Below, piece after piece: positions 1-64,000 of a stretch of DNA of 64,000 nt. This stretch comes from a virus. A program made the translations under genes and the position numbers. The notes beneath the pieces are model-generated. The model had not been told where the DNA came from. It did not search any database and saw only the letters and a program-made list of their open reading frames with translations. The stretch lies in IMG/VR virus record IMGVR_UViG_3300030104_003662, positions 1-64,000 of that record; one strand, given 5' to 3'. Each line of letters opens with the position of its first letter. The stretch's first letter is position 1.

Positions 1-18
1 TACGGACAGGACAGCACG

Positions 19-44
19 GCGGTTTACCCGCAGGGGTAAACCGC
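19..44. repeat. Perfect 11-bp inverted repeat (hairpin)
   Basis: GCGGTTTACCC at 19-29 is followed by a four-base loop and its exact reverse complement GGGTAAACCGC at 34-44. It lies in the gene-free leader at the left end. It could be a transcription terminator for genes to the left, a protein-binding site or part of an origin; no T-run follows directly, so a simple terminator is not obvious. Confidence 0.6.
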
Positions 45-150
45 ACTATTGGCTAGCAGTACAGCGGTTTATAGAACGCAGCACCGCAGTTTACAGGGGG
101 AGTTTACACGGGGCTTCGCCGGAGAGATGGAGTTTACACGGGAGTTTACG
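22..150 (+). repeat. Cluster of GTTTA(C/T) direct repeats
   Basis: The hexamer GTTTAC, or GTTTAT once, recurs six times at about 22, 68, 89, 102, 132 and 144, often inside a longer AGTTTACA(C/G)GG unit. Spacing is irregular. With the hairpin at 19-44 it fills most of the first 150 bases, where I see no gene. Iterons or operator sites are possible; I cannot tell which. Confidence 0.45.
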
Positions 151-197
151 CTCCTTTAACCACGCACGGCATTTTTTTAATTTTTTTTTCAGAAACT

Positions 198-213
198 TTT
201 TGGTGCACCAAAA
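198..213. promoter_or_regulatory. 16-bp perfect palindrome, candidate operator
   Basis: TTTTGGTGCACCAAAA is a perfect dyad. It begins about 57 bases upstream of the first start codon (255) and just upstream of the TATA-like TTTTTA at 225-230. This placement suits a dimeric regulator or an upstream promoter element. A long T-rich tract (about 172-189) precedes it. Confidence 0.45.
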
Positions 214-220
214 GAACAGG

Positions 221-257
221 TGGCTTTTTACCTTCATCCCTTTTGGGTTTACTCATG
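221..257 (+). promoter_or_regulatory. TATA-like leaderless promoter, copy 1
   Basis: TGGCTTTTTACC starts at 221. The TTTTTA core (225-230) is centred 27.5 bases before the ATG at 255, the distance expected when an archaeal transcript starts at the start codon. The stretch 221-259 matches 548-586 at about 30 of 39 positions including the ATG, so two adjacent genes share a duplicated start region. No Shine-Dalgarno site is seen. Confidence 0.5.
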
Positions 258-542
258 AGGTCATTTGAACAGGCTTGGCAACTCCTTAAAGAAGAGGCTG
301 AGAACTTTGATGTAGACAACCCGATGCAAGTCGGCAACTATGCGACTCAAGATTTGCCGCACATTACTTGGATGAGTCCTGAAAAAAGAACTGGCTGGGT
401 GGATGGTAACTTGATGTTGTTCGGCCTCCCTCAATGGGCAGCGAGAAACAAACATACAGCGAGTATATCAACGGATAAACAAGAAACTCCTCAAGAGCAT
501 TTTACGAGACAGATGTTTGATGCACAGGGTAAACTAAAATAG
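255..542 (+). CDS. Small AW-x-LLK-tagged protein, function unknown
   Basis: This 95-residue product begins MRSFEQAWQLLK, the first copy of the AW-x-LLK peptide. The start is the ATG at 255 rather than the in-frame TTG at 243, because ATG 255 and ATG 582 align in the duplicated leaders and both lie 27.5 bases from a TATA-like box. The rest is hydrophilic with no motif I recognise. It is the first gene after the gene-free leader, and the next gene starts from a copy of the same promoter. A virion-internal or accessory role is inferred only from the tag. Confidence 0.6.
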   Translation: MRSFEQAWQLLKEEAENFDVDNPMQVGNYATQDLPHITWMSPEKRTGWVDGNLMLFGLPQWAARNKHTASISTDKQETPQEHFTRQMFDAQGKLK

Positions 543-547
543 ACCGC

Positions 548-584
548 TGGCTTTTTACCCTGAGTCGCATTGGCTTTACGCATG
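548..584 (+). promoter_or_regulatory. TATA-like leaderless promoter, copy 2
   Basis: The TTTTTA core at 552-557 is centred 27.5 bases before the ATG at 582, exactly as in copy 1. The near-repeat of 221-259 is most simply a duplication of promoter plus start region. It overlaps the end of the preceding gene by nothing and fills the short intergenic gap. Confidence 0.5.
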
Positions 585-1271
585 GGAGCATTTGATAACG
601 CTTGGTCAGTATTGAAATTAGACCGTTCTCACTTTAACCGCCTTGAGATAGACGACGATGAAGAACTGTCACACGAACCTACCGAGGAATACCCCGGACA
701 GCATCGTGACGAGCCAGTGAAGAACCCAATGCATGAAGCAACAATGGATGAGAGGTTTGAAGAAGAAGAGGCAGAGGGTGTACCTGAAAAGTCTCGTTTG
801 CTTTCTGCTCGCCCGCCTCAAAGACTTGACTTAAGCACTCCTAAGAATCCTTTCCAAAAATCTTGGAACATACTCAAGGCTCGCACTGAGCGGGCTTACT
901 CACCGATGCATGGAGAGCGCGCTCCTACAGCAGAGCAGCGTGCCATCGACCGTAGTGTGAGAATGAAGCCTGACAATTTACAAACTATGACACAACTTGC
1001 GGGCATGCCGCAAGATATTAGTTCAGCGACTGGTGATATATCAAGGCAAACTGAGCGGGCTAATGTCATGCGTGATGAAAGTAGAAACCGTATGGCCGGG
1101 CAAGAAGAACTTGAAATGGGAATGACAGAAGAAGAAGAAGCGGATTATGTCAAATACTTATTAGACAGGAGCAAGGGTGAAGAAGATGCACGCTTTAGAG
1201 AAAGCGCAGGTAGTGAGGGCAGCCCAGCGGGTCGTAACATTGGTGGTCTTTCATCAAGAGTAGCACTATAA
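582..1271 (+). CDS. Two-tag acidic protein, function unknown
   Basis: The 229-residue product starts MGAFDNAWSVLK and has a second tag, NPFQKSWNILKAR, at roughly residues 89-101. Between them is a very acidic stretch rich in Glu, and the C-terminal half is also Glu/Arg-rich and probably helical or disordered. No catalytic motif is visible. ATG 582 is preferred over the in-frame TTG at 570 because it fits the TATA spacing. The second internal tag suggests fusion of two formerly separate tagged proteins, as seen on a larger scale in the gene at 4998. Confidence 0.6.
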   Translation: MGAFDNAWSVLKLDRSHFNRLEIDDDEELSHEPTEEYPGQHRDEPVKNPMHEATMDERFEEEEAEGVPEKSRLLSARPPQRLDLSTPKNPFQKSWNILKARTERAYSPMHGERAPTAEQRAIDRSVRMKPDNLQTMTQLAGMPQDISSATGDISRQTERANVMRDESRNRMAGQEELEMGMTEEEEADYVKYLLDRSKGEEDARFRESAGSEGSPAGRNIGGLSSRVAL

Positions 1272-1283
1272 GGGGAAATTGAA

Positions 1284-1721
1284 ATGCAACCAATCGACGC
1301 AGCATGGAACTTATTGAAAGCAATAAGAATGGATGACGAATATGCCGATGAGCCAATAGACTATGGTGATGCCAATTGGCCCGACGGCCCCGGTCATTTT
1401 ATGTTCACTGGTGGAAAAGGTAGTATGAATCCGTTTAGCGTATCATCAAGACAGAAAATTGGTGACGAGACTCCAGCGCATGCTCAGGTTACAGCGCAGC
1501 GCCCTGCTCATTTGGATAATGCAGAAGAAGCAAGACTGGCTGCATTGTCAGAAGCGCAGGGTACAGTAAGTCCTGAAATGCACATGACACAGTTGCTTGG
1601 TGAATTAACGGCACGATTAGATAACACTATTCCCGGTACTCTTGAAAGAATGCAATTAGAAGAGCGCATCCAAGAGTTGCAAAACCGAGTTAGCCGAATG
1701 GGTCCCGGCTCAAGCCCTTGA
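1284..1721 (+). CDS. AW-x-LLK-tagged protein with C-terminal coiled coil
   Basis: The 145-residue product begins MQPIDAAWNLLKAI. Residues about 100-140 look like a heptad-patterned helix (TLERMQLEERIQELQNRV), so oligomerisation is likely. The middle is Gly/Pro-rich. A GGGGAAA Shine-Dalgarno-like stretch lies about 6 bases before the ATG. The tag-coding DNA is nearly identical to that of the next gene, pointing to recent duplication of the tag. Function unknown. Confidence 0.6.
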   Translation: MQPIDAAWNLLKAIRMDDEYADEPIDYGDANWPDGPGHFMFTGGKGSMNPFSVSSRQKIGDETPAHAQVTAQRPAHLDNAEEARLAALSEAQGTVSPEMHMTQLLGELTARLDNTIPGTLERMQLEERIQELQNRVSRMGPGSSP

Positions 1722-1736
1722 TAAGAAGTGAATAAC

Positions 1737-2426
1737 ATGAAACCAATTGACGCAGCATGGAACTTATTAAAAGCGATACCCTTAGACCCTGACACCCCAT
1801 GGGTGGATGGTAAAGGCATATCAGGTTTTAGAGGCGAAGTATCGGATGCCCACTTTAGAGAAAGTTTACCTAATTTTCCTTTAGGTGCTCATATGCAAAC
1901 TAACGAAATGCCTAATTACACAGATACAGACAGCCGTGGTCGAATTGCAGCGGTTTTAGGTGGAGAAAGGAACATGAGAACAGTGCCTATTAGTCCATAC
2001 GATAGCGACATTACAAGGCAAAGTGCCTATCAATTCGCCCCTCTTGAAAATCCTGACTTCCCACGAGGACATGGAGGCTACAATTACCCAACTGCTAATT
2101 ACCAAGGAGGATTTCCGAAAACTCACAGGCCGACACCCGGTAGCAATCAAGAACTGATTGATGCAATATCAAGGCTTAGTCCTGATGAACAGTATTTGGT
2201 AAATGCAATGAAGGAAAGCCATAGAACCACTCATCCTACTCAGAAAACTCTTGATGAAATGAACATGTCTCGTGACGAATACTTGCAGCATATGCAAGAA
2301 AATGCAACAGCAGCAGCAAGGGCAATGGGCCTAGACAATAATCTACCCGGAGGAAGGTTAGGTGCGGTTGCTAGGTATAGTCAAGACATGACTCCTCCTG
2401 AGTATCAGCAATCCGTATTTGAGTGA
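1737..2426 (+). CDS. AW-x-LLK-tagged protein with possible sigma4-like helix-turn-helix
   Basis: The 229-residue product begins MKPIDAAWNLLKAIP. A GTG lies nine bases upstream in frame, but the ATG at 1737 matches the tag register of its neighbours. Near the C-terminus (about residues 150-205) the pattern LSPDEQYLV ... TLDEMNMSRDEYLQHM resembles the region-4 helix-turn-helix of sigma-type factors. This is weak and may only reflect a generic helical repeat. The middle is Pro/Asn/Tyr-rich. The leader GTGAATAACATGAAACC is shared with the next gene. Confidence 0.55.
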   Translation: MKPIDAAWNLLKAIPLDPDTPWVDGKGISGFRGEVSDAHFRESLPNFPLGAHMQTNEMPNYTDTDSRGRIAAVLGGERNMRTVPISPYDSDITRQSAYQFAPLENPDFPRGHGGYNYPTANYQGGFPKTHRPTPGSNQELIDAISRLSPDEQYLVNAMKESHRTTHPTQKTLDEMNMSRDEYLQHMQENATAAARAMGLDNNLPGGRLGAVARYSQDMTPPEYQQSVFE

Positions 2427-2431
2427 ATAAC

Positions 2432-3214
2432 ATGAAACCCCTTGAGCAAGCGTGGGATTTGCTCAAAGCAAAACAATATCATCACTCTCGTACTGACCGT
2501 TGGATTCCTGAAACACAAACTACACTAGGTCAGCATGGTTTCAAAGGGGCTGCTGATAACTTAACAGACGCTTTGTTAGATGACAATTATGCTTATAGTA
2601 CTGAAAGACCGGATAGTAGAAGAGGAGATTACTATGTCTCTTTACCAAAACAAGACTTAAGGTCAGACACAAGGCGTTATCAAATCCACTCTGCTGATAA
2701 TGATAAAGTGGCTGGTCAGGCTGATATGATGAGAGGTTTACTATCTACAGACAATATGGTACAAGAGGCTTACAAACCGACTTACGCTTTAGTAAATCCT
2801 ACGCATAGGGGTCAAGATTTGTATAACCGTGCTTTGTTAGGTATACTTTCTGCACAAGGACCCGCTGACATAGGTAGTTTGGTATCAAGTGATAGAACAA
2901 TGGCAAGTGCTACTTCTCATCAAAAGTTACAACAAGACTTAGCAAACTTAGGTGAGGGCTACTTTAGCAGAGAAGGCGGGTTGGGTTACGATGAGCCAAC
3001 CTTTAGCCCGCTACCACGCAGTCAAAATGACGAACATACTTATTTGTCACTAGGTAATTACTCTCCGCCAAGTCTATACGGAGACCTTCGTGCAAGAGAC
3101 CCCGGAGGTTTGCCGATGAGAATCATTGACGAACCTCAGTCTGTTGAGGACTTTTCTGAGTCTGACCCAAGCCAAACTATACAAGCAAAATTACCTCAAT
3201 GGGGTATTTACTAA
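2432..3214 (+). CDS. AW-x-LLK-tagged protein, possible GNAT-like fold
   Basis: The 260-residue product begins MKPLEQAWDLLKAK. The central stretch (about residues 115-180) has the pattern YALVNPTHRGQDLYNRALL followed by SLVSSDRTMAS ... HQKLQQDLANLGEGYF. This recalls divergent phage acetyltransferase-like proteins (V-x-P-x-x-RG, then S-D-R ... A ... L ... L-x-x-G), but acetyl-CoA-binding residues are not convincingly complete. The start at ATG 2432 is chosen by analogy with 1737. It is the last gene before the HMG-CoA lyase, which has its own promoter. Confidence 0.5.
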   Translation: MKPLEQAWDLLKAKQYHHSRTDRWIPETQTTLGQHGFKGAADNLTDALLDDNYAYSTERPDSRRGDYYVSLPKQDLRSDTRRYQIHSADNDKVAGQADMMRGLLSTDNMVQEAYKPTYALVNPTHRGQDLYNRALLGILSAQGPADIGSLVSSDRTMASATSHQKLQQDLANLGEGYFSREGGLGYDEPTFSPLPRSQNDEHTYLSLGNYSPPSLYGDLRARDPGGLPMRIIDEPQSVEDFSESDPSQTIQAKLPQWGIY

Positions 3215-3234
3215 TCACTTAGTAGTACCAAACA

Positions 3235-3268
3235 TTTTATTTCATGCACTGCCTTCGGATTCAATATG
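3235..3268 (+). promoter_or_regulatory. TATA-like promoter with GCCTTCGG element
   Basis: TTTTAT at 3235-3240 is centred 28.5 bases before the ATG at 3266. Between box and start lies a 21-base stretch (3245-3265) with GCCTTCGG in the middle; it matches 4157-4177 at 15 of 21 positions. There is no Shine-Dalgarno site, so a leaderless transcript is likely. Confidence 0.5.
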
Positions 3269-4120
3269 GGCCGTTCTCGTGACATTCAAATCTACGAAGT
3301 TGGTCCTCGTGATGGCTTGCAAAATGTTTTATTTGAAACAAGTACTTCTGACAAAGTTGATTTAATAACCAGTCTTCATAAGGCTGGTTTTGAAAATATG
3401 GAAATAACTTCTTTTGTACATCCAAAGTTAGTACCTAATATGTCAGATGCTGAAAAAGTATTTGAGCAAACTAAACACTTAGGTGACTTTGGAGTACTAG
3501 TACCTAATCAAAGAGGCTTTGAAAGGGCCAAATCGGTGGGAGCAAAGAAGTTTAATATATTCTTTTCACCCTCAAGAGAGTTTAATTATCGTAATTTAGG
3601 TAATAGTAACTTGTCTGAGATTCATTGGAAACTACAAAACATGCTTAAAGATGTAGACAGAGAAAATGTAAGAGCGTATATTTCCTGTGCGTTTGGCTGT
3701 CCTTTTGAGGGCAAGCCTTCTGAGCATGATTTGAAAGCAACTGCTGAAATTGCTGACGAATTAGCCAGTGATATTGTTTTATGCGACACTATAGGTAGTT
3801 GTCATCCTTCTCTTATGCGTTGGACTTTAGACAAAGTGAAAAAAGTAGATGCTGATATTGGTCTACATATGCACCACAACTCTAAAAGGACTAATGATAT
3901 ATTTGCAAATATAAAATCTGCATTTGAGTTTGGCATAACAAAGTTAGACTCTAGTATAGGCGGACTTGGAGGTTGCCCATTTATCCCCGGCAGCGGTGGG
4001 AATCTATCAACGAATGCTTTGATAAATTGGGCAAATGACAATGGTTATGAAACAGGAATAGAACTTCGTGATTTGATACCAGCAACAGATTGGGTATCAA
4101 AGTTTGATGCAATAGTCTAA
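3266..4120 (+). CDS. HMG-CoA lyase-like enzyme (DRE-TIM family)
   Basis: The 284-residue product covers the whole family length. It carries GPRDGLQN at residues 13-20 (substrate Arg and metal Asp), MEITSFVHPK at about 50 (conserved Glu), H201-x-H203 as metal ligands, and GGLGGCPFIPGSGGN with the catalytic-loop Cys at 237 and a metal-binding Asn shortly after. All residues I know as essential in hydroxymethylglutaryl-CoA lyases are present, so it is probably active, cleaving HMG-CoA to acetyl-CoA and acetoacetate. Related DRE-TIM lyases acting on similar acyl-CoAs cannot be excluded. It sits alone under its own TATA-like promoter between tagged genes and looks like an auxiliary metabolic gene. 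Confidence 0.88.
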   Translation: MGRSRDIQIYEVGPRDGLQNVLFETSTSDKVDLITSLHKAGFENMEITSFVHPKLVPNMSDAEKVFEQTKHLGDFGVLVPNQRGFERAKSVGAKKFNIFFSPSREFNYRNLGNSNLSEIHWKLQNMLKDVDRENVRAYISCAFGCPFEGKPSEHDLKATAEIADELASDIVLCDTIGSCHPSLMRWTLDKVKKVDADIGLHMHHNSKRTNDIFANIKSAFEFGITKLDSSIGGLGGCPFIPGSGGNLSTNALINWANDNGYETGIELRDLIPATDWVSKFDAIV

Positions 4121-4147
4121 TTAAGTGTAGCAAAACTCACCTACTAG

Positions 4148-4184
4148 TTTATTTTCTACACCGCCTTCGGCATCTATATCGGAG
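4148..4184 (+). promoter_or_regulatory. TATA-like promoter with GCCTTCGG element, second copy
   Basis: TTTATT at 4148-4153 is followed by a 21-base stretch at 4157-4177 that resembles 3245-3265 and shares GCCTTCGG. By alignment the ATG of the lyase gene corresponds to ATC at 4178, so transcription may start near 4178 and leave a very short leader before the TTG at 4185. Confidence 0.4.
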
Positions 4185-4460
4185 TTGGTCGGCATTTTTA
4201 TCAAGTTTATTATGCAGGTTATGGGCTATGTCTACTGCTGGCTTGAAAGGTTTGTATCTTATCCAAACGACCACACAATACTAGGAGTACCGATTAGTAA
4301 AGATTTTCAAAACATGTCTCGTAGAGAGTTATGTCAATACATAAATGAAAATACTCCGGGTGATGGGTCTTTTTGGAATCTCGACAGTACAAGCAAGATT
4401 AGGTTTGGCTGTGAAATGTTAAAATTACAGGAGGAAAATAAAAATGAACAGTTGGAGTAA
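4185..4460 (+). CDS. Small protein with N-terminal hydrophobic segment
   Basis: The 91-residue product starts at TTG 4185; ATG 4212 is an alternative. Residues about 3-25 are hydrophobic (GIFIKFIMQVMGYVYCWL) and could be a membrane anchor. The rest is hydrophilic, with NMSRRELCQYINENTPGDG. I do not recognise the family. It overlaps the next small gene, whose strong ribosome binding site lies inside its 3' end, so the two are probably translated from one message. Confidence 0.5.
   Translation: MVGIFIKFIMQVMGYVYCWLERFVSYPNDHTILGVPISKDFQNMSRRELCQYINENTPGDGSFWNLDSTSKIRFGCEMLKLQEENKNEQLE
4429..4446 (+). promoter_or_regulatory. Strong Shine-Dalgarno site for a 57-residue ORF
   Basis: AGGAGG lies about nine bases before the ATG at 4444, inside the end of the preceding gene. 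It is one of the best Shine-Dalgarno matches in the window and is the main reason for calling the short ORF that follows. Confidence 0.6.
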
Positions 4461-4617
4461 AGAGTGTACTATGTTAGATTCTTGGTTTGATGCTAAGTCG
4501 AAAGAACTAGATGCAGCAGAAAAGCAATTTGATAGAGATTTAATCACTGGCAAAAAGTTACATTCTGAAAAAGTAAAAAGATGGAAAGCGGTAATGGCAA
4601 GACTCTTACATTTGTGA
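4444..4617 (+). CDS. Small charged helical protein
   Basis: This ORF encodes 57 residues beginning MNSWSKECTMLDSWFDAK and ending KAVMARLLHL. It is Lys/Asp-rich and likely helical throughout. It overlaps the 3' end of the preceding gene by 17 bases and has a strong AGGAGG site. Nothing in it indicates a function; its early promoter-proximal place among other tiny genes fits an accessory host-takeover or structural factor. Confidence 0.45.
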   Translation: MNSWSKECTMLDSWFDAKSKELDAAEKQFDRDLITGKKLHSEKVKRWKAVMARLLHL

Positions 4618-4654
4618 CACCAATCTTAAGTACAGATTCTTTTTGGAACTGTGC

Positions 4655-4828
4655 ATGGAGTGGGGCTATTTAGCAATAATCGCCTTCTTTGCGACTTGGT
4701 TGATGATTTATCATGTATCTAAGCAAGTTGATTATAATAGAGAGCAGTTTAATGATTTAACAAGCATTGTTAGAAGCATTAAGTACAACTATATGAGGGA
4801 AGAGAGTGAAAGGCAGAAGAAGAAGTAA
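4655..4828 (+). CDS. Small single-span membrane protein
   Basis: The 57-residue product starts MEWGYLAIIAFFATWLMIYHV, so residues 3-20 form one membrane span; a charged helix follows (about residues 25-57, ending in Arg/Lys). TTG at 4643 is an in-frame alternative that adds four residues. The N-terminal anchor plus basic coil recalls spanin- or holin-accessory-like small phage proteins, but size and topology alone do not establish that. It overlaps the next ORF. Confidence 0.45.
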   Translation: MEWGYLAIIAFFATWLMIYHVSKQVDYNREQFNDLTSIVRSIKYNYMREESERQKKK

Positions 4829-4961
4829 GATTTGTGAGCAGTGTAAGCACCATCCTACTCGCAGAGTGTACATAAAGTGCGATGGTGTTTTCAAAGGCAT
4901 TGCTTGGCTTTGTACTAAATGCAAAGGTATGACTTGGGAAAGCAAAGAAGGCTTAATCTAG
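4806..4961 (+). CDS. 51-residue zinc-ribbon protein
   Basis: Starting at GTG 4806, the frame encodes 51 residues with CEQC at about 11-14 and CTKC at about 37-40, a two-knuckle zinc-ribbon layout, and a strongly basic N-terminus (KGRRRSK). The start is preceded by GAGGGAAG. It overlaps the end of the preceding membrane-protein gene by 23 bases. The paired CxxC motifs and the stop just before the next promoter argue that it is real. DNA or RNA binding is likely from the fold, with the target unknown. Confidence 0.5.
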   Translation: MKGRRRSKICEQCKHHPTRRVYIKCDGVFKGIAWLCTKCKGMTWESKEGLI

Positions 4962-4968
4962 GGATAGG

Positions 4969-5000
4969 TTTTTGTCTACTCATTACTTCGCAACTTCATG
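4969..5000 (+). promoter_or_regulatory. T-rich promoter box before the five-tag gene
   Basis: TTTTT at 4969-4973 is centred 27 bases before the ATG at 4998, the same spacing as the other TATA-like boxes, and no Shine-Dalgarno site precedes the ATG. The box is weaker (no A) than the others. Confidence 0.35.
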
Positions 5001-7487
5001 CCGACATGCCATGTTTGTGGTCAGGAGTTTCCTTATGGACCTCAAGGCATTGTCGCACATAGTAGGCATGTAGACGAACACTATGGTGTTAATAACCAAA
5101 GTGAAAAGGATGCTATGTTTCAAACAGGCGAACCAATGGACCTCGCTATGCGGTTGCTAAAAAATTACGATATTGAAGAAGTCAAAAGAAACCTTATGAA
5201 TGCTGGTGCATTTGAGGATTATATTGACCATCAAATTGATAATGCACAACCCGGTATGGATAGAAACCTACCACGGCCTTACGGTTTAATGAGCCATCAA
5301 GCGTTAAATCATTTAATGAATGGATTTTATGAAGGTGATATTAGAGAAATGCTTGATGACCCTAATTTTGCTTTTGATAGAAATAAAGAGGGAAAATTGA
5401 TTTGGAATGCTCGTAATTTAGGGGCGGGAGAGCCTGAACATGCTCATCCCGAACATTTAGGTTTTATGATTGAAAATCAATTGGAGGGAACTCCTATAGA
5501 TTTTCAAGGAATAGGAAAAGAGGTTATGTTAAGATGGTTAGAAAATACACCGTGGAAACTTAATGAACCACGAACAAGTAAGTTCTTAGGTTTGGAATTG
5601 AAACCTACATCAACGACTGACTTTTCAAGTACTTACGCATACGGCCCAACTGATACTTTAGAACAAGTTGAAGGAATAAAAGGGCGAGGCTTTCAAGACA
5701 TTATGACAGGCGAACCAATGGACCTCGCTTGGCGACTACTCAAGATGCCGGTTGTTGATACTGACATTCCTGAATTAAGGATGGCCTATGACTTCGATGA
5801 TGAAGTAAGCGAAGCGCGTCAATCTCACCCTCAAGGTATCATAGGTAACAGTCCTTTAATTTCTAATAGACAAGATGAAATCTCTGACATGACTCCCAAT
5901 CAATACTTCGACCTCTTAAACCAATTTTTTATACAAGAGCATGGTAAGAGGCTACCTGATAAAGACGCAGATTATCGCTGGGCCAATATGAGAATGGGGG
6001 CTGAAACACCTAAAGAGCACATAGGTAATATGGTACAAGGTATAGGTGAAGGTCAGGTTATGGGGATGCCTTCTTTGTATTTAGAAAACGACGGGAGAGG
6101 TAACTTTTTCCCAACAGGGCAGCAAGAAGGCGGCCATCGTATGGAGGCTCTAAGGCAAATGGGGCATGGTGATACTCCGGTCCCTGTCCTTCAACAAAAA
6201 CGAGGTTATAACCGTGAGCCTGATAATTCTATAGAAACATTAACCGAAGACCCTAATAGTATTTTTTACGGTGCTGACCACAAACATATGTCGGATTTAT
6301 TACAAACAGGCGAACCAATAGACCTCGCTATGCGGCTGCTTAAGATGCCTATTGTTTCCGATTTACCCGAAGTAAGGCAACTTGATACTGGCCCAGCAAA
6401 CATTCATCAATTTCAAGACCCAGTAACAGGTGAAGTGAAACCGTTGTACATTTCTCCCGCATCAAACCCTGACTCAGAAAATCTTTACGCCGGTATAGTT
6501 GGAGATAACGGCGATAGAGCATCAGCAAAGTTTAACACCGGAGATGGTGATTATGCAAGTTTGGATGGTGTAGAAACACAAGAGCCGTATCGAAGAAGAG
6601 GCTACATGAGTGCAATATATGATGCGATGGATGAATACCTTCAACAAAACAAAACAGGTCGCCGTTTAGTACCAAGCGATTTCCAAAGTGATGAAGGAAA
6701 AGCGTTTTGGGAAAGTAGGAAAAAAAGCGAACCAATGGACATCGCTATGCAGTTGCTTAAGATAAGTGCAGATGAGATAGATGATATAGAAAGGGAAATA
6801 GAAGGCTCTGTAAAAGATTCAAGAAGAACATTCCCTAAAGGTAGGAAAAAAACGAGAAGCATGGGTATGGGGTCAAGTGAAGAGGAATGGGAGCCTAGAG
6901 AACGACCTAATGCTAGACAAGGTAGAAAACCTCTTTCATTTGAACAGCAAGAATCTGAGTGGGATAAATTAGATATGCATCCGGGTAGCCGAGGTCATGA
7001 AATCAACGCACTACGGAGCGAACAGGCTAGAGGGTACCCCCCGGAGTTTGGGACCTTTGCAGATTTAGACGACGGAGATTACCTTTTACAAGAATATAAC
7101 CCTAATATAGAAGAAAACCCATACTGGGGTTCTTTCATTTATCCGGGTTCAGAGACTCGCTATAATGTGCCAAATAATGATTATTGGATAAAGGATGATA
7201 AAATACTGAACTTTCCTCAACGAACCGAATCACTAGAAGAAGTTCCAACATTTTCTCAAACTCCGTTTAACCCTATGACTGATTTTACCCGTAGCGAACC
7301 AATGGACCTTGCTTTCAGATTGCTCAAAGGTGACATACTAGTTGTATCTGAAACAGTAGCAAAAAAATTATGCCCTGCTGGTAAAGCAGCCGCTAAACGC
7401 AAGTTCAAAGTTTATCCGTCAGCCTATGCTAATGGATGGGCTGTGCAGTATTGTAAAGGTAAGTTTAGGGGGAAAAAGAAAAAATGA
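4998..7487 (+). CDS. Five-tag modular protein: C2H2 finger, ParB-like, GNAT-like and basic modules
   Basis: The 829-residue product contains five AW-x-LLK-type tags near residues 43, 237, 437, 577 and 766, three of them reading TGEP(M/I)DLA(M/W)RLLK. The segments differ. Residues 1-42 form a C2H2-like finger (CHVC ... HSRHVDEH). Residues 250-436 contain GQQEGGHRMEALRQMGHG, the ParB/sulfiredoxin-type loop. Residues 450-576 contain EPYRRRGYMSAIYDAMDEYL and a C-terminal FW pattern of GNAT acetyltransferases. Residues 56-236 and 589-765 are unknown. Residues 777-829 are Lys-rich with CPAGKAAAKRKF ... YPSAYANGWAVQYCKGK, a motif common in phage structural genes. It looks like a concatenation of cargo units, possibly a polyprotein cut at the tags. 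Confidence 0.75.
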   Translation: MPTCHVCGQEFPYGPQGIVAHSRHVDEHYGVNNQSEKDAMFQTGEPMDLAMRLLKNYDIEEVKRNLMNAGAFEDYIDHQIDNAQPGMDRNLPRPYGLMSHQALNHLMNGFYEGDIREMLDDPNFAFDRNKEGKLIWNARNLGAGEPEHAHPEHLGFMIENQLEGTPIDFQGIGKEVMLRWLENTPWKLNEPRTSKFLGLELKPTSTTDFSSTYAYGPTDTLEQVEGIKGRGFQDIMTGEPMDLAWRLLKMPVVDTDIPELRMAYDFDDEVSEARQSHPQGIIGNSPLISNRQDEISDMTPNQYFDLLNQFFIQEHGKRLPDKDADYRWANMRMGAETPKEHIGNMVQGIGEGQVMGMPSLYLENDGRGNFFPTGQQEGGHRMEALRQMGHGDTPVPVLQQKRGYNREPDNSIETLTEDPNSIFYGADHKHMSDLLQTGEPIDLAMRLLKMPIVSDLPEVRQLDTGPANIHQFQDPVTGEVKPLYISPASNPDSENLYAGIVGDNGDRASAKFNTGDGDYASLDGVETQEPYRRRGYMSAIYDAMDEYLQQNKTGRRLVPSDFQSDEGKAFWESRKKSEPMDIAMQLLKISADEIDDIEREIEGSVKDSRRTFPKGRKKTRSMGMGSSEEEWEPRERPNARQGRKPLSFEQQESEWDKLDMHPGSRGHEINALRSEQARGYPPEFGTFADLDDGDYLLQEYNPNIEENPYWGSFIYPGSETRYNVPNNDYWIKDDKILNFPQRTESLEEVPTFSQTPFNPMTDFTRSEPMDLAFRLLKGDILVVSETVAKKLCPAGKAAAKRKFKVYPSAYANGWAVQYCKGKFRGKKKK
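5124..5161 (+). repeat. Tag-coding DNA repeat, copy 1 of 5
   Basis: The stretch coding TGEPMDLAMRLLK. Its core GGCGAACCAATGGACCTCGC recurs almost unchanged at 5706-5744, 6306-6344, about 6727-6762 and 7293-7329, far more alike than the intervening modules. The near-identity suggests duplication or recombination at tag boundaries. Confidence 0.65.
5706..5744 (+). repeat. Tag-coding DNA repeat, copy 2 of 5
   Basis: Codes TGEPMDLAWRLLK. The first 24 bases are identical to copy 1. Confidence 0.65.
6306..6344 (+). repeat. Tag-coding DNA repeat, copy 3 of 5
   Basis: Codes TGEPIDLAMRLLK. It differs from copy 1 by one base in the first 24, changing Met to Ile. Confidence 0.65.
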
Positions 7488-7792
7488 CCCGTTGCACTTG
7501 CCATGATGTACTTATTGTTAAAGACTTGAATCGTTGGTTCAAAGAGAAATGGGTAGATGTATCGCGCAAAGACAAAGATGGCAAGCACCCTCCTTGTGGC
7601 AGAAGCAAGGCTAAAAAGTCTAGCAAAGGCTATCCAAAGTGTAGACCAAGTGTAAAGGTTAGTAGTAAGACTCCAAAGACAAGCGGCTCTATGAGCGAAG
7701 GTCAAAAGCAAGCCGCTACTAAGCGCAAACGGTCTAAAAAGCAAGGTGTTGGTGGAAAACCTACTATAGTAAAAATGGTTAGGGTGGTCTAA
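7484..7792 (+). CDS. Small basic protein, DUF5872-like
   Basis: The 102-residue product is Lys/Arg/Ser-rich. Residues 18-55 read WFKEKWVDVSRKDKDGKHPP then CGRSKAKKS ... YPKCRPS, a pattern I associate with a small-protein family of phages and giant viruses (DUF5872; name from memory). The C-terminal half is a lysine-rich tail. Such proteins probably bind nucleic acid, for example as genome-condensing virion proteins; this is inference. ATG 7484 overlaps the preceding stop and the gene's last base is the A of the next ATG, so translation is coupled. Confidence 0.7.
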   Translation: MTRCTCHDVLIVKDLNRWFKEKWVDVSRKDKDGKHPPCGRSKAKKSSKGYPKCRPSVKVSSKTPKTSGSMSEGQKQAATKRKRSKKQGVGGKPTIVKMVRVV

Positions 7793-8127
7793 TGGACTAC
7801 GACTTTTGCGACTGTTGTACTCCAGCAGAAATTAGTTTTGAGTTTCTAAAGGCTAAAAAGAAGTCAAAGCCATTTCACGGTTACAATCCAAACAAACATA
7901 GCAAAAAAGGCGGTCTAAATGCCAAAGGTCGTGCTGCGGCTAAGCGTAAAAGTGGAGCAAATCTAAAACCACCGGTTACTACAAAGCCATCTAAACTTAA
8001 GCCCGGCTCAAAAAAGGCTAAGCGTCGTAAATCATTTTGTGCTCGTATGAGTGGCGTAAAGGGTCCAACCAGTAAAAAGGGCAAACTTACTCCTAAAGGT
8101 GCATCACTAAAGAGGTGGAACTGTTGA
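7792..8127 (+). CDS. Small basic protein with degenerate tag (RRKSFCARM family)
   Basis: The 111-residue product has a Cys cluster at its start (CDCC), then PAEISFEFLKAKKK, which aligns with P-[MIL]-[DE]-x-A-W-x-L-L-K as a degenerate tag. The remainder (GGLNAKGRAAAKRKSGANLK, LKPGSKKAKRRKSFCARMSG and GKLTPKGASLKRWNC) is a pattern widespread in marine phages and algal giant viruses (I recall it as DUF6321, from memory). It is very basic and probably binds nucleic acid. Start overlaps the previous stop; its stop overlaps the next start. Confidence 0.75.
   Translation: MDYDFCDCCTPAEISFEFLKAKKKSKPFHGYNPNKHSKKGGLNAKGRAAAKRKSGANLKPPVTTKPSKLKPGSKKAKRRKSFCARMSGVKGPTSKKGKLTPKGASLKRWNC
8113..8126 (+). 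promoter_or_regulatory. Shine-Dalgarno site selecting a TTG start
   Basis: GAGGTGG at 8113-8119 lies five bases before TTG at 8124. It supports TTG 8124 over the in-frame GTG at 8115, which would sit inside the site. Confidence 0.5.
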
Positions 8128-8324
8128 ATAACGATGCTATGGCTTATGCTTGGCGCATTATGAAGGGTAAAGAAGACGCACCTAATTACCGATGCCCAGC
8201 CGATGACCCAAAGGAAAGTTGTGGAACTTGTCGTCACTGGGTAGGCAAAGGAAACGGAATGGGTCATTGTAAGTTGTTTGACTTTGATTGCAACGGTAAG
8301 TGTACTTGCGATGCTTGGGGTTGA
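8124..8324 (+). CDS. AW-x-LLK-tagged cysteine-rich metal-binding protein
   Basis: The 66-residue product starts MNNDAMAYAWRIMKGK, a tag variant. It is followed by a compact Cys-rich domain with CPADDPKESCGTCRHW, GHCKLFDFDC and CTCDAW, eight cysteines in about 43 residues. The spacing suggests a zinc or iron-sulfur site and resembles small high-potential iron protein-like phage proteins, which I cannot confirm. TTG is chosen because of the Shine-Dalgarno spacing; it overlaps the previous stop in TTGA. The tag joined directly to a different domain type is another instance of the modular pattern. Confidence 0.65.
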   Translation: MNNDAMAYAWRIMKGKEDAPNYRCPADDPKESCGTCRHWVGKGNGMGHCKLFDFDCNGKCTCDAWG

Positions 8325-8328
8325 TAAT

Positions 8329-8778
8329 ATGAATCCGATGGACCTTGCTTGGATTGTTCTTAAAGCAAGTAGTGTCGAAAGTACTATTGTTAGAACTTTG
8401 AAAGACGAAGGCGGCGCTGCTGGCCTTGATGCTTTGATGAAACCGCTTAGTATTTCTGAGGCTGAACTTAAAGCCAAGTTAAAAGATATGGCAAATGTAA
8501 CACAGCATCGTAATGGTGATTATATTTTAACAGACGGTTTGCACAAGCATGCTTCTTCTCCCGAAGCACTGCGTCATAAAGTAGAGTATGATAAAAAATA
8601 TGAATCTAATCCTGAAAGAGTCAAATATCGTGAGTCTTTGAACCAAGAGCGTCGTAAGCGTGGTATTTATGGGCAAGGTGGCCCTGATATGAGCCATACC
8701 AAAGAAGGCACTATGGTCGCAGAAAACCCTCATGCAAACCGTGCTCGTCATTTCAAAGAGCGAGGCACGCTTAAGTAA
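8329..8778 (+). CDS. AW-x-LLK-tagged protein with HNH-like C-terminus
   Basis: The 149-residue product begins MNPMDLAWIVLKAS at the ATG four bases after the previous stop. A longer upstream frame from 8278 exists but would run through the previous gene. Residues about 20-80 look like a winged-helix-type segment (TIVRTLKDEGG ... ISEAELKAKLKDM ... NGDYILTDG). The C-terminal third (YESNPERVKYRESLNQERRK, then GGPDMSHTKEGTMVAENPHA, then NRARHF) resembles phage HNH-like proteins, with His in SHTKEG and Asn in NPHANRAR at the usual places. Nuclease activity is possible, but the first His is in SH rather than the common DH. Confidence 0.6.
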   Translation: MNPMDLAWIVLKASSVESTIVRTLKDEGGAAGLDALMKPLSISEAELKAKLKDMANVTQHRNGDYILTDGLHKHASSPEALRHKVEYDKKYESNPERVKYRESLNQERRKRGIYGQGGPDMSHTKEGTMVAENPHANRARHFKERGTLK

Positions 8779-8798
8779 TATCACACGGTAGGGTAAGC

Positions 8799-9011
8799 GT
8801 GGAAGATTGGTGGAGCATACTACTGACTGATATGTTAAAACAGTCAGAAAAAGATATTATGCATCTTGATGCTTTCGTAGACGAAAAAGACTCTTGGAAA
8901 GACATCTCATTATTGATGAATGCAGTAGACCATTATCGCTTTTTGCGACAGGCTTATGAAAACAGAGGCAGTGGGAATGTACATGTCGAAGTCAGATTTG
9001 TCACCGAGTGA
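8799..9011 (+). CDS. Small acidic helical protein
   Basis: The 70-residue product from GTG 8799 begins MEDWWSILLTDMLKQSEKDI and is predicted helical and acidic. The tag-like W-x-x-L-L pattern at the start is too loose to count as a tag copy. It overlaps the following gene by about 30 bases. I do not recognise it. Confidence 0.45.
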   Translation: MEDWWSILLTDMLKQSEKDIMHLDAFVDEKDSWKDISLLMNAVDHYRFLRQAYENRGSGNVHVEVRFVTE

Positions 9012-10200
9012 CGCTGCTTGGGCTGTCTTAAAACAGACAAATGACCCTGACAAGATTGAGAAAATCTTACCTCTTATTCCTTTAGCACTAGCAGGGTATG
9101 GTGCTTATCGTGGCTATCAAAATGTTACTGACCCAAGGGGTCCGGTAGTAACTGACCCTCTTACTGGCGGTTATCTTTACGAGCGTGAGGTAGACCCTAC
9201 GCTTGGAGGTTATGCTGCTGCTTTTGGCTCAGGTGCACTAGAAGGCGTTGGATTAGGAGGGGCTGCGAAACTTGGTGCTAAAGGAGTTTCAAGATTAGCA
9301 GGTAGTTCTGCATCAAAAAGAGCCGCAGCACGACAAGCAGCGTCAGACCATGCTCGTAAGGAAACTACCGAAAGGTTGGCTCGCCAAGAAGCAGATACAG
9401 CATTAGCCGCTCTTAACAGAAGCCCAATTACGCCCGGCGGTAATGTAACTTATGCACCGGCTAGACTTCCAAGTAACTTAGATGATATGGCAATGGCAAG
9501 AGCAAGAACGAGTCCTTATGTTACAGGTCAAGCGAGAGGTGCAGCAAGGGCCGCTTATGCACCCGGAGCACGAAGAGAAGCCGTTGCACGAGGTGTGCAA
9601 AGAGGTGCTGGCAAAGTAGACGATGCACTGTCCGCAAGAGCATTAGGTTATGGAGCGCTAGGAGCCGGGGCGCTAGGACTTGGTGGAGCATATTTAGCAA
9701 ATCGAGCACAAGAGGGATTAGAAAACGCATATCCTGACCCAAATACCTCCGGCTTTGGTGCTTATGGTGGTACTGGTAGCGGTGGTTTTGGTCAAAGTAA
9801 TACAGGCGGTGCTGCTAGTGGCTTTGGCGAAGGCACTGGTATTGGTGGCGTGAGTAATCAATCCAGTAAAAGGACTGGTCTTCAAGACATTTGGACTGGT
9901 AAAGAGAACACTATGCAATTTGGCGGAGGATTTGGCATGGGTGAAAAGGCAACAAAAGGTGAGAATATGAAAATAGGAGAAAGAATGTTAAAACAAGCAG
10001 AAGATATAATGTACAAAGCAGTTTGCCCAGCATGTGGTAAAAAGGACTGTAATTGTAAAGAGTACAAGAACAAAAAGGAAGATAGTAAGAAGCCCGCTCA
10101 TGGTATGGTTATTGTTATCGGTACTAAAGCGGGTCCCGGTCCATATAAAAATGGAAAGCGGGAAAAACTAGACTCTGAAAAAGACGAAAAAGAAGAGTGA
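8983..10200 (+). CDS. Tagged Ala/Gly-rich membrane-active candidate with C-terminal zinc knuckle
   Basis: The 405-residue product begins MSKSDLSPSDAAWAVLKQ if started at ATG 8983 (ATGs at 8956 and 8977 are alternatives). After the tag comes a hydrophobic Gly-containing segment (ILPLIPLALAGYGAYRGY), then a long Ala/Arg-rich region, a second Gly/Ala helix (ALGYGALGAGALGLGGAYLA), a Gly/Ser/Phe low-complexity stretch and a terminal CPACGKKDCNC knuckle with a Lys-rich tail. Two Gly-zipper-like hydrophobic helices in an otherwise soluble protein fit a genome-injection or internal ejection protein. That is inference. A structured inverted repeat follows the stop. Confidence 0.6.
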   Translation: MSKSDLSPSDAAWAVLKQTNDPDKIEKILPLIPLALAGYGAYRGYQNVTDPRGPVVTDPLTGGYLYEREVDPTLGGYAAAFGSGALEGVGLGGAAKLGAKGVSRLAGSSASKRAAARQAASDHARKETTERLARQEADTALAALNRSPITPGGNVTYAPARLPSNLDDMAMARARTSPYVTGQARGAARAAYAPGARREAVARGVQRGAGKVDDALSARALGYGALGAGALGLGGAYLANRAQEGLENAYPDPNTSGFGAYGGTGSGGFGQSNTGGAASGFGEGTGIGGVSNQSSKRTGLQDIWTGKENTMQFGGGFGMGEKATKGENMKIGERMLKQAEDIMYKAVCPACGKKDCNCKEYKNKKEDSKKPAHGMVIVIGTKAGPGPYKNGKREKLDSEKDEKEE

Positions 10201-10232
10201 GTTTGAAGACCCCTTTCCTTCTCGGCTTACAT

Positions 10233-10269
10233 GGGTCGGAGGGGGCAACCCTCTCGCATTCTCCGACCC
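10233..10269 (+). terminator. Nested inverted repeat after the tagged-gene block
   Basis: GGGTCGGAG at 10233-10241 pairs perfectly with CTCCGACCC at 10261-10269. Inside is a competing GAGGG/CCCTC stem (10239-10243 with 10249-10253) closing GGCAA. No T-run follows. It may be a terminator, an RNA-processing site or a protein site separating the tagged block from the GTPase cassette. Confidence 0.45.
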
Positions 10270-10307
10270 GCCTTACTTTAGTGATACTTAAATCATTAGT
10301 AGAACAC

Positions 10308-10343
10308 TTTATGTCATGTACCATCACCCGATAGGTGAGAGGG
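10308..10343 (+). promoter_or_regulatory. TATA-like box and Shine-Dalgarno of the GTPase cassette
   Basis: TTTAT at 10308-10312 would place a transcript start near 10337; GAGGG at 10339-10343 is six bases before ATG 10350. A GTG at 10335 lies 25 bases after the box and could be a leaderless alternative start, adding five residues. The gap 10201-10349 otherwise contains only the inverted repeat. Confidence 0.4.
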
Positions 10344-10349
10344 ACTATT

Positions 10350-10928
10350 ATGGTGCCAGCACAAGACCAACAATATAGAGAACACGACCAAGCAGAAATA
10401 CGCTTGATGGGATTAATCTTAACACAAGCGGTATCTATCGGAATGGCAATTGGACTATTCGATGCTAATCTATGGATAGATTTAGAAGACCCGGTGGTAA
10501 ATGGAGTAACTTATTCTATGGCAGCATTTGCTGTACAAGGACTTGCTTACTATCTTTTCAAGATGTTTTTCCAACAGGGTATGGATGATAAAGCAAGAAT
10601 GGCTGCTCAAGAGCGAGAGCGCAGAAACCGATACAGAAGCATGGAGTTTACTTTTGACCGTCGCCGCCAAGATATGGAAATGCGTATGCAAGAAGCACAA
10701 CTTGAGACTGAGTTAAAGTGGATGGAGGAAAACCCCGGTAAGACTCCGCCTTGGGTAGAGGAAAGATTGTACAACAACAACGATTTTGATAGTTCTAACT
10801 TTGTACCTAACACTTCTATAACAGATTCTAAAGAGCCGCTTAGCCTAGGCTTAGACTTTGGTGACAAAGAGGCTGCCCGTCTTAAAAAAGACGGTACGCC
10901 CGATAAGCGTTATCAAAAGAAGGGGTGA
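10350..10928 (+). CDS. Two-span membrane protein with cytoplasmic coiled coil
   Basis: The 192-residue product has two hydrophobic segments, about residues 20-40 (LILTQAVSIGMAIGLF) and 52-78 (VTYSMAAFAVQGLAYYLFKM). A long charged helix follows, about residues 82-140, rich in Arg/Glu/Met (RERRNRYRSMEFTFDRRRQD), then a disordered basic tail. The two spans would place the coil on the inner face of a membrane. First gene of a tight six-gene cassette with a Ras-like GTPase; a platform or effector for the GTPase is a reasonable inference. GTG 10335 is an alternative start. No homologue recognised. Confidence 0.65.
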   Translation: MVPAQDQQYREHDQAEIRLMGLILTQAVSIGMAIGLFDANLWIDLEDPVVNGVTYSMAAFAVQGLAYYLFKMFFQQGMDDKARMAAQERERRNRYRSMEFTFDRRRQDMEMRMQEAQLETELKWMEENPGKTPPWVEERLYNNNDFDSSNFVPNTSITDSKEPLSLGLDFGDKEAARLKKDGTPDKRYQKKG

Positions 10929-10934
10929 TTCTTT

Positions 10935-11183
10935 TTGGGCCGTATTTTCAAAACTCCTTCTGACGACACGGTAGAAGAGACTTTGAGAATGATGCATACC
11001 GCTAACATGGTTGATGTAGCCTATGAAAGAGGGATGGGTTGGTTAAAAGTAATTGCATTTTCCATATTAACTGCATTTGTAGTAAGTGCTTATGAGTATT
11101 ATACTGATTGGAATCTTTGGGAGGATACTGGTAATTGGTTAAAAAAGACTTTACAAGGCTGGTCCGATGCAATTTTTGATTAG
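10935..11183 (+). CDS. Small single-span membrane protein
   Basis: The 82-residue product starts at TTG 10935 behind a clear GGGGTGAT site. Residues about 37-54 (VIAFSILTAFVVSAYEYY) form one span; the N-terminal part is charged and the C-terminal part amphipathic (WLKKTLQGWSDAIFD). It lies between the two-span protein and the GTPase with gaps of under ten bases, so a common membrane complex is likely. Function unknown. Confidence 0.6.
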   Translation: MGRIFKTPSDDTVEETLRMMHTANMVDVAYERGMGWLKVIAFSILTAFVVSAYEYYTDWNLWEDTGNWLKKTLQGWSDAIFD

Positions 11184-11191
11184 GTGATATT

Positions 11192-11914
11192 ATGTCAGCA
11201 ATGGGGAGTTCAGCACTTGTTGGGGGAATGGTATTCGCTCGTGAACTCTATCATTACTTTATTCCTCGTAGAGTTGGAGTGTACGGTCCACCTATGACTG
11301 GTAAAACTACACTTGACAGATACATGACAACTCCCGGTGAAATGGAGGAAATACCTGAAAGTGAGCGCACTAAGCACTTTAGAATACCCGGAATGAATCG
11401 TTTTTTGCTCCCTCGCCCTACACGCAAGCGTATAAGTTGGAAAGGAGATAAGCGCGTGGTTTACTCTTCTGACATTGGTGGCGATGAGCGTTTTTGGAAT
11501 CTTTGGATAGATGATATGGTTAATCGTAATGTAGAAGCAGTGTTGTTTATGTTTGACGATAGAGCAACTAAAGGAGGCAGTGATGCAATCCAGTCAGTAG
11601 GTGGTTTCAAATATCTTGTAGATGCAATTCTTCATCGTCAGTATCGCTATCGTAAGTTTAGGTCTTGGCTTAGAGGTAAAAAATACTGCCCTAAAGTAAT
11701 CATGCTTGTTGCTAACAAAGCAGATAATTGGTGGGATGATAATGCAAATGTACTTTGGCAGCAACAGCGCCTTGGTGAACATAAGATGTTTGACCCTTTT
11801 AGAGAAGACTTAGTGCGTTTGCAAAAAGCAGGTATACCTACGCGTAGAGGCATGATGGCTACAAGAATTGGTTGGAATGTAGAAAACACATTAATTGATA
11901 TACTAACAATGTAA
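11192..11914 (+). CDS. Ras/Arf-like small GTPase
   Basis: The 240-residue product carries a full set of GTPase motifs: G1 GPPMTGKT at 32-39, G3 SD(94)IGG(97), G4 NKAD at 175-178 and a G5-like ATRIG near 228. The DxGG rather than DTAGxE form and the length match Arf/SRPRB-like members. Residues 1-25 (SALVGGMVFARELYHYFI) are amphipathic to hydrophobic and could attach it to a membrane. The switch I region is long and basic (residues 45-88), with no obvious conserved Thr. The start follows GGTGAT. Small GTPases are rare in tailed viruses; this one is flanked by membrane-protein genes. Confidence 0.82.
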   Translation: MSAMGSSALVGGMVFARELYHYFIPRRVGVYGPPMTGKTTLDRYMTTPGEMEEIPESERTKHFRIPGMNRFLLPRPTRKRISWKGDKRVVYSSDIGGDERFWNLWIDDMVNRNVEAVLFMFDDRATKGGSDAIQSVGGFKYLVDAILHRQYRYRKFRSWLRGKKYCPKVIMLVANKADNWWDDNANVLWQQQRLGEHKMFDPFREDLVRLQKAGIPTRRGMMATRIGWNVENTLIDILTM

Positions 11915-11930
11915 GGAGGAAATGAATATG
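11914..11930 (+). promoter_or_regulatory. AGGAGG site choosing among three in-frame ATGs
   Basis: AGGAGG at 11914-11919 overlaps the GTPase stop. ATGs at 11922, 11928 and 11934 are in frame; spacing of eight bases favours 11928. Confidence 0.5.
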
Positions 11931-12965
11931 GTAATGAACTTTGGATTCGGCGGCTCAGGTAGAGTACCTAGAAACGATGCTAATTTGGCAAATATGAGTG
12001 ATGCACATTTGATGGCGTTAGGTCAGCAAGGTAGTGCTAGTCACGCTCAGTTATTAGAAATGCAAAGTGCACAACAAGGGATGGCAGCGGCTGCTAGTAA
12101 GCAAAATATAGAAGTGCCCAAGGTTAACTTTTACCCCAGTCGTCACGCTGACCCTAGAAAGGCAAGAAAGCAAGACATTAAACAAGCCAGTAGGCTTCTT
12201 ACACCAACTAAGCGCAGTCTACTTAACCCCTTTAGGTGGCTTTGGGGTAACAAGTATCGTTATAATCGCCAAACCAGTCATTGTGTAATTGACGGTTGTG
12301 ACTGTGAAGAGTTGATTAAATATGATAATCTTTATACTAAGATTTGTGATGAAGAGACTGGTAAAAGTCTTTGGGAATTATATTGGAAAAACCCGGTAAC
12401 AGGTGCTCCCGAAGCCTTTGTTGCAAGAGAACAAGTAACTAATGGTAGACTAATGAAGGGTACATATTGCCCTGAACATTTACATCTTTATCATTTACTT
12501 TGCAAATGGCAGAATGAATCTGACAAAGACCACAATAAGACTAAGACTGGTATGAAAGAGATGGTAAAGAAGGGCGTTAGTACAATCGCTGTACCTATTG
12601 CTATTATTAAGAAGAAGGATAATACCCCTGAGTTGCTCAAAAAGTATGAGCCATTCTTTGAGCAATTAGAAAAAGACAGTAAAGTTCAGAACGGTATCAA
12701 CATACTACATTATAAAAATCCTGAAACAGGTATAAATGATGTGACTATGATTGTATTTGACCTTAGATTATTTCAAAAGGAAATTGCAGAACAAGGTTCG
12801 ACTCTTAGTGATGCGATTAGTAATTTAGGCATAATGCAAATGCAGAATAATAACGGTGCTGTAGAAGCAACGACGGGCGTAGGTTTGGCTAATGCTCAGC
12901 CCAATGCTGTTATCAATAGCGGCGTAGTGGGGCAAGCAGAGCAGATGACATTACCGCAACAATAA
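11928..12965 (+). CDS. Cys/His-rich protein of the GTPase cassette
   Basis: The 345-residue product has a Gly/Gln/Ala-rich N-terminus, a basic stretch around residues 60-100 and a Cys/His cluster (CVIDGCDCEEL, ICDEETGK, TYCPEHLHLYHLLC; about residues 115-195) that probably binds zinc. The region after about 235 looks like a small alpha/beta domain (STIAVPIAIIKKKD ... INDVTMIVFDLRLFQK). The tail is Asn/Gln-rich. I know no family for it. Strict co-direction and the Shine-Dalgarno overlap with the GTPase stop argue for joint expression. Confidence 0.6.
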   Translation: MVMNFGFGGSGRVPRNDANLANMSDAHLMALGQQGSASHAQLLEMQSAQQGMAAAASKQNIEVPKVNFYPSRHADPRKARKQDIKQASRLLTPTKRSLLNPFRWLWGNKYRYNRQTSHCVIDGCDCEELIKYDNLYTKICDEETGKSLWELYWKNPVTGAPEAFVAREQVTNGRLMKGTYCPEHLHLYHLLCKWQNESDKDHNKTKTGMKEMVKKGVSTIAVPIAIIKKKDNTPELLKKYEPFFEQLEKDSKVQNGINILHYKNPETGINDVTMIVFDLRLFQKEIAEQGSTLSDAISNLGIMQMQNNNGAVEATTGVGLANAQPNAVINSGVVGQAEQMTLPQQ

Positions 12966-12976
12966 AGGTGAATAAA

Positions 12977-13618
12977 ATGGGACTATTTGGAAATAACAAC
13001 GCACAGCAACAAAACGGACAGGCACTCAATTTAGGTGCTAGTAGTATGGGTATGCAATCTACTAACCCTTTTGCTACTCAAAATGGAATGATGCAACAAG
13101 CAGGTCAAAATCCCTTCATGGCTGGTATGGCCGGAGGCATGGGTATGAATGCTCAGCAAATGGGCCAGCAATCTATGCAACCTCCTTCTGAGGCAGAAAT
13201 ACAAATGGCATTAATGAAAAGCCTAGCACCTGCTGACCGATTTATTATTAGTCAACAAATGGGTACTTTCCTTTCAATGCTCAATGACCTAGTATCATTT
13301 TCAGTTTTAGAGATTCTAAAAGGTGCTACCTTTGTTATCAATGAAGATGAAGGTACAATGAAACTTGACATTACATCACTCCCTTCTAACTTACAGACTA
13401 TGAGTGCGGAAAATGTAACAGGTCAATTTAGTAATTTGCAAATGACAAGTCAGCAAAACATTCAACAAGCAGAAATGCAACAACAACAAATTATGGCATT
13501 TGCACAACAGTCTATGATGGGCGGTGCACTAAGTGCTGCTTTGGCTAATGAAGGCTTTATGGATAAAGCCGGTGGTGCTGCTGGCTCCTTTATGGGCAGA
13601 ATGATGGGTATGCGGTGA
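12977..13618 (+). CDS. Gln/Met/Asn-rich low-complexity protein
   Basis: The 213-residue product (ATG 12977 behind AAGGTGA; GTG 12968 is in frame) has a disordered, prion-like N-terminal third of Gln, Asn, Met and Gly. A short ordered core follows (about residues 70-145, ADRFIISQQMGTFLSMLNDL ... FVINEDEGTMKLDITSLP), then a Gln/Met-rich helix and a Gly/Met tail with GGALSAALANEGFMDKAGGA. A self-assembling or scaffold role is possible from composition only. Fifth gene of the GTPase cassette. Confidence 0.6.
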   Translation: MGLFGNNNAQQQNGQALNLGASSMGMQSTNPFATQNGMMQQAGQNPFMAGMAGGMGMNAQQMGQQSMQPPSEAEIQMALMKSLAPADRFIISQQMGTFLSMLNDLVSFSVLEILKGATFVINEDEGTMKLDITSLPSNLQTMSAENVTGQFSNLQMTSQQNIQQAEMQQQQIMAFAQQSMMGGALSAALANEGFMDKAGGAAGSFMGRMMGMR

Positions 13619-13622
13619 TACT

Positions 13623-13868
13623 ATGATACCAAAAGAAGGACCAATTATTGGACTTGCAAGTAGTACTATGAGTATATTTGCACCAAAGAAGAGCGTAATA
13701 GTAGATATGGTGATGGTTCAACTAATAGCCATTATAGTTACATTGGGTATTGTAATGGTAACAGGCTCAGGAACATTAGGTAGCGACACTATGTCTTACT
13801 TAGTCGCTGGACTCTTTGGTGCCTTCTTTATGCTCGGTAGTATCTATAGCCGAATCTCTAGCGTTTGA
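13623..13868 (+). CDS. Two-span membrane protein (holin-like size)
   Basis: The 81-residue product (start after GGTGAT) has two hydrophobic spans, about residues 25-48 (DMVMVQLIAIIVTLGIVMVT) and 56-74 (SYLVAGLFGAFFMLGSIY), joined by a short Gly/Ser loop. Size and hairpin topology match phage holins, but its place as the last gene of the GTPase cassette makes a membrane-complex subunit equally plausible. Its 3' end is overlapped in antisense by the minus-strand gene. Confidence 0.6.
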   Translation: MIPKEGPIIGLASSTMSIFAPKKSVIVDMVMVQLIAIIVTLGIVMVTGSGTLGSDTMSYLVAGLFGAFFMLGSIYSRISSV

Positions 13869-14138
13869 CGATTCAACATGCCTACCCCATTTTTTTAATG
13901 GGCACTCAGAAGAAGCAAGCGAGACTTTTACTCTCATTTGACAACCACATTCAGTGCATCGGTTACTAGTGTGCTCCCAACTTGGGCAGACCATGCAAAT
14001 ATCCATTCTTATTTGTTTTATATCATTACCTACAAACCTTCTCATAAACACATCTCTACTGGCTCTTGTTAGGCTTTTTGCAGTCTCTATAGAAACAGGA
14101 ACTCCCATAATTTTAGGTGGAGAACGAGGTAATCTCAT
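13800..14138 (-). CDS. Zinc-knuckle protein (phage CPxW...CTECGC...CPLKKW type)
   Basis: This is the only minus-strand gene I support. From ATG 14138 the frame gives 112 residues; ATG 14216 or 14108 are alternatives. The core is VFMRRFVGNDIKQIRMDICM, then CPSWEHTSNRCTECGCQM, then SSECPLKKW. This arrangement of a small four-to-five-Cys knuckle ending in CP-x-x-KW is well known from T4-like cyanophage and other marine phage proteins (DUF6171-like; name from memory). The usual proteins end just after KW; here about 27 residues run on, antisense to the end of the membrane-protein gene, so that tail may be fortuitous. Metal binding likely, function unknown. Confidence 0.7.
   Translation of the reverse strand: MRLPRSPPKIMGVPVSIETAKSLTRASRDVFMRRFVGNDIKQIRMDICMVCPSWEHTSNRCTECGCQMRVKVSLASSECPLKKWGRHVESSNARDSAIDTTEHKEGTKESSD
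13886..13902. terminator. Small T-loop hairpin between convergent genes
   Basis: CCCATT at 13886-13891 and AATGGG at 13897-13902 flank five T residues, downstream of the + strand membrane-protein stop at 13868. A T-run of this kind could end archaeal transcripts. It also lies inside the minus-strand reading frame (Leu-Lys-Lys codons), so the structure may be coincidental. Confidence 0.3.
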
Positions 14139-14170
14139 TACTCTACGCAATCGGTCTTTGTTCAAAAGGG

Positions 14171-14201
14171 TTATTCGTGTGCATGCTCTCGGAGCGTTAT
14201 G
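14171..14201 (+). promoter_or_regulatory. TATA-like box before the small-terminase candidate
   Basis: TTATT at 14171-14175 is centred 26 bases before ATG 14199. CTCTCGGAG just upstream of the ATG resembles the CCTTCGGA element at the lyase promoter and also supplies a GGAG Shine-Dalgarno core four bases from the ATG. Confidence 0.4.
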
Positions 14202-14900
14202 GGCGGTGAGCGTCAAACTAAGCGGTCATGCCCCTTCTGCCAGCACGAAGAGCGGGACCAGTTAGAACAAAACATAATCAATGGCATTACTGACATCAAG
14301 ATGTTAGACAAAGATATGGGTTGGAGAACTAATACATCTGAGCGACATATGAATAACCACGCAGGGGATTATCATAATAGTGCAAATCATAGTTGTATAG
14401 TATGTACAAGTGATGACCGTAAGCAATACGAAGTTGCTTACTTTGAAGGAGATAGGACTAGTGAAGACATAGCAACAGAACTTGATTGCAGCGAACAGTT
14501 AGTCTATCGTCATATGAAAAATCATTTCCAGCCTTTGGTCAAAAGAAGTGCTACTGCAATTGTTTCAGTCAAAGTTGGAGAAGAAGTTAACATACTTCGT
14601 AAAAATGTAGAAGGATTAAATGGAAAACTTTCTCAATTTATGGAGGAGACCAATATACATGACGATGGTGTTATCTCTGACATGGTTAGATTGCACAAAG
14701 AAGTTCGTGAAACTCTCAAAGACCTAAGCCAATACCAAGAGAAATGGGCAGAACCTAGTACTAATGTTGCCAATAATACTATCAATGTCTTAAAGGTGGA
14801 ACTGGGTAAGGAAAGTCCTGAAACTTGGAAAAGAGTCAAGGCTAAACTTTTGTCACAGGCTGATGGTGAAGTTAGTAAAGACATTTTAGATATAATATGA
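14199..14900 (+). CDS. Probable small terminase subunit with two zinc/helix repeats
   Basis: The 233-residue product contains two tandem units with identical spacing: C11-x2-C14 ... H50-x3-H54 and C66-x2-C69 ... H105-x3-H109. Each encloses a helical hairpin typical of DNA-binding (unit 2: EDIATELDCSEQLVYRHMKN). A long coiled region (about 125-190) and a Lys-rich C-terminal helix follow. DNA-binding repeats, then an oligomerising coil, upstream of TerL in the packaging block, is the usual plan of a small terminase. The zinc-stabilised tandem form is unusual. A transcription regulator is the main alternative. Confidence 0.55.
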   Translation: MGGERQTKRSCPFCQHEERDQLEQNIINGITDIKMLDKDMGWRTNTSERHMNNHAGDYHNSANHSCIVCTSDDRKQYEVAYFEGDRTSEDIATELDCSEQLVYRHMKNHFQPLVKRSATAIVSVKVGEEVNILRKNVEGLNGKLSQFMEETNIHDDGVISDMVRLHKEVRETLKDLSQYQEKWAEPSTNVANNTINVLKVELGKESPETWKRVKAKLLSQADGEVSKDILDII

Positions 14901-14909
14901 GTTGATTAA

Positions 14910-16499
14910 ATGCCGGGTAATATGAGTACAGGTTCTGATACAAGGATGTATAGTCCTCGTTCTGAGTCTATGCTTGGTTATACCAAGGATGAAGACGATT
15001 ACACTTATGGTATAGGTGACCCCGAAGCGATGGAGGCAGCGAAGGATAAGCGCATTGCTGAAAAAGATGCAGAAACACAGGCTTCTGATTTACCACATCT
15101 TACTATTGAAGTCCCTAAACCTGAGCCTGAGATGCCACCTATGATGCCGGGCATAGAAGAAGAAGAAGAAGAAGACCCTATGGCTGACCAATATCAAGAA
15201 GGTAATCAACTCAGCGCAATGACCGGTATGCCTGATACTGGTAATCTCAGCATTGGCAACGCAACGGGTACAATGCCAGCACCGGGCGGCATGCTTGCTA
15301 CAGGTGAGCCGATGGAGGATGCTTGGTCTAGTCTTATGAAAGAAGACGATAATGAAGAAAAAGATGACGAAGTTCCTGACGAGAAGTTTAGTAGAAGACC
15401 TCCTCCTATTGACCCTCAAGCAGAAATTAACAGGCTCAGAAGATTAGCAGACAGTAATGTTGCTGAAACAAGGGAGACCGGGGGTAAGTTTACTGCTCCT
15501 TTTGGCAAGCCTGATTACTTTACAACAGGCGAGCCAATAGATGATGCTTGGAGTAGTTTGATGAAAAACAGAGTAGACCAGTCACCTACTATTTACCAAA
15601 GACCTTCTGTACAAACTGCTAACCCACTCCCTCCACAATGCCCTACTTGTCAAGGTAAGATTCTAAGCCAACCTTGCCCTGATTGTGGCGCACCTGCTTC
15701 TCCACTTGCTGGTACGGCTCATGACAATACGGTTTCTACAGGCGAGCCAATTGATGACGCTTGGAGTAGTTTGATAAAAAGTAGACTTGACAAAGTTGGT
15801 GGCAAGGAATTGAAACCTTGGACTCAACCGCAATTCCGTATTCAGCCCGGTGGTGCTAACATATCTACTGCTACTTCTCGTCGCTCTAAGTTACACTCAA
15901 GATATTTACAACCCAGTAAAAAGCATGGACTTATGCGTAGTCCTCTTTCTGTTCATATGAGCCACCTTGGTGTTTCTACAAAGCAACCTCTCAAGTTATT
16001 TCCTGAAAAGTATAGACACCAAATGGGTACTATGGCTCGTCGTAAATTAATGGGTAACATACCTCAACCGATGTCAGGTCACGGCTTAAGTTCTGAAAGA
16101 ACATATAATCCTAAACCTCCTAAGATAAGTACTGGAGAAGGGTTGAGTATTAGAGCACCAACTGCTCCTAAATTAATGGGCCAGTCTTTGGCTAAGTCAG
16201 ATGACTTGACTAAAGTTAAAAAGCAACTAGATGAAGTTTCTAAAAAAATGGATTACATGCACTTTGCCCAAATGCGTAGGTTACTTAGACGCATGAAAGA
16301 ATCTATGGAAAATAGAGATAGACATAACAAGGCTGCTGTTTCAGCAGGTCCCGGTCAAAATAGAGAGGCAGGGCATCGAGAAGGCCAAGATAGTACTACT
16401 AGAAACGAAGGTGCCACAGAAGATATGGAAAATGACCCTAAGAACTGGGGCGCACCTTCTACTATGTTTGCAGCAAGAGGTAGTGGGAGGGTCGGCTGA
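14910..16499 (+). CDS. Three-tag acidic protein with zinc ribbon
   Basis: The 529-residue product carries three tags of the form TGEP(M/I)(E/D)DAWSS-L-(M/I)K near residues 131, 207 and 278. Between the second and third is a zinc ribbon (CPTCQGKILSQPCPDCG, about 248-264). The N-terminus is very acidic and Pro/Met-rich; the C-terminal part is basic (RRSKLHSRYL ... RRKLMGN) and ends in a coil (about 430-475). Spacers look disordered. It sits just before the packaging genes, so it may be a scaffold or adaptor interacting with the same partner as the tagged accessory proteins. No homologue recognised. Confidence 0.65.
   Translation: MPGNMSTGSDTRMYSPRSESMLGYTKDEDDYTYGIGDPEAMEAAKDKRIAEKDAETQASDLPHLTIEVPKPEPEMPPMMPGIEEEEEEDPMADQYQEGNQLSAMTGMPDTGNLSIGNATGTMPAPGGMLATGEPMEDAWSSLMKEDDNEEKDDEVPDEKFSRRPPPIDPQAEINRLRRLADSNVAETRETGGKFTAPFGKPDYFTTGEPIDDAWSSLMKNRVDQSPTIYQRPSVQTANPLPPQCPTCQGKILSQPCPDCGAPASPLAGTAHDNTVSTGEPIDDAWSSLIKSRLDKVGGKELKPWTQPQFRIQPGGANISTATSRRSKLHSRYLQPSKKHGLMRSPLSVHMSHLGVSTKQPLKLFPEKYRHQMGTMARRKLMGNIPQPMSGHGLSSERTYNPKPPKISTGEGLSIRAPTAPKLMGQSLAKSDDLTKVKKQLDEVSKKMDYMHFAQMRRLLRRMKESMENRDRHNKAAVSAGPGQNREAGHREGQDSTTRNEGATEDMENDPKNWGAPSTMFAARGSGRVG
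15301..15341 (+). repeat. Tag-coding repeat in the three-tag gene, copy 1 of 3
   Basis: Codes TGEPMEDAWSSLMK. Copies 2 and 3 start at about 15526 and 15739 and share ACAGGCGAGCCAAT and GCTTGGAGTAGTTTGAT with each other. Confidence 0.6.
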
Positions 16500-18616
16500 T
16501 GTTTAGAGTTCACCAACCTGCCCATAGTTATTTCAAAAAGCAAGCCAAGACTTACGGCTCAGGTATTTTTCTAAAGGCTTATCTTGAGTCAATGGATATT
16601 CGCAAGAGTGGTTTGTTACATTATCGAGTAGGTGGTGAAAATAACAGAGGGTTTGTTCACTCATGGGCACCCGAAGATGCAATTAATCCTGACCCAAATG
16701 AACCCGACCACCCTCCTTGGTCGCATAATCCTCAAACTGGGCAGTTGATAAATAATCAAGACGGTACTGCCTTTGGTCATCACCCGATTGATTATGTGCA
16801 CAAGGACTTGTCTGAAAAATACGGACCTGAATCTGCTACTCAACTTATCAACAATGCTATTGACAGATATAATATGAAACACCCTCGTGATACAAATCAT
16901 GGTTTGCCTCCATTTGAAAGTCCTGAATGGAGAAAAACATTTGCCGGTGATTACATCGACCCTAAGACTCCCGCCGAGGAAAGGCAAATTAGAGGCGACA
17001 CCCCTCTTTACGAAGGAGGACCTAGACCTTTAGTTACATATTCAATGAACATGGGAAATGTAGACCCTGAAACCGGCGCAGACCAAGGTTCTTGGATTGA
17101 TGGTGGGCACATTCATTTTCACAAAGAGATTGGAGAAGAATTAGCAGCAGCAGGTGTACCACCAAATGAGTACAAAAGGTTACCTTATGTTAAGTACTCT
17201 GTACTCAAGCCTAACTATTTAACAAATGATTTGGTGGTATCTTGGAACAAAACAGACGCAGCAAAGGCTGGACTGAGTGGTACTTCTCCTGATAATTATT
17301 TACATCCCGAAGTTAGAAGTCAGTTAGATGCTAAAAGAACTCACGGTGACATACATGCTCATCAAGTCGCTCATCTTTTACCTGATGTATTTTATCACGG
17401 TGCTACTGGTAGTGGTGGAGGTAGACCAAAGGGAGGTGAAGAGGACCCTGTTTCTGCTGGTGAACAACTAGCAAGTGTTATGCAACAAGCAGGTGTTAGT
17501 ACAGAAGGCTATTCTCCCGAAGAGTTAAACCAAATGGCTGGTACAATGGCTATGAAGTTATTTTTTAGTCGAACTCATAACCTAGAAGGTAGTGGCGGAG
17601 GTGCTGTTAAAACTGCTATTAATAACGCCTTTAGAGAATTAGGTAGTCATCATACTGATGAAGAATATAAATTACACCGCTCTAATGCTAAAGCCGCTGT
17701 TTCTACCGAAGGTCCTTCTTATCATAAAACTGCTAATATCAGAGCAGCCGATATTGTCGGTCATTTGAGTAACCTTGCAGGTAAGTATATGCAACAAGGT
17801 ATGAGTGAAGAACAGGCACTTGAGCAAGCGGCTACTAATTTAAGAGCGCACGAAAGTCAAAAGTCAAGATACGCTCCGGTAGAAGGACTGCGTGAAAAAA
17901 CAGAAGACCTAATTGGTAGAATTATGGGGGCACAAGGTCATGAAAAGTTTAATCTTGGCTCAGTTCCTACTGAGCATATTGCTGGTGGTTTGCCACACGG
18001 TTTTGGCGAAACCCATACAGAAGTACCTGAGCACTGGCAAAAAAGAATCGTAGGTACTAGTGACCTAGCACCTGCTTCTAATGCTCGTAGAGAAATGCCA
18101 GTTCCTCAAGGAGAAAAAGTAGCAGTCGGTCCTCTTGCACCTGCACCTGCACCTGCACCTGCTGCACCTATGCCTCAACAAGTAATGCCTACTCCTACAG
18201 CAGCAGCCCCTGCTGCTTATCCTACAAGACCTGCCGCTCCTTTTGAAGAACAATACTTCGGTAATAGGTTAGGAATGGACCCTAGGCAACAATTCTTTGA
18301 CATTGGCTCCGGTGCTTTGGTACAGCGCTCAGATGATATTTTGGTTAATTTAGACGAAATACGCAAAAAAATTGAGTTAGTTCAGATAATGGATGCTCGC
18401 CAAGATAAAGATATTACAAAGATGATACCTAACCGTGCGCTTTCAATTGATTCTTATTGGGATGTACAAGACATTGCTAAAAGCCTCGGCCTCACCGGAG
18501 TAGATGTGCACGGTCTTTATCAAAGCCAAGGTGATTGGTACAAAGTTGCTGACGAATGGAGTGTTAAACCTGAGATAGTAAAGGCTGTTAAAGTCGCATT
18601 TGGAGGTGTATTCTGA
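16499..18616 (+). CDS. Large His-rich protein, possible minor head protein
   Basis: The 705-residue product starts in a TGATG overlap. It is rich in His, Gly and Glu, with GGHIHFHKEIGEEL (about 201-214) and RTHGDIHAHQVAHLLPDVFY (about 280-299), patterns that could bind metal. Residues about 540-585 are an Ala-Pro linker. The last 70 residues resemble a helix-turn-helix (WDVQDIAKSLGLTGVDVHGL). The HxH clusters might be catalytic but match no motif I know. Position between the three-tag protein and TerL suggests a packaging or head role. Confidence 0.5.
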   Translation: MFRVHQPAHSYFKKQAKTYGSGIFLKAYLESMDIRKSGLLHYRVGGENNRGFVHSWAPEDAINPDPNEPDHPPWSHNPQTGQLINNQDGTAFGHHPIDYVHKDLSEKYGPESATQLINNAIDRYNMKHPRDTNHGLPPFESPEWRKTFAGDYIDPKTPAEERQIRGDTPLYEGGPRPLVTYSMNMGNVDPETGADQGSWIDGGHIHFHKEIGEELAAAGVPPNEYKRLPYVKYSVLKPNYLTNDLVVSWNKTDAAKAGLSGTSPDNYLHPEVRSQLDAKRTHGDIHAHQVAHLLPDVFYHGATGSGGGRPKGGEEDPVSAGEQLASVMQQAGVSTEGYSPEELNQMAGTMAMKLFFSRTHNLEGSGGGAVKTAINNAFRELGSHHTDEEYKLHRSNAKAAVSTEGPSYHKTANIRAADIVGHLSNLAGKYMQQGMSEEQALEQAATNLRAHESQKSRYAPVEGLREKTEDLIGRIMGAQGHEKFNLGSVPTEHIAGGLPHGFGETHTEVPEHWQKRIVGTSDLAPASNARREMPVPQGEKVAVGPLAPAPAPAPAAPMPQQVMPTPTAAAPAAYPTRPAAPFEEQYFGNRLGMDPRQQFFDIGSGALVQRSDDILVNLDEIRKKIELVQIMDARQDKDITKMIPNRALSIDSYWDVQDIAKSLGLTGVDVHGLYQSQGDWYKVADEWSVKPEIVKAVKVAFGGVF

Positions 18617-19401
18617 TGGGTAAAGTACTCGTTAAAGGAATAGGTGCACAGTATCCAGCAAGTGGCGGGCCTCCGATTATGGTAGCCAGTGGTGGTGGAA
18701 ATGAAAAAGCAAGAGGTAAAACTTTTAGAGAAAAACTAGGCGGCATGGCAGGTGGTGTCCTCGGTGCCCTTGGTTCTTTAGCGGGTCAGCATCGTAGTTT
18801 GGGAGGCTTGGCTCAGTCAGCGATTTCAGGCGGAGTTCAAGGTAAACAACTTGGGCAAGGTCTAGGTCGCTCTACCGTAACTAGAGAAGGTCAAGCAAGA
18901 GCAAACATACGAGAGGATAATAGACAAAAAGTAGCAGTACGGAATGCTAAACTTGCAGAACAGGCCCGCTCAAGAGGGCAAGGTCCTATGAGTAGGTTTA
19001 ATCCAATAGACTGGGTGCGTCGTAAAAATACAGCCGTTAAAGATGCAGCAGACGCAAACTTGGTTGCAGTAAATCGTAGAAATAGAAATCCAGTGATTAC
19101 TCCTTACAAGCCACCTGAAAAGGCAACTATACCTTTACCTGATGTACCTAAGCCTCCTGTACCTTTACCGAATACAGTTGCAGTAGAACCTCTAAAAACT
19201 GCTCCGAGTGCTGGAGTAGAAATTGAAGATGCAGAAACTCCAGCAACTTATGGAATAGGCCCGCATAATAACTCTACTACCGAAGGTGAAGTTAGTGACA
19301 ATAATCCAAAACAATTTGATGAGTATTTTGAAGACCCTGACCCAAGTAAGAACTTACCTCAACCAAGTGAAGAACAAAAAAGAGCGATTGAAACTTATTA
19401 G
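18616..19401 (+). CDS. Gly-zipper and Pro-rich protein
   Basis: The 261-residue product has a Gly-rich helical stretch (about residues 40-75, LGGMAGGVLGALGSLAGQHR and SAISGGVQGKQLGQGLG) like the glycine-zipper segments of membrane-inserting virion proteins. A basic helical middle (QARANIREDNRQKVAVRNAK), a Pro-rich linker (PDVPKPPVPLPNT) and an acidic tail follow. Its start overlaps the previous stop, and TerL follows 12 bases later. An internal head or ejection protein is possible. Confidence 0.5.
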   Translation: MGKVLVKGIGAQYPASGGPPIMVASGGGNEKARGKTFREKLGGMAGGVLGALGSLAGQHRSLGGLAQSAISGGVQGKQLGQGLGRSTVTREGQARANIREDNRQKVAVRNAKLAEQARSRGQGPMSRFNPIDWVRRKNTAVKDAADANLVAVNRRNRNPVITPYKPPEKATIPLPDVPKPPVPLPNTVAVEPLKTAPSAGVEIEDAETPATYGIGPHNNSTTEGEVSDNNPKQFDEYFEDPDPSKNLPQPSEEQKRAIETY

Positions 19402-19413
19402 GAGTGATGAGAT

Positions 19414-20895
19414 GTGGGAAATGTGGATGAACTCGTCAACGACATTGACATACAAATGTGCAAAAAGTCATTCAAATACTTCTTTACTGAGATTTTACAA
19501 TTCGACTATTCGGACCACCACCAGTGCTGGGAAGAAGGATTAGTAGAAAGTAACAGATATTGTGTAAAGGCAAGTCGTGACCACGGCAAGTCTGTATTTT
19601 TTATGAGTTATGCTCTTTGGATTGCTGCCTTTAATCCTAAAACCCACATTATGATATTCAGTCACAGTTTAGAACAGACCCTTGAACACATGCGGTTTAT
19701 CCGTAATAACATAGAAAGTAGCGATGTTCTTAGGCATTTGAAACCCAGTGGTGGAAAACCTTGGGCTAAGTCTTACTTTGAGTTCACTAACGGTAGCCGT
19801 ATGATGGCTAAGTCCGTTGGTGGAGCAACTCGTGGGTTTCACCCTGATGTAGTTGTATGTGACGATATTCTTTGGGGTACCACTGCTTCTGAATTACAAA
19901 GAGCAGCAGATTGGTTCTATACTGTCTTACTTCCAGTTCTGCACCACACAGGTCGTCTTATGATGGTCGGTACTCCTTTTAGTTACAACGACTTGTATGC
20001 AGAACTGGAAGACAAAGATGCCTTTAGAGTTGAGACATACCCTGCAATAAATGCATTGGGAGAACCTCTTTGGCCTACTAGATGGCCTTTAGATGCACTG
20101 AAAGTTCGTGAACAATCTATGCCAGCGATTAGATTCGCTCGTGAATATCTTTGCGAGCCTATCCACGACATGTCTAGTATGTTTCCTATGTCACTTCTTG
20201 AAAAAGCAAGAGATAGTGAACTGATATTATTAGACAGAGCAGAAGAAGAGTTTGATGAAGAAGGAGAAGCGGCTGGTGTATTTGGTCAGCACTTTATCGG
20301 ATGGGACCCTGCAATTGCATCTGATGCTAATGCTGACTACACTGCTATGACTATACTTAGAACATTGCCGGATAGCGAAGATAAACAAGTCATTTATGCT
20401 TTGAATGAAAAAGGACTAGGCGGTGCTGCTCAAAAGCGACAAATAGTTTTACTGAATAATCGTTTTCAACCTGACTTAATTGAACTTGAAGGTAATAACT
20501 TTCAAAGAATGTTTGCCGCTGAGTTACAAGAGATGAGGGATGATATACCTATCAAGACCTTTATGACAACAAAGCAACGCAAGGAAAGTATGTTTATGTC
20601 ATTATTGATGGCATTTGAGCAAGGTAAGATTAAAACTCCTTGGGGCAATGAACAAAGTAAAGAATATACTCGTACTCTTGAGACTCAACTTAGTCGATTT
20701 GGAATGCAGAAAAACGGCAGACTTGAATCTGTAGGCTCCCATGATGACTTGGCTATGAGCCTAGCACTGGCTAATTGGGCTACCAAAGAGTTCCGAGGAA
20801 ATGTAGTTGCGCTAGATGACTACATGCCCGGATTTGATAGCCTGTTTGGTGAGTCTGAACAAAATAATGTAGCAGGGGCTTGGTTCGTCGCTTGA
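19414..20895 (+). CDS. terL: Terminase large subunit (ATPase-nuclease)
   Basis: The 493-residue product has a Walker A-like ASRDHGKS (about 53-60), the Walker B VVVCDDIL (about 146-153) with a motif III-like MMVGTPF (about 183-189), and an RNase H-fold nuclease domain with GWDPAIASDANADYT (about 295-309), LIELEGNN (about 351-358) and HDDLAMSLALA (about 442-452). The full set of packaging ATPase and nuclease acidic residues is present, so it should power DNA translocation and cut the genome. The start is GTG 19414 behind GGAG; a normal size for the family. Confidence 0.95.
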   Translation: MGNVDELVNDIDIQMCKKSFKYFFTEILQFDYSDHHQCWEEGLVESNRYCVKASRDHGKSVFFMSYALWIAAFNPKTHIMIFSHSLEQTLEHMRFIRNNIESSDVLRHLKPSGGKPWAKSYFEFTNGSRMMAKSVGGATRGFHPDVVVCDDILWGTTASELQRAADWFYTVLLPVLHHTGRLMMVGTPFSYNDLYAELEDKDAFRVETYPAINALGEPLWPTRWPLDALKVREQSMPAIRFAREYLCEPIHDMSSMFPMSLLEKARDSELILLDRAEEEFDEEGEAAGVFGQHFIGWDPAIASDANADYTAMTILRTLPDSEDKQVIYALNEKGLGGAAQKRQIVLLNNRFQPDLIELEGNNFQRMFAAELQEMRDDIPIKTFMTTKQRKESMFMSLLMAFEQGKIKTPWGNEQSKEYTRTLETQLSRFGMQKNGRLESVGSHDDLAMSLALANWATKEFRGNVVALDDYMPGFDSLFGESEQNNVAGAWFVA

Positions 20896-20904
20896 TAGCA
20901 AGTG

Positions 20905-20936
20905 TTTTATGACACCAAAAAGGGGAGACAATCATG
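20905..20936 (+). promoter_or_regulatory. TATA-like box before the LAGLIDADG gene
   Basis: TTTTAT at 20905-20910 is centred 26.5 bases before ATG 20934, and GTGT...ACAC flanks it as a short dyad. GGGGAGA lies about five bases before the same ATG, so translation could also be Shine-Dalgarno driven on a read-through message. Confidence 0.4.
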
Positions 20937-22241
20937 TGGGCATCATTAGGGGTAGGAGAACCAGTCCAAAGTTTGGATATGGGCAATGATGTTTTGTCTA
21001 TAATTGCCTCTAGTTTAACCAGTCATCCTCTTGTAGATTCTAACATTGCTAAGTCTATTGCATCTCAGACTGTTATTATCAAAGAAGATGACATTCCACA
21101 AGTGACATATGCTCCATTCTGCCCTACCGGTGACAGTTGGTTCGACTCATCTCTTGGAAAAAGTGCAAGTGATGTTATCAAAGAACTTAGAAAAGCCCGT
21201 AGAGTTATGAAAGATTCTAAAAACGATATTGACAAAATGATTACTGCTGTTAGAAATCTAAAGGCACTAGAGACCGAGGCTACATTAGCCAAATTAGATT
21301 GGGCTTCTTCTTATGAAGATACTATTAGAAGCATAGGTCTTGACGACAAGTCACTTAAGTCGCTTAGATTATTCGGTAATAGTCGAGAAAATAGTCTAAT
21401 TAGAGCATGTAATACTTGGGAAAATGCAGAAAGCACACTTAAAACACTTGATGAGTTTCAAGATGTATGGGGCGATGAAGAGAGGCAGTCTTGGGTTAAT
21501 GCCATGCAAATGCGTAAAGATGCTCGTAAAATGTGGAAAAACACTCTCAATCAATTTGACAATCTAAGCAAAGAACAGCAAAAGTGGCTTAATATGGCTA
21601 AGGCTGAGATAGAAGAACATGGTTCAATAAACGCAAGAGGAATAACTGAAAACTTGATTCACAAAGGCGTACCTCGCTTGAATGTAAATAGAATAGCAAA
21701 GTTACTCAAAATGTATGGTGAAGAGATTAACATTATCAAAGCGCCTCGTAAAGGTGAATATATGACTCTAAACCGTACTGGGCTTATCATCAAAGACCCT
21801 TGGGCTTATGCAGCAGGGTTCCTTGATGCTGACGGTTACATTACTATTACAGAAAGAGGAGAGCCTCGTGCAGGTTTTATTGCTACAGGCGATAGAGGTC
21901 GTATGCACTGTGAACAACTTCACAAAAACATAGGTGCAGGTAAGTTACAGTTAGACCAAAAAGTGTACAAAGACGGGCAGCGTAGCCAGCACCGTGTTAG
22001 TTTTTATTCCAAAGATGACTTGACTAAGTTATTGAAAAAAATTACTCCACACCTAAGAATGAAAGATATGCAAGCCAAAGCGGTTGCTGCTTTCATAAAT
22101 GAAAAGGACCCTATGCGTAAAACAGAACTAAAGAGATTTGTTCAATTCTCTAACAGAGAAGGTACTAGAAAAGCAGAAGAGTCTTTGAAAGATTGGGGAG
22201 TGGATAAAGATACGGTCATGAGTTGGTCGGAGGGATTATGA
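20934..22241 (+). CDS. LAGLIDADG-domain protein with long N-terminal extension
   Basis: Of 435 residues, about 275-400 form a single-motif LAGLIDADG domain: DPWAYAAGFLDADGYITI (motif about 285-302), then GRMHCEQLHKNIGAGKL, HRVSFYSKDDLTKLLKKI and KAVAAFI as in single-motif homing endonucleases. Residues 1-260 are not part of the family: a helical, coiled N-terminus and a winged-helix-like segment (GITENLIHKG ... RIAKLLKMYG). It is not inside an intron or intein that I can see; it stands between terL and portal. It may be a free-standing homing endonuclease or a domesticated DNA-binding packaging factor. Confidence 0.75.
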   Translation: MWASLGVGEPVQSLDMGNDVLSIIASSLTSHPLVDSNIAKSIASQTVIIKEDDIPQVTYAPFCPTGDSWFDSSLGKSASDVIKELRKARRVMKDSKNDIDKMITAVRNLKALETEATLAKLDWASSYEDTIRSIGLDDKSLKSLRLFGNSRENSLIRACNTWENAESTLKTLDEFQDVWGDEERQSWVNAMQMRKDARKMWKNTLNQFDNLSKEQQKWLNMAKAEIEEHGSINARGITENLIHKGVPRLNVNRIAKLLKMYGEEINIIKAPRKGEYMTLNRTGLIIKDPWAYAAGFLDADGYITITERGEPRAGFIATGDRGRMHCEQLHKNIGAGKLQLDQKVYKDGQRSQHRVSFYSKDDLTKLLKKITPHLRMKDMQAKAVAAFINEKDPMRKTELKRFVQFSNREGTRKAEESLKDWGVDKDTVMSWSEGL

Positions 22242-22242
22242 T

Positions 22243-24009
22243 ATGGCAGAGCAAAAAAGCAGAGTAGGTCGAATACTAGAATCAATTACAAATCCATTCA
22301 GAAGAAGAAGAACTCCTGAGCCGCAAATGCCGCTTTGGACTACAGGTATTCAAGAGCCAGTTCTTGTACAAGGTATTACAATCCCTGCTTTGTATGCAGT
22401 TGCTAATGAAAATCTGATTCTCCGTACAGTTTTGACTACTCTTCAACAAGAGATATTCCGCAGAGGTTATTATTGGGAAAAGAAGTTTGTAAAAAAATGC
22501 ATTAATTGTGACGCTGAGTACCAACACGAAGTTGATGTTTGTAAAAAATGTGGTAATTCTGAGTTAGTAGAACCTGATGTTAATCAATTAGTATACCCTC
22601 GCTGGTTACTTGAGCAGAGAAACTCAATGGAACAGACCTTTATGGATGTTCTTAGAGAAATCGAATATGACTTGAACATTACTGATGACGCATTCCTTGT
22701 ACTTATCAAAGAATACTACATGGACCCTGATACTAACGAACTGATGTTTTACAGAGTCAAAGAGATACTTAGAGGAGACCCTATCTTTATGCGTATAATT
22801 GCTGATAAAAGAGGAGTTCGTGGTGGTAGATTTAGAGTATGTCCGGTTCATAGAGACCAAGTTAGGTCTTATAGTGAAGAGGAAAAGACTTGTCAAACAT
22901 GTGGTCATGACTTAGAAGATGTACATCATGTCAATACTGCTGGCTCAGGAAAAACTCAATACTACCTTAAGGGAGAAGTAATACATGTAAGTAAGTACCA
23001 ACCTTCTAAGTTATACGGTCGCTCGCCTGTTTCTACACTTTGGCGACAGGCTATGACTTTAACTGCTATGGATAATTACATGTATACTTCTTATAGCAAG
23101 CGCAGAACTCCTAAAGGTATGATTTCTGTAACGACTGATAACTTAGAATCAATGAAGTCGTTTTTCAAGAGCATGGATGAAAAGTTAGAGCGTGACCCTC
23201 ACTACATCCCTAAGATAGGAATAGAGTCTAATTCCGGTAGAGGCGGTGTCAACTGGGTTAAGTTTATGGATACACTAGAAGAGATGCAGTATATACCTGC
23301 AAGAGATGAAATGAGACAGCGTATCGCTGCATTCTATGGTGTATCAAATGTATTTATGATGGATACTGGAAAGTCCGGCGGCTTAAACAACGAAGGTATG
23401 CAGATTCTTGTTACTAACCGTGCGGTTGAGTTTGGGCACAAGGTATATGCCGAGCATCTATTCCCCCGATTAAATGAAGAGATGGATGTTACAGATTGGA
23501 AAATAACTCTTTATCCGAATGAAGAAGAAGACGAAGTTACCCGATTACGCCGTGATGAGATGGAGGTTAATATCGCGCAGCGTATGATGATGCTAGGTTA
23601 CAAGCCTGACTTAGTAGAAGATTCTGCTAACCGAGATATTCGTTTCATATACAAGCAACCTGACCCTGCCGAAGCCGGGATGCAGCAACCTCCTCCGGGT
23701 GGTATGCCTCCGGGCGGAATGATGCCGGGTATGCAAATGGGTGGAGGAATGGGCACTCCCGGCGCTTTGCCGGGCCGTAACATAAGTCCACAAGGTGCAG
23801 CGCAGATGGCAAGGCAAGCGCAGATGGGTCAACCGGGTGGCGAAGGTATGGGAATACGCACTCCGAGTAGCCCAGCAAGCCCTCAGAACAGAAGCACAAT
23901 GGGTTCAGGCTCTCCTGTTTCCAGTGTGCAACAAAGAGGCATGCCAATGGGCGGAGTTCAACAGGCTTCTCAGAATATATTAGACGCTCGTAATTTTAAG
24001 GGCGCATGA
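22243..24009 (+). CDS. Portal protein with two inserted zinc knuckles
   Basis: The 588-residue product follows terL and precedes the protease gene, as a portal should. It shows portal-like features: a basic N-terminus, KGEVIHVSKYQPSKLYGRSP (about 246-265), a long helix and GVSNVFMMDTGKSGGLNNEG near the crown, with a disordered Gly/Met/Pro C-terminus. Unusual are CINCDAEYQHEVDVCKKCG (about 86-104) and CPVH ... TCQTCG (about 200-221), two zinc-knuckle insertions. It forms the dodecameric DNA gate of the capsid. No catalytic role expected. Confidence 0.85.
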   Translation: MAEQKSRVGRILESITNPFRRRRTPEPQMPLWTTGIQEPVLVQGITIPALYAVANENLILRTVLTTLQQEIFRRGYYWEKKFVKKCINCDAEYQHEVDVCKKCGNSELVEPDVNQLVYPRWLLEQRNSMEQTFMDVLREIEYDLNITDDAFLVLIKEYYMDPDTNELMFYRVKEILRGDPIFMRIIADKRGVRGGRFRVCPVHRDQVRSYSEEEKTCQTCGHDLEDVHHVNTAGSGKTQYYLKGEVIHVSKYQPSKLYGRSPVSTLWRQAMTLTAMDNYMYTSYSKRRTPKGMISVTTDNLESMKSFFKSMDEKLERDPHYIPKIGIESNSGRGGVNWVKFMDTLEEMQYIPARDEMRQRIAAFYGVSNVFMMDTGKSGGLNNEGMQILVTNRAVEFGHKVYAEHLFPRLNEEMDVTDWKITLYPNEEEDEVTRLRRDEMEVNIAQRMMMLGYKPDLVEDSANRDIRFIYKQPDPAEAGMQQPPPGGMPPGGMMPGMQMGGGMGTPGALPGRNISPQGAAQMARQAQMGQPGGEGMGIRTPSSPASPQNRSTMGSGSPVSSVQQRGMPMGGVQQASQNILDARNFKGA

Positions 24010-24383
24010 CAAGGTTAAAGTCAAGGGGAGTAGTGGACTGGCGCATGGACTTGTTGAAACTTGACCCAATGGCTAGAAAAATGCGTACTCATATTGATGC
24101 TTTTTACAAAGCGCTAGAAGACAATGATGCTTCAAATGCTCGTCTTAATATCAATGAAATAACAAAGTATGCAGAATACTTATCCAACGATGTAGAAAAG
24201 GCAATCCTAAAGGGAGAATCTAACCCAACGGGAGTCAACGATGTTTATGCTGGCGGTGTACCAGTCATGCGTTACAATAACATTGAAAAGATTCACCCTT
24301 CTTCTAATGATGTCTTACCGGGCACCATTAGAACTAATCGCATCGGCTCAATAATGAGAAAGCAAAGTAACCGCACTCTTTGA
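24006..24383 (+). CDS. Small basic head-region protein
   Basis: The 125-residue product begins in an ATGA overlap with the portal stop. It is basic and helical (residues 10-70), and VVDWRMDLLKLDP near the start faintly resembles the tag but lacks the AW core, so I do not count it. Head or portal-associated role inferred from location only. Confidence 0.5.
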   Translation: MTRLKSRGVVDWRMDLLKLDPMARKMRTHIDAFYKALEDNDASNARLNINEITKYAEYLSNDVEKAILKGESNPTGVNDVYAGGVPVMRYNNIEKIHPSSNDVLPGTIRTNRIGSIMRKQSNRTL

Positions 24384-24392
24384 GGTGATTAG

Positions 24393-24767
24393 ATGACAGA
24401 CGAGGGGGAAACTAACACCGCAGAAAAACTAATGGGCGCGCTCATTAGTAAAATGGAAAACATGGATAATAGTATTCAATTAATCAAAGCAGAGAATAAA
24501 CAATTAAAATCTATGCTCAATAACCCAATGACTTTGCTAAAAAAGGCAGGTTTTGTAAGAGCAAGTAACAGTGCACCCGAAGATTTGATGCCTGATGAGT
24601 TTAGAGGAAACTCTGATGAAATGATAATCAAGGGTGAAGACGGGCATGAAATATCAGTACCTACAAACAACGCCGATTTCCATACTATGGAATGGGCCGA
24701 TATTCATGCACTTGCTGATAAGGCTAAAAGTGTAGGTGCGATTGGAAATAACATTGGAATGGATTGA
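24393..24767 (+). CDS. Small coiled-coil protein with C-terminal HALA motif
   Basis: The 124-residue product (start after GAGGTGAT) has a coiled coil at about 10-45 (LISKMENMDNSIQLIKAENK), an acidic middle and the C-terminal MEWADIHALADKAKSVGA. The latter matches MNWDEVHALAGSVWN at the end of the protease-scaffold protein. A shared terminal peptide suggests both bind the same partner, perhaps the major capsid protein, making this a scaffold-like factor. Confidence 0.5.
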   Translation: MTDEGETNTAEKLMGALISKMENMDNSIQLIKAENKQLKSMLNNPMTLLKKAGFVRASNSAPEDLMPDEFRGNSDEMIIKGEDGHEISVPTNNADFHTMEWADIHALADKAKSVGAIGNNIGMD

Positions 24768-24771
24768 TAAT

Positions 24772-25188
24772 ATGAAACCAAGATACGAACCTCGTGATGA
24801 AGAATATGACAGTTTGCTAAAAGAAGCAAAAGAATTAGAGGAAAGGCTTACCAAGGCTGTACCTGATTATGCTAATCAAAAAGAAGGCTCTACACAAGGA
24901 GTTGAAAGATTTGAAACACAACCGGGTAAAGTTCCTAATGTATTTTACAATACAAACAATGTTATACCCGAAGTAGAAGATGTCAAAAACGCAGGTGCAA
25001 CCTCAGAAAAAAGTAACATACTTGACAAGCCTACTCAATATCCTGACGCAATGGATGATACAGGTTATCGTATTAACGAAAAAGGCGGTAGTACTCCAAT
25101 TCAGAAATCGCTAGGCGGCTCCGAGGAAAAACTAAACCTACAAGACATAAAGAAATCTGCACAGCGACTTGACCGCCATTTTAACTAA
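24772..25188 (+). CDS. Small charged protein, unknown
   Basis: The 138-residue product is started at ATG 24772, four bases after the previous stop; an upstream in-frame ATG at 24736 would overlap the previous gene. The N-terminus is a charged helix (DEEYDSLLKEAKELEERLTK); the rest is Asn/Gly/Pro-rich and probably disordered, ending in a basic helix (DIKKSAQRLDRHF). Unknown head-region protein. Confidence 0.5.
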   Translation: MKPRYEPRDEEYDSLLKEAKELEERLTKAVPDYANQKEGSTQGVERFETQPGKVPNVFYNTNNVIPEVEDVKNAGATSEKSNILDKPTQYPDAMDDTGYRINEKGGSTPIQKSLGGSEEKLNLQDIKKSAQRLDRHFN

Positions 25189-25203
25189 TCGGCGGGTGAT
25201 GGT

Positions 25204-28200
25204 GTGCGAGAAAGTCCCATTGACATTTTGAATAGGTCTCGTAAAACGCTATTAGAATCTATAGGCGACAATATAGGAAAGCACGACGCAAGTGCTGATT
25301 ATTTTTTCTCTGTACTAAGTGCTGAACGAGCCGGTTATATTATCAAATCAGAAGATGAAAGTTTGTTTAAGATGTCTTGTTTGATTATCAAAGAAGAGAT
25401 GCAAGAAGAATCACCCTACGGAACCTATCATCAAGAAGCCGGTCAAGAGTTAATGTCAGGTGGTGCTTATGATGACCAACGGGTAATCAATCCTAGACCT
25501 GACCAAAGTTTAACAGGTAGAAACTTAGAAATGGCACAAGGTGATGTAGACGATGCACATAAAAATCACAATTACTTTGACTACAGGTTTTTGCCATTAA
25601 TGCATGGCGCTCAATCAGAAGCAGGTCCTCAGATGCACCAAACTATTTCAGATTTTTATTTACATCCTTCTGATGCTTATGCAGAGTCAAGAAGTCAAAT
25701 TGATGGTAGAAAAGAGATGGCTTGGGAGGACCACCACACAGAAGGCCCTCATGATTTTTTGCGTAACCCTCATCATTATGGTAAGTTAACTGGAGAAATG
25801 ACAAATCATAGTCTTTACAAAAGTCATTATGATGATTGGATAAAGTCTAACGACGGGTTAAAAGAACAAATCAAAGAACAATTTCCAAACGCCACTGATG
25901 ATGAAATAGACTATGAATGTAAAAAAAGACACATGGAAGAAGCAAGGCAAGGTTGGTCTTCTGATGCGGTAGACGAAAATGGTATTCCACAAGGTCTAGG
26001 CTTGATGGATTATTTACTTGGACTTGAATGGTTAACTCCTTCTCAACGACACGAAGTATACGAACATATATCGCACAAAGGTACCAGTGACCCACATGAT
26101 TCGCTTAGATTAGATATAAGTCACTCTGCATTTACTGTTCCTAGATTAATTAGAAACTTTCACCAAAGATTTTCAGGCATGTATAACCATTGGATAAGAG
26201 ACCCTGATGAGCCGGGAGAACCTATACTTGCTAGGCCAAAAAATCTTAGTAAAAAGACAGTACCTAAACTTGAAGATAATTTTCATGCATTTGGTGCTGT
26301 ACCTAATGGTTACTCTAGGGCATTGAATCATATGAAAGAGCGAGCGCTAGTAGACGATTCTTTTTTACAAGAATCTATGGAAGGTTATGAAGACTTACCT
26401 GATGGCATGCCTTACATAGATAGCAAAACAGGTAAAATTAATTTTTCTAATAGCCAAGACAATGTAGGGAGAATGCGTAGGAATATGCTAATGCATTTGT
26501 TAAACTTAGATGTCAATACCGGTGAAATGTACAATGATAATGAACACCCTTATTATGACGATTGGAAAAAAAGTGAGTCTCCTTTTACAGATGAAGAAAT
26601 AAAGTCTATATTAGGTAACTCTCAAAAAAGAACTTTGCAAACTCAAGCAGGGAGAATAGCCCGTAATAATAGTATTTTTCATTATGGTACATTTTTAGAC
26701 CCTACCCATTGGCCCGAAGAATTAACCGAGGGTGAAAATAGAACTTTGGCTACTCATTGGCATGAGCCATTTTTTGGAAAAGGGGGAATGGGCAAACACC
26801 CTAATACTCTCTATAACTTATTACACGAACATAGTTTATTATACGGAGGAAAAGGCAAGTTAGAGCGTCATAGTAGTTTTGGCTCTGATGAAGGATTTAC
26901 TGACCCTTATGCGAACTTAGAAGAAGATGAAAAAGGTGGAATAAGCATAGATGACAGGGCTAATGAACTAAGTTTATTCTTTCAAAAAAACACAGGTACT
27001 GAGTTAGAAAACCAACCTGTTTCTATAGGTGGAGAGCAATTTACTGCAAAGACTCCTTTGCGAGTTTCACAAAATATAGGAATAAGGCATGGTAGTAATA
27101 GAAAAGGAGAAATCTATAACCACGGTGTACTAAATCTATTAGGACCATTTGGGCAAGCCGAGCCTGAGTTAACAGACACTAGGGTGAAGACTGGGAAAAA
27201 AGACGAAAGCGGTAGTCCTATTTATAGAGATGTAAAGCGCAGGGAGACAGGCGATATTAGAGATGCGGAATCTAACTTGCATCCCCATAATGTGTTTATG
27301 ACAGGGCAAGGGAATCGTGCTAGTTATGAAAGGCACGCTGCTTCTGCTAATGGTCCGTTTCATAATGAAGCAGCAAGAGGCCATTATGATGCGTTTATGA
27401 ATAACGATAATGAAACTATGAACGAGATGAAACTAAGAATAGCAGGTACTAGGAGTGGAACTTTACCTTGGTCTCATGCATTTGCTAGTAAAGGAGGAGC
27501 GCTGGCTTTTGAGCGACAAAGGAGAAAAAGAGCGTCTAAGTTCCATACAGTCGGTACCATGTTACATATGGGTGCTCCGCCACTTAGTCCGGGTAGAGGA
27601 GTTCATAATCTGACTTCACCTCGACCTGAAACTATTCCTACAGCCCATTCTGTAGATGTAGTAAACTCTCTTGCTAGAGATGCCACACCTTACGAAGGTG
27701 TAGATGAAATGCACCTTTCTGATTTATTCGATGAAGTTATGCATTTACAAACACAGATGCAAGAAGAACAAAGCCCTCAAAAAAGAGAACATATGCGTCA
27801 TATGTTAGAAAACTTACAACAAGAGTACAAAGACCTAGAAGCACAAAGTTATGCATTAGAAAGTCAAGAAGGCTCACTTATTGGCATGGAGGGTACTCAG
27901 CAAGATACCTTTGCAGATAAATTAAGAGGTGATGTAAAGGCAATTGGGCAAGCGGGTGGTATTTCAAGAGGAGTAGTTGAGGAGGCCATGCCCGATGCGT
28001 TTAATCCCGATGTTTTATCTTTAGAACAAATTGACGCTAATGTTAGGCAACTAGCCCGCATGGGTAATGACTTATTACAAATAGTACCACACGAAATGCA
28101 CGGTATCAGTACGATAGGTCCTAGTTCAGAACATACTCAAACCAAAGGTGTCACAAGTGGGAATATACCTTCTAAAGTAAAAGCGCACATACACAATAGT

Positions 28201-30657
28201 CCTAATACTATCAATGTGCAAGATTCGGCAGAAGAAGTTGCTGACATACTTGGCTTAGACTATGACCAACCGCATGCTAAGGAAACAGTGGATAGCCTAT
28301 TAGAAAAAATAAAAGGCAAAGTTCAAGAGAGTGGAGATGGGACTTTAGAGTTTCCAGTTATGACAGTTGCACAAATGTTAGGAACTAGTAATCACTATGG
28401 AGACTTTTCAGGTGATTTAAGAGACAAGGTTAGAGGCTTTGAAAGACTGCGTGCGAAAGACCGGAATGAAGCGCTAGTAAGAACTATACAAAGAGTTAAC
28501 CGCGACTTAAGTACTTATGACCCTCGACTCAAAGGTAAAGGTAGAACTGCAAAAGAAGGTGTAGGAGAACTCATGGCTGGACTTGGACTTGATTGGCATA
28601 CTGCTCATCATTCTGACCCAAGGTCAGAAACTGATATACGACCTCCTAACATTACTAATAACAAAACTGCAAAGTTACAATCTAAAATCTATAGAACATT
28701 GCAAAACTTAGATTCTGTTTTAATCAGTGACCCGCGAGTAGAGCCAAAAGAGATAACTTCGGTTGATGCTACCCGCATGGGTCTTGGGCCAGTTCCTGTT
28801 GATAGATTCGGACCTAATTCTTATTCAGTACAAAGTATCTATAATTCGACTGGTTTCAAACACGAGTTAGGAGACCAAGCAGATTTGTACCCTACATTTG
28901 ATTATAGAATACACAAGGATGGTAAAGTTGAGGTATTTCCTAATGATGCTCCATTTAACCTTGTACAACCTACTGAGGACTTTTATGATTTAGCAGTACC
29001 TCATTTGAAACCTATATTGCATACAGAGGAGACAAAAAAACTTCACGGATTACACAGAATGGCACCTAACTTTTGGTTAAACAGTCTTGGTTATCGAAGG
29101 TTACAAAACCCAGTAGACATTGCTAAGTCCAATATGGACCTTGCTGCATTGACTAACCCTGATGTAATTCGCAAGGAACTTGGTAAAGATATACCTTTGT
29201 TACAACCAATGCATCGCATTTTTGAAATCGAAGACCTTGAACACCTTCGTGGATTTACAGGAGACTGGATTGTTTCTGCAATGCCAAAGGGTGAAAGGGG
29301 CTTTGTTAAAAAAGAAGATGATGACATTACATCTCCTTCGTTCACGCTATCAGATGAAGATAAAACTAACTTTGGAAAAGTCACCGATAAAGATTTCCAA
29401 GTAGATGTAGTAAAGACAGAAGAAGGTTACTATATCTTTGATGTAATAGAATACGATGGTAAAGAAGTTCATGATACTTTACTTGACGACCGTATTAAGA
29501 TACTAAGAGGCGGAATGGAGGGTATTGAAAATATACATGTCCCTTCTGCAAGTGATACTCGTTTAACAGACGACGCTGGTTTAGAACTTACTGTTGAAAA
29601 CTTACAAGAAGATAACGAGCAATTATTGATGCGTGATGCTAAGTCTACCTACATGGTAGGTGAAATGCGACATCCTAAGTGGGTTTTGTTATCTCCGGGC
29701 AACGATGTCGTACTTGTAGTACTTGAGCGTAGAGGAAATGGACCTTACACATATAGACTAGGTACAGGTCCAATTACTCAAGAAGAAGAATTAGGCTCTC
29801 GTGGGGTTGAGTTGAACGGAGATACATACATGGATATGGGAGCGGCCTTTGACAGTTCTGAAAAGTACAAAGAAGGTGACCATGTAAGAGTCAATGTCAG
29901 TAATGTAGGTGTTACAGAAACTACTAGCGGTCAGAAGTTATACAATGTAAGCGGCTCTGAAATACAAGAAGAAGCAGAAGGAGAAGGATTAGTAAGCCAA
30001 GAGACGCTTGGAATACTCGCTAAGTCTGAAACAGAACAATGGTTATGTGAAGTTTCAAGGTCTCCTTCGGGTGTTAGAATAACTATGCCACAAGGTGATG
30101 TCATTTACAAGACTACTCAAACAGGTTCGATTTGGACTGTGCATAGCCCTTTGGCACCTAATCATTATCTCATTCGTTTGTCTGAAAGTCAAAGGCAATA
30201 CTGGTCACCTGTGGCTGGAGCAATGCTCAAGGCTAACTTGGAAATTGCAGAAAAAGAAGAAGTTCATGAAACAGAAGGAGACTCAAAGCCACTCATTCCG
30301 CCTAAAAAGGTTGAAGGTACTGATTTTTGGAATAAACAAAAGAAGCAGAAGATTCTAGTTAAAGGTGCAATGTTACTTGAAAGGATGATGAAAAGTGGAG
30401 CAGGTTTAGTCGGGCAATCTAGTACAGGTACTATGGGCCTAGGAATAGATTATGCTACTCCTATAGAATCACCTACTGGTCCGACAAATCTAAACGACTC
30501 TAAGACAATGCCGGACTATGATAACAAAAAGAGGCCGGGAGAAGATTATTCTATAGAACCGAAAACAGAGGACTCCGAAGATACAAAGCACTTGGTAGTA
30601 CCAGTAGAAGGTGGTACTTTAGAAGTAACAAGAGACACTGCTTCATTCCGTACTTGA
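25204..30657 (+). CDS. 1817-residue head-region protein with degenerate DNA-ligase-like domain
   Basis: Starts at GTG 25204. Residues about 60-1000 are His/Asn/Asp-rich and match nothing I know; about 860-900 is a coiled coil. Residues about 1340-1590 follow the plan of ATP-dependent DNA ligases: GDWIVSAMPKGER (1353) where motif I lies, GYYIFDVIEYDG ... DRIKILRG (about 1409-1430), MRDAKSTYMVGEMRHPKW (about 1476-1493) like the motif IV region, and an OB-fold-like stretch (DVVLVVLERRG ... YRLGTG ... EGDHVRVNV). The adenylated Lys of K-x-D-G is missing and the motif V Lys is absent, so ligation is unlikely. Between portal and protease genes it is probably a virion or assembly protein; DNA clamping is speculation. 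Confidence 0.55.
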   Translation: MRESPIDILNRSRKTLLESIGDNIGKHDASADYFFSVLSAERAGYIIKSEDESLFKMSCLIIKEEMQEESPYGTYHQEAGQELMSGGAYDDQRVINPRPDQSLTGRNLEMAQGDVDDAHKNHNYFDYRFLPLMHGAQSEAGPQMHQTISDFYLHPSDAYAESRSQIDGRKEMAWEDHHTEGPHDFLRNPHHYGKLTGEMTNHSLYKSHYDDWIKSNDGLKEQIKEQFPNATDDEIDYECKKRHMEEARQGWSSDAVDENGIPQGLGLMDYLLGLEWLTPSQRHEVYEHISHKGTSDPHDSLRLDISHSAFTVPRLIRNFHQRFSGMYNHWIRDPDEPGEPILARPKNLSKKTVPKLEDNFHAFGAVPNGYSRALNHMKERALVDDSFLQESMEGYEDLPDGMPYIDSKTGKINFSNSQDNVGRMRRNMLMHLLNLDVNTGEMYNDNEHPYYDDWKKSESPFTDEEIKSILGNSQKRTLQTQAGRIARNNSIFHYGTFLDPTHWPEELTEGENRTLATHWHEPFFGKGGMGKHPNTLYNLLHEHSLLYGGKGKLERHSSFGSDEGFTDPYANLEEDEKGGISIDDRANELSLFFQKNTGTELENQPVSIGGEQFTAKTPLRVSQNIGIRHGSNRKGEIYNHGVLNLLGPFGQAEPELTDTRVKTGKKDESGSPIYRDVKRRETGDIRDAESNLHPHNVFMTGQGNRASYERHAASANGPFHNEAARGHYDAFMNNDNETMNEMKLRIAGTRSGTLPWSHAFASKGGALAFERQRRKRASKFHTVGTMLHMGAPPLSPGRGVHNLTSPRPETIPTAHSVDVVNSLARDATPYEGVDEMHLSDLFDEVMHLQTQMQEEQSPQKREHMRHMLENLQQEYKDLEAQSYALESQEGSLIGMEGTQQDTFADKLRGDVKAIGQAGGISRGVVEEAMPDAFNPDVLSLEQIDANVRQLARMGNDLLQIVPHEMHGISTIGPSSEHTQTKGVTSGNIPSKVKAHIHNSPNTINVQDSAEEVADILGLDYDQPHAKETVDSLLEKIKGKVQESGDGTLEFPVMTVAQMLGTSNHYGDFSGDLRDKVRGFERLRAKDRNEALVRTIQRVNRDLSTYDPRLKGKGRTAKEGVGELMAGLGLDWHTAHHSDPRSETDIRPPNITNNKTAKLQSKIYRTLQNLDSVLISDPRVEPKEITSVDATRMGLGPVPVDRFGPNSYSVQSIYNSTGFKHELGDQADLYPTFDYRIHKDGKVEVFPNDAPFNLVQPTEDFYDLAVPHLKPILHTEETKKLHGLHRMAPNFWLNSLGYRRLQNPVDIAKSNMDLAALTNPDVIRKELGKDIPLLQPMHRIFEIEDLEHLRGFTGDWIVSAMPKGERGFVKKEDDDITSPSFTLSDEDKTNFGKVTDKDFQVDVVKTEEGYYIFDVIEYDGKEVHDTLLDDRIKILRGGMEGIENIHVPSASDTRLTDDAGLELTVENLQEDNEQLLMRDAKSTYMVGEMRHPKWVLLSPGNDVVLVVLERRGNGPYTYRLGTGPITQEEELGSRGVELNGDTYMDMGAAFDSSEKYKEGDHVRVNVSNVGVTETTSGQKLYNVSGSEIQEEAEGEGLVSQETLGILAKSETEQWLCEVSRSPSGVRITMPQGDVIYKTTQTGSIWTVHSPLAPNHYLIRLSESQRQYWSPVAGAMLKANLEIAEKEEVHETEGDSKPLIPPKKVEGTDFWNKQKKQKILVKGAMLLERMMKSGAGLVGQSSTGTMGLGIDYATPIESPTGPTNLNDSKTMPDYDNKKRPGEDYSIEPKTEDSEDTKHLVVPVEGGTLEVTRDTASFRT

Positions 30658-30690
30658 TTATATAGTATGGTCATTCTCTATAGAAGCATG
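30658..30690 (+). promoter_or_regulatory. TATA box of the capsid operon
   Basis: TTATATA at 30658-30664, the clearest TATA box in the window, overlaps the preceding stop codon region. It is centred 27 bases before ATG 30688. This favours a leaderless start at 30688 rather than the ATG at 30667, which lies too close to the box to be transcribed from it. Confidence 0.55.
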
Positions 30691-32064
30691 GTCGCCTCAC
30701 TTTCACTGAGAACCTCTCCCGTTCATCACGAGGGGAATATCAGTATCATTAAGGCAGGTAACGACCTTGTAATCGCTGGTTATGCCAGTGTCGAAATGGT
30801 TGACAAGCAAGGAGACCTAATTACTCGTGGAGCACTAAAAGACGCTTTTGGTAACTTTATGAAAGCAGAAGATTTTAGAAATGTACAACTCGCACACTCT
30901 AACATACAAGTTGGTAGTGTAATACCACAATACACTGACTCTGACGGTCGTGTGTGGAAATCCGGTGTCGATGACGCCGGTATGTTCGTAGTCATCCAAC
31001 TAAGAGATGACATCGAAAAGGCTCGTGAAGTAGCCAATGATATTCGCAAAGGTAACCTAACTGGTTTCAGCATCGGAGGTCAAGCGTTTAAGAGAATGCG
31101 TAAGGCCGATGATAAACACGGAGACTATACAGAAATCTCCAAGTTGGAACTGCATGAAGTTACTATTTGTGAAAAAGGTATTAACCCGGAGGCGACATTC
31201 CGTATATTGAAGGAGGACACAGATATGACAAGTGAAACAGAAACATTAGCAGAACTTTCTAGTGTCTTAGACCGAATGAGCAAACATATGGATTCAATGG
31301 AGAAGGGCGACCTTCCTCCTTTTATGGAATCCAAAGATGATGCTAAAGACGAGTCTAAGGATGAGAAAGATGACGCACCTAAAGATGAGGCGAAAGATAT
31401 GAAAGACGAAGAGAAAAAGGCATACGATGATATGGAAAAGAGCGAATACTCTGATGTAATATCAAGTGAATACCTAAACTGGATGGAAAACACCTTGAAA
31501 TCACAAGGCGTTGACACCAGTGCGGCAAGAAGTCACTTTGACGATGTCGCTAAGGCTAACCTTGGTAGTACACCTGAGCAGATTGGAGATGGAGCAGACT
31601 ACTTTGCAGGTCAAGTTAAAGGCCGTGCACAAGAAGGTGGCAACCCATCTACTGGCGCTATAGGAAAAGTAAACAGTGGTAAAGTAGAGAAAGGTTACTT
31701 GCACCCAAGTAATGTTAGTTCAACTGACATCGAGGCTGCATACGAAGTCTACAAGGCCGCTGCTCTTGAAGAACAATTCAAGGGTTCCTTGAACAATGTA
31801 TTTTCAGACCGCCTTGCAAAGGAAATGAATGCAGATGCAGAGGCTCGCGCAGCAGCACAATTTGACGCTCGTGCACCACTAAGTAACATCGAGAAAGCAA
31901 TTGCTGACCTTGGTGCTAGAATTGACGACCTTGCTACAAAACCAGCAGGTATAGAAATCCGTAAAGCAACAGACAACTCCACCGTAGAGATTCCTTCAAC
32001 AGAGGAACTCGGTAACATGAACTGGGATGAGGTACACGCTCTAGCAGGGAGTGTATGGAATTAA
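30688..32064 (+). CDS. Prohead protease fused to scaffold
   Basis: The 458-residue product (ATG 30688 by promoter spacing; ATG 30667 adds seven residues) has an S78/U35-type maturation protease at about 15-170, with GYASVEMVDKQGDLITRGAL (31-50), the catalytic His70 in LAHSN and the nucleophile Ser128 in LTGFSIGG. After about 175 the chain is acidic and helical (Asp/Glu/Lys repeats about 200-260) and ends in a scaffold-like domain with a C-terminal MNWDEVHALAGSVWN. It should direct capsid assembly and then cleave itself and partners. It lies directly before the major capsid gene. Confidence 0.88.
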   Translation: MVASLSLRTSPVHHEGNISIIKAGNDLVIAGYASVEMVDKQGDLITRGALKDAFGNFMKAEDFRNVQLAHSNIQVGSVIPQYTDSDGRVWKSGVDDAGMFVVIQLRDDIEKAREVANDIRKGNLTGFSIGGQAFKRMRKADDKHGDYTEISKLELHEVTICEKGINPEATFRILKEDTDMTSETETLAELSSVLDRMSKHMDSMEKGDLPPFMESKDDAKDESKDEKDDAPKDEAKDMKDEEKKAYDDMEKSEYSDVISSEYLNWMENTLKSQGVDTSAARSHFDDVAKANLGSTPEQIGDGADYFAGQVKGRAQEGGNPSTGAIGKVNSGKVEKGYLHPSNVSSTDIEAAYEVYKAAALEEQFKGSLNNVFSDRLAKEMNADAEARAAAQFDARAPLSNIEKAIADLGARIDDLATKPAGIEIRKATDNSTVEIPSTEELGNMNWDEVHALAGSVWN

Positions 32065-32079
32065 TTGGGGGAATGAAAT

Positions 32080-33252
32080 ATGGCAAGAAATTATATGAGA
32101 ACAGTAAACGATATGGAGCGCTATTATTATGGCGCGGGACAGAGCATGGGATATTCCTACAGTGGTTCAGAACTACTAAAGGCAGATGCACCAATGCTGA
32201 GCACAACCGCAGGTACATACCAAGCAATTTATGGCCGCAAAGTTTGGAGTCAATTGAACCAAGAGTTCAACGCATTCTCCATTCTGCCTAAGAAGCCTTG
32301 GGACAGAAGTGGTTGGAGAGTAGTTACCGCTAAGCCGTCAACATCTGTTGGTGGCGGAGTTGCAGAAAATGCAACCCTACCGGACACAACCAAGCCTACA
32401 TTCCAGCATGTTGCAGCAAAGCCTAAGACTATTGCACACACATTCGATATGTCCGAAACCGCTATTTTCCTTAATGACAAGGATGACGGTCTAGGTGACA
32501 TTCGCTCAGTCCTTAAAGAGGAAATGGGTAAGCACCACGCAGAGCACATCAACCAAATGCTAACACAAGACAGCGAAACACCAGCAGGTAATGACATCGA
32601 GTCTATTGACAGAGTTACTGGAAACGACGGTGGCTCATCCGGTGGATTAACATCTATGGAAACTGGTGCATCAGCAGGTACAGACCACTGTGGCGCTAGT
32701 GATTTAGACATCTACAGCATTGACCGAAGTGCAAACTCTTGGTCTAACGCAGAAGTTGACTGTGGTAGTGACAGAGCAGCAGGTAACCGCCGTACTCTAA
32801 GTCTTGACCACTTGGATACCATCTTCCAAAAGGTTTGGATTCGTGGTGGTAACCCGAAGGTTATGCTAACAGGATATGACACTCTAATGCGTATTCAGCA
32901 ACTTCTACAATCTCAACAGAGATTCATGGAGGAAAAGCGTGTTGTACCAACTTACAACGGTGTAAAAGGTGTACCGGGTGTTGAGGCTGGATTTATAGTC
33001 GCAACTTACAACGGTGTCCCAATCATTCCATCTAAGGATGTACAAGCAGACGGCATTAGCAGAATCTACATGCTTGACACTGACTACCTATACTACAGTA
33101 CTGCGAAACCAACTCAATACTTTGAGTCCGGTATCGAAACTGGAGACCCATTCGCTGTTAACAGACTAGGGCAAGAAGGACTTTACCGCACAATGGGTGA
33201 AGTTTGGACTACTTTCTTTGGAGGTCAAGGTTCAATTCGTGACCTACAGTGA
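32080..33252 (+). CDS. Major capsid protein, HK97-like
   Basis: The 390-residue product has HK97-type features: an N-terminal helical arm, PWDRSGWRVVTAKP, HTFDMSETAIFLNDKDDG (E-loop/spine helix area), and a C-terminal half with LDHLDTIFQKVW ... PKVMLTGYDTLMRIQQLLQ and PIIPSKDV ... RIYMLDTDYLYY typical of A-domain strands. It follows the protease and has a GGGGAATGA site before ATG 32080. No long N-terminal delta domain is visible, fitting a scaffold supplied by the protease fusion. Confidence 0.85.
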   Translation: MARNYMRTVNDMERYYYGAGQSMGYSYSGSELLKADAPMLSTTAGTYQAIYGRKVWSQLNQEFNAFSILPKKPWDRSGWRVVTAKPSTSVGGGVAENATLPDTTKPTFQHVAAKPKTIAHTFDMSETAIFLNDKDDGLGDIRSVLKEEMGKHHAEHINQMLTQDSETPAGNDIESIDRVTGNDGGSSGGLTSMETGASAGTDHCGASDLDIYSIDRSANSWSNAEVDCGSDRAAGNRRTLSLDHLDTIFQKVWIRGGNPKVMLTGYDTLMRIQQLLQSQQRFMEEKRVVPTYNGVKGVPGVEAGFIVATYNGVPIIPSKDVQADGISRIYMLDTDYLYYSTAKPTQYFESGIETGDPFAVNRLGQEGLYRTMGEVWTTFFGGQGSIRDLQ

Positions 33253-33287
33253 GGATTAATGGTGGAAAATAAAGGAGATGAATAAAT

Positions 33288-33737
33288 ATGGCACATAGTA
33301 ATTTAACAGTAACGACAACATACCTAGACATACCGATGGGTGGAAACACCCCCGGAGCACAGCAAAATGTTCCTGATGCAGACGGAACAGTAGGGGCTAA
33401 CACAGCATGGTTATCCGGTACAGCAGCAGCAGGGACATACCCCGGCGCATTAACTGGATTCCAAGCGGCTAACACAAGTAGTAACAAACCAGTGACTGGA
33501 CTAAGAATGATTTCAGTTATGGTAACAGGTGATACAGGAACAACACAGGTATTTGATGTCAATGCATATGATAGCGGATTAAGTAAGATTTATGCGCTTA
33601 TCAACTTGACAAACAACACTGACACTGACGAGTCTTTAGCAGCAGCAGCAACAACTGTCGCTCACGAAACCGGACTTCTAACCTTCACTGTTGGCGGAGC
33701 AACTGACACAACTTTGATTACATTAATCGCAGGTTGA
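33288..33737 (+). CDS. Probable capsid decoration protein
   Basis: The 149-residue product is Thr/Gly/Ala-rich and beta-predicted throughout (LTVTTTYLDIPMGG ... GLRMISVMVTGDTG ... LLTFTVGGATDTTLITLIAG), with no cysteines. Size and position immediately after the major capsid gene match head-decoration or cement proteins. Not identified by motif. Confidence 0.55.
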   Translation: MAHSNLTVTTTYLDIPMGGNTPGAQQNVPDADGTVGANTAWLSGTAAAGTYPGALTGFQAANTSSNKPVTGLRMISVMVTGDTGTTQVFDVNAYDSGLSKIYALINLTNNTDTDESLAAAATTVAHETGLLTFTVGGATDTTLITLIAG

Positions 33738-33751
33738 GGTGATTCGACTTG
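33736..33751 (+). promoter_or_regulatory. GAGGTGAT Shine-Dalgarno before a TTG start
   Basis: GAGGTGAT at 33736-33743 is an eight-base match to the usual 16S 3' end complement, five bases before TTG 33749. It decides the start and illustrates the GGTGAT-type site used by many genes here. Confidence 0.6.
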
Positions 33752-34147
33752 CCTACAGTAACCTTTCTAGGACCAATGATGTATCGTCGTAAGAGCGATG
33801 TATCAGGTCAATGGGTAAGGGGAGAGCCTGTTGAAGTTAGTCAGGAATGGCTAAATAAACACAGAGTCAGAATGTCACCTGAAACCTTCAAGATAGAAGG
33901 AGACGAAGGTGTAACAGTAGACGCTGGTAACGACGGACTCCCTGATAGTGGCTGGACTAAAAAAGACATAGGCGCATGGCTTAAAGGAAAAGGTGAAGTT
34001 GTAAGTGGATATACTACCAAGAGCAAGTTGCTCGACATGGTAAAGACCACTCTCAACCCACCTGCTCCTGAGCCGGAACCAGTAGTCGAAGAAGTCCCAG
34101 TCGAAGAGGCAGTTGAAGAACAAGATATAATAGGAGATGAAGAATAA
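33749..34147 (+). CDS. Head-tail region protein with HeH/SAP-like domain
   Basis: The 132-residue product begins with a short beta region (VTFLGPMMYRRKSD, GEPVEVSQEWLNKH) and continues with GWTKKDIGAWLKGKGEVVSG ... TKSKLLDMVK (about 70-103), a helix-extension-helix pattern seen in small phage head proteins. The tail is acidic and Pro-rich (PEPEPVVEEVPVEEAVEE). Similar proteins follow capsid genes in many tailed phages. The stop overlaps the next ATG. Confidence 0.6.
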   Translation: MPTVTFLGPMMYRRKSDVSGQWVRGEPVEVSQEWLNKHRVRMSPETFKIEGDEGVTVDAGNDGLPDSGWTKKDIGAWLKGKGEVVSGYTTKSKLLDMVKTTLNPPAPEPEPVVEEVPVEEAVEEQDIIGDEE

Positions 34148-34470
34148 TGGCAGTAACAATAGACGCAAGACCAAGTTATTTTGGTGACAGAATGATAGTA
34201 ACAGGCTCATATGAAGCAACGGACACATCAATAGATTTGGGTAGTTTGCTTGCAAGTATTGACGCAGTAATAGTTAATCCGATAGCAGCAGGTAACCTTG
34301 CAAAAGTTCAGCATATAGACATCGCTGGTGGCACATCATATGCAGCAGTAGATTTGACTTTGCCCGGAGATATGGCTACTTTCGCTGGCACTACAATTAC
34401 TATAAGTGTCGGTGCAGTAGGGCACAATACCACTGGTGGAACATTCTTAGCAATAGGTCGCCGCTCTTGA
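34147..34470 (+). CDS. Small beta-rich head protein
   Basis: The 107-residue product is beta-predicted (RMIVTGSYEATDTSIDLGSL ... TTITISVGAVGHNTTGGTFL) with low charge. It sits in a TAATG overlap after the HeH protein. A capsid-binding or trimer protein is likely from composition and place; no family recognised. Confidence 0.5.
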   Translation: MAVTIDARPSYFGDRMIVTGSYEATDTSIDLGSLLASIDAVIVNPIAAGNLAKVQHIDIAGGTSYAAVDLTLPGDMATFAGTTITISVGAVGHNTTGGTFLAIGRRS

Positions 34471-34481
34471 GGTGACGACTG

Positions 34482-34688
34482 ATGGGTAGTGCAAACTTAG
34501 CAGCATTAAAGTCTAAAGTGGTAGGACCTCTATCACCGGCTGACTTTTCAGGCGCTACAGCAATCCAAACTGCACTTGATGCAGGTTTTGACGCAGTGAC
34601 AGATGCTGATACAGCAGATACGATAGTTGGTATTGAAATGCTCAATGTCTTGGGAAATGCTTATTTGGTAATCATTTACAAGGCTTGA
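34482..34688 (+). CDS. Very small head-region protein
   Basis: The 68-residue product, Ala/Asp-rich, starts after GAGGTGA. LSPADFSGATAIQTALDAGF and the C-terminal LNVLGNAYLVIIYKA suggest a mixed alpha/beta fold. Unknown. Confidence 0.45.
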   Translation: MGSANLAALKSKVVGPLSPADFSGATAIQTALDAGFDAVTDADTADTIVGIEMLNVLGNAYLVIIYKA

Positions 34689-34698
34689 GTGGGATAAT

Positions 34699-34983
34699 AT
34701 GGAGTCTAACGACAACCTTGACTTGAATGACATTGAGCGCTTGCAGAAGCGTGGTATTAGGCTTAACGAGTCTTATGGAGCATCGGTAAGAACTGATGAA
34801 GATAATCCACTTGCAGGTTTGACATTAAAGCAACGCAACCGTAATAAGAACGCTGGTGATGTGTTAAACATTGGTAGTGGGACTAGATGCAAGCACTGTG
34901 GTATGCTTTATTTCTGCTGGGTAGATACCTGTAGAACATGTGGTAAGCAAGTAGATTTTAATTTAGGGAGTAGAGAACAATGA
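34699..34983 (+). CDS. Zinc-ribbon protein
   Basis: The 94-residue product is charged at the N-terminus and carries CKHCGMLYFCWVDTCRTCG (about 66-84), with CxxC ... CxxC forming a zinc ribbon. Its stop overlaps the next start. The location among connector genes suggests a structural or assembly role; it is one of several metal-knuckle proteins in this genome. Confidence 0.6.
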   Translation: MESNDNLDLNDIERLQKRGIRLNESYGASVRTDEDNPLAGLTLKQRNRNKNAGDVLNIGSGTRCKHCGMLYFCWVDTCRTCGKQVDFNLGSREQ

Positions 34984-35423
34984 CAGTTTATATTTTGAAA
35001 CAACCCAATCCACACCGTCAAAAGATATTAGTCGACGGTAAGCCAACTAGATTAGGAAGGTGGGCTAATAGAAAAGCAGCAAAGGCTGTTGGAGAACTTG
35101 GAGGAGACCGTGCAGGTCCTGACTGGCAAATGGCTCGTGATAATTTAATCCAAGAAGCGATGGCTAATCCACAAGCACACGGTATTGAGTTCTTAGATGG
35201 AGTGCCCGAAGGTGCCCAAGAACCACAAATGAATCAACCTAATGTCACAAGTGAAGAACAAACCGCAATAGAGCAAGGCTATCCACCCGAAGCAGCGGCA
35301 CCTGCTCCAAGCGAGCCTCCTCACGGAGGTCACCCTGACTTTATGTATCGCAAGTCGTTTGATGACGCTTGGTCTATTTTGAAACAACAGGGTTATTCAA
35401 GTGGTAACGCTTGGCTAAGGTGA
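34980..35423 (+). CDS. Connector-region protein with C-terminal AW-x-LLK tag
   Basis: The 147-residue product begins with a basic region (HRQKILVDGKPTRLGRWANR), has a Pro/Glu-rich middle, and ends FMYRKSFDDAWSILKQQGYS plus ten further residues. The FDDAWSILK tag is thus at the C-terminus, the only such case, and this is the only tagged gene within the head/connector block. That makes it a candidate link between the tag and a structural component. Otherwise unknown. Confidence 0.55.
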   Translation: MTVYILKQPNPHRQKILVDGKPTRLGRWANRKAAKAVGELGGDRAGPDWQMARDNLIQEAMANPQAHGIEFLDGVPEGAQEPQMNQPNVTSEEQTAIEQGYPPEAAAPAPSEPPHGGHPDFMYRKSFDDAWSILKQQGYSSGNAWLR

Positions 35424-35435
35424 GGGGAATGAGAT

Positions 35436-37115
35436 ATGCCAGCAGTATTTTCACCCGGCGAGCCTGAGACTCGGCCTCTTGACCCTGCTGGAATTGTATA
35501 TACTAGTGCTCAGAAAGTAGCAGACTTACTTGGTATTGGACCGAGTGAAGCAGTGTTGGCTAGTGCTGACACTGTCGCTAACGCTGTGTTTGTGACTGGT
35601 GCGGATTACCGAGCACATGGCTTTTCAGTAGGAGACACTATCCTAGTTTACAGTGACGCATACCCTATTGGTTTTACGGGGGAAATCACTACTATTGTTA
35701 GTGGAGGTAACAATGGCGTAAAACTTAATCTAATTGACATAAATGGTACCGGTAGTCCTACGATTGCTTCGCATGTTGACTTGATAGATGTAGCGGTAGC
35801 AGACAATACCTATGTTCAAAACCAAGCATCATTTACCAACGGCAAGACTCGTGGAATGAAGAAGTCTATAGTCGAACAGCGTATTCTTGAAGTACAAGAC
35901 CGCATTGATAATATCACTCACAATGCTTGGAGACCTTATCTCGTAAGCGCAGAGTATGTCAACTTTGATACTTACAAGCCTTATAGAAGACGATACTATA
36001 CTGATTATGTAGGTACTACCCCCCTATTGTTTAGGAATGTTCAGCAAATCTTGAGGCTTGAAGTATGGCAAGGTGATGATTATAGAGAACTGGCTGGTGC
36101 AGAGGCAAGGCTGGAGATTGTAGACTATACTGCACTAGCCAGTGATGCAATTTACTTATCTCCCGGCGGTGGAGGGTTTGCTAAATTAGCAGTTGGAACT
36201 GGCACTCAGCAATGGGAATCTAATTACAATAGCGTAACAACTGCTCAAAACCTTGCAGACTTAATCAATAAAGAGGACAGAACTAACAGAGGCGCTGTGA
36301 GTTTTACTACCGCTACTGCTGCTTCGGGCAATGCTAGTCCGGGTGGAACAACTTACACGCAGCCCGGAGCATCGGGAAATGTAAATATAAATGTCAATGA
36401 TGAGTTTTTGGCTACGGCCAATGCAGATTACGGTAATGGTACATTGAAAATAACTAGTCTTCAACAAACAAAAGGAGGGGAAACATCAACTATCGCCCTT
36501 AGCGATGAAACTAATTTAACTATTTCTCAGACTAACATTGCTACTGCAAGTGGCGTGATAAATGCTACGCCCGGTGATGGTAGTTACACTATTACATTTT
36601 CAGATTCTTCTTCTTTCAAAGAGTTTGGGATTGTTAGGGCTGTAGATACAGAGGGTGGAGTAACTATCATAGGTTATACTGCTAACAGCGGCACTGTGCT
36701 GAGCGGAGGGTACCTGCTCCACGGTACTTTCACTGATGACGAAACACTTACTTGGACTCAACATTGCTTCAAGACTGACATAGGGCAGTACTCTGACGCT
36801 GGTGGTGACCAAGCCCGTCTTAGGGACTGGTGGTTAGATTCAGAGATGGGTATCATTTACTTCAACAACTCATACCCGTTCTTTGAGTGGAATGCAGTTA
36901 AGGTCTCTTATATCTATGGCGAACGCTATCTTGAGAAAGCAATTGAAGAGGCCGCTACTAAGTTAGTGGCTGCTGACTTACTTATGTCCGATGACCGTTC
37001 TGTACTTATTCCCGAAGGCTCTCAGAATGTAGACCTCGGCTCTAAGATTCAACTTTACCGCAAGGAGGCAGAGACTATTTTGCAAAGATATAAGGAAATA
37101 GTGGTGTTTGCATGA
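35436..37115 (+). CDS. Head-tail adaptor with inserted beta domain
   Basis: The 559-residue product has an N-terminal adaptor-like region (TSAQKVADLLGIG, then ... VEQRILEVQDRIDNITHNAW at about 145-170) and a C-terminal helical part (KAIEEAATKLVAADLLMSDD, about 500-520). This is the helix plan of connector proteins that attach to the portal. Between them lie Gly/Ser/Thr-rich beta regions (about 250-420) not usual for adaptors, probably inserted. It starts after GAGGGGAATGA. The next gene overlaps its stop. Role inferred from order and helix pattern. Confidence 0.6.
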   Translation: MPAVFSPGEPETRPLDPAGIVYTSAQKVADLLGIGPSEAVLASADTVANAVFVTGADYRAHGFSVGDTILVYSDAYPIGFTGEITTIVSGGNNGVKLNLIDINGTGSPTIASHVDLIDVAVADNTYVQNQASFTNGKTRGMKKSIVEQRILEVQDRIDNITHNAWRPYLVSAEYVNFDTYKPYRRRYYTDYVGTTPLLFRNVQQILRLEVWQGDDYRELAGAEARLEIVDYTALASDAIYLSPGGGGFAKLAVGTGTQQWESNYNSVTTAQNLADLINKEDRTNRGAVSFTTATAASGNASPGGTTYTQPGASGNVNINVNDEFLATANADYGNGTLKITSLQQTKGGETSTIALSDETNLTISQTNIATASGVINATPGDGSYTITFSDSSSFKEFGIVRAVDTEGGVTIIGYTANSGTVLSGGYLLHGTFTDDETLTWTQHCFKTDIGQYSDAGGDQARLRDWWLDSEMGIIYFNNSYPFFEWNAVKVSYIYGERYLEKAIEEAATKLVAADLLMSDDRSVLIPEGSQNVDLGSKIQLYRKEAETILQRYKEIVVFA

Positions 37116-37585
37116 CGGCGACATGGAAAGAAGCACTCGATGTCGTTATTGATGTACTCAAAGATAACTACTCTTCTAGCAACACTGGTTCTTGGAACAG
37201 AGCAAATACTGATAACATTCGACCAGTAGTAATTGATGTAGCAGACGAAGGGCCTGAGCGTGGTAAGCGTTTAGACTTGCAGCGTAGCGATTACATAGTA
37301 TGTTATGAAACAGCCCTTAATGAAGAAGTACCTGACTTATTCTATAACTTCACAACAACTCGTACTAATATCACAGTAGATATTCGTACATCCAAAGGCC
37401 GTTCTCGTTTGCGTAAAATGGAAAATGAAATGAGAAGAGTAATCCATAACAGTCGAAAAGGAGATGGTGTTAATTTTGACCGCATGGTTATGAAAACACG
37501 CACTGATTTAAGCGACAGGACTAAAAAATTATTCCGTCACACATTCCAAGTAGAAGTCGTAGTACTTGCGGAGTTGATACCATGA
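37112..37585 (+). CDS. Probable tail terminator / neck protein
   Basis: The 157-residue product has the alpha/beta pattern of tail-completion proteins: an N-terminal helix (WKEALDVVIDVLKDNY), central strands with YIVCYETALNEEVP ... TNITVDIRTSKG, a helix (RLRKMENEMRRVIHNSRK) and a final strand pair (FRHTFQVEVVVLAEL). It lies directly before the tail tube candidate, with overlaps at both ends. Assignment by position and fold pattern. Confidence 0.6.
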   Translation: MTATWKEALDVVIDVLKDNYSSSNTGSWNRANTDNIRPVVIDVADEGPERGKRLDLQRSDYIVCYETALNEEVPDLFYNFTTTRTNITVDIRTSKGRSRLRKMENEMRRVIHNSRKGDGVNFDRMVMKTRTDLSDRTKKLFRHTFQVEVVVLAELIP

Positions 37586-39651
37586 GTGGGTTTGGAGCGC
37601 ATTACAAAGGAGATGTCTCAGAAGTTACTATGGGACATGAGACAGGCTTGCACTTAGAGCATGGTCAACCTTTGACATTCAATGCCACTAACTACACAGA
37701 CTATACAGAAATTGTATTCGCAACTGCAATCGGTAGTGTAAATGGTACGGTGGGTCGCCACAGTACTACAGGTATTTTGTCTGTACCAGTCGGTATGTTG
37801 ATTGGAGCAAAGTTAACTTTCCATGGTAGTAATACATCAGGAGGCTTTTCTCCTTATTACTACGAAGCACTTAATGGTAGAATACACAGTATAGTAGACC
37901 ATACGCTTGACACTGTTACTAAAATAAAAATTGTACCTGCACTTGGTGCGGCTGTTACTGGTGCAACTAATGACATAATTTCCATTCACTCTTTGGGCAT
38001 GCCTACTATCACAGCAAGTACTGATTTTTCTATAAATGCTCAGGCTAAATTATCCAAAGAGTTTAGTCTAATAGACCAATTCGTAGGATTGGCTTCGTTT
38101 ATGACACTACCTGATACCACAGTTGATATTCACAAATACCATGTCGTAGGGCTTGGTAGACAGGCAGCAGTACAGCAAACAGGCAAGGTGCATCATATGG
38201 GCGGTGCGCTTGAAATGCCATTACATAGCCCTCGTTGGTTATATTACAGTCTCGGTAGAGAAGTCGTAGACGCTTACAACTGCGGTAGGCTTCAAGGTAC
38301 AGACCAAACAGATTTCACTTACACAGTGTCTCCGGGTCAAACCTACATTGACATTCCTGACTTAGGGTTTGGTAGCCTCCCTTCCGGCGCAAGCGCTTTC
38401 AATCTTACAGCAGGTGACCCGGATTACATAATCGGTAAATACATTCTAATCAAAGACACTACGAGAAGCCCTACTACGACATACAAGGCTCCTGAATTAG
38501 ATACTAACAAGTATTGGCCCCCTGCCAGTGGTGGTAGTTTAGCCTCCGATGCTCATCACTTTGAGTGGGCAGAAACAAGCGAGTGCAGACGCATAGTTGC
38601 AGTTGAGGCTTTAGCCAGTGGCTTTAGAGTATTCGTAGATGACCCTTGGCAATTTGCTCACTCAAACGACCCTGTTGGAATTAGAGTATACGACGCAACG
38701 GGAGACCAAGGCCCTCACATATTATCTTCTAAATTAATCAAATGGCCTGTGAGAAAATTGTTCTTTTCAGCAGACACCATTCCTTCTTTCTGCGTAGAGC
38801 ATAGTATTAGAAACAGAGATGTAGGTTCTTATTCTGCTGAAACAGGCGCTGGCGTAAATGCACCGGGCGGCTCGACAGATAGTAAACAATTGACTCGTAT
38901 CTTTAGAGGCTGCAAAGTAGTAGAATGGGAATTATCATCTACCGTTGATGCTGAATTAAAGTATAGGTGTATCTTTGATGCGCTTTCCTGTTATACAGAT
39001 ACAGGTCGTTTAGAATCTGCAAATCAAGGTGACCGTTATAATTCTCACCGCATGTTCCAAAACACGGCTACTGATGAAACTTCAAGGAAAGCATCAGGTA
39101 TTGCTACTGGAACTGAAAAACCATTTATGTTTTACAATGGTAGTGTAGAAGCATTTGGCTCTAGTTTAGGATTTATCAGTGCTTTTGAATTAAGAGGCAA
39201 AACTGGTGTAGAAGTATTTCATACAATCCAAAGCAACCCAGTTGCAGAGAGCACAGATACCGGTACAGGACTAAGTCTCAAGCAAGTACCTTATGGTGGT
39301 ACTAGAAACGCTTCTATTATTCGTGAAGGTCGTGAAGAGTTTGAGATGGAAATAGATGTAGTCTTAACTGATGCTACACTATTCCACCAATTAAGAACTC
39401 ACATTGAACAGAGCGGCACAGTAGGTTCCACTGGAAACTTAATCCACCTTTACTTCACTAAACCGGCGACAGCAACTGCTGACATTTCTGCTAACACCGC
39501 CGCTCAGTCTATGAGGATATTATTAGATGATTATATTATTACCGCAGCACCTATACCTGTCCCTGATGACAAGGGATTGTTGCATTCTAAAATTAGGCTA
39601 GAGCCTAGGAACCTAAAAGTCATAAGCGAAGATACGCTTTACCACTGTTGA
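37582..39651 (+). CDS. Probable major tail (tube) protein, enlarged
   Basis: The 689-residue product is beta-rich with repeated Thr/Gly strands and no membrane segments. It occupies the tail tube position between the tail terminator candidate and the tail chaperones. It is two to three times longer than typical tube proteins, so it probably carries extra surface domains. ISTDFSINAQAKL-like and LKYRCIFDALSC ... EMEIDVVLTDATLFHQL strands fit tube-type beta sandwiches. No motif is decisive. Confidence 0.5.
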   Translation: MSGFGAHYKGDVSEVTMGHETGLHLEHGQPLTFNATNYTDYTEIVFATAIGSVNGTVGRHSTTGILSVPVGMLIGAKLTFHGSNTSGGFSPYYYEALNGRIHSIVDHTLDTVTKIKIVPALGAAVTGATNDIISIHSLGMPTITASTDFSINAQAKLSKEFSLIDQFVGLASFMTLPDTTVDIHKYHVVGLGRQAAVQQTGKVHHMGGALEMPLHSPRWLYYSLGREVVDAYNCGRLQGTDQTDFTYTVSPGQTYIDIPDLGFGSLPSGASAFNLTAGDPDYIIGKYILIKDTTRSPTTTYKAPELDTNKYWPPASGGSLASDAHHFEWAETSECRRIVAVEALASGFRVFVDDPWQFAHSNDPVGIRVYDATGDQGPHILSSKLIKWPVRKLFFSADTIPSFCVEHSIRNRDVGSYSAETGAGVNAPGGSTDSKQLTRIFRGCKVVEWELSSTVDAELKYRCIFDALSCYTDTGRLESANQGDRYNSHRMFQNTATDETSRKASGIATGTEKPFMFYNGSVEAFGSSLGFISAFELRGKTGVEVFHTIQSNPVAESTDTGTGLSLKQVPYGGTRNASIIREGREEFEMEIDVVLTDATLFHQLRTHIEQSGTVGSTGNLIHLYFTKPATATADISANTAAQSMRILLDDYIITAAPIPVPDDKGLLHSKIRLEPRNLKVISEDTLYHC

Positions 39652-39660
39652 GATGATACT

Positions 39661-39864
39661 ATGCCGTTGAAGATTTGGAAAAACCTTCACTCGCCTGTAG
39701 TAGATTTGGCAGAAGAAGAAGAAGAAGGAGGAGAATACCTCTTTGACCCCGAAGCAGGGAAAGCCAGCGACGACCCGTTCGCCCACCTTGCTAATGATGC
39801 CCCCTCAGAAGAGGCTGCATCAAATGATAAAGAAGTGAGTAAGTATGTCACCGAAGAAGAATAA
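39661..39864 (+). CDS. Small acidic protein before the tail chaperones
   Basis: The 67-residue product is strongly acidic (DLAEEEEEGGEYLFDPEAGK, ending EVSKYVTEEE) and probably disordered. It overlaps the start of the chaperone gene by 20 bases. Possibly a tail-assembly accessory; unknown. Confidence 0.45.
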   Translation: MPLKIWKNLHSPVVDLAEEEEEGGEYLFDPEAGKASDDPFAHLANDAPSEEAASNDKEVSKYVTEEE

Positions 39865-40159
39865 AATAAAAATAAATGGCCGACCTTTAGAAATTACAGC
39901 AAAACGCTTGACATTCTTTGATGTACAAGCAGTTGCGCCGTTACTTATGGATGGTACAATGGATTTCTCACAATACTGGAGACATGCTTTTGAAAAGTGG
40001 TTAGTCTGCGACGACTACATAGACATTGAAGGATTAACGCCTAGTGAAGGCCAAAGCCTTACTGCGCTGCTACCTGAACCTAGCGAAGTTATGGGTTGGC
40101 TAGTTTTTCGGGAAGCGAAGTTGGCAACATCAAACGGTTCGTCTACGGGAGAACAGTAA
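39845..40159 (+). CDS. Tail assembly chaperone, short form
   Basis: The 104-residue product begins with a short beta-like basic segment (KIKINGRPLEITAKRLTFFD) and continues helical (YWRHAFEKWLVCDDYIDIEG). It lies between tube and tape-measure candidates, as lambda G-type chaperones do. An overlapping ORF follows in the -1 frame, and a T5 run precedes the point where the frames join, so a longer fusion is likely. Assigned by order and frame arrangement rather than by sequence motif. Confidence 0.6.
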   Translation: MSPKKNKIKINGRPLEITAKRLTFFDVQAVAPLLMDGTMDFSQYWRHAFEKWLVCDDYIDIEGLTPSEGQSLTALLPEPSEVMGWLVFREAKLATSNGSSTGEQ

Positions 40160-40371
40160 CTGACCGGCTTCGCTTTCAAAAAGAAGGAATGGAATATCTA
40201 CTAATGACACACTACGGAATGGGAATAAAGGAGGTTAGAGATTTGGAGATAGATGATGCTAAGCAACTTTTGTATTGGGCACAGGCTATGCAGGGAGAAG
40301 AACAAGTCTCAGAAAACAAAGTCTACTTGGGGTATGACACTGTCCCACCACTGGAGGGGAGCCAATGGTAG
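40096..40371 (+). CDS. Tail assembly chaperone, -1 frameshift extension
   Basis: This frame is -1 relative to the short chaperone and is open from 40084. It has only a TTG start (40096) and no ribosome binding site, so it is better read as an extension. If ribosomes slip on GTTTTTC (40103-40109) after the TTT codon at 40106, the product changes from ...GWLVF into SGSEVGNIKRF... and gives a fusion of about 175 residues. Its body is helical (DRLRFQKEGMEYLLMTHYGM ... DDAKQLLYWAQAMQG). The stop overlaps the next start. Confidence 0.6.
   Translation: MASFSGSEVGNIKRFVYGRTVTDRLRFQKEGMEYLLMTHYGMGIKEVRDLEIDDAKQLLYWAQAMQGEEQVSENKVYLGYDTVPPLEGSQW
40103..40109 (+). other. Candidate -1 ribosomal frameshift site
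   Basis: G-TTTTT-C lies where the two chaperone frames overlap. In zero frame it reads GTT-TTT-C. A tRNA-Phe on TTT (40106-40108) can re-pair perfectly with TTT one base back, then read TCG. A canonical X-XXY-YYZ heptamer is not fully met, and I see no strong stem just downstream. Confidence 0.45.
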
Positions 40372-40847
40372 ATGGAGAAATTGACCCAAGGTCCGTCGAT
40401 GCGATGGAGAACTTTAAGAGATATAGTGAAGAAGCGCAGAAAAATATGAAAGCACTTCAAACCCAAATGGATAAGTTCACTAACAGTATGTCTATGACAA
40501 AGTCACACAGCACTGACCTTAGAGAATCACTTAGACAGATGGGCGGTATAGAGCCTTTCAAGCAAATGGAGGAATCTATTAAAGGAGTCCAAGAAGGTCT
40601 TGAAAAAACTATGACTGCTCGACAAGCGCCACAAGCACCTAGTGCAGAAAGACGATTACCAACTAAGGCGGGCGCACAAGAAGAGCAAAATAATGTTACA
40701 GTTAATCTAAAGATAGATGTCAGCGGAATAACTGACAGAACAGATAAGCGAGCATTAGCCAAGGAAATTAGCGCTATGGTAACTAAAGAACTTCGTTCTA
40801 AAATCGGTGGACCGCTTAGCAGTAGCGGATTTAGTAGGAGTGGTTAA
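40365..40847 (+). CDS. Miniature tape-measure candidate
   Basis: The 160-residue product is a coiled coil over about residues 10-85 (MENFKRYSEEAQKNMKALQT ... EESIKGVQEGLEKT), then a disordered Ala/Pro linker, then NNVTVNLKIDVSGITDRTDK and RALAKEISAMVTKELRSKIG. That last pattern I associate with the C-termini of tape-measure proteins. It sits exactly in the tape-measure slot after the chaperones, yet such proteins are normally many hundred residues. Either the tail is very short or another protein measures it. Confidence 0.5.
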   Translation: MVDGEIDPRSVDAMENFKRYSEEAQKNMKALQTQMDKFTNSMSMTKSHSTDLRESLRQMGGIEPFKQMEESIKGVQEGLEKTMTARQAPQAPSAERRLPTKAGAQEEQNNVTVNLKIDVSGITDRTDKRALAKEISAMVTKELRSKIGGPLSSSGFSRSG

Positions 40848-40849
40848 GT

Positions 40850-43324
40850 TTGGCAGAAGCAGGGGAAAGAGTACCAATCCGTCTCGTACAAGAGAACGGA
40901 GATACACTTTCCTTAGATGCGACTAGCATAGACATGGTTGTTGAGCGTATACAATCTAACTTTGCTATCCCTTTACTACAGGCTAAAAAGATGGGGATTG
41001 ACCTAAACCAAGCCGCAGTTGCTTTTGAAATACAAGGGGTATTTACTGACGATGAAGGTCAAGAGACTTCTTCACAAGCACAGGCCGTAATAGACTTTTA
41101 TCAACCACAAGACCTTACTTTGCCCGATGACGAAGGTGGACCTACTGATGGTGACGGGTTGACTCAACCCGGTTTTGGTTTGTTCAACACAGTTGGCTTT
41201 GGCACTAATACAGGTACTAACTTTGGAGGCATGGTTTCTGTCGCCCCTTCTATATTGAATTATGGAAATTGGAAAGACAAGTACATTGACTTACCAGTAG
41301 GATATTGGACTGAAAAAACTGCTACAACTGATAATAACCCAGTTACTTCGGGAATTAGTGCTTGGTTCAAGGCAGATGCTATCACTGCTACTAATGTCGA
41401 TACTAGTACTCTTTCATTCAATTCAGTTGTAAATACTTGGGTCGACTCTAGTGGAAATGGGATAACAGGCACGAAGTCCGGCTCTCCTCGATATAGAACA
41501 GGGGGTGCTAACGGGCAGCCCTTTGTCTACTTCGACGGCTCTGCTAAGTTCGATGTACCTTATCATGCAGGTATCAATCCAGCAGAATTGACTGTATTTA
41601 TTGTAGCAAACAGTACTAATTTTTCTGCCGATACTGACCAGCATGTTATTAGTACAAGAGAAGGTAGTGACAAAGGATGGACTGTTCGTTATAGACTTGG
41701 TAGTATTAATAAAATTAGATTTTCTGTCTTTAATGACGGTGCTGATGATGTATCAGATACTGATGCTACATTGATACAATACGAGCCTCAGTTACATTGT
41801 CATACCGCCGATGAAGTGGGCGGTAGTCATACCACTCACAGTTACAATAAAGGATTTGAAGAAGATACTGACACTGGTGACGATTATGATGTAGTCGATG
41901 ACGATGCTACGGTTATAGGAGCAGGTTCAAGTGGAGACTACATTACTGGTAATATATACGAGATTTTGATTTACAGCCGAGTATTAACTAAAGTAGAAAG
42001 GCAACAAGTAGAAGGCTATCTTTCTAAAAAATATAACATCCCCATAACAGGTGAAACTGGAGGAGCGCATCCTTACGCTCACTTTAGTTATACAGACGAC
42101 AGTAATAGAATTAGATTAGGGTTTGATACTACGAAGTTAGGGTCTATTAAGGAACCTTATGGCTATGTGAATAGAAACAGAGAAACAGACATGACGATTA
42201 CAAATCGCAGCGGCGATGTGTTAACAGTTTCAGGTGCAAATCCACAACATTACTTTGAACTTAGTAGTTCTTCTACATATAAAATTATATTTAGAAATAG
42301 CAACGGCTTTGTTGGCAGTAACGGCACTAATACAATAGCAACAGTAATCGCAGTTAATAGCAGTACAATAACTTGCACATTTAGTGGGGCTTATCCCGCC
42401 ACTGATGATAAGGTTTGGATAGCAGCCAGTGATAATTTATCAGGTGACCTTCAAAGTTCTAGTTACGCAGGTCCATGTCTAATGGCTACGATAAAGAACA
42501 TAGGTGCTGGTACAGACGCTGGTGCTAGTTATGGTGGTCCTGAGTTCACTACTCACCAAGACGGCTCTACTGCAAGAGCGGGGTCAACTGTATACGAAAG
42601 AAGCGACGAGTACATTGCTTTTTTAGTAAAGAACTTGTTAACATCTACGCTCAAATTAGGAGACAGACCTGTAGATGCGTTGGGTAGTTTTACTTTAGAT
42701 AAAGTTTTCAGCATAGACATTGGAGAATCTAGCCACGGTCACCAAACAAGATTAACTATAACTCAACTATATGCTACTTCTCTTGGTCGTGTTAACGAGA
42801 CAATAAATTATACTTTGAGTCCCGGTAACATGCCCTTAGTACAAGGCTTTACTGGCGGCAAGTCCGGTAAAAAGGTAAAATCTGCTGGTGACAAGGTACA
42901 AGATATATTAGGTATACTTGCCAATAGTAATAACTTTAGAACAGCAAACACAAGTGGATTGGGTAGTTTTGTTGGAAACTTTGTAGACTATATACAAGAG
43001 AGCCTTTACAGTGAAGTAGAATCAGGTGATTATATCCGTGGCATACAAATACCTTACAATAGCAAAGTTACCAAAGGTGAAAGTGGTCTTGATTCTCAAG
43101 TAGCGCAGCGTAACCACTTTTTGACAACAGGTACCACTTTAACTGCTAGTAAATTAGCAATGTCTAACAATACCCATGCGTCTAATTTATTCGCACCTTG
43201 GGCTACAGGTAGCCGTATGAATGGAATAAGCGGTATAGTGACTGACTTCAATGTGCATAGAGATGCGGAGATGAAAGCGTATGAGTTTTCTCTAAAGTTT
43301 GTAGCGGCTGATATAACAATATGA
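40850..43324 (+). CDS. Tail protein with LamG-like lectin insertion
   Basis: The 824-residue product (TTG 40850 after GGAGTGG) shares its N-terminus (VPIRLVQENGDTLSLDATSI), the block KSAGDKVQDILGIL ... YIRGIQIPYNS (about 685-740) and its C-terminal strand (FSLKFVAADITI) with the next gene, so the two are paralogues. Between them lies a concanavalin/LamG-type domain at about 160-400 (GISAWFKADAIT, NTWVDSSGNGIT, YFDGSAKFDVP, IYEILIYSRVLTKVERQQVE). Probably a distal-tail or baseplate protein with glycan-binding ability. Confidence 0.65.
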   Translation: MAEAGERVPIRLVQENGDTLSLDATSIDMVVERIQSNFAIPLLQAKKMGIDLNQAAVAFEIQGVFTDDEGQETSSQAQAVIDFYQPQDLTLPDDEGGPTDGDGLTQPGFGLFNTVGFGTNTGTNFGGMVSVAPSILNYGNWKDKYIDLPVGYWTEKTATTDNNPVTSGISAWFKADAITATNVDTSTLSFNSVVNTWVDSSGNGITGTKSGSPRYRTGGANGQPFVYFDGSAKFDVPYHAGINPAELTVFIVANSTNFSADTDQHVISTREGSDKGWTVRYRLGSINKIRFSVFNDGADDVSDTDATLIQYEPQLHCHTADEVGGSHTTHSYNKGFEEDTDTGDDYDVVDDDATVIGAGSSGDYITGNIYEILIYSRVLTKVERQQVEGYLSKKYNIPITGETGGAHPYAHFSYTDDSNRIRLGFDTTKLGSIKEPYGYVNRNRETDMTITNRSGDVLTVSGANPQHYFELSSSSTYKIIFRNSNGFVGSNGTNTIATVIAVNSSTITCTFSGAYPATDDKVWIAASDNLSGDLQSSSYAGPCLMATIKNIGAGTDAGASYGGPEFTTHQDGSTARAGSTVYERSDEYIAFLVKNLLTSTLKLGDRPVDALGSFTLDKVFSIDIGESSHGHQTRLTITQLYATSLGRVNETINYTLSPGNMPLVQGFTGGKSGKKVKSAGDKVQDILGILANSNNFRTANTSGLGSFVGNFVDYIQESLYSEVESGDYIRGIQIPYNSKVTKGESGLDSQVAQRNHFLTTGTTLTASKLAMSNNTHASNLFAPWATGSRMNGISGIVTDFNVHRDAEMKAYEFSLKFVAADITI

Positions 43325-43333
43325 GGTGAAAAA

Positions 43334-45349
43334 GTGGCGTTACCAATTAGATTACTAGCAGGTCCCAAAGGGGAGATAGAAATACCATTGGAGGCGCAAT
43401 CTATTGACATCGCGGTTGATAGAAAGGCAAGTACTATTCCTACTCCTAATATGGAAAGATTCGCAATTGATACAAATACACCTTCGATTGAGATTGAAAT
43501 TGCAGGTATTTTACAAGACGACGAGCCTTCTTTTGAATCGGAATCTACTACTTCTTCTAATTTAAGCGGCTCAGTTATGATTAACTTTGCTTCTAATTTT
43601 CCAACAACTGTTTCTAAGTTTGGTGACAACCTTAGTCGTACATCTACCGACATTCACGGGAATAATACTATTGTTGGTTTTTTTGATAACATCAAGTTAA
43701 GAAGTTCAGTAAATGCACAATTTGGAACAACTAGTTCTAGCACAGTGGTGGATATAATAGACATTGATGATGTAAGTATCTTTACCTTAGAACAGGCGAT
43801 TAAAAATAATATATCTAGCATAAGTAACAAACAAGAACATGGCCCTTTTACTGGTGCAGAAGTTAACAACGGTTCAGGTATCTCGGTAGGAGCGACGGCG
43901 ATTGCATATGATGGTTTATCTTCTCATTCTATATCTAATGGTAATTTACTAAACAGCAACGGTGATACAGTAATTAGAATAGGTGATAGAATACACAAAA
44001 GTTCAGGTGCGTTGATTGGGACAGTAACTAACTTAACTACAACTGTCATTACAGTAGATAGTGCTAGAGTTACACTTGCAGATGATGAAGATATATTGTG
44101 TTTCAAAGCAGCACTTTTTACTAGACAAGGTCAGTTAGTAGGTCACTTAACTGACATCACTCTGAATAGCGATGCAAGTAAAGTTACGACTATTACTTTA
44201 GATACAATGAATGTGCCTATAAATGACTCAGAAAAATACTTCATTGATGTACTCGGTATGAGTATCTTTGAAGCAACATTGCACGATAAAGAATTGCACT
44301 TTTTCCCTAACTTTTGCCGTGCGTATACAGGCGGTTATCTTAGTACCATAACTCGCACTCCTCTTAATGTAATACTTCGATTTAATGCTAACGAAGTAGC
44401 ACACAATACCTATACTACAGCAAGTACCGATGGAGAAGAGCCAAGGATTATACAAAGCGGTATCTTTAACCTAGGTATGGCGGTTAATAAACAAGATATA
44501 ATTGTAGAATTACCCATCAAGGACCTTAGTACCAAAGCGGCTGGTGGTAACCCTGCTGCACAATTAGCACTTATGGTACAGGATGCTTTGGAAATCTCCG
44601 ATAATGCAATGGTAAATAGTAACGATTACATAACTTCTACAAACGGTAATAGTATTTTATCTGCATTTGATACAACCGTAAGTGGACCTTTGATTTCAGT
44701 CACTCAAAAAGACAAAGCGCTAGATGGTTATACTCAGACTAAGCGACCTTGTAATCCTTTTAATTCTAATTTAAGTTCAAACAAGGCTAGGTTTGAATAC
44801 TTTGGAGCAGATGCTGAAAACCTGTCAATTAGTAACAAAAGTAAATCTGCTGGTGACAAAGTACAAGACTTACTAGGGCTTGTTTCTAATGCCAAAAAGA
44901 ATGAAGATTTGATAAGAGGTATACAGATACCTTACGACAGCCTCATTCAGAGTTCAGGTGTGACCGGAGTTGCGAGAAACTTTTTCCTTACATTTGGAGC
45001 GCAGTCAATTGACGACAAAGGTTCGTTGGCTAATACTATCAGCGCATCTAAAAAGATGGTTCCTTCTTTGCTACCCCATGACCTTGGTGGTGACCCTGTT
45101 GACGAAACAGACGAAGATTGGTCAGAAAAGTTCTTTTTAGGAGAATTAGCAAGCGCTGTTGGCACTTTGACTAACTTTGTAGGCAATCTTATCGGTGATA
45201 CATTAGTAACTTTACAAACAGTAGGTCATGGTAATGACGGTGGTATTAGGATTATACCTGAAAAACTACATGTACGGTATGATGCTGGCAACAACTACTA
45301 CGCCTTTAATCTTAAATTAATGGCTTCTGACTTTGTGATTGGGGTATAG
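43334..45349 (+). CDS. Tail protein, paralogue of the preceding gene
   Basis: The 671-residue product (GTG 43334 after GAGGTGA) starts LPIRLLAGPKGEIEIPLEAQ and contains KSAGDKVQDLLGLV ... LIRGIQIPYDS and a final FNLKLMASDFVIGV, each matching the previous gene. It lacks the LamG insertion and instead carries, at about 175-260, a beta module (VNNGSGISVGATAIAYDG ... GTVTNLTTTVITVDSA) also present in the giant protein and the last gene. Likely a partner subunit in the tail tip. Confidence 0.65.
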   Translation: MALPIRLLAGPKGEIEIPLEAQSIDIAVDRKASTIPTPNMERFAIDTNTPSIEIEIAGILQDDEPSFESESTTSSNLSGSVMINFASNFPTTVSKFGDNLSRTSTDIHGNNTIVGFFDNIKLRSSVNAQFGTTSSSTVVDIIDIDDVSIFTLEQAIKNNISSISNKQEHGPFTGAEVNNGSGISVGATAIAYDGLSSHSISNGNLLNSNGDTVIRIGDRIHKSSGALIGTVTNLTTTVITVDSARVTLADDEDILCFKAALFTRQGQLVGHLTDITLNSDASKVTTITLDTMNVPINDSEKYFIDVLGMSIFEATLHDKELHFFPNFCRAYTGGYLSTITRTPLNVILRFNANEVAHNTYTTASTDGEEPRIIQSGIFNLGMAVNKQDIIVELPIKDLSTKAAGGNPAAQLALMVQDALEISDNAMVNSNDYITSTNGNSILSAFDTTVSGPLISVTQKDKALDGYTQTKRPCNPFNSNLSSNKARFEYFGADAENLSISNKSKSAGDKVQDLLGLVSNAKKNEDLIRGIQIPYDSLIQSSGVTGVARNFFLTFGAQSIDDKGSLANTISASKKMVPSLLPHDLGGDPVDETDEDWSEKFFLGELASAVGTLTNFVGNLIGDTLVTLQTVGHGNDGGIRIIPEKLHVRYDAGNNYYAFNLKLMASDFVIGV

Positions 45350-45351
45350 AT

Positions 45352-48300
45352 ATGAGTATAGTAATTGACCCCGGATACGCCCTTTCCTTCAATGGGGTAA
45401 CTGACGGTGTCTTGGTACCTAGTAATCAAAATGTGATACATGGTAAAAGTGACGAAGGTAGAAAGTCTTTACCTGCCGCCTTACATTCATTTACACTTGA
45501 AACATGGATTATGCCTGACTGTGGTGGTATTGTCTATGAGTATGAAAATATGATGCGACTAACGGTAGGTAGTCCTTCTAGTCCCGCCCCTGCTACTTTT
45601 GAGATTAATTTAGAAAATGTAGCGGCTGGAACAAAAAGCGTACATACAATCAGTAGTGCAAAGCCTGTTAACAAGATTAACGGAGATTTTGCTTACTGGG
45701 ATGGTATACTATTCCCACAACCTGCGCTCAATATGCACAATTCTTACATTGCGACAGACGCCGCTGTAAATGACTCTACTGCACTAAACGACGGGCATAG
45801 AGAGTTACTCAATGTAACTGTTACATTTAATCGCCGCTATCTATCAATGCACATCAATGGTGACTTGGTCGTTGCTAAGGAGTTTGAAGAGAATCAGCAG
45901 ATAGTTTTGTCTCCTTCAAATATGTACTTAGGAGGTAAAGGTGGAGAGTACAGAGGTACTATTGAGGCTATCCATCTGTCAAGAGGTGAAAAGAAGTCAG
46001 GTAGGAGTGAGTTCGCTCCTGTCAAAAGCGATGACACAATCGGACTTTGGAGATTTGAAGAGCCTATTGAGCCTATTTCTCTGATAACTACTACGCCTTC
46101 TATATCTGCTTCTACTAGTGCTAGTTCAAGTATTAACATAGGCGTAGCAGCCGCTACTGCTTTGGTTAATCAGTTTAAGAACGGAGTCTCAGTTGTAGTC
46201 GGTAATGCTATTAATTTTACAACTCAAAGTCCTTGGAGTTCTCAAGGCTCTTACAAAATAAAAGTGCACGGTGCTACATCTTCTAGTGATGCGACTATAC
46301 CAAAAGTTCCTTACAATATAATCGTTAACCCGCTAGGCTATGTCTCTACTACTGGTAAGCCTACCAACAAAGCCCCTGAGCGACTAAGACTCATGGCAGT
46401 TGATGGTGATGCTGGCACTATCACAGTTGAGTCAATTCACCTTGACTTTGCATCGAATGCTTCTACTGGTCGTAGAGGTGCATTACAGGCACATGATGCT
46501 GGTCGCTTCGTAGTAGTAACGGGCGATTGCCTAGTTGACGGGGGTAACGGTAATGTGTATCAGCCACAAGGTAGCGGTACTCAATTTTCACACAGACAGG
46601 GCCAAGTGTGTATAGATGAAAGTAATTTTGAAAATCATGGGATTATGTTTTCAATGAGTATGGCCGTTGACAACACGGTTCACAACAAGTTCGCTGCATT
46701 TACTACTAACCCCGGTGCTGGTTTTTACTTAGGACATAGCGGTAGACACATTCTCAATCATGTAAAGAGCCATCCTTTCATGGGCTATTTGCCTCCCGCA
46801 TCTGACTTAGTAGTTGATAAGAAGTTAGATGCTTCGGCTGATGTAATATCCGCATCTTTTTCATCGCAGTATTCTGATATAAGAGGAACTGTGCCTCTAA
46901 ACTCTAAAATATCTGCATTTGATTCTCACGAACCTGTCAAGTTAGAAAATACTTTTTATTCAACCAAAGTTAACACGGTCGTAGAAAATGGAATGAGTGA
47001 CATTTCTGATACTCAGAGAGGTCTACTTGCGATAGGTGGGACTTCATTTGACCCTAGTGCATTTGCATTGAAAGCATTGGGTGCCGATACTGTTGCTGAA
47101 AACTCAAAGGCACAACTGGTACCTTCTGACGAGTCTAGGATTGCTATACTGAGCGTACCTTCTTTGGCTAGTTACGACTATGCTCCCTTTGTACAGATTC
47201 ACTACAATGCAATTTGTCACAACTCTGTAGATTTCCCTACTGCGGCTGTATCTAGGATAGACTCTTCATTTACCAGTACCGCTACTATTATTAAATTACA
47301 AAGTATCAAGTCTTTTGGCAAAACCGGAGCAGTTTTGCCAGCAACCTCTATCTCAATAGGAGGAGTAGTTGCGACCACTAACCCTGACATTACTGCTACT
47401 CTAAACCATAGTGACAATAAGATTACATTCAGTGCGAATACAGACTCCGGTTTTCAAGCAGTCGATACTACAGGAGCGATTGTTAAACTAGCGATGGATG
47501 GACCTTGTCTAATGGTTAGTAAGACATTACCTGATGTCAGTACAATAGTGACTGGTAGTACATCTATACTCGATTTGATACACACTGATATGGCTAGTGC
47601 AGACTTGGATATACTTTCTCCCGGTGGTATAGTAGAGTTCAAAGCACCCGGTATGTTTCCTTTCAAAAGCGGAGACTTAGAAGGAGATACAGAAGAAGGC
47701 ACTGTTGCAGAGACAACTTTAGACACAACGCTGTGCCCTGATAATTACTTACCTTTGGCATCTACTGACCCGCCGCAAACTACACCCCAAGGTATAGCGG
47801 TATCTGATTCTAACTTATCTACTAAGAGTTCACAGTTTAGTAAAATAATAATTAAAACCGCTACTTATGAAGACACTTTAGAAGAGACAGCAGATATAAT
47901 TAGACAAAGTTCTCAGTATGACCGGCAAAAAACTGGTGTGTTGGTAAATAATGGCAGTGGTTATTCAGCAACTGCTACCAGTATCACCGTTGATGCAGTA
48001 GACGCTCGTACTAAGTTCTCAACAGGTCAGAGTTTGTATAAGATTGATGGGACCGTATTAGGTACAATTACTTCTGTTGCAGAAACAGCCATCGGAGTGT
48101 CTGCTGGAATTACTGCGTCTTTGGTAGACAATGAAGAACTCTACAACCAGTCTATTAACATAGGTACAGGTACTACTAACCAATCTACTTCTGTTCATGA
48201 GATATTTGACATCATTGAGCATCAGATGAGTGGAGATATAGTAACTTTAACTGTTCAACCAAGCGACCGTAGAAGATTTACACAACTGGCTAGACTAAAG

Positions 48301-51300
48301 ATAGATGAAGATTCATCTAACCATTTGTCAGTAGAATACTTGATGTCAAGGGGCCGTGTACTTTCATTCAATGAAGATGATAACGGTAACTCAAACCTAC
48401 TCGCTTATGGTATTATATCCGATATAGCGGGTGCTAGTGTCAGTGCAAAAGGTGACGGTGCTCCTGATTCTCACATTGTTAAGGAAATAATGCCCGGTGC
48501 ACCTGTCGTAACAATGATGCTAGGTGGTCCGGGTCAAGGTGCAATCAACACGAAAGAGACTTGGGAGCCTAGCCCTACCGCTCGCCTTGCTTGGAATACA
48601 AGGCGTGATTGTGTTACCGAAGTAAGCGCAGTCGACACAAGTGGTCGCACTGTAACGACTTTACCTCTTAACAACCGCTCTACTGATTTACAATCTTGGG
48701 GTACATACTGTTTCCCTAAAGTCGGTAGAATATATCTTGAATTGCCAAGAACTGATGTAAACGAGCCGATTAGATTTGCTTCGGCAGAGTATTCTTCAAA
48801 GACAGGGGTTTTGTTTAACTTTGCATCAGGCACTACTCACTTAGGTTCAGGTAAGTTTGTATTGGCCGACGGTAGTGAAGCAGTAGGCTTTGCTGCTTGG
48901 GTCAGTGCTACTGGAATAAGCACAGGTCATAAATTACATGTTGATGATAAGTTCCTTGAGGAATCCATGTGTAACGACGGTACTACTGTCAATGATAGAC
49001 TATTCCAAACATTAGACAGCGTACAGCACGATTACCAATTGGGTACACAGTACGCCAGTACTCGTGCTTTAGTAGAGATACCTTTGTTTGAAGAGTTCTT
49101 CTTTGACAACCCTGACAAGGGTATATTCCCCGGCCCTGATAACAGTATGAAAATACATGTCGACGCTACACATACTGCAAGTAACTGGGCACCAAACCCA
49201 GTAGGTAGAAGACATGACGAAATTGCAACGCAAGACCCTGAAATCTTTGGTGCATTTTCCTACAGCATATCTAGTGACAGTCACAGGTCAGGGACTAAGA
49301 TTACTGCTCCGTTTACTGATACAAGCGCTCCGATTTTAATTCATGTAGAAGATGCAAGCATATTCCCTATACCTGATGCTGCCCCTGTCACCGTTGCTGG
49401 TGTTGACGGTAGTGCAAGGTATCGTAGGGCATTCTTGCCGAGCGGAGAATGGGTGCTCTACACTGCTAGAGACACAAGTGCTAACACAATTACAGCGGCC
49501 TCTGCGTCTACTGCTGGTGGCAACTGGGCAATGAGTAAGAACTTCGTCAAGGAGTTTGCAGTTGGTGCACAACTTACTCCGGCTCCGGGCTACCAAGATA
49601 TGAATTACACTCCTATTGCTGACAACCCTCTGCTTAAGAGTGCTGGATATGAAGGTAGGCGCTCTTTCTACTATGACCGCTCCAATGTAATGACACAAGG
49701 TGGTAATGTAGACTATGGTATGAGGCAATATGTCAGTGCAGTAGAGTTTAGAGCAGGGCCTCGTGTTAACCCTCATCTCGATAGAATACAGAGCGGTAGA
49801 GCCAAAGGGGTAGTACAGGCTTGGGCTAGTGGTGCTCCGACCCTTTTGTATATGAAAGATGCCAGTTTATTTCCTGATAACATAGCCGGAGTAGATGACT
49901 ATAGCGGTTATCGCTACCGCCTTGCTTGGGCACCAAGTGACTTTAGTTTGACTGGTTGTTCCTATAACAATGCTAAACTCATAACACATTCGTCGTCTAC
50001 CTTGGTCGCAGTCGGTATGGCTGTGAGTGGAGATGGTATACCTGTTGGAGCAACAGTTGAAGCAGTTATCAGTAATACTACTTTTGATTTATCGGTCGCT
50101 ACAACCGGCGGCTCTTTGAGTAGTAAGACTTTGACAATTACTTCAAACGGAGTTATAACTCATGCTCATTATAATATAAAATCTGACAATTTGCTAACTT
50201 TGACTCAGCGAGATGACGCTTTTCAACCAGCATCCGGTGACGAAGTTACACTAGTAGATATGCATGCAAGTCCTACTACGATATATCCCGAAGTCAAAGA
50301 AGGTGTATTCTTAAACAAATCTTGGGCTTATCCGTATGCTCCGGGTGGATTGCGTGACGGTGACACCGTTTGGATGAACATGCATTACACCAACCCTCAT
50401 GCGATTGAGGGACTGTTTGCTAAGAGCAGAGGCACACTCAACGAAGGCGAAGTATGGACTGGGTTCAACGGAGGGGGCGGAGCGTTTGCTGCTAATCCAA
50501 GGAACAGTATACCTATGGAGAACTTCTTGATAGGTAATAGTTGTACAGAAACGGCTCAGAACTTTGTTCAACATGTTAACAAAACGATTGAGTTAAATTA
50601 CGAAGCACTTGGATTATACGCCGAGTTCACAGTAGGTGGCGCTTCGTATAATAACGACCCGACAATTACTCACACTTCTTCTACTGCAATTGTGGTAGGT
50701 ATGGGAGTAAGTGGTAGTGGTATACCTGACGGCGCTACTGTGGCTACAGTAACCGACGCTACTCACTTTGAGTTATCTGAGGCTACCACTGGCGGCTCTA
50801 AGTCTAGTCAAACTTTGACATTTACATCTAATACACCTGCACCGACTGTCGCTTACCTAGACCCTTATCAATCTACAGAAGAGCATGCCCGTGTATTGCT
50901 GTATGATGTAGCGCATGACCGTGAGTTCATTGCCTTCCAAGACCTATGGATGCAGGTACAGAGTAGCGCTGATGCCACCAAGATAGGGGCTGCACCAGCC
51001 CACACTGCCGGTGCAATTGTGCACGATGATGGCAATTCAGGTTCTTGGATAGATGTAGCCGCCGGTTTCCCAAGCGAAAGTAAATACCTTGCTCCGACTA
51101 ATGGCTCCGATTTTATGGAGGCTGCTTATTCTCATAAGAGTACATGGAATGCTAGTACAGGTACTATACTTTCACCACATGCACCCGATGTAGGTACAAA
51201 GTATGCAACAAATGGCGCTATGCCAAGGACTAATGATGCTGTTATCAATTCTGACGACGCTATTCTAAAGCATAAGCAGATTGACAAAGACTCAAGAGAA

Positions 51301-54300
51301 GCCTCGACATTCTTTGATACTCCCGATGGTACAAGAGCGATACCAGCATTCCTTGCACTGAAAGGGATTAGAAGCAGTACCTCTGACCTAAGCGGGCATG
51401 AAGAGGCAAGATTGAATGAACTAGACCATTGGACTCAGATGGACTTCGTGCGCCGGTTAACAGTAGACTTTGGAGAGGTAGCACTTAGAGACGGTGTAAC
51501 AGACATAGAAGCAGCAGCAAGAGAAGTTGTTCGCTTAGTTAACCAAGCGGGTGCAAAGAATGGTCGTACTCACGCTAGAAGACCTGCTGACCAGTATTTA
51601 GGCGAAAGTGAAAAGTTTGATTTATCTTCACCCGGCGTAAAGGCTGGCGGATTCAGTATGGGCTTTGACCCAAGTGCTGCTCATATCAATGCTGACTTTG
51701 CAGCAACTGGTTCTACACACGACCCGGCTCCGTTTTGGGATATTAAAAGAGGATTCTCAAGTCACGACAGAGGTACGCATATGGGGTATGTTCGTGCCCA
51801 TCTTGGTAGAGTAGTTCTCGATTCTGACGGTAACAAAGGTTACTCTATCGTTATACATTCTACGATACCGGGCGCAGAAGGTAGAAACTTCTGTACTTGG
51901 TTAGATAACAGCCGTGCTCAAACACCTTATCGCCCTCAGTACCTCATTGGGCACGGTGGTAGATTCCGTAATTATTGGTGCCAACCTGATGAAATGACTG
52001 GTGAAAACATGCACCCTGCACCTATGCCTATCAATAGATTCGGTAGACCGTTCGCACCAATTACAACTTTGAAAGAATACTTACCTCCCGAAGAAACTCT
52101 TGCTTCTTTTAGCAATAATCTGAGTATAGGTCCTGAAATAGTGATTGGTTCAACACAGTCTGCTGATACCTTTAGAGAAAACGCTTCGGGTAGGAATAGT
52201 AATACAGTTATAGATGAATCGTTTGAAACCAAAAGCCCTTCATCTACACTTGTCGATGGATTGAGAACAGGTACTTCTGCTAAGTCTCGTATTAACTTCG
52301 GCGGTATGACTCAAGCAGGTATACCCGGCTGGTCTCCTGATGCTGGTAAATGGGGGATGGGCAGAGACGGAGAAGACTCTCGTTACCAATCAGTATACGG
52401 TAACGCTTCTAACGCCGCTACTGCTATGCTAAATAGTACAATATACGATACCGATAACAAAGTTGGTTATATTCCTAAAGATGATATGAAGCCCCGTAAC
52501 ATAGGTGACGGTAACATTTACGGTATTCGTTTAGTAGACCACCGAGGCGATAATCATACTGTTAGGATGATATACAAGCAGTATGGTAAGTCTTTTGCAA
52601 ATGATTTGACAATAGTACCTCCTACGATTGACGAAGAGATTGTTATTCACTTTGACGATAGAGATGTAGCACAAGGTGGATTCACAATTGGTAAGCACAT
52701 GGTAGGTACAGGAGAAGTCTGCGGTGAAAAAAGTGGAGGCACTGCTAAGCCATACAAAGGTAATCTTTGGAACAATTACCCTTCACCTGCTGTAGGAATA
52801 CATGTGACTGGTAACAAGGCTACTGATACCGGAGTAACTATGGATGTAACTTTCACTGCACCTTACAGTACAGGAGACACGCTAACTCACCCCGATGTAT
52901 TAGGTTATCTCGGATTCCCTGAGTCGGGAGTATTACAATTGACAGATGACGCAGGTACTAGTGGTGACCAAGGGATTACTATTCATTATACCAGTCGTTC
53001 TCATTACGACCACGACGGTGACACTGGTGCATCTAACAAGCATTACTTCTATGGCTGCACAGGTGGTCGTGCACTAACTACTAACGAAGGTATGCTAATT
53101 AGCCCAAGAATCAACTTCACAAGCGTACTCACTGACGAAGTGATTGCAGCAGCAGTTGAGTTTGCGATGGCTATGCCTGACCCGACAGACGATAGTATAG
53201 CAGCGACTAGTTTTGATTGCACAGGTATGTTTGCACCTGATGGTAAAACATTGGGAGAATGGGGAGTTAGCCCTACTGCGATACGAGTTAAAGCCAGTAG
53301 TAAGAGCAAAACGCCTCTAAGTAAATTATTCCAAGTATCAAGGAACAAAGATTGGGGGTTGGTCGAGGGTGCGAGTAGTGACGCCGTTGTATCTTCTAAA
53401 CACACTGGTGGGTTAAGCGATGTTGAAAGAGATGCAGGTACAAGGTTAGATGTAGGTTATATTCCTGAAACAGTGTTGCACATTACTACCCGTTACAAGG
53501 GTACTAATGCTAACACCGCTACTCCTATTCTAGTTGATAATCAGAATAACCCTGTTGACATATCCACATGGCAGAGGAACCTTCGTGGTGACAATTACAC
53601 AAGTGTAGCGGGCGACCACATTATACCAAAGGTAGACAGCCCTATGATTTTGAAAACCACCGATGATGGTACTCTAATAACAACCGCAAGTAGCACTTAC
53701 TTGTATTCAATATGCGTACCGGGTTCAGACCACGCACAGGCTTGGGGTGAGCGATTTACAATTTGGTGGGGTTCAGAAGAATACGCAGAGGTTGCTAGTA
53801 CGCCCGGAGCAGCAGTTGAAACTAAACTTACTTACGGGGCAGGTACAGGTGTTAGTGCCAACTTTGCTTCTTTCTGTCATGACAGCGACGATGAAGTTCT
53901 TATGCGAAACGGTGATGTCAAGAATGGCATGAAAACAGATGGTATTCGTAGGGCTGGGAGCAAAATGTCTAGTCCGTTCCTCTACTTTAGAGGAGGTAGA
54001 GATAGTCCCGACCATTGGGTACCACTTTACTTCGGTGGTGGTTTCAGTGGCGTTGTTATGGATATTAACGACGGTACTCAAAACGACTATGGTGATTTTT
54101 ACACGCACCCATACGCAGGTGGCCCTACAGGTTCTGCTGGTCTTCAAAATGTAGGAGAAATCGCCGGTTCCTACGCGTTACTCGATACTAACGCTATGCT
54201 GGCTATGTTTCCCGGTACACCTTACTTAGACGACCATAAAGGTAAAAATAATCCTCCTTTGTTTAATCAAGATAGCCTATTACCATTTGACATGGCGAAG

Positions 54301-57300
54301 GGTGCTAATACTAAGTTCACTGGACTTACTTATACAGATGGTAGCAACGCAGTCCACGCTAATTTACCTAGTCCAATTGTACTTAGATTTGCTCACCCTC
54401 ACGCTAGATATAGTGCTACGGGTAATACTGCTGACCAAACTATCTACATGGTATTTGGTCCCGGCCAAGCATTCCCGCACAATTCTGCTGCTTTTGAGCC
54501 ACAGGGTGCCAATATAGTTACGAGCGGTAATGGTTACAGTGCAGTGCCAATTTATACTGATGGTAGCACTGTCAGTCTTGAAACATTTTTACCTAACTCG
54601 TTGACTAATGGAGATAGCACCGTTGCCGGTTTGATAAACCATGCTAGTGGTGCCGTTATCGGACATTTACCTAGAACTACATTTTTCCAAATCAATAAAC
54701 TTTCAGCCTTTAATTACGATATGAACTGGGAGCCTACTAAAGGATTTCCAAGCGTTGCTGTAAGTGGTAGTACTACATTTGCACAAACTTACGATAGGGC
54801 ATTTTATTACGAAGGCTCTCCCTTTACATTTGGAGTAGCGTTACCACCAAGCGCTCATCCATTTAGCCATATATTTACTGACTCAAATGGTAACGCTCTT
54901 GAAACAAGTTATCACCCTGCTACAAAGAAGTCTTCTGTAATTTGGCACATGGATGGAGGCTATCATCCCGGCGGACATTTCCTTGATAACCATGTTAACA
55001 TAAATCCTAAACACGCTGTAGAAGGTGGTAGACTTGCTACAGGTAGTACTAATAAGCATAATGTATCTGCTTTCAGACCTTGTGGACTTTTGGCTAAAGC
55101 ATATTTAACTCAGTATGGAGGTTCACCTGATAATCAAGCGAATGATGACAATGTAGTATTGATAGACGCTACTCGTGTACAAAACGCAGAAGAATTAGGA
55201 GCAGTCATCAGTGCGTCTATCAACACATTCCCCGGTAAAGACCCACTCAAGGCAATAGGTGGTACCTTTTTGCCTTCAATGCAGAATGCTCACAAACAAG
55301 ATAGGTACGGCTGGGTACAGTTGGATATTGCTTCTTTTGAGCCAGCGAATAAACTGGTTGTCACTAACAATGCATCCCTTGAAACTTTACCTAAATACGG
55401 TTGGGTTCGCATTAGTGACGGTAATACCGCTGGATATGCACCTTATACTGACATAACTACTACTGCTACACTTACGGTTGCGGCTCAAGGTGACCCACAC
55501 GGTATGACTGAGAAACAAAAAGTGACTATTACCGCAGCAGATGGTACGGTAAGAATATATGTTTTGACAGATACTAACGCTGGAGGAGTTGCTACTGGGA
55601 CAGTATTGGTTTCTAATTCAGACACAGGTGCAGGTACAGCCGGAGATAGTCTAACAGGAGGCATAGCGGTTGGTATTAACTTTACAAGTGCTATCCAGCA
55701 TGATTATTTAGAACAAATCAAGACTGCAATAGAGCATGCTAACGGGCATGCTGGTAAAATTACAGTAACTGAAACAAGTACGAGTATTTTTACTTTAACC
55801 AACGCAGTTGCTGGTATTTCAGGCAATACTACGATTACAGAAGATGTCGCAAACCTTACGATTGCCGGGTTTAATGGAAATACTGGTTCAATCTTTTTAG
55901 GAAGAAGTGTTAACTCAACCGTACCGTCAGTGATTAATATCGTAGTGCCCGGTGCTGGTTATAGTGCAGCAACTGTTTCTACAAGCGGCGGTAGTGGTAC
56001 TGGGCTAACGCTGGCCCTCACAGTCGGAGGCTCCGGTGAAATTACTGGAGTTAGTATTGCTACTGCTGGTTCAGGTTATCAAGCAGGGGATTTAATAACG
56101 GCGGTAGGAGGCGACGGTGCTGGGAGAATTGATGTAGCAGGTTGTGCAAAAAGTACTTCTTTCATCAATCCTACCAATGATAGAGAAGTTACCGCTACTA
56201 GTGGGTTCAAGGCGTATGTTTGGGCGAAATCCGGTACACACCGATTGAATAATGATAACACGGTTACAACAAGAGACCATATTACCCAAGTTCACTACAA
56301 TGGGCTAATTGATGCAATAGACCGTACCAAGCCTGTAGGAGCAGTAGGCTGGGCTGGAGAAGCCTACTCTTACATGAACTCCTATACAGGTACACAAGTC
56401 GGCTCAGGTGTTTACCCTGCTGGATTAGGTGCTTGGCACCCATCCCTTGGTTTCAATCCATACGGTGCTGCTGAAACTTGTTTAGCGGCATCATCTCCAG
56501 TCGGAACAGGTGATACTGCTACTGCTACATTTTCAGATTATTGCGTCAACGGCTTGTCTTCTCGACACTTGATTGCGATTACTCACGAAAGTGAATTGCC
56601 TCTTATCGCTAAGGCTGACAGAGACGGAGTAACTTGTGCAGGTGACTGGTTGATGACGAAGGAGACTAGTAACATTATCAACGCAGGTACAATACAATGG
56701 GACACTTCTAAAGTTCACAACAAATCTCGTTACTTAGGCCCTGCGACTGGTGGTCCTCGTGTAGAAGCACAAGTGCATTCGGACTTTGTGAGGCCAACTG
56801 TTGCAGGGGATTATCCCGCCACTAGTGCAGCCGTAGCAGCCAATAAGTGGCACGATACAATAGCGTCGGGCAAAATGGTACAAGCCAACGCCTGTCTAAA
56901 TCCTACTGGTGATTTATTTTGGGATGAGAGCGTTGTTAAAGGCTCTAATTTCCATGAAGACTTTGGTACTTATGGCAAGGAATGTATAGGGGTAAGTGGT
57001 AGTGACGATTACTTGAACCCCGGTGCGTCGAGCACTGCTATGCCGCATAATGGATTATTCGGCTATTACAATACTCGCTCTGCTGCTCGTAATTTCTCAG
57101 CAGAACATGTGGTTTGGAAACGAATGGATGGCGGTAGTCTAACTATGCCAGCCGCTAATGCAAGAGGACTCGGTGCTATACCTTGGGTTAGGAGAAAAGC
57201 CTCTACTGGGCAATACTTACTTGAAGGTGAAAAAGTACTTGGTAATGTTAGGTTTAGTTTTGAATCAACTAATGCAGCAATGTTTCCAATCATACAGGCC

Positions 57301-60300
57301 CAAGAACTATCCCACCCTCAATTAGCAGAGCAGCACCCTATGGAAATCCGCAACGCACTAATGTTACCAAATGAGGAAAAGCAATTCCAAAGCATGATGG
57401 TGATAGACGATACTGGTCAAGAGCACCGACTTGAAGGTGGCTCTCCTCTAGGTACCGTTATCATGGATTTCAGACATGTAAGTGACAGAGAAATAGAGGG
57501 GTTGGCACCTGCACTTGCTGGTACAGGTGTTTCACCTAATATGAAAATCAGATTACCTAACCCTGATGAAATACCGGGTAACATTATCGTTAGGCCCGGA
57601 TTCGACCGTATACAAGCGTATCAAAGTGAAACTATAGGCTCAGGAGGTCTACAGCACCCGTCACAGCCTGTGCAGCATATTACTGACATGTTCGATAACA
57701 AGTATTCAGGTCCTAGGCTATGGCCTACTTGGGAAAATAACGGCTGGGAGCATTTAAGTCAAGACGGAGTAGATGTATCTTTGACCAAGAGCGATAATCG
57801 CTTGAAGTTCCCGGCTTCAACTGTAGAAGGGTGGCAAGACCATACTAGCAATTCTCCTCTCAAGACAGCATATGAGCCTCATGATAGAAACTTGTATTTC
57901 CATGTCACTCGTATGGGTGTATCTATGACTAACCGCGAGACATCTCAGTTGTTAACTTTCCAAAGTTATAGTGGTACAGAGATAAATGTAAACGCTACTC
58001 CCGAAGCAAGTGTATGGACCGACAGTAGTGAATTAAGCGGTGGTAGATATTTCCTAAGAGTGTACAATGAGACCACTAACGAAGGAGTATTGGCTTCTTA
58101 TACAGGCGTAGGTAGTGGTAAGTTCACAGGCGTAGTGTATAGCCCTGACTTTGCAAACTTCATAGCAGATACAGAGGCAGAAGGTCATATTCTAAAAGTT
58201 GTACCTTCTTACTATATGCCAGCGGGTAGCACTAGGTTCTTTGGCGCAAGACGACTAAGGGACCATAGTGAGTACAGCGGTGCTAGTCCTGATATGAAGA
58301 TAATTGATTGGTACACGCTATATGCTGCTTTACCTGCGAATACAGGTGCGACTACTAATCCTTCTATACCTTATAATCACATAATGACTCCTAAGATGAC
58401 ACCTATGCCTATACCTCGTATGGGTCACCATTACATTAGCCCGACAATGGCACTCATGCCCGGACATTATGCTCACCCGGCCTACCAACGCTTGTACGAG
58501 TTAAACCAAAGTTGTAGGACTTCTAATAATGCACCTTTGATTGACAGTCTCATTGGTACCAACGAAGGTACTAGAACCAGTACAACTGCTACATCCACCA
58601 CTCATGAATCGGGCCGTGACCCTTACATTTACTTCTCCGGTCCAACCGCTGCATTCTCACCATCTGATATACACGGCGGGGCATTCACTCTATTGACTGA
58701 GACTAAAATCAAATACGAAGGTTACGGAGTTGCTGCATCTCTAGGTGCTGCTGGTACTACTAACGCAGCAGGTGGGCACGAACTTGTATTAGAAGCAGGT
58801 GGGACTTATACTCTCAACAACCATTTCCCTGACCCTATGGAGGTCGGAGCCTATCAGATTGTGATACAGCCGAATGTATTTGCTCAACAAATCAAAGGTT
58901 TCCACTTAAACCATAGTACTGAGAACAAAGCGCCTTCTGAAAGCGGCACTAAAGTTGTAGAATTAACAGGGCAGCAAGTGAATACTGTAATTGCCATTGA
59001 GCAAGATGTTGACACAAACGGCGCATACAGTCTGATTTTAGCAGATGCAATAATGGCAGATGTCAGAGGTTGTGAAGTAATAATAAACGAAGTTATACTT
59101 GACATTGAACCTGATTCGGGTAGCCATTTCACTAATTTACCTACTTTGGCACTTTACAACCCACTTGGAGTTCAAGAGACTAGTTCACCTTCGCTTACTC
59201 GTAGAAGCCTACCTTACAGACCGGGTATGTTTAGCAGTGCTACGCCCGGATATACACTTACCGTACCTTGGTGGGGTATATTGCACAAAGATGGAGCAGG
59301 TGCAAGTGGTGCTGACAAGTTTAGACACCTAGAATGGCATAAGCCTGATAATTACTACGAACTTTGCAGAGCATCATACGGTTGCGTAGGCGCACAGTTA
59401 ACCCTAGGTGGTTATCCAACTTCTTTCCTAGACATTTACGAAGTCCATAAGCGCAACAGAAGTCTAAATCCTACTTGTGTAGTAATATCTAACAACGGCT
59501 CCTCTACAATAACAGTCGATGATAACTCTTTATTCCCAGTAGTACCTTATTATGGTGAAAAGTTAGAATACACCAAAGATGGTGTACGGTACACTGCTAC
59601 TTATGGAAACAGAACGGGTACTCTTGCTTATGCAACATTAGGTGCATCTGTTACATTCTCAACTGTCAGCGGTAGTGGTGAGTTTTGGGCTAACATTGCA
59701 ACAGGCACTATCATAAAACTGACTAGACCTTATGACAACCATTCCTCTGACAAAGTATTCACTGATTCGTTATCTAGTATAATTACAAGGGCTTTGCCTC
59801 AAATATCTAACGGCAGTAGAGATACAAACAGCCTACATGTACCTGATGCATATTTATGCATGTGGCATCCGAATCTCGGCAGACCATTCACTTGGTATAG
59901 TGACACTGCTGACGGTGGTACTCGTAATTTCTATACCAAGGCTGGAGCAGCAGATACACCTTTGGATAAGAAGCCTTACAATATGCTACCTGAGCACTTT
60001 GAGACAATTCATTATCAAGATTTCAATTATGTAGCGAGCAAAGGTCCATTTGGATTCGCTATGAGTTGGATAGCGCCACCCGGAGGGGGCACCAGTCCTA
60101 CAAACGCTGCTGACGGCATAGTTCATACAGCCGCAGTCATTGACCTCGATACTAATCTGAAACACCAAGGTGGAGTAGAAAGTAGTACAGAAAGTAGTGG
60201 TGTTTTGATTAATCACCCGTCAGGTGCCAGTAATACCTACAGCGTTAACACTACTAGTGCTATTCCTGTAGACGCAGTTGACCCTACTACTAAGTTCCAA

Positions 60301-62535
60301 GTAGGTGATAGCGTATACAATTCCGCTGGAATCTTAGTCGGTGTACTTACGGCTGTTGACGGCAGTGCTCCATACGGAGTCACATTTGGTGGCGGAACAT
60401 TAGTGGTTTTGACAAACAACGAAGCACTCTATCTTAGTGAAAAATATAACTTCGCTGGCTTTTGGCCGGGCGGCTCTCATGGAGGAGGAGCAGTCAGTCG
60501 ATTAGAGGCATATGGAGATTCTTTGATTGGTTGGGGCGGGGAGACATACGGTATGGACTGTGGTACATTTGATGACAATACAGGTATCAGAACCCGCACA
60601 TACAATGAGGCTACTGTGGCTTCGCCTTATGCTCGTAACCATTGCTTTGGTTATAGATTCGGAGTTAGACAGGCGTATAATAGACCACGATGGGGGCAAT
60701 ATGTCCGAGGCTGGCTAGAAGTCGCTAATTCTAACGCTCTACTAGGCTATTATCACGGCCCGCTTATACAGCAAGATAACAAGACTAACGGCTGGGACTA
60801 TGTAGGTAGCGATACTGCTTTGGGCGATGTCAGTTTTACCGCTTCTTATGTCGGCATCTTGGAAAGGTTAACACAAGTTAGTGCATTACTCAACCAAGAC
60901 CAAATTGGTCGCCAAGTAAGGTACAGCGATGGTCGCAGAATGACTCAACCGTTTGGCTGTGCTGTTAGAACTATCAGAAATGCATCTACTGTCAGAAGAG
61001 AATATCCGGGTGACAATGCCGGTAAAGATATATCCGAATTGGCTAATGCTCATCGCTACTATATGGTCGACTGGTGGGGCAATACTCGTGGAGAAGATGT
61101 CAGGCGCTTCCCTGTAAGAGGGTTTGGTATACGCCCTGCTTGGGACCCCGAAGACGCTTATACAGATACTAATATCGCTCACCGACCTGCTGCTAATGCG
61201 TTGTTTGGAGGGGATGGTAACGACCGTCAAAGTGGAAATGCTAACACCGCTAATAATGACGCTAGTAACATGGGAGTAGCGGATTGGTTCAACCCAGCCA
61301 GCGCCCTCAGAGTAGGTGACAGAGGAGATGGCAGAGGAGTCCGTTGGCCTACAGTATTCAACGAAAGCATGCTAATGGATGTCAGCGAAACACATGAGGC
61401 TACCGGACTAGTGTTGTCTCATAGCACAGCAGAGCCAGCCTTCGGCCAAGGTTTGGTGAGGCCAAGTAACTTGGCTTTGCAGTCAGGTGAGATTGAAAGA
61501 GGAATCAGTGCTAGATTAGATGTCGCTAGTGAAGATGGGTTGCTCAAGCCAAGCGCTTCTGTTGCAGAAGGTACTGAAACTATCACTGCTGATACTCGTT
61601 TGGCCGAGCCTGTTGGCAGAGACGATGTTAGAATAGGACTTGATGTAGATACAATAGGAGAACTGAACGAAGGCGTTAGTAGAGAGTATGTAATTATGTC
61701 AACTGAGGCTGTGAGTTTACACACTGACAGGGAAATAGGTCAGAGAACTACCGTAAGAGGGGCTATGGATGGTGCAAGTAGAACTTTGACTGACTTTGAC
61801 TTAACTGCCCTTAACTTTTCATCTAATCCAAAGGCAGGTATAACTAGGATTTCCAACGCGCATGCCTATTGGCCTTTGGGCGGTACATATGCTATGGAAT
61901 GGAGCAGATATGCAGGTGTACTTGATGTCAAGGGCTGGGGGCAAGCAGGGGCCTCTTCATCATCTAATCCTTATCAAAACGCCGCCCACGACTCTACTCT
62001 CCAAAATACAAATGCTACTGATTCTACAATTGATTTCCTTTATCGCCCTGCTCAAGTGCTGGATAACAAGCATGTACAACTATTCAGACCAGCGCCTGTG
62101 ATAAGTGCTGACGATACTGACGGGGATGACACTATACAGGGCGGCTCTAACTTTTACAGAGCGACAGCCGGAGGTAAATACGGGCTATTCACAAGTGATG
62201 CTCCGGGCGCTTTGACTGGCACTCCAAGTAGCCCACCGTATGCACCTGTTTACTCAATTACCCCTACTTCTAGTACAACTGTGCCTACAAGCCAAGGTCC
62301 TAAGATTCAGGGTGTAGATGTGACAGGATATAACAAGGCTGACATACGCTCACCTGTGGCGAGAGTAGTTATGACTGAAAATACACTTGAACACTTTAGA
62401 GCAGATGCAAGTCGTAAATCACCTGATGATGAAGAAGGCGATTTTAATGTACAGCCAAGATATAGCCAAACATTGCATCCAAAGGGTAGTGACGGTGATG
62501 CATCTTATAATACAGGAGACCATAGCGGGGAGTGA
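45352..62535 (+). CDS. Giant 5727-residue tail fibre / adhesin
   Basis: A single uninterrupted frame of 17.2 kb. Residues about 8-240 form a LamG-type domain (YALSFNGVTDGVLVPSNQ, FTLETWIMPDCGG, YLSMHINGDLVVAKEF, IEAIHLSRGEKK, WRFEEP). Repeats include a module at about 1530-1601 and 1758-1826 (V/AVGMxVSGxGIP-GATV ... TTGGS-SSxTLTxTSN), a second at about 860-940 and 4949-5030 (GVL(V/I)N..SG ... VDAVD..TKF ... G.LT/IT.V) and a Gly-rich stretch near 3525-3600. The rest is Gly/Thr/Ser/Asn-rich, beta-predicted, with few Cys. No transmembrane segment or signal peptide. It is probably a host-contact tail structure of about 600 kDa. Confidence 0.7.
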   Translation: MSIVIDPGYALSFNGVTDGVLVPSNQNVIHGKSDEGRKSLPAALHSFTLETWIMPDCGGIVYEYENMMRLTVGSPSSPAPATFEINLENVAAGTKSVHTISSAKPVNKINGDFAYWDGILFPQPALNMHNSYIATDAAVNDSTALNDGHRELLNVTVTFNRRYLSMHINGDLVVAKEFEENQQIVLSPSNMYLGGKGGEYRGTIEAIHLSRGEKKSGRSEFAPVKSDDTIGLWRFEEPIEPISLITTTPSISASTSASSSINIGVAAATALVNQFKNGVSVVVGNAINFTTQSPWSSQGSYKIKVHGATSSSDATIPKVPYNIIVNPLGYVSTTGKPTNKAPERLRLMAVDGDAGTITVESIHLDFASNASTGRRGALQAHDAGRFVVVTGDCLVDGGNGNVYQPQGSGTQFSHRQGQVCIDESNFENHGIMFSMSMAVDNTVHNKFAAFTTNPGAGFYLGHSGRHILNHVKSHPFMGYLPPASDLVVDKKLDASADVISASFSSQYSDIRGTVPLNSKISAFDSHEPVKLENTFYSTKVNTVVENGMSDISDTQRGLLAIGGTSFDPSAFALKALGADTVAENSKAQLVPSDESRIAILSVPSLASYDYAPFVQIHYNAICHNSVDFPTAAVSRIDSSFTSTATIIKLQSIKSFGKTGAVLPATSISIGGVVATTNPDITATLNHSDNKITFSANTDSGFQAVDTTGAIVKLAMDGPCLMVSKTLPDVSTIVTGSTSILDLIHTDMASADLDILSPGGIVEFKAPGMFPFKSGDLEGDTEEGTVAETTLDTTLCPDNYLPLASTDPPQTTPQGIAVSDSNLSTKSSQFSKIIIKTATYEDTLEETADIIRQSSQYDRQKTGVLVNNGSGYSATATSITVDAVDARTKFSTGQSLYKIDGTVLGTITSVAETAIGVSAGITASLVDNEELYNQSINIGTGTTNQSTSVHEIFDIIEHQMSGDIVTLTVQPSDRRRFTQLARLKIDEDSSNHLSVEYLMSRGRVLSFNEDDNGNSNLLAYGIISDIAGASVSAKGDGAPDSHIVKEIMPGAPVVTMMLGGPGQGAINTKETWEPSPTARLAWNTRRDCVTEVSAVDTSGRTVTTLPLNNRSTDLQSWGTYCFPKVGRIYLELPRTDVNEPIRFASAEYSSKTGVLFNFASGTTHLGSGKFVLADGSEAVGFAAWVSATGISTGHKLHVDDKFLEESMCNDGTTVNDRLFQTLDSVQHDYQLGTQYASTRALVEIPLFEEFFFDNPDKGIFPGPDNSMKIHVDATHTASNWAPNPVGRRHDEIATQDPEIFGAFSYSISSDSHRSGTKITAPFTDTSAPILIHVEDASIFPIPDAAPVTVAGVDGSARYRRAFLPSGEWVLYTARDTSANTITAASASTAGGNWAMSKNFVKEFAVGAQLTPAPGYQDMNYTPIADNPLLKSAGYEGRRSFYYDRSNVMTQGGNVDYGMRQYVSAVEFRAGPRVNPHLDRIQSGRAKGVVQAWASGAPTLLYMKDASLFPDNIAGVDDYSGYRYRLAWAPSDFSLTGCSYNNAKLITHSSSTLVAVGMAVSGDGIPVGATVEAVISNTTFDLSVATTGGSLSSKTLTITSNGVITHAHYNIKSDNLLTLTQRDDAFQPASGDEVTLVDMHASPTTIYPEVKEGVFLNKSWAYPYAPGGLRDGDTVWMNMHYTNPHAIEGLFAKSRGTLNEGEVWTGFNGGGGAFAANPRNSIPMENFLIGNSCTETAQNFVQHVNKTIELNYEALGLYAEFTVGGASYNNDPTITHTSSTAIVVGMGVSGSGIPDGATVATVTDATHFELSEATTGGSKSSQTLTFTSNTPAPTVAYLDPYQSTEEHARVLLYDVAHDREFIAFQDLWMQVQSSADATKIGAAPAHTAGAIVHDDGNSGSWIDVAAGFPSESKYLAPTNGSDFMEAAYSHKSTWNASTGTILSPHAPDVGTKYATNGAMPRTNDAVINSDDAILKHKQIDKDSREASTFFDTPDGTRAIPAFLALKGIRSSTSDLSGHEEARLNELDHWTQMDFVRRLTVDFGEVALRDGVTDIEAAAREVVRLVNQAGAKNGRTHARRPADQYLGESEKFDLSSPGVKAGGFSMGFDPSAAHINADFAATGSTHDPAPFWDIKRGFSSHDRGTHMGYVRAHLGRVVLDSDGNKGYSIVIHSTIPGAEGRNFCTWLDNSRAQTPYRPQYLIGHGGRFRNYWCQPDEMTGENMHPAPMPINRFGRPFAPITTLKEYLPPEETLASFSNNLSIGPEIVIGSTQSADTFRENASGRNSNTVIDESFETKSPSSTLVDGLRTGTSAKSRINFGGMTQAGIPGWSPDAGKWGMGRDGEDSRYQSVYGNASNAATAMLNSTIYDTDNKVGYIPKDDMKPRNIGDGNIYGIRLVDHRGDNHTVRMIYKQYGKSFANDLTIVPPTIDEEIVIHFDDRDVAQGGFTIGKHMVGTGEVCGEKSGGTAKPYKGNLWNNYPSPAVGIHVTGNKATDTGVTMDVTFTAPYSTGDTLTHPDVLGYLGFPESGVLQLTDDAGTSGDQGITIHYTSRSHYDHDGDTGASNKHYFYGCTGGRALTTNEGMLISPRINFTSVLTDEVIAAAVEFAMAMPDPTDDSIAATSFDCTGMFAPDGKTLGEWGVSPTAIRVKASSKSKTPLSKLFQVSRNKDWGLVEGASSDAVVSSKHTGGLSDVERDAGTRLDVGYIPETVLHITTRYKGTNANTATPILVDNQNNPVDISTWQRNLRGDNYTSVAGDHIIPKVDSPMILKTTDDGTLITTASSTYLYSICVPGSDHAQAWGERFTIWWGSEEYAEVASTPGAAVETKLTYGAGTGVSANFASFCHDSDDEVLMRNGDVKNGMKTDGIRRAGSKMSSPFLYFRGGRDSPDHWVPLYFGGGFSGVVMDINDGTQNDYGDFYTHPYAGGPTGSAGLQNVGEIAGSYALLDTNAMLAMFPGTPYLDDHKGKNNPPLFNQDSLLPFDMAKGANTKFTGLTYTDGSNAVHANLPSPIVLRFAHPHARYSATGNTADQTIYMVFGPGQAFPHNSAAFEPQGANIVTSGNGYSAVPIYTDGSTVSLETFLPNSLTNGDSTVAGLINHASGAVIGHLPRTTFFQINKLSAFNYDMNWEPTKGFPSVAVSGSTTFAQTYDRAFYYEGSPFTFGVALPPSAHPFSHIFTDSNGNALETSYHPATKKSSVIWHMDGGYHPGGHFLDNHVNINPKHAVEGGRLATGSTNKHNVSAFRPCGLLAKAYLTQYGGSPDNQANDDNVVLIDATRVQNAEELGAVISASINTFPGKDPLKAIGGTFLPSMQNAHKQDRYGWVQLDIASFEPANKLVVTNNASLETLPKYGWVRISDGNTAGYAPYTDITTTATLTVAAQGDPHGMTEKQKVTITAADGTVRIYVLTDTNAGGVATGTVLVSNSDTGAGTAGDSLTGGIAVGINFTSAIQHDYLEQIKTAIEHANGHAGKITVTETSTSIFTLTNAVAGISGNTTITEDVANLTIAGFNGNTGSIFLGRSVNSTVPSVINIVVPGAGYSAATVSTSGGSGTGLTLALTVGGSGEITGVSIATAGSGYQAGDLITAVGGDGAGRIDVAGCAKSTSFINPTNDREVTATSGFKAYVWAKSGTHRLNNDNTVTTRDHITQVHYNGLIDAIDRTKPVGAVGWAGEAYSYMNSYTGTQVGSGVYPAGLGAWHPSLGFNPYGAAETCLAASSPVGTGDTATATFSDYCVNGLSSRHLIAITHESELPLIAKADRDGVTCAGDWLMTKETSNIINAGTIQWDTSKVHNKSRYLGPATGGPRVEAQVHSDFVRPTVAGDYPATSAAVAANKWHDTIASGKMVQANACLNPTGDLFWDESVVKGSNFHEDFGTYGKECIGVSGSDDYLNPGASSTAMPHNGLFGYYNTRSAARNFSAEHVVWKRMDGGSLTMPAANARGLGAIPWVRRKASTGQYLLEGEKVLGNVRFSFESTNAAMFPIIQAQELSHPQLAEQHPMEIRNALMLPNEEKQFQSMMVIDDTGQEHRLEGGSPLGTVIMDFRHVSDREIEGLAPALAGTGVSPNMKIRLPNPDEIPGNIIVRPGFDRIQAYQSETIGSGGLQHPSQPVQHITDMFDNKYSGPRLWPTWENNGWEHLSQDGVDVSLTKSDNRLKFPASTVEGWQDHTSNSPLKTAYEPHDRNLYFHVTRMGVSMTNRETSQLLTFQSYSGTEINVNATPEASVWTDSSELSGGRYFLRVYNETTNEGVLASYTGVGSGKFTGVVYSPDFANFIADTEAEGHILKVVPSYYMPAGSTRFFGARRLRDHSEYSGASPDMKIIDWYTLYAALPANTGATTNPSIPYNHIMTPKMTPMPIPRMGHHYISPTMALMPGHYAHPAYQRLYELNQSCRTSNNAPLIDSLIGTNEGTRTSTTATSTTHESGRDPYIYFSGPTAAFSPSDIHGGAFTLLTETKIKYEGYGVAASLGAAGTTNAAGGHELVLEAGGTYTLNNHFPDPMEVGAYQIVIQPNVFAQQIKGFHLNHSTENKAPSESGTKVVELTGQQVNTVIAIEQDVDTNGAYSLILADAIMADVRGCEVIINEVILDIEPDSGSHFTNLPTLALYNPLGVQETSSPSLTRRSLPYRPGMFSSATPGYTLTVPWWGILHKDGAGASGADKFRHLEWHKPDNYYELCRASYGCVGAQLTLGGYPTSFLDIYEVHKRNRSLNPTCVVISNNGSSTITVDDNSLFPVVPYYGEKLEYTKDGVRYTATYGNRTGTLAYATLGASVTFSTVSGSGEFWANIATGTIIKLTRPYDNHSSDKVFTDSLSSIITRALPQISNGSRDTNSLHVPDAYLCMWHPNLGRPFTWYSDTADGGTRNFYTKAGAADTPLDKKPYNMLPEHFETIHYQDFNYVASKGPFGFAMSWIAPPGGGTSPTNAADGIVHTAAVIDLDTNLKHQGGVESSTESSGVLINHPSGASNTYSVNTTSAIPVDAVDPTTKFQVGDSVYNSAGILVGVLTAVDGSAPYGVTFGGGTLVVLTNNEALYLSEKYNFAGFWPGGSHGGGAVSRLEAYGDSLIGWGGETYGMDCGTFDDNTGIRTRTYNEATVASPYARNHCFGYRFGVRQAYNRPRWGQYVRGWLEVANSNALLGYYHGPLIQQDNKTNGWDYVGSDTALGDVSFTASYVGILERLTQVSALLNQDQIGRQVRYSDGRRMTQPFGCAVRTIRNASTVRREYPGDNAGKDISELANAHRYYMVDWWGNTRGEDVRRFPVRGFGIRPAWDPEDAYTDTNIAHRPAANALFGGDGNDRQSGNANTANNDASNMGVADWFNPASALRVGDRGDGRGVRWPTVFNESMLMDVSETHEATGLVLSHSTAEPAFGQGLVRPSNLALQSGEIERGISARLDVASEDGLLKPSASVAEGTETITADTRLAEPVGRDDVRIGLDVDTIGELNEGVSREYVIMSTEAVSLHTDREIGQRTTVRGAMDGASRTLTDFDLTALNFSSNPKAGITRISNAHAYWPLGGTYAMEWSRYAGVLDVKGWGQAGASSSSNPYQNAAHDSTLQNTNATDSTIDFLYRPAQVLDNKHVQLFRPAPVISADDTDGDDTIQGGSNFYRATAGGKYGLFTSDAPGALTGTPSSPPYAPVYSITPTSSTTVPTSQGPKIQGVDVTGYNKADIRSPVARVVMTENTLEHFRADASRKSPDDEEGDFNVQPRYSQTLHPKGSDGDASYNTGDHSGE

Positions 62536-62537
62536 GT

Positions 62538-64000
62538 ATGGCACTAGGTAAGAACACAATCACTGGTCGTTCCAATGCGAGTCAAAATACTATCATGAAG
62601 CGTATCCGCAAGCCTAAGTTTGTGGATAACGGTATGCGCCATGCTGAGTATAACAAGGTACAAAGTGGGTTTTCTGCAAAAGCACCCACTGCAACGGACT
62701 TTGTACCGACGCATGACCGTAAGTACACACTTGTAGAAGAAGAAGATACTATCCGTTTGACTCATAAGATGAGCGACGGTCATAAGTATACGGGTAGTAT
62801 ATTCTTTGATAGTGACGAAGTTTCACTCAATCGTTACACCTTGCCTCCTTTGTTAATCGGCGGAGATGACCCTTCACAGTCACTTGTTGTCTCGGCATTA
62901 GTTTCACCTCAAACCGAGTTAGACGATGTGTTGAGTGCCACCGACGGTACTCGTTATCGAATTGGTAATATGAAAGGTAAAGAATTGAAACAGGTTGGAT
63001 TTACTAGCAAAACGGTTCACATAGGTCAGAAAGTCAATGTCGGATTGCGTACAACTGACCTCGTTGCTAGGCTTGCCAAGGGTACTACCAACTCGCTCAA
63101 CGGATTGAGCATAAATAACCCAAGTGGCACATTCGTAGCACAGGATTTCTACGGCGTAGATGGCATAACTGCCATGAGGTTCTTATCTAAGCACGATGGA
63201 TATAACACTACTACCGACCAGTTTGGAAACTTGCATTATTCTCACCAAAAGAAGCACAACAGGGAGCACTATGTTACCCAATCTATGGTGACAGAAGGCT
63301 CTGTTGAAAATGCCAGTAAAAGCACACCTAATCGTGTCATAGTAAGGGGCAAATCAAGGGCTAATAACGATGACAATACGGTACAAATAGATGATTTAGG
63401 CCCTCAAGTAGATGGTGTCAATGAAATACCGGGCGGTATATACGCACCTACTGCTGTTACCAAAGCAAGTGCTAGAAATATCGGTCGTAGGATGCTTTCT
63501 ATGTCTAAAAGAGCGACTGGTGGTGAAAAATTGATGGGAGTAGTTCACGCTTCTAATGTTCAGCCCGGAGATGTGATTTCATACGACACATTGACCGATT
63601 CACAAAGACAAGTAGTACTTTCTACTAAACACGACCTGATAAACGCTAAGTCTGAAATCAATATCAACTCAGTAGATGGCTCTTTAGAGGATATTTTACA
63701 AAGATTCCAAGAAGTAGACATTAGTTCTAGTACAAAGGATAACGAAGAGCGTAACCGACAATTTGGCAAAGAAGACTTCTTTACATCGTTTGGTTTCAAT
63801 ATCAAGGTGTCTTGGCAAGTAGAAGAACGCAGTATCAGGAATCCGACAAAAGGTATGGCAATAGGTATACCTAGTAAATCTACCATACACGGCGGTAGGC
63901 ATTTGAAAAGTACAGGTATTTTGATTAACAACGGAGGAGGTTATGCAGTTAATACTACTACATTTACCACTGATGGTACAAATGCTAATTCTGTATTCAC
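62538..64000 (+). CDS. Tail hub-like protein, truncated by the window end
   Basis: The frame opens at ATG 62538, two bases after the giant gene's stop (GGGGAGTGAGT precedes), and runs open for 487 codons to the window end. Residues about 170-330 contain GTFVAQDFYGVDGITAMRFL ... NLHYSHQKKH ... NRVIVRGKSRANND and NVQPGDVISYD, the strand pattern of phage late-control/hub proteins of the gpD/gp44 type. That resemblance is suggestive only. The last residues (STGILINNGGGYAVNTTTFT) begin the beta module shared with the giant protein and the 671-residue tail protein. Confidence 0.6.
   Translation, partial: MALGKNTITGRSNASQNTIMKRIRKPKFVDNGMRHAEYNKVQSGFSAKAPTATDFVPTHDRKYTLVEEEDTIRLTHKMSDGHKYTGSIFFDSDEVSLNRYTLPPLLIGGDDPSQSLVVSALVSPQTELDDVLSATDGTRYRIGNMKGKELKQVGFTSKTVHIGQKVNVGLRTTDLVARLAKGTTNSLNGLSINNPSGTFVAQDFYGVDGITAMRFLSKHDGYNTTTDQFGNLHYSHQKKHNREHYVTQSMVTEGSVENASKSTPNRVIVRGKSRANNDDNTVQIDDLGPQVDGVNEIPGGIYAPTAVTKASARNIGRRMLSMSKRATGGEKLMGVVHASNVQPGDVISYDTLTDSQRQVVLSTKHDLINAKSEININSVDGSLEDILQRFQEVDISSSTKDNEERNRQFGKEDFFTSFGFNIKVSWQVEERSIRNPTKGMAIGIPSKSTIHGGRHLKSTGILINNGGGYAVNTTTFTTDGTNANSVF

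What the first reader, a model, noticed from the sequence alone, without database searches (positions are those of the whole stretch)
255..35423. A short AW-x-LLK peptide is attached to many unrelated viral proteins
I count 19 copies of a helix-forming peptide (consensus P-[MIL]-[DE]-x-A-[WMF]-x-[LV]-[LM]-K, often preceded by TGE) in 12 genes. Positions are N-terminal in the genes at 255, 582, 1284, 1737, 2432, 8124, 8329 and 8983; near the N-terminus in degenerate form at 7792; internal at 582, 4998 (five copies) and 14910 (three copies); and C-terminal at 34980. The attached domains are unrelated: zinc fingers, ParB-like, GNAT-like, HNH-like, basic DNA-binding, Gly-zipper. Established parallel: T4 internal proteins carry a short N-terminal capsid-targeting sequence removed by the prohead protease. 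Inference: this is a comparable targeting or docking tag that loads a cargo set into the capsid.
Basis: partly seen in the sequence, partly recalled or inferred. Interest (0 to 1): 0.92.

Follow-up and report, generated by a model that had tools for sequence, protein, structure and literature searches.

The report
Cargo-loading tag of marine archaeal viruses
A ten-letter protein tag, fused to hundreds of unrelated proteins in viruses of abundant ocean archaea, appears to load weapons such as host-modifying enzymes into the virus shell, where the virus's own shell protease probably cuts them loose; if true, this would be the first such delivery tag known in archaeal viruses.

Summary
In detail: 19 copies of a 10-residue block, P-[MIF]-[DE]-x-A-W-x-[LV]-L-K, occur in 12 genes, and one more lies outside the window. 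The genome is a magrovirus (tailed virus of Poseidoniales/MGII archaea). In 16 relatives and other IMG/VR contigs the block sits on 567 non-identical proteins in about 284 unrelated families. It is N-terminal, internal or C-terminal, and a profile finds 205 copies against 4 in shuffled proteins. No exact match to two patterns occurs in 84,980 cellular genomes. The tag travels with the domain behind it: 38 families follow both N-terminal and internal tags. Tagged genes lie in the late, head-gene orientation (116 of 122) and are hypervariable. Cargo resembles injected 'polyvalent' effectors: ADP-ribosyltransferase-like, ParB-like, GNAT, SLOG/DprA, DNA methylase. New clue: conservation stops at K10, the next residues favour Ala-Asp and avoid Pro, and the capsid protein has an invariant K34-A35-D36 near its N-terminus, shared even with haloviruses HVTV-1/HCTV-1. 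The prohead protease has similar [LI][LI]K sites flanking its catalytic domain. Best reading: a T4-CTS-like capsid-targeting peptide cut after K10 by the S78 prohead protease. Packaging and cleavage are inferred, not shown.

The parts
261..290 (+). tag SFEQAWQLLK, N-terminal, gene 243/255-542
588..617 (+). tag AFDNAWSVLK, N-terminal, gene 570/582-1271
849..878 (+). tag PFQKSWNILK, internal, gene 570-1271
1290..1319 (+). tag PIDAAWNLLK, N-terminal, gene 1284-1721
1743..1772 (+). tag PIDAAWNLLK, N-terminal, gene 1728/1737-2426
2438..2467 (+). tag PLEQAWDLLK, N-terminal, gene 2423/2432-3214
4998..7487 (+). multi-domain tagged protein (829 aa; weak GNAT match, ParB-like by sequence reading and by a PHROG match in the tagged set); five tags separate its domains
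5133..5162 (+). tag PMDLAMRLLK (TGE before it)
5715..5744 (+). tag PMDLAWRLLK, followed by the ParB-like domain MPVVD..
6315..6344 (+). tag PIDLAMRLLK, followed by the GNAT-like domain
6732..6761 (+). tag PMDIAMQLLK
7299..7328 (+). tag PMDLAFRLLK, followed by a small basic domain
7822..7851 (+). degenerate tag PAEISFEFLK before DUF6321, gene 7792-8127
   Evidence: Pfam DUF6321 E=4e-17; family carries clear tags in relatives
8136..8165 (+). degenerate tag AMAYAWRIMK, N-terminal, gene 8115/8124-8324 (Cys-rich)
   Evidence: score 18.1
8335..8364 (+). tag PMDLAWIVLK, N-terminal, gene 8278/8329-8778
   Evidence: homologs in 10 relatives besides the near-twin G005
9004..9033 (+). tag PSDAAWAVLK, N-terminal, gene 8956/8983-10200
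14910..16499 (+). core tagged protein with three tags near TerL; all 13 orthologs found (window gene and near-twin G005 included) carry one to three tags
15309..15341 (+). tag PMEDAWSSLM-K
15534..15566 (+). tag PIDDAWSSLM-K
15747..15779 (+). tag PIDDAWSSLI-K
35355..35384 (+). tag SFDDAWSILK, C-terminal, gene 34980-35423
30667..32064 (+). S78 prohead protease with C-terminal scaffold-like part
   Evidence: Pfam Peptidase_S78 E=1.4e-10; PHROG head maturation protease
30745..30753 (+). conserved IIK29 just before the protease domain, candidate self-cleavage site
31204..31212 (+). conserved ILK182 at the end of the protease domain, candidate self-cleavage site
32080..33252 (+). major capsid protein
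   Evidence: Pfam SU10_MCP E=2.2e-8; PHROG major head protein E=4.8e-56
32173..32187 (+). capsid-protein site LLK34-A35-D36; K34, A35 and D36 invariant in 28 aligned sequences including HVTV-1 and HCTV-1 (two further magroviruses have K-S-D)

Best explanation
The peptide is a capsid-targeting tag, the magrovirus counterpart of the T4 CTS. It is a 10-residue amphipathic block that recruits any protein carrying it into the assembling head, and it ends in a recognition site ([LVI]-L-K, then preferably Ala-Asp) for the virus's own S78 prohead protease. During head maturation the protease would cut after K10, freeing N-terminally tagged cargo from its tag and cutting multi-tag proteins such as gene 4998 into separate domains. 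The freed proteins (ADP-ribosyltransferase-like, ParB-like, acetyltransferase, DNA-modifying and DNA-binding domains) would stay in the head and enter the archaeal cell with the DNA. Shown here: the tag, its spread, its unit of exchange, its genomic setting, the residue preferences at K10/+11/+12, and the same K-A-D in the capsid protein. Inferred: packaging, cleavage, injection, and the docking partner.
For: (1) 205 profile hits vs 4 in shuffled proteins over 16 genomes; 567 non-identical tagged proteins in about 284 families. (2) Confined to magroviruses: of 91 records found by two exact patterns, 79 carry the magrovirus MCP, 6 more the TerL, and 5 of the last 6 other magrovirus genes; no match in 84,980 cellular genomes. 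(3) Tag plus following domain is the exchange unit: 38 families occur behind both N-terminal and internal tags, and in 139 such pairs below 90% identity the homology starts within five residues of K10. (4) 116 of 122 tagged genes are co-oriented with TerL vs 565 of 1014 untagged (Fisher p=1e-20); 117 of 122 lie within -40 to +25 kb of TerL. (5) Window genes 243-3214 have no homolog in any relative, while MCP is about 77% identical. (6) Cargo looks like injected effectors: Foldseek top hits of one YHGT-family model are KptA/Tpt1 and DarT1; ART-PolyVal E=0.0023, below the curated cut-off; D12 methylase, SLOG/DprA, HD, ParB, GNAT; compare PMC5512222. (7) After K10, over 322 family representatives: Ala 73 vs 23 expected, Pro 1 vs 27, Asp at +12 60 vs 24; still true against 455 other [LIVM]LK sites (Pro p=9e-8, Ala p=5e-5, Asp p=6e-4), where 6 of 8 distinct LKAD contexts are the MCP. 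(8) Among 47 core families the only conserved [LIVM][LIM]K triplets are in MCP (two) and the protease (two, flanking its domain). (9) K-A-D at the same MCP place in HVTV-1/HCTV-1 at 33% identity.
Against: No virion proteomics and no cleavage or docking data exist for any magrovirus in what I could read. C-terminal tags cannot release cargo by cleavage, so docking and cleavage may be separate jobs. Gene 14910 has one extra residue between W and LLK. MCP and protease share only the [LI][LI]K end with the tag, not its P-x-D-x-A-W part. MCP is the most conserved protein, so conserved triplets are likelier there by chance, and the two protease sites lie next to ordinary strands of the S78 fold. One MCP triplet (VLK146) lies inside the fold and is probably not a site. 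HVTV-1 and HCTV-1 lack the tag in the stretches examined. My MCP structure model failed, so the propeptide boundary was not checked by structure.
Confidence: 0.7

Rival explanations
1. Docking tag only: the peptide brings proteins into the head by binding a scaffold, the capsid protein or the protease, but is not cut; the preferences after K10 are helix-capping effects.
For: C-terminal tags cannot work by release; the W-to-LLK spacing varies in gene 14910; the Ala and Glu enrichment at +11 also fits a continuing helix.
Against: Leu and Arg, good helix formers, are depleted at +11, and Pro is avoided only at +11 and not at +12; Asp at +12 matches MCP K-A-D.
Confidence: 0.15
2. The peptide docks viral proteins to a host factor inside the infected cell (clamp, ribosome, chaperonin, RNA polymerase) and has nothing to do with the virion.
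For: Cargo probably acts on the host or on DNA; gene 87332 and a few tagged genes of relatives lie outside the late orientation.
Against: The late-gene setting of 116 of 122 tagged genes, the Lys-Ala-Asp link to the capsid protein, and confinement to viruses with one head type.
Confidence: 0.09
3. A recombination seam: a conserved stretch kept because it lets cargo genes be swapped, without a function in the protein.
For: Cargo is hypervariable and shuffled exactly at the tag.
Against: Conservation is in amino acids; the same peptide is written by 13 different DNA sequences with 66% third-position identity.
Confidence: 0.02
4. A membrane-binding or degradation signal that happens to be amphipathic.
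For: The pattern of hydrophobic positions (2, 5, 6, 8, 9) suits an amphipathic helix.
Against: Strict P1, D3, A5, W6, K10 identities and the sharp end at K10 are more specific than membrane helices need; internal copies lie between domains.
Confidence: 0.04

Closest known systems
Bacteriophage T4 capsid targeting sequence (IPI-III, Alt; protease gp21)
   Same: A short N-terminal peptide of 10-20 residues is the only conserved part of a diverse set of proteins, directs them into the prohead core, is removed by the prohead protease, and the cargo (including the ADP-ribosyltransferase Alt) enters the cell with the DNA (PMC3012670, PMC7411985). Here the same layout is seen in sequence.
   Different: No shared sequence: the tag ends in Leu-Leu-Lys, not the Glu-ending gp21-type site. 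It also occurs internally and C-terminally, several per protein, on hundreds of families, in viruses of archaea.
Bacteriophage P1 Dar system (DarB N-terminal 30-residue signal; DarA/Hdf)
   Same: An N-terminal signal sufficient for capsid loading of an injected defence protein (PMC9024508); the prohead protease trims both DarA and MCP (PMC12810830).
   Different: In the papers read, the signal was shown for DarB alone; here one tag is shared by the whole cargo set.
Polyvalent proteins (Iyer et al. 2017, PMC5512222)
   Same: Multi-domain proteins mixing ART, ParB-like, GNAT, peptidase and kinase-like domains, predicted to be injected with DNA.
   Different: No shared inter-domain tag was described there (no hit for 'peptide motif' in that paper); here each domain tends to have its own tag and the same domains also occur as single tagged genes.
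Giant phage SPN3US prohead protease gp245 propeptides (A-x-E sites)
   Same: Several head and ejected proteins carry propeptides cut at a common motif by the prohead protease, with a small residue preferred at P1' (PMC10052503).
   Different: Propeptides are mostly long and not a shared docking peptide; the site ends in Glu.

Membership tests
T4-type capsid targeting sequence | Short conserved peptide at the N-terminus of otherwise unrelated proteins | tested here: met
   N-terminal class with Met at -2/-3, hundreds of unrelated families
T4-type capsid targeting sequence | Restricted to the N-terminus | tested here: not met
   98 internal and 22 C-terminal matches against 96 N-terminal
T4-type capsid targeting sequence | Ends in the gp21-type protease site (Glu at P1) | tested here: not met
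   position 10 is Lys, next residues favour Ala-Asp
T4-type capsid targeting sequence | Removed by the prohead protease at its C-terminal end | tested here: inconclusive
   residue preferences and the shared K-A-D of MCP point to it; no cleavage data
T4-type capsid targeting sequence | Directs proteins into the prohead | not testable with these tools
   needs virion proteomics or a reporter assay
Polyvalent proteins | Several biochemically disparate domains in one polypeptide | tested here: met
   gene 4998: weak GNAT match plus ParB-like and basic domains; relatives combine DUF5872, HD, GNAT and others
Polyvalent proteins | Injected with the DNA | not testable with these tools
   inferred from the late gene setting
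ADP-ribosyltransferase superfamily (cargo family LLK-MPYHGT) | ART fold | tested here: inconclusive
   Foldseek top hits are ART folds at probability up to 0.99 but E=0.025 on a model of pLDDT 59; Pfam ART-PolyVal on another YHGT protein E=0.0023, below cut-off
Magrovirales (viruses of Poseidoniales) | Magrovirus MCP with archaeal-type replication genes | tested here: met
   MCP relatives at 61-98% identity, MCP next to Druskaviridae as in PMC8651126; thermosome-, PolB-, clamp- and RFC-like genes read by eye
Peptidase family S78 (prohead protease) | S78 catalytic domain | tested here: met
   PF04586 E=1.4e-10, above cut-off score

The most novel reading that the evidence does not exclude
A universal cargo grammar in archaeal viruses: one 10-residue tag, freely fused before, between or after domains, is both the ticket into the head and the protease cut site, so that multi-tag genes are polyproteins assembled in the capsid and cut there into several separate injected effectors.
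Probability: 0.45. Interest if true: 0.92.

Novelty: new variant of a known kind. Interest (0 to 1): 0.86.

Why it matters
[quoted passage not shown] A recognisable tag turns hundreds of orphan proteins into a testable list of likely virion-delivered effectors, gives a first model of protein delivery by archaeal tailed viruses, and makes a sharp prediction (cut after Lys before Ala-Asp) that can be tested on the cultivated halovirus HVTV-1. A short tag that works at either end or inside a protein could also be a useful loading signal.

Tried and rejected
AlphaFold model of the MCP to place K34 relative to the HK97 fold: failed (pLDDT 32). Solved-structure search with the MCP: only cyanophage Mic1 MCP, partial, no N-terminus information. 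Kinase identity of L228:941-2137 and of the tagged gene at 87332: G-loop and catalytic-loop-like motifs by eye, but no Pfam or PDB support, so not claimed. Tag scan of HVTV-1 60-102 kb and HCTV-1 57-98 kb: none (one weak hit of 11.5 in HCTV-1). No full-text paper holds 'capsid targeting' with 'archaeal virus'; the words motif and scaffold do not occur in the main magrovirus survey. Considered the tag as a remnant of the shared C-terminal scaffold peptide: the sequences do not align convincingly. One tag-bearing contig (L145) could not be tied to magroviruses and may be a chance match.
Full report
What was checked. The window is the first 64 kb of a 96,799-bp IMG/VR record. The rest was fetched. 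The genome has a TerL, portal, S78 protease and HK97-type capsid gene and, on the other strand, thermosome-, clamp-, RFC- and PolB-like genes read by eye. Its capsid protein has close relatives throughout magroviruses and distant ones in Druskaviridae, which fits the published placement (PMC8651126). All 19 copies of the peptide in the 12 genes are present, plus one on the + strand at 87332-88144 outside the window.

More than chance. A profile trained on 16 genomes and scanned over their proteins gives 205 matches at score >=10, against 4 in reversed and 4 in shuffled proteins. The logo is a block of exactly ten positions with information at 1-3, 5, 6, 8-10. N-terminal copies have Met at -2 or -3; internal copies are preceded by [GS]E; conservation stops abruptly after Lys 10. 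Identical peptides are encoded by different DNA, so selection is on the protein.

Where it occurs. Two exact degenerate patterns found 55 and at least 119 stretches in IMG/VR. Of 91 records examined, 79 have the magrovirus MCP, 6 more the TerL, and 5 of the remaining 6 other magrovirus genes. The same kinds of pattern had no match in 84,980 cellular genomes; these patterns are strict, so this excludes only good copies, and that Poseidoniales genomes are in that collection rests on its GTDB basis, not on a test here. Haloviruses HVTV-1 and HCTV-1, whose MCP is 33% identical, lack the tag in the 40-kb stretches scanned.

How it is used. The fetched DNA holds 567 non-identical tagged proteins and 626 domains following a tag, in about 284 BLAST families, 188 of them single. 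Thirty-eight families occur behind N-terminal tags in one place and internal tags in another, and in 139 such pairs below 90% identity the homology begins within five residues of the tag's Lys. The unit of exchange is therefore tag plus following domain. Tagged genes are nearly always in the late orientation (116 of 122; p=1e-20) and within -40 to +25 kb of TerL. In the window, genes 243-3214 have no homolog in the relatives although MCP is about 77% identical. One tagged gene is core: 14910, a few genes upstream of TerL, tagged in all 13 orthologs found; in the clade of G009, G011, G026 and G030 a gene in that neighbourhood carries a C-terminal tag instead.

What is tagged. Most families are unknown. 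Those recognised are DUF5872, DUF6321, SLOG/DprA, ParB-like, GNAT, HD, D12 DNA methylase, DnaJ zinc and zinc-ribbon domains. A family starting LLK-MPYHGT gives, from a modest model (pLDDT 59), top Foldseek hits to KptA/Tpt1 and DarT1, and another YHGT protein weakly matches ART-PolyVal. This is the repertoire of injected polyvalent proteins (PMC5512222), for whose host-modifying class T4 Alt is the prototype.

The protease link. If the tag worked like the T4 CTS it should end in a protease site. Over 322 family representatives the residue after K10 is Ala 73 times (23 expected), Pro once (27 expected) and Leu 3 times (20 expected); the next is Asp 60 times (24 expected), with Pro at its normal rate. 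Against 455 other [LIVM]LK sites in the same proteomes the Pro, Ala and Asp effects remain (p=9e-8, 5e-5, 6e-4), and 6 of the 8 distinct LKAD contexts among those controls are the capsid protein. In the capsid protein LLK34-A35-D36 lies near the N-terminus; K34, A35 and D36 are invariant in 28 aligned sequences down to 33% identity (two further magroviruses have K-S-D). HVTV-1 has MSK-ADN at the same place, LRK-ADG further upstream and VVSK-ADG after its protease domain. Across 47 core families the only conserved [LIVM][LIM]K triplets are two in MCP and two in the protease, flanking its catalytic domain; the flanking sites persist in more divergent magroviruses, e.g. GSDFILK-A. Prohead proteases that cut MCP, themselves and targeted cargo at one motif are well known (T4, SPN3US, P1: PMC7411985, PMC10052503, PMC12810830).

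What remains inference. That tagged proteins are in virions, that they are cut, that they are injected, and what the P-x-D-x-A-W part binds. C-terminal tags suggest that docking, not release, is the common function. The MCP structure model failed, and multi-chain folding was not available.

Verdict. The mechanism is now more specific and testable. It works like the T4 CTS but is not a member by sequence, by cleavage residue or by position.

Noticed in passing
24687-24716 and 32017-32046: A second shared peptide, (M/T)-x-W-x-x-(I/V)-H-x-(L/M)-A, ends both the protease-scaffold protein and the small gene 24393 in 15/15 and 16/16 genomes and occurs in no other protein scanned: a likely scaffold docking peptide that marks 24393 as scaffold.
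   Followed up: partly
87332-88144 of the full record (L003:8333-9145): Tagged gene on the + strand inside the oppositely oriented replication half; by eye it has kinase-like motifs, without database support.
   Followed up: partly
TerL of G031, G032, G034 (about 53% identical to the window TerL): Each matched TerL frame contains one in-frame TGA; recoding, an intron or sequence error not examined.
   Followed up: no
3266-4120: An HMG-CoA-lyase-like (HMGL) gene, untagged, sits inside the cargo region and has relatives in 10 other genomes.
   Followed up: no
20934-22241: Gene between TerL and portal, conserved in all relatives checked, carries an HNH/LAGLIDADG-like endonuclease part (PHROG HNH endonuclease; FLDADGY by eye).
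   Followed up: no
45352-62535: A 5727-residue late protein, over a sixth of the genome, conserved at about 49% identity.
   Followed up: no
7484-7792 and 7792-8127: DUF5872 and DUF6321 small basic proteins adjoin each other and are among the most conserved accessory genes (85-88% identity where present).
   Followed up: no

Follow-up and report, generated by a model that had tools for sequence, protein, structure and literature searches.

A single viral open reading frame of 829 residues strings together unlike protein segments separated by five copies of a short peptide tag, and comparison with related viruses supports the view that the gene is a fusion of units that elsewhere exist as tagged genes or occur in other orders. 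The frame runs along the plus strand of the window, the 64,000-nt stretch that was analysed of the 96.8-kb record IMGVR_UViG_3300030104_003662 (Table 1). In this gene the tag is 13 residues long and follows the pattern (T/K/R)(G/S)EP(M/I)D(L/I)A(M/W/F)xLLK, whereas the segments between the tags are unlike each other. A preliminary description of this DNA had recognised five tags separating distinct segments in one gene, and this is confirmed, with tag starts (residues 43, 237, 437, 576 and 765) within one residue of the earlier numbers. Judged from its sequences, the tag system resembles a set of interchangeable parts by which proteins would be brought into the virion.

Table 1. Five-tag fusion gene, other tagged genes and head-protein sites (positions in the window; an arrow marks a presumed cut)
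Feature	Position	Strand	Evidence or comment
Tag LMRSFEQAWQLLK of ORF 243-542	252..290	+	
First tag RMGAFDNAWSVLK of ORF 570-1271	579..617	+	
Second, weaker tag PKNPFQKSWNILK of ORF 570-1271	840..878	+	
Tag MQPIDAAWNLLK of ORF 1284-1721	1284..1319	+	
Tag NMKPIDAAWNLLK of ORF 1728-2426	1734..1772	+	
Tag NMKPLEQAWDLLK of ORF 2423-3214	2429..2467	+	
Five-tag fusion gene (P0001), 829 aa	4998..7487	+	Open frame and five tags
Module 1, C2H2-type finger by eye, residues 1-42	4998..5123	+	CHVC...H...H; homologue is first part of L179:4773-5096, E 4e-7
Tag 1 TGEPMDLAMRLLK, residues 43-55	5124..5162	+	
Module 2, without known family	5163..5705	+	Homologous to segments of the L247 (E 3e-91) and L226 (E 3e-33) fusions
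Tag 2 TGEPMDLAWRLLK, residues 237-249	5706..5744	+	
Module 3, ParB-like by motif only	5745..6305	+	12-member family, 9 in single-tag genes
Tag 3 TGEPIDLAMRLLK, residues 437-449	6306..6344	+	
Module 4, GNAT-fold acetyltransferase-like	6345..6722	+	Profile family of 10, 8 in single-tag genes; fold matches
Tag 4 KSEPMDIAMQLLK, residues 576-588	6723..6761	+	
Module 5, orphan	6762..7289	+	Without homologue in loci compared; low-confidence model
Tag 5 RSEPMDLAFRLLK, residues 765-777	7290..7328	+	
Module 6, basic Cys tail	7329..7484	+	phrog_27331, E 4e-14
Divergent tag CCTPAEISFEFLK of DUF6321 protein 7792-8127	7813..7851	+	
Tag NNDAMAYAWRIMK of ORF 8115-8324	8127..8165	+	
Tag of ORF 8278-8778	8326..8364	+	Its SPEA...EYD.KYES module is fused behind other tags in relatives
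Tag DLSPSDAAWAVLK of ORF 8956-10200	8995..9033	+	
Tag variant 1 TGEPMEDAWSSLMK in ORF 14910-16499	15300..15341	+	
Tag variant 2 TGEPIDDAWSSLMK in ORF 14910-16499	15525..15566	+	
Tag variant 3 TGEPIDDAWSSLIK in ORF 14910-16499	15738..15779	+	
S78 prohead protease, acidic C-terminal extension	30667..32064	+	Pfam E 1e-10
Protease/scaffold junction FRILK↓ED	31198-31218	+	Conserved in relatives
HK97-type major capsid protein	32080..33252	+	phrog_24667, E 5e-56
Capsid protein site SELLK↓AD	32167-32187	+	Conserved in ~94 relatives
Near-C-terminal tag YRKSFDDAWSILK of ORF 34980-35423	35346..35384	+	

The tag is no chance pattern, and it is specific to viruses. In ORFs of at least 100 aa from 170 loci, a position matrix derived from 37 tags and used with a threshold of 16 bits found 147 places at or above the threshold and none in the reversed proteins; the addition of 80 loci gave 450 tags that are distinct in their following residues. 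A degenerate DNA pattern for EPMDxA(W/M)RLLK occurs in 52 IMG/VR stretches, where 65 out of 65 translated matches lie in frame within tagged ORFs, and has zero matches among 84,980 prokaryote genomes. Tags at the start of proteins (N-type) have the consensus M-x-(P/A)-(F/M)-(D/E)-x-A-W-x-(L/V/I)-L-K, in which A, W, L and K are near-invariant, and the internal tags follow x-(G/S)-E-P-M-(D/E)-(I/L)-A-(W/F/M)-(R/Q)-L-L-K. The terminal K is present in 98% of the 450 tags, N-type and internal alike, and the information content, 4.1 bits at this K, drops at the following residue (most often A or E) to 0.92 in N-type and 0.55 in internal tags, and lower still beyond; information inside the 13-mer is inflated because those positions served for selection, and the drop after K is unaffected by this. 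The hydrophobic residues at positions -8, -5, -4 and -1 are predicted to share one face of a helix.

About half of the 450 tags are other than the N-terminal type and some are C-terminal: 19 lie no more than 25 residues from the C-terminus, a few of them in frames that may stop at the end of the sequence stretch, and in about ten the LLK is followed by 2-5 residues. Frames ending 2-5 residues past an internal-type tag are seen in L176, L187, L188, L198, L199, L295, L304, L307 and others. Of several hundred relatives per scan the best 80 were used, and distant viruses are therefore under-sampled; a wider capsid-protein scan aimed at distant relatives gave mainly the same loci. In the 41 kb of HVTV-1 examined, no tag scored above about 4 bits.

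The record holds 13 tagged genes, with one short sequence common to otherwise unrelated proteins, and these genes lie just upstream of the head genes on the same strand; across the loci compared, basic DUF5872 and DUF6321 proteins are among those that carry a tag. The genes for basic DUF5872 and DUF6321 proteins (7484-8127) follow directly downstream of the 829-residue gene; the DUF5872 protein is without a tag in the window and stands behind a tag within a four-tag fusion in L226. An HMGL-like lyase gene (3266-4120) is situated inside the tagged cluster. A few kb upstream of the terminase, the gene at 14910-16499 carries tag variants such as GEPMxDAWSSLLK, one to three of them in many relatives (L118, L125, L127, L139, L141, L144, L145, L147, L148, L163 and L168 have such a gene near the terminase), and its product may be a core or hub protein of the tag system.

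The clearest view of how the fusion is put together comes from a short gene in a relative (L179:4773-5096) that consists of finger, tag and tail; both of its ends match the 829-residue product (tail E 7e-29), which thus corresponds to the short gene with four tagged modules inserted at the tag. The basic Cys tail lies directly behind a tag both there and in L176, where tag and tail occur without the finger. Most members of the ParB-motif and GNAT families reside in single-tag genes (Table 1), and in the closer ParB-motif relatives the module begins right behind the tag with (M/A)P, as in this gene. In the fusions of L247 and L226, module 2 likewise comes after the first tag, beside neighbours that differ from those in the 829-residue gene. 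In a virus with a 98% identical capsid protein (G001), the ParB-motif segment ends at QKRGYN with a tag directly next, and the module that follows is a different one, outside the matches to modules 4 and 5. Across the relatives an ORF carries 1-8 tags, fusions with 2-8 tags are common, one ORF of at least 1205 aa has eight (G034), the module between tags has a median length of 158 aa, and 22 module families are found in single-tag genes and also in fusions. The suggestion in the preliminary description that modules might recur as separate genes or in other orders is thus borne out by L179, L247, L226 and the ParB-motif and GNAT families, and the invariant architecture that would have spoken against it is not what the relatives display. 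Its further idea that each module resembles one of the stand-alone tagged genes nearby survives in part: such genes exist, mainly in other viruses and not nearby, and module 5 has no relative among the loci compared.

The identities of the modules are uneven. Module 4 is a GNAT-fold module: acetyltransferases make up nearly all of the 50 PDB fold matches listed (best E 2e-3, probability 1.00), the sequence-profile matches are weak and all N-acetyltransferases, and the module folded alone reaches a pLDDT of 80. The ParB-like label of module 3 rests solely on a conserved G-x-(H/N)-R-M motif; a ParB identity was without a match in Pfam (E up to 5) and in the PDB sequence profile, and a ParB_N search across the virus gave no match at E up to 10. 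Among the domain labels of the preliminary description, GNAT is therefore upheld by the fold, the finger fits the C2H2 type by eye without a Pfam match, and ParB is reduced to a motif. No known family was found for modules 2 and 5 in Pfam and phrog profile searches, no metallopeptidase domain was found in the 829-residue protein, and PADLOC returned no anti-phage defence families. In a model of the full protein (13 sequences; mean pLDDT 51.6, pTM 0.38), the ParB-motif module is the sole confident domain, with most 10-residue blocks of residues 281-400 at pLDDT 77-96, module 5 lies mostly at 31-50, and the five tags appear as short helices amid low-confidence surroundings. A search with the whole-protein fold was uninformative because the model is mostly of low confidence. 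No single compact fold spanning the tags, which would have counted against modularity, is seen at this pTM; the model being weak, this is absence of evidence. In an alignment of 112 tagged ORFs (A1), single members match NUDIX and HD, and there is one weak match to S-adenosylmethionine lyase (E 4e-4), an enzyme that would suit counter-defence cargo.

The virus itself encodes a large terminase, a portal, an S78 prohead protease and an HK97-type capsid protein related to that of the haloarchaeal Druskaviridae, together with a family B polymerase in two pieces, a chaperonin and an HMGL-like gene. Magroviruses are tailed viruses associated with marine Poseidoniales, for which an HMGL-type gene is listed (PMC10768690). 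The Magrovirales features of an HK97-type capsid, prohead protease, terminase, family B polymerase and a genome of ~90-100 kb are all found here, and the likeness to Aoguangviridae and other Magrovirales extends to genome size, the two-piece polymerase, the chaperonin, the HMGL-type gene and the Druskaviridae-related capsid (PMC10768690). By its gene content and capsid protein the virus therefore fits the published magrovirus description (PMC10768690); no reference magrovirus was matched in the phage collection. By analogy, the host is probably among the abundant marine archaea. A literature survey of incomplete coverage, magroviruses included, turned up no previous account of the tag or of the fusions, and it does not establish priority.

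The ending of the tag recurs in the head proteins. In about 94 relatives, down to 71% identity, the capsid protein has ELLK↓(A/S)D or DILK↓AD near residue 34, and the protease has a conserved ILK↓(E/Q)(D/E) at the end of the catalytic domain, followed by a hypervariable stretch. Capsid protein and protease/scaffold junction thus share (I/L)LK↓(A/S/E/Q)(D/E), and the tags end in (L/V/I)LK. In HVTV-1, whose capsid protein is ~33-37% identical, the sequences at these two places are MSK↓AD and VSK↓AD. The HK97 capsid protein is cut at K103/S104 (PMC10275583). The shared ending supports a common site that the prohead protease would recognise; (I/L)LK is a common triplet, and the ILK of the protease may be the last structural strand of its domain.

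The matching LLK endings in capsid protein and protease favour an explanation to which we give slightly better than an even chance, namely that the tag is a cargo docking helix combined with a cutting site of the prohead protease. The 829-residue gene would then encode a cargo polyprotein of a magrovirus-like tailed virus, in which every tag folds as a short amphipathic helix and docks the segment next to it in the head during assembly. Cuts by the prohead protease would fall behind the terminal LLK, as is probably the case in the capsid protein and at the protease's own junction, leaving finger, module 2, ParB-motif module, GNAT, module 5 and basic tail as individual proteins that lie within the capsid and accompany the DNA; the fusion itself would have arisen by the joining of tagged genes at tag DNA. 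It is important to point out that docking, cutting, packaging and delivery are what we infer from sequence comparison. Of the two roles that the preliminary description proposed for the tag, processing and docking, docking would have to be at least part, since cutting at tags 2-5 residues from the C-terminus frees nothing. A point against cutting is that the module in front of an internal tag would keep that tag if the cut falls behind LLK. If the tag marks cargo, the payload that magroviruses carry into abundant uncultured marine hosts could be listed from sequence alone, and the tag would offer a compact loading-and-cutting peptide that is open to study when the host is not at hand. It would further exemplify clearly how a virus assembles polyproteins out of exchangeable units joined at a common peptide.

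Several known systems bear on this explanation. The capsid-targeting sequence of T4 (internal proteins, Alt) is likewise a short mark on unrelated head proteins that is followed by cutting by the gp21 prohead protease, and it takes the form of N-terminal propeptides of 10-20 residues (PMC5694885). The tags described here, in contrast, occur at the N-terminus, at internal positions (up to 8 per ORF) and at the C-terminus, have LLK as their ending and come from a virus of archaeal type whose protease is of the S78 family; because they are not confined to a removed N-terminal propeptide, the tag is not classed as a member of the T4-type system. Polyvalent proteins of phages and conjugative elements are similar in that they string effector-like domains together in changing combinations and are predicted to be carried into the cell along with the DNA (PMC5512222), and 2-15 domains of different families in variable order within one chain are a feature that the fusions share; here, however, the modules are set apart by a tag that stays constant, and they also occur as single tagged genes. 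By analogy, the tag would work like T4-type capsid targeting combined with polyvalent effector proteins. The ejection (inner head) proteins of SPN3US and phiKZ also comprise several internal head proteins cut by the prohead protease; according to the cited sections, their propeptides are mostly long and are cut at AxE-type sites, and these sections describe no tag-linked fusions (PMC5694885, PMC10052503).

Polyvalent proteins also inspire a different reading, in which the tag is solely a docking (capsid-targeting) helix and the fusion is packaged and delivered as one uncut multidomain chain. Such proteins combine ParB-type and GNAT domains and some, like the N4 virion RNA polymerase, enter the head uncut (PMC5512222); the near-C-terminal tags, too, need docking and not cutting. 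We consider this unlikely, though a serious contender, as it does not account for the abrupt loss of conservation behind LLK or for the resemblance to the sites of capsid protein and protease, and one tag per fusion would suffice, yet nearly every module has one. The resemblance of the modules to regulatory or modifying enzymes would also suit a tag that recruits proteins to an intracellular viral hub, such as a takeover, replication or degradation complex, instead of the virion. The clustering of tagged genes with head genes, the tag variants in the gene just upstream of the terminase and the likeness of the tag end to the presumed capsid maturation site make this improbable. That the fusion is an artefact of assembly or annotation hardly merits belief: a close relative of the whole gene was not found in IMG/VR, the exact gene is known from one contig, and named phages match it in the tail only, but the same kind of fusion recurs with intact frames in dozens of contigs, some of them, such as the 524-aa and 310-aa forms, repeated in separate assemblies. 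In L126 (9088-10480), the tags of an apparent fusion are split among the frames 9088-10176, 9962-10111 (LLK followed by a stop) and 10355-10480, which could reflect decay, frameshift or sequencing error.

Module boundaries cluster at tags. With the tags masked, since conserved tags could draw alignment ends, a tag is no more than 6 aa away from 50% of homology breakpoints when these are weighted by their supporting alignments, compared with 10% at random, and from 32% compared with 10% when unweighted; because the pairs are not independent, the figures give the size of an effect, not a probability. Of the mosaic junctions in the DNA, 43% are located within a tag, where random placement gives 10%, a precision that is overstated because conserved tag DNA can pull alignment ends into the tag. 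Where the tags of one gene have the same residue, codon identity is 0.64, as opposed to 0.385 elsewhere in the same genes, and it exceeds this control, which replaced pooled codon usage, in 62 of 71 genes; in the 829-residue gene, ACA GGC GAA CCA and GAC CTC GCT are identical in tags 1-3. The codon sharing among the tags of one gene indicates copying or recombination of tag DNA. Carried to its extreme, this evidence of codons and junctions would make the peptide an inert linker, and selection would act on the tag DNA because modules move by recombination there. This is very improbable: residues are conserved across tags with different codons, single genes carry their tag at the start of the protein, and A, W, L and K hardly vary among the N-type tags, all of which indicates selection on the peptide. 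A dual role is a fair prospect, if on balance doubtful, in which the peptide loads and frees virion cargo and the tag DNA provides a homologous stretch for joining and swapping cargo genes; new multi-cargo polyproteins would then be assembled by recombination at the tag.

Further large or unusual frames were observed in the window. The protein of 1817 aa that precedes the protease (25204-30657) is positioned like the 'zeta toxin' gene of HVTV-1 and has a weak DNA-ligase match. Adjoining the terminase, ORF 20934-22241 has a stretch that by eye resembles a LAGLIDADG homing endonuclease. A single open frame of 5727 aa (45352-62535) occupies the presumed tail region.
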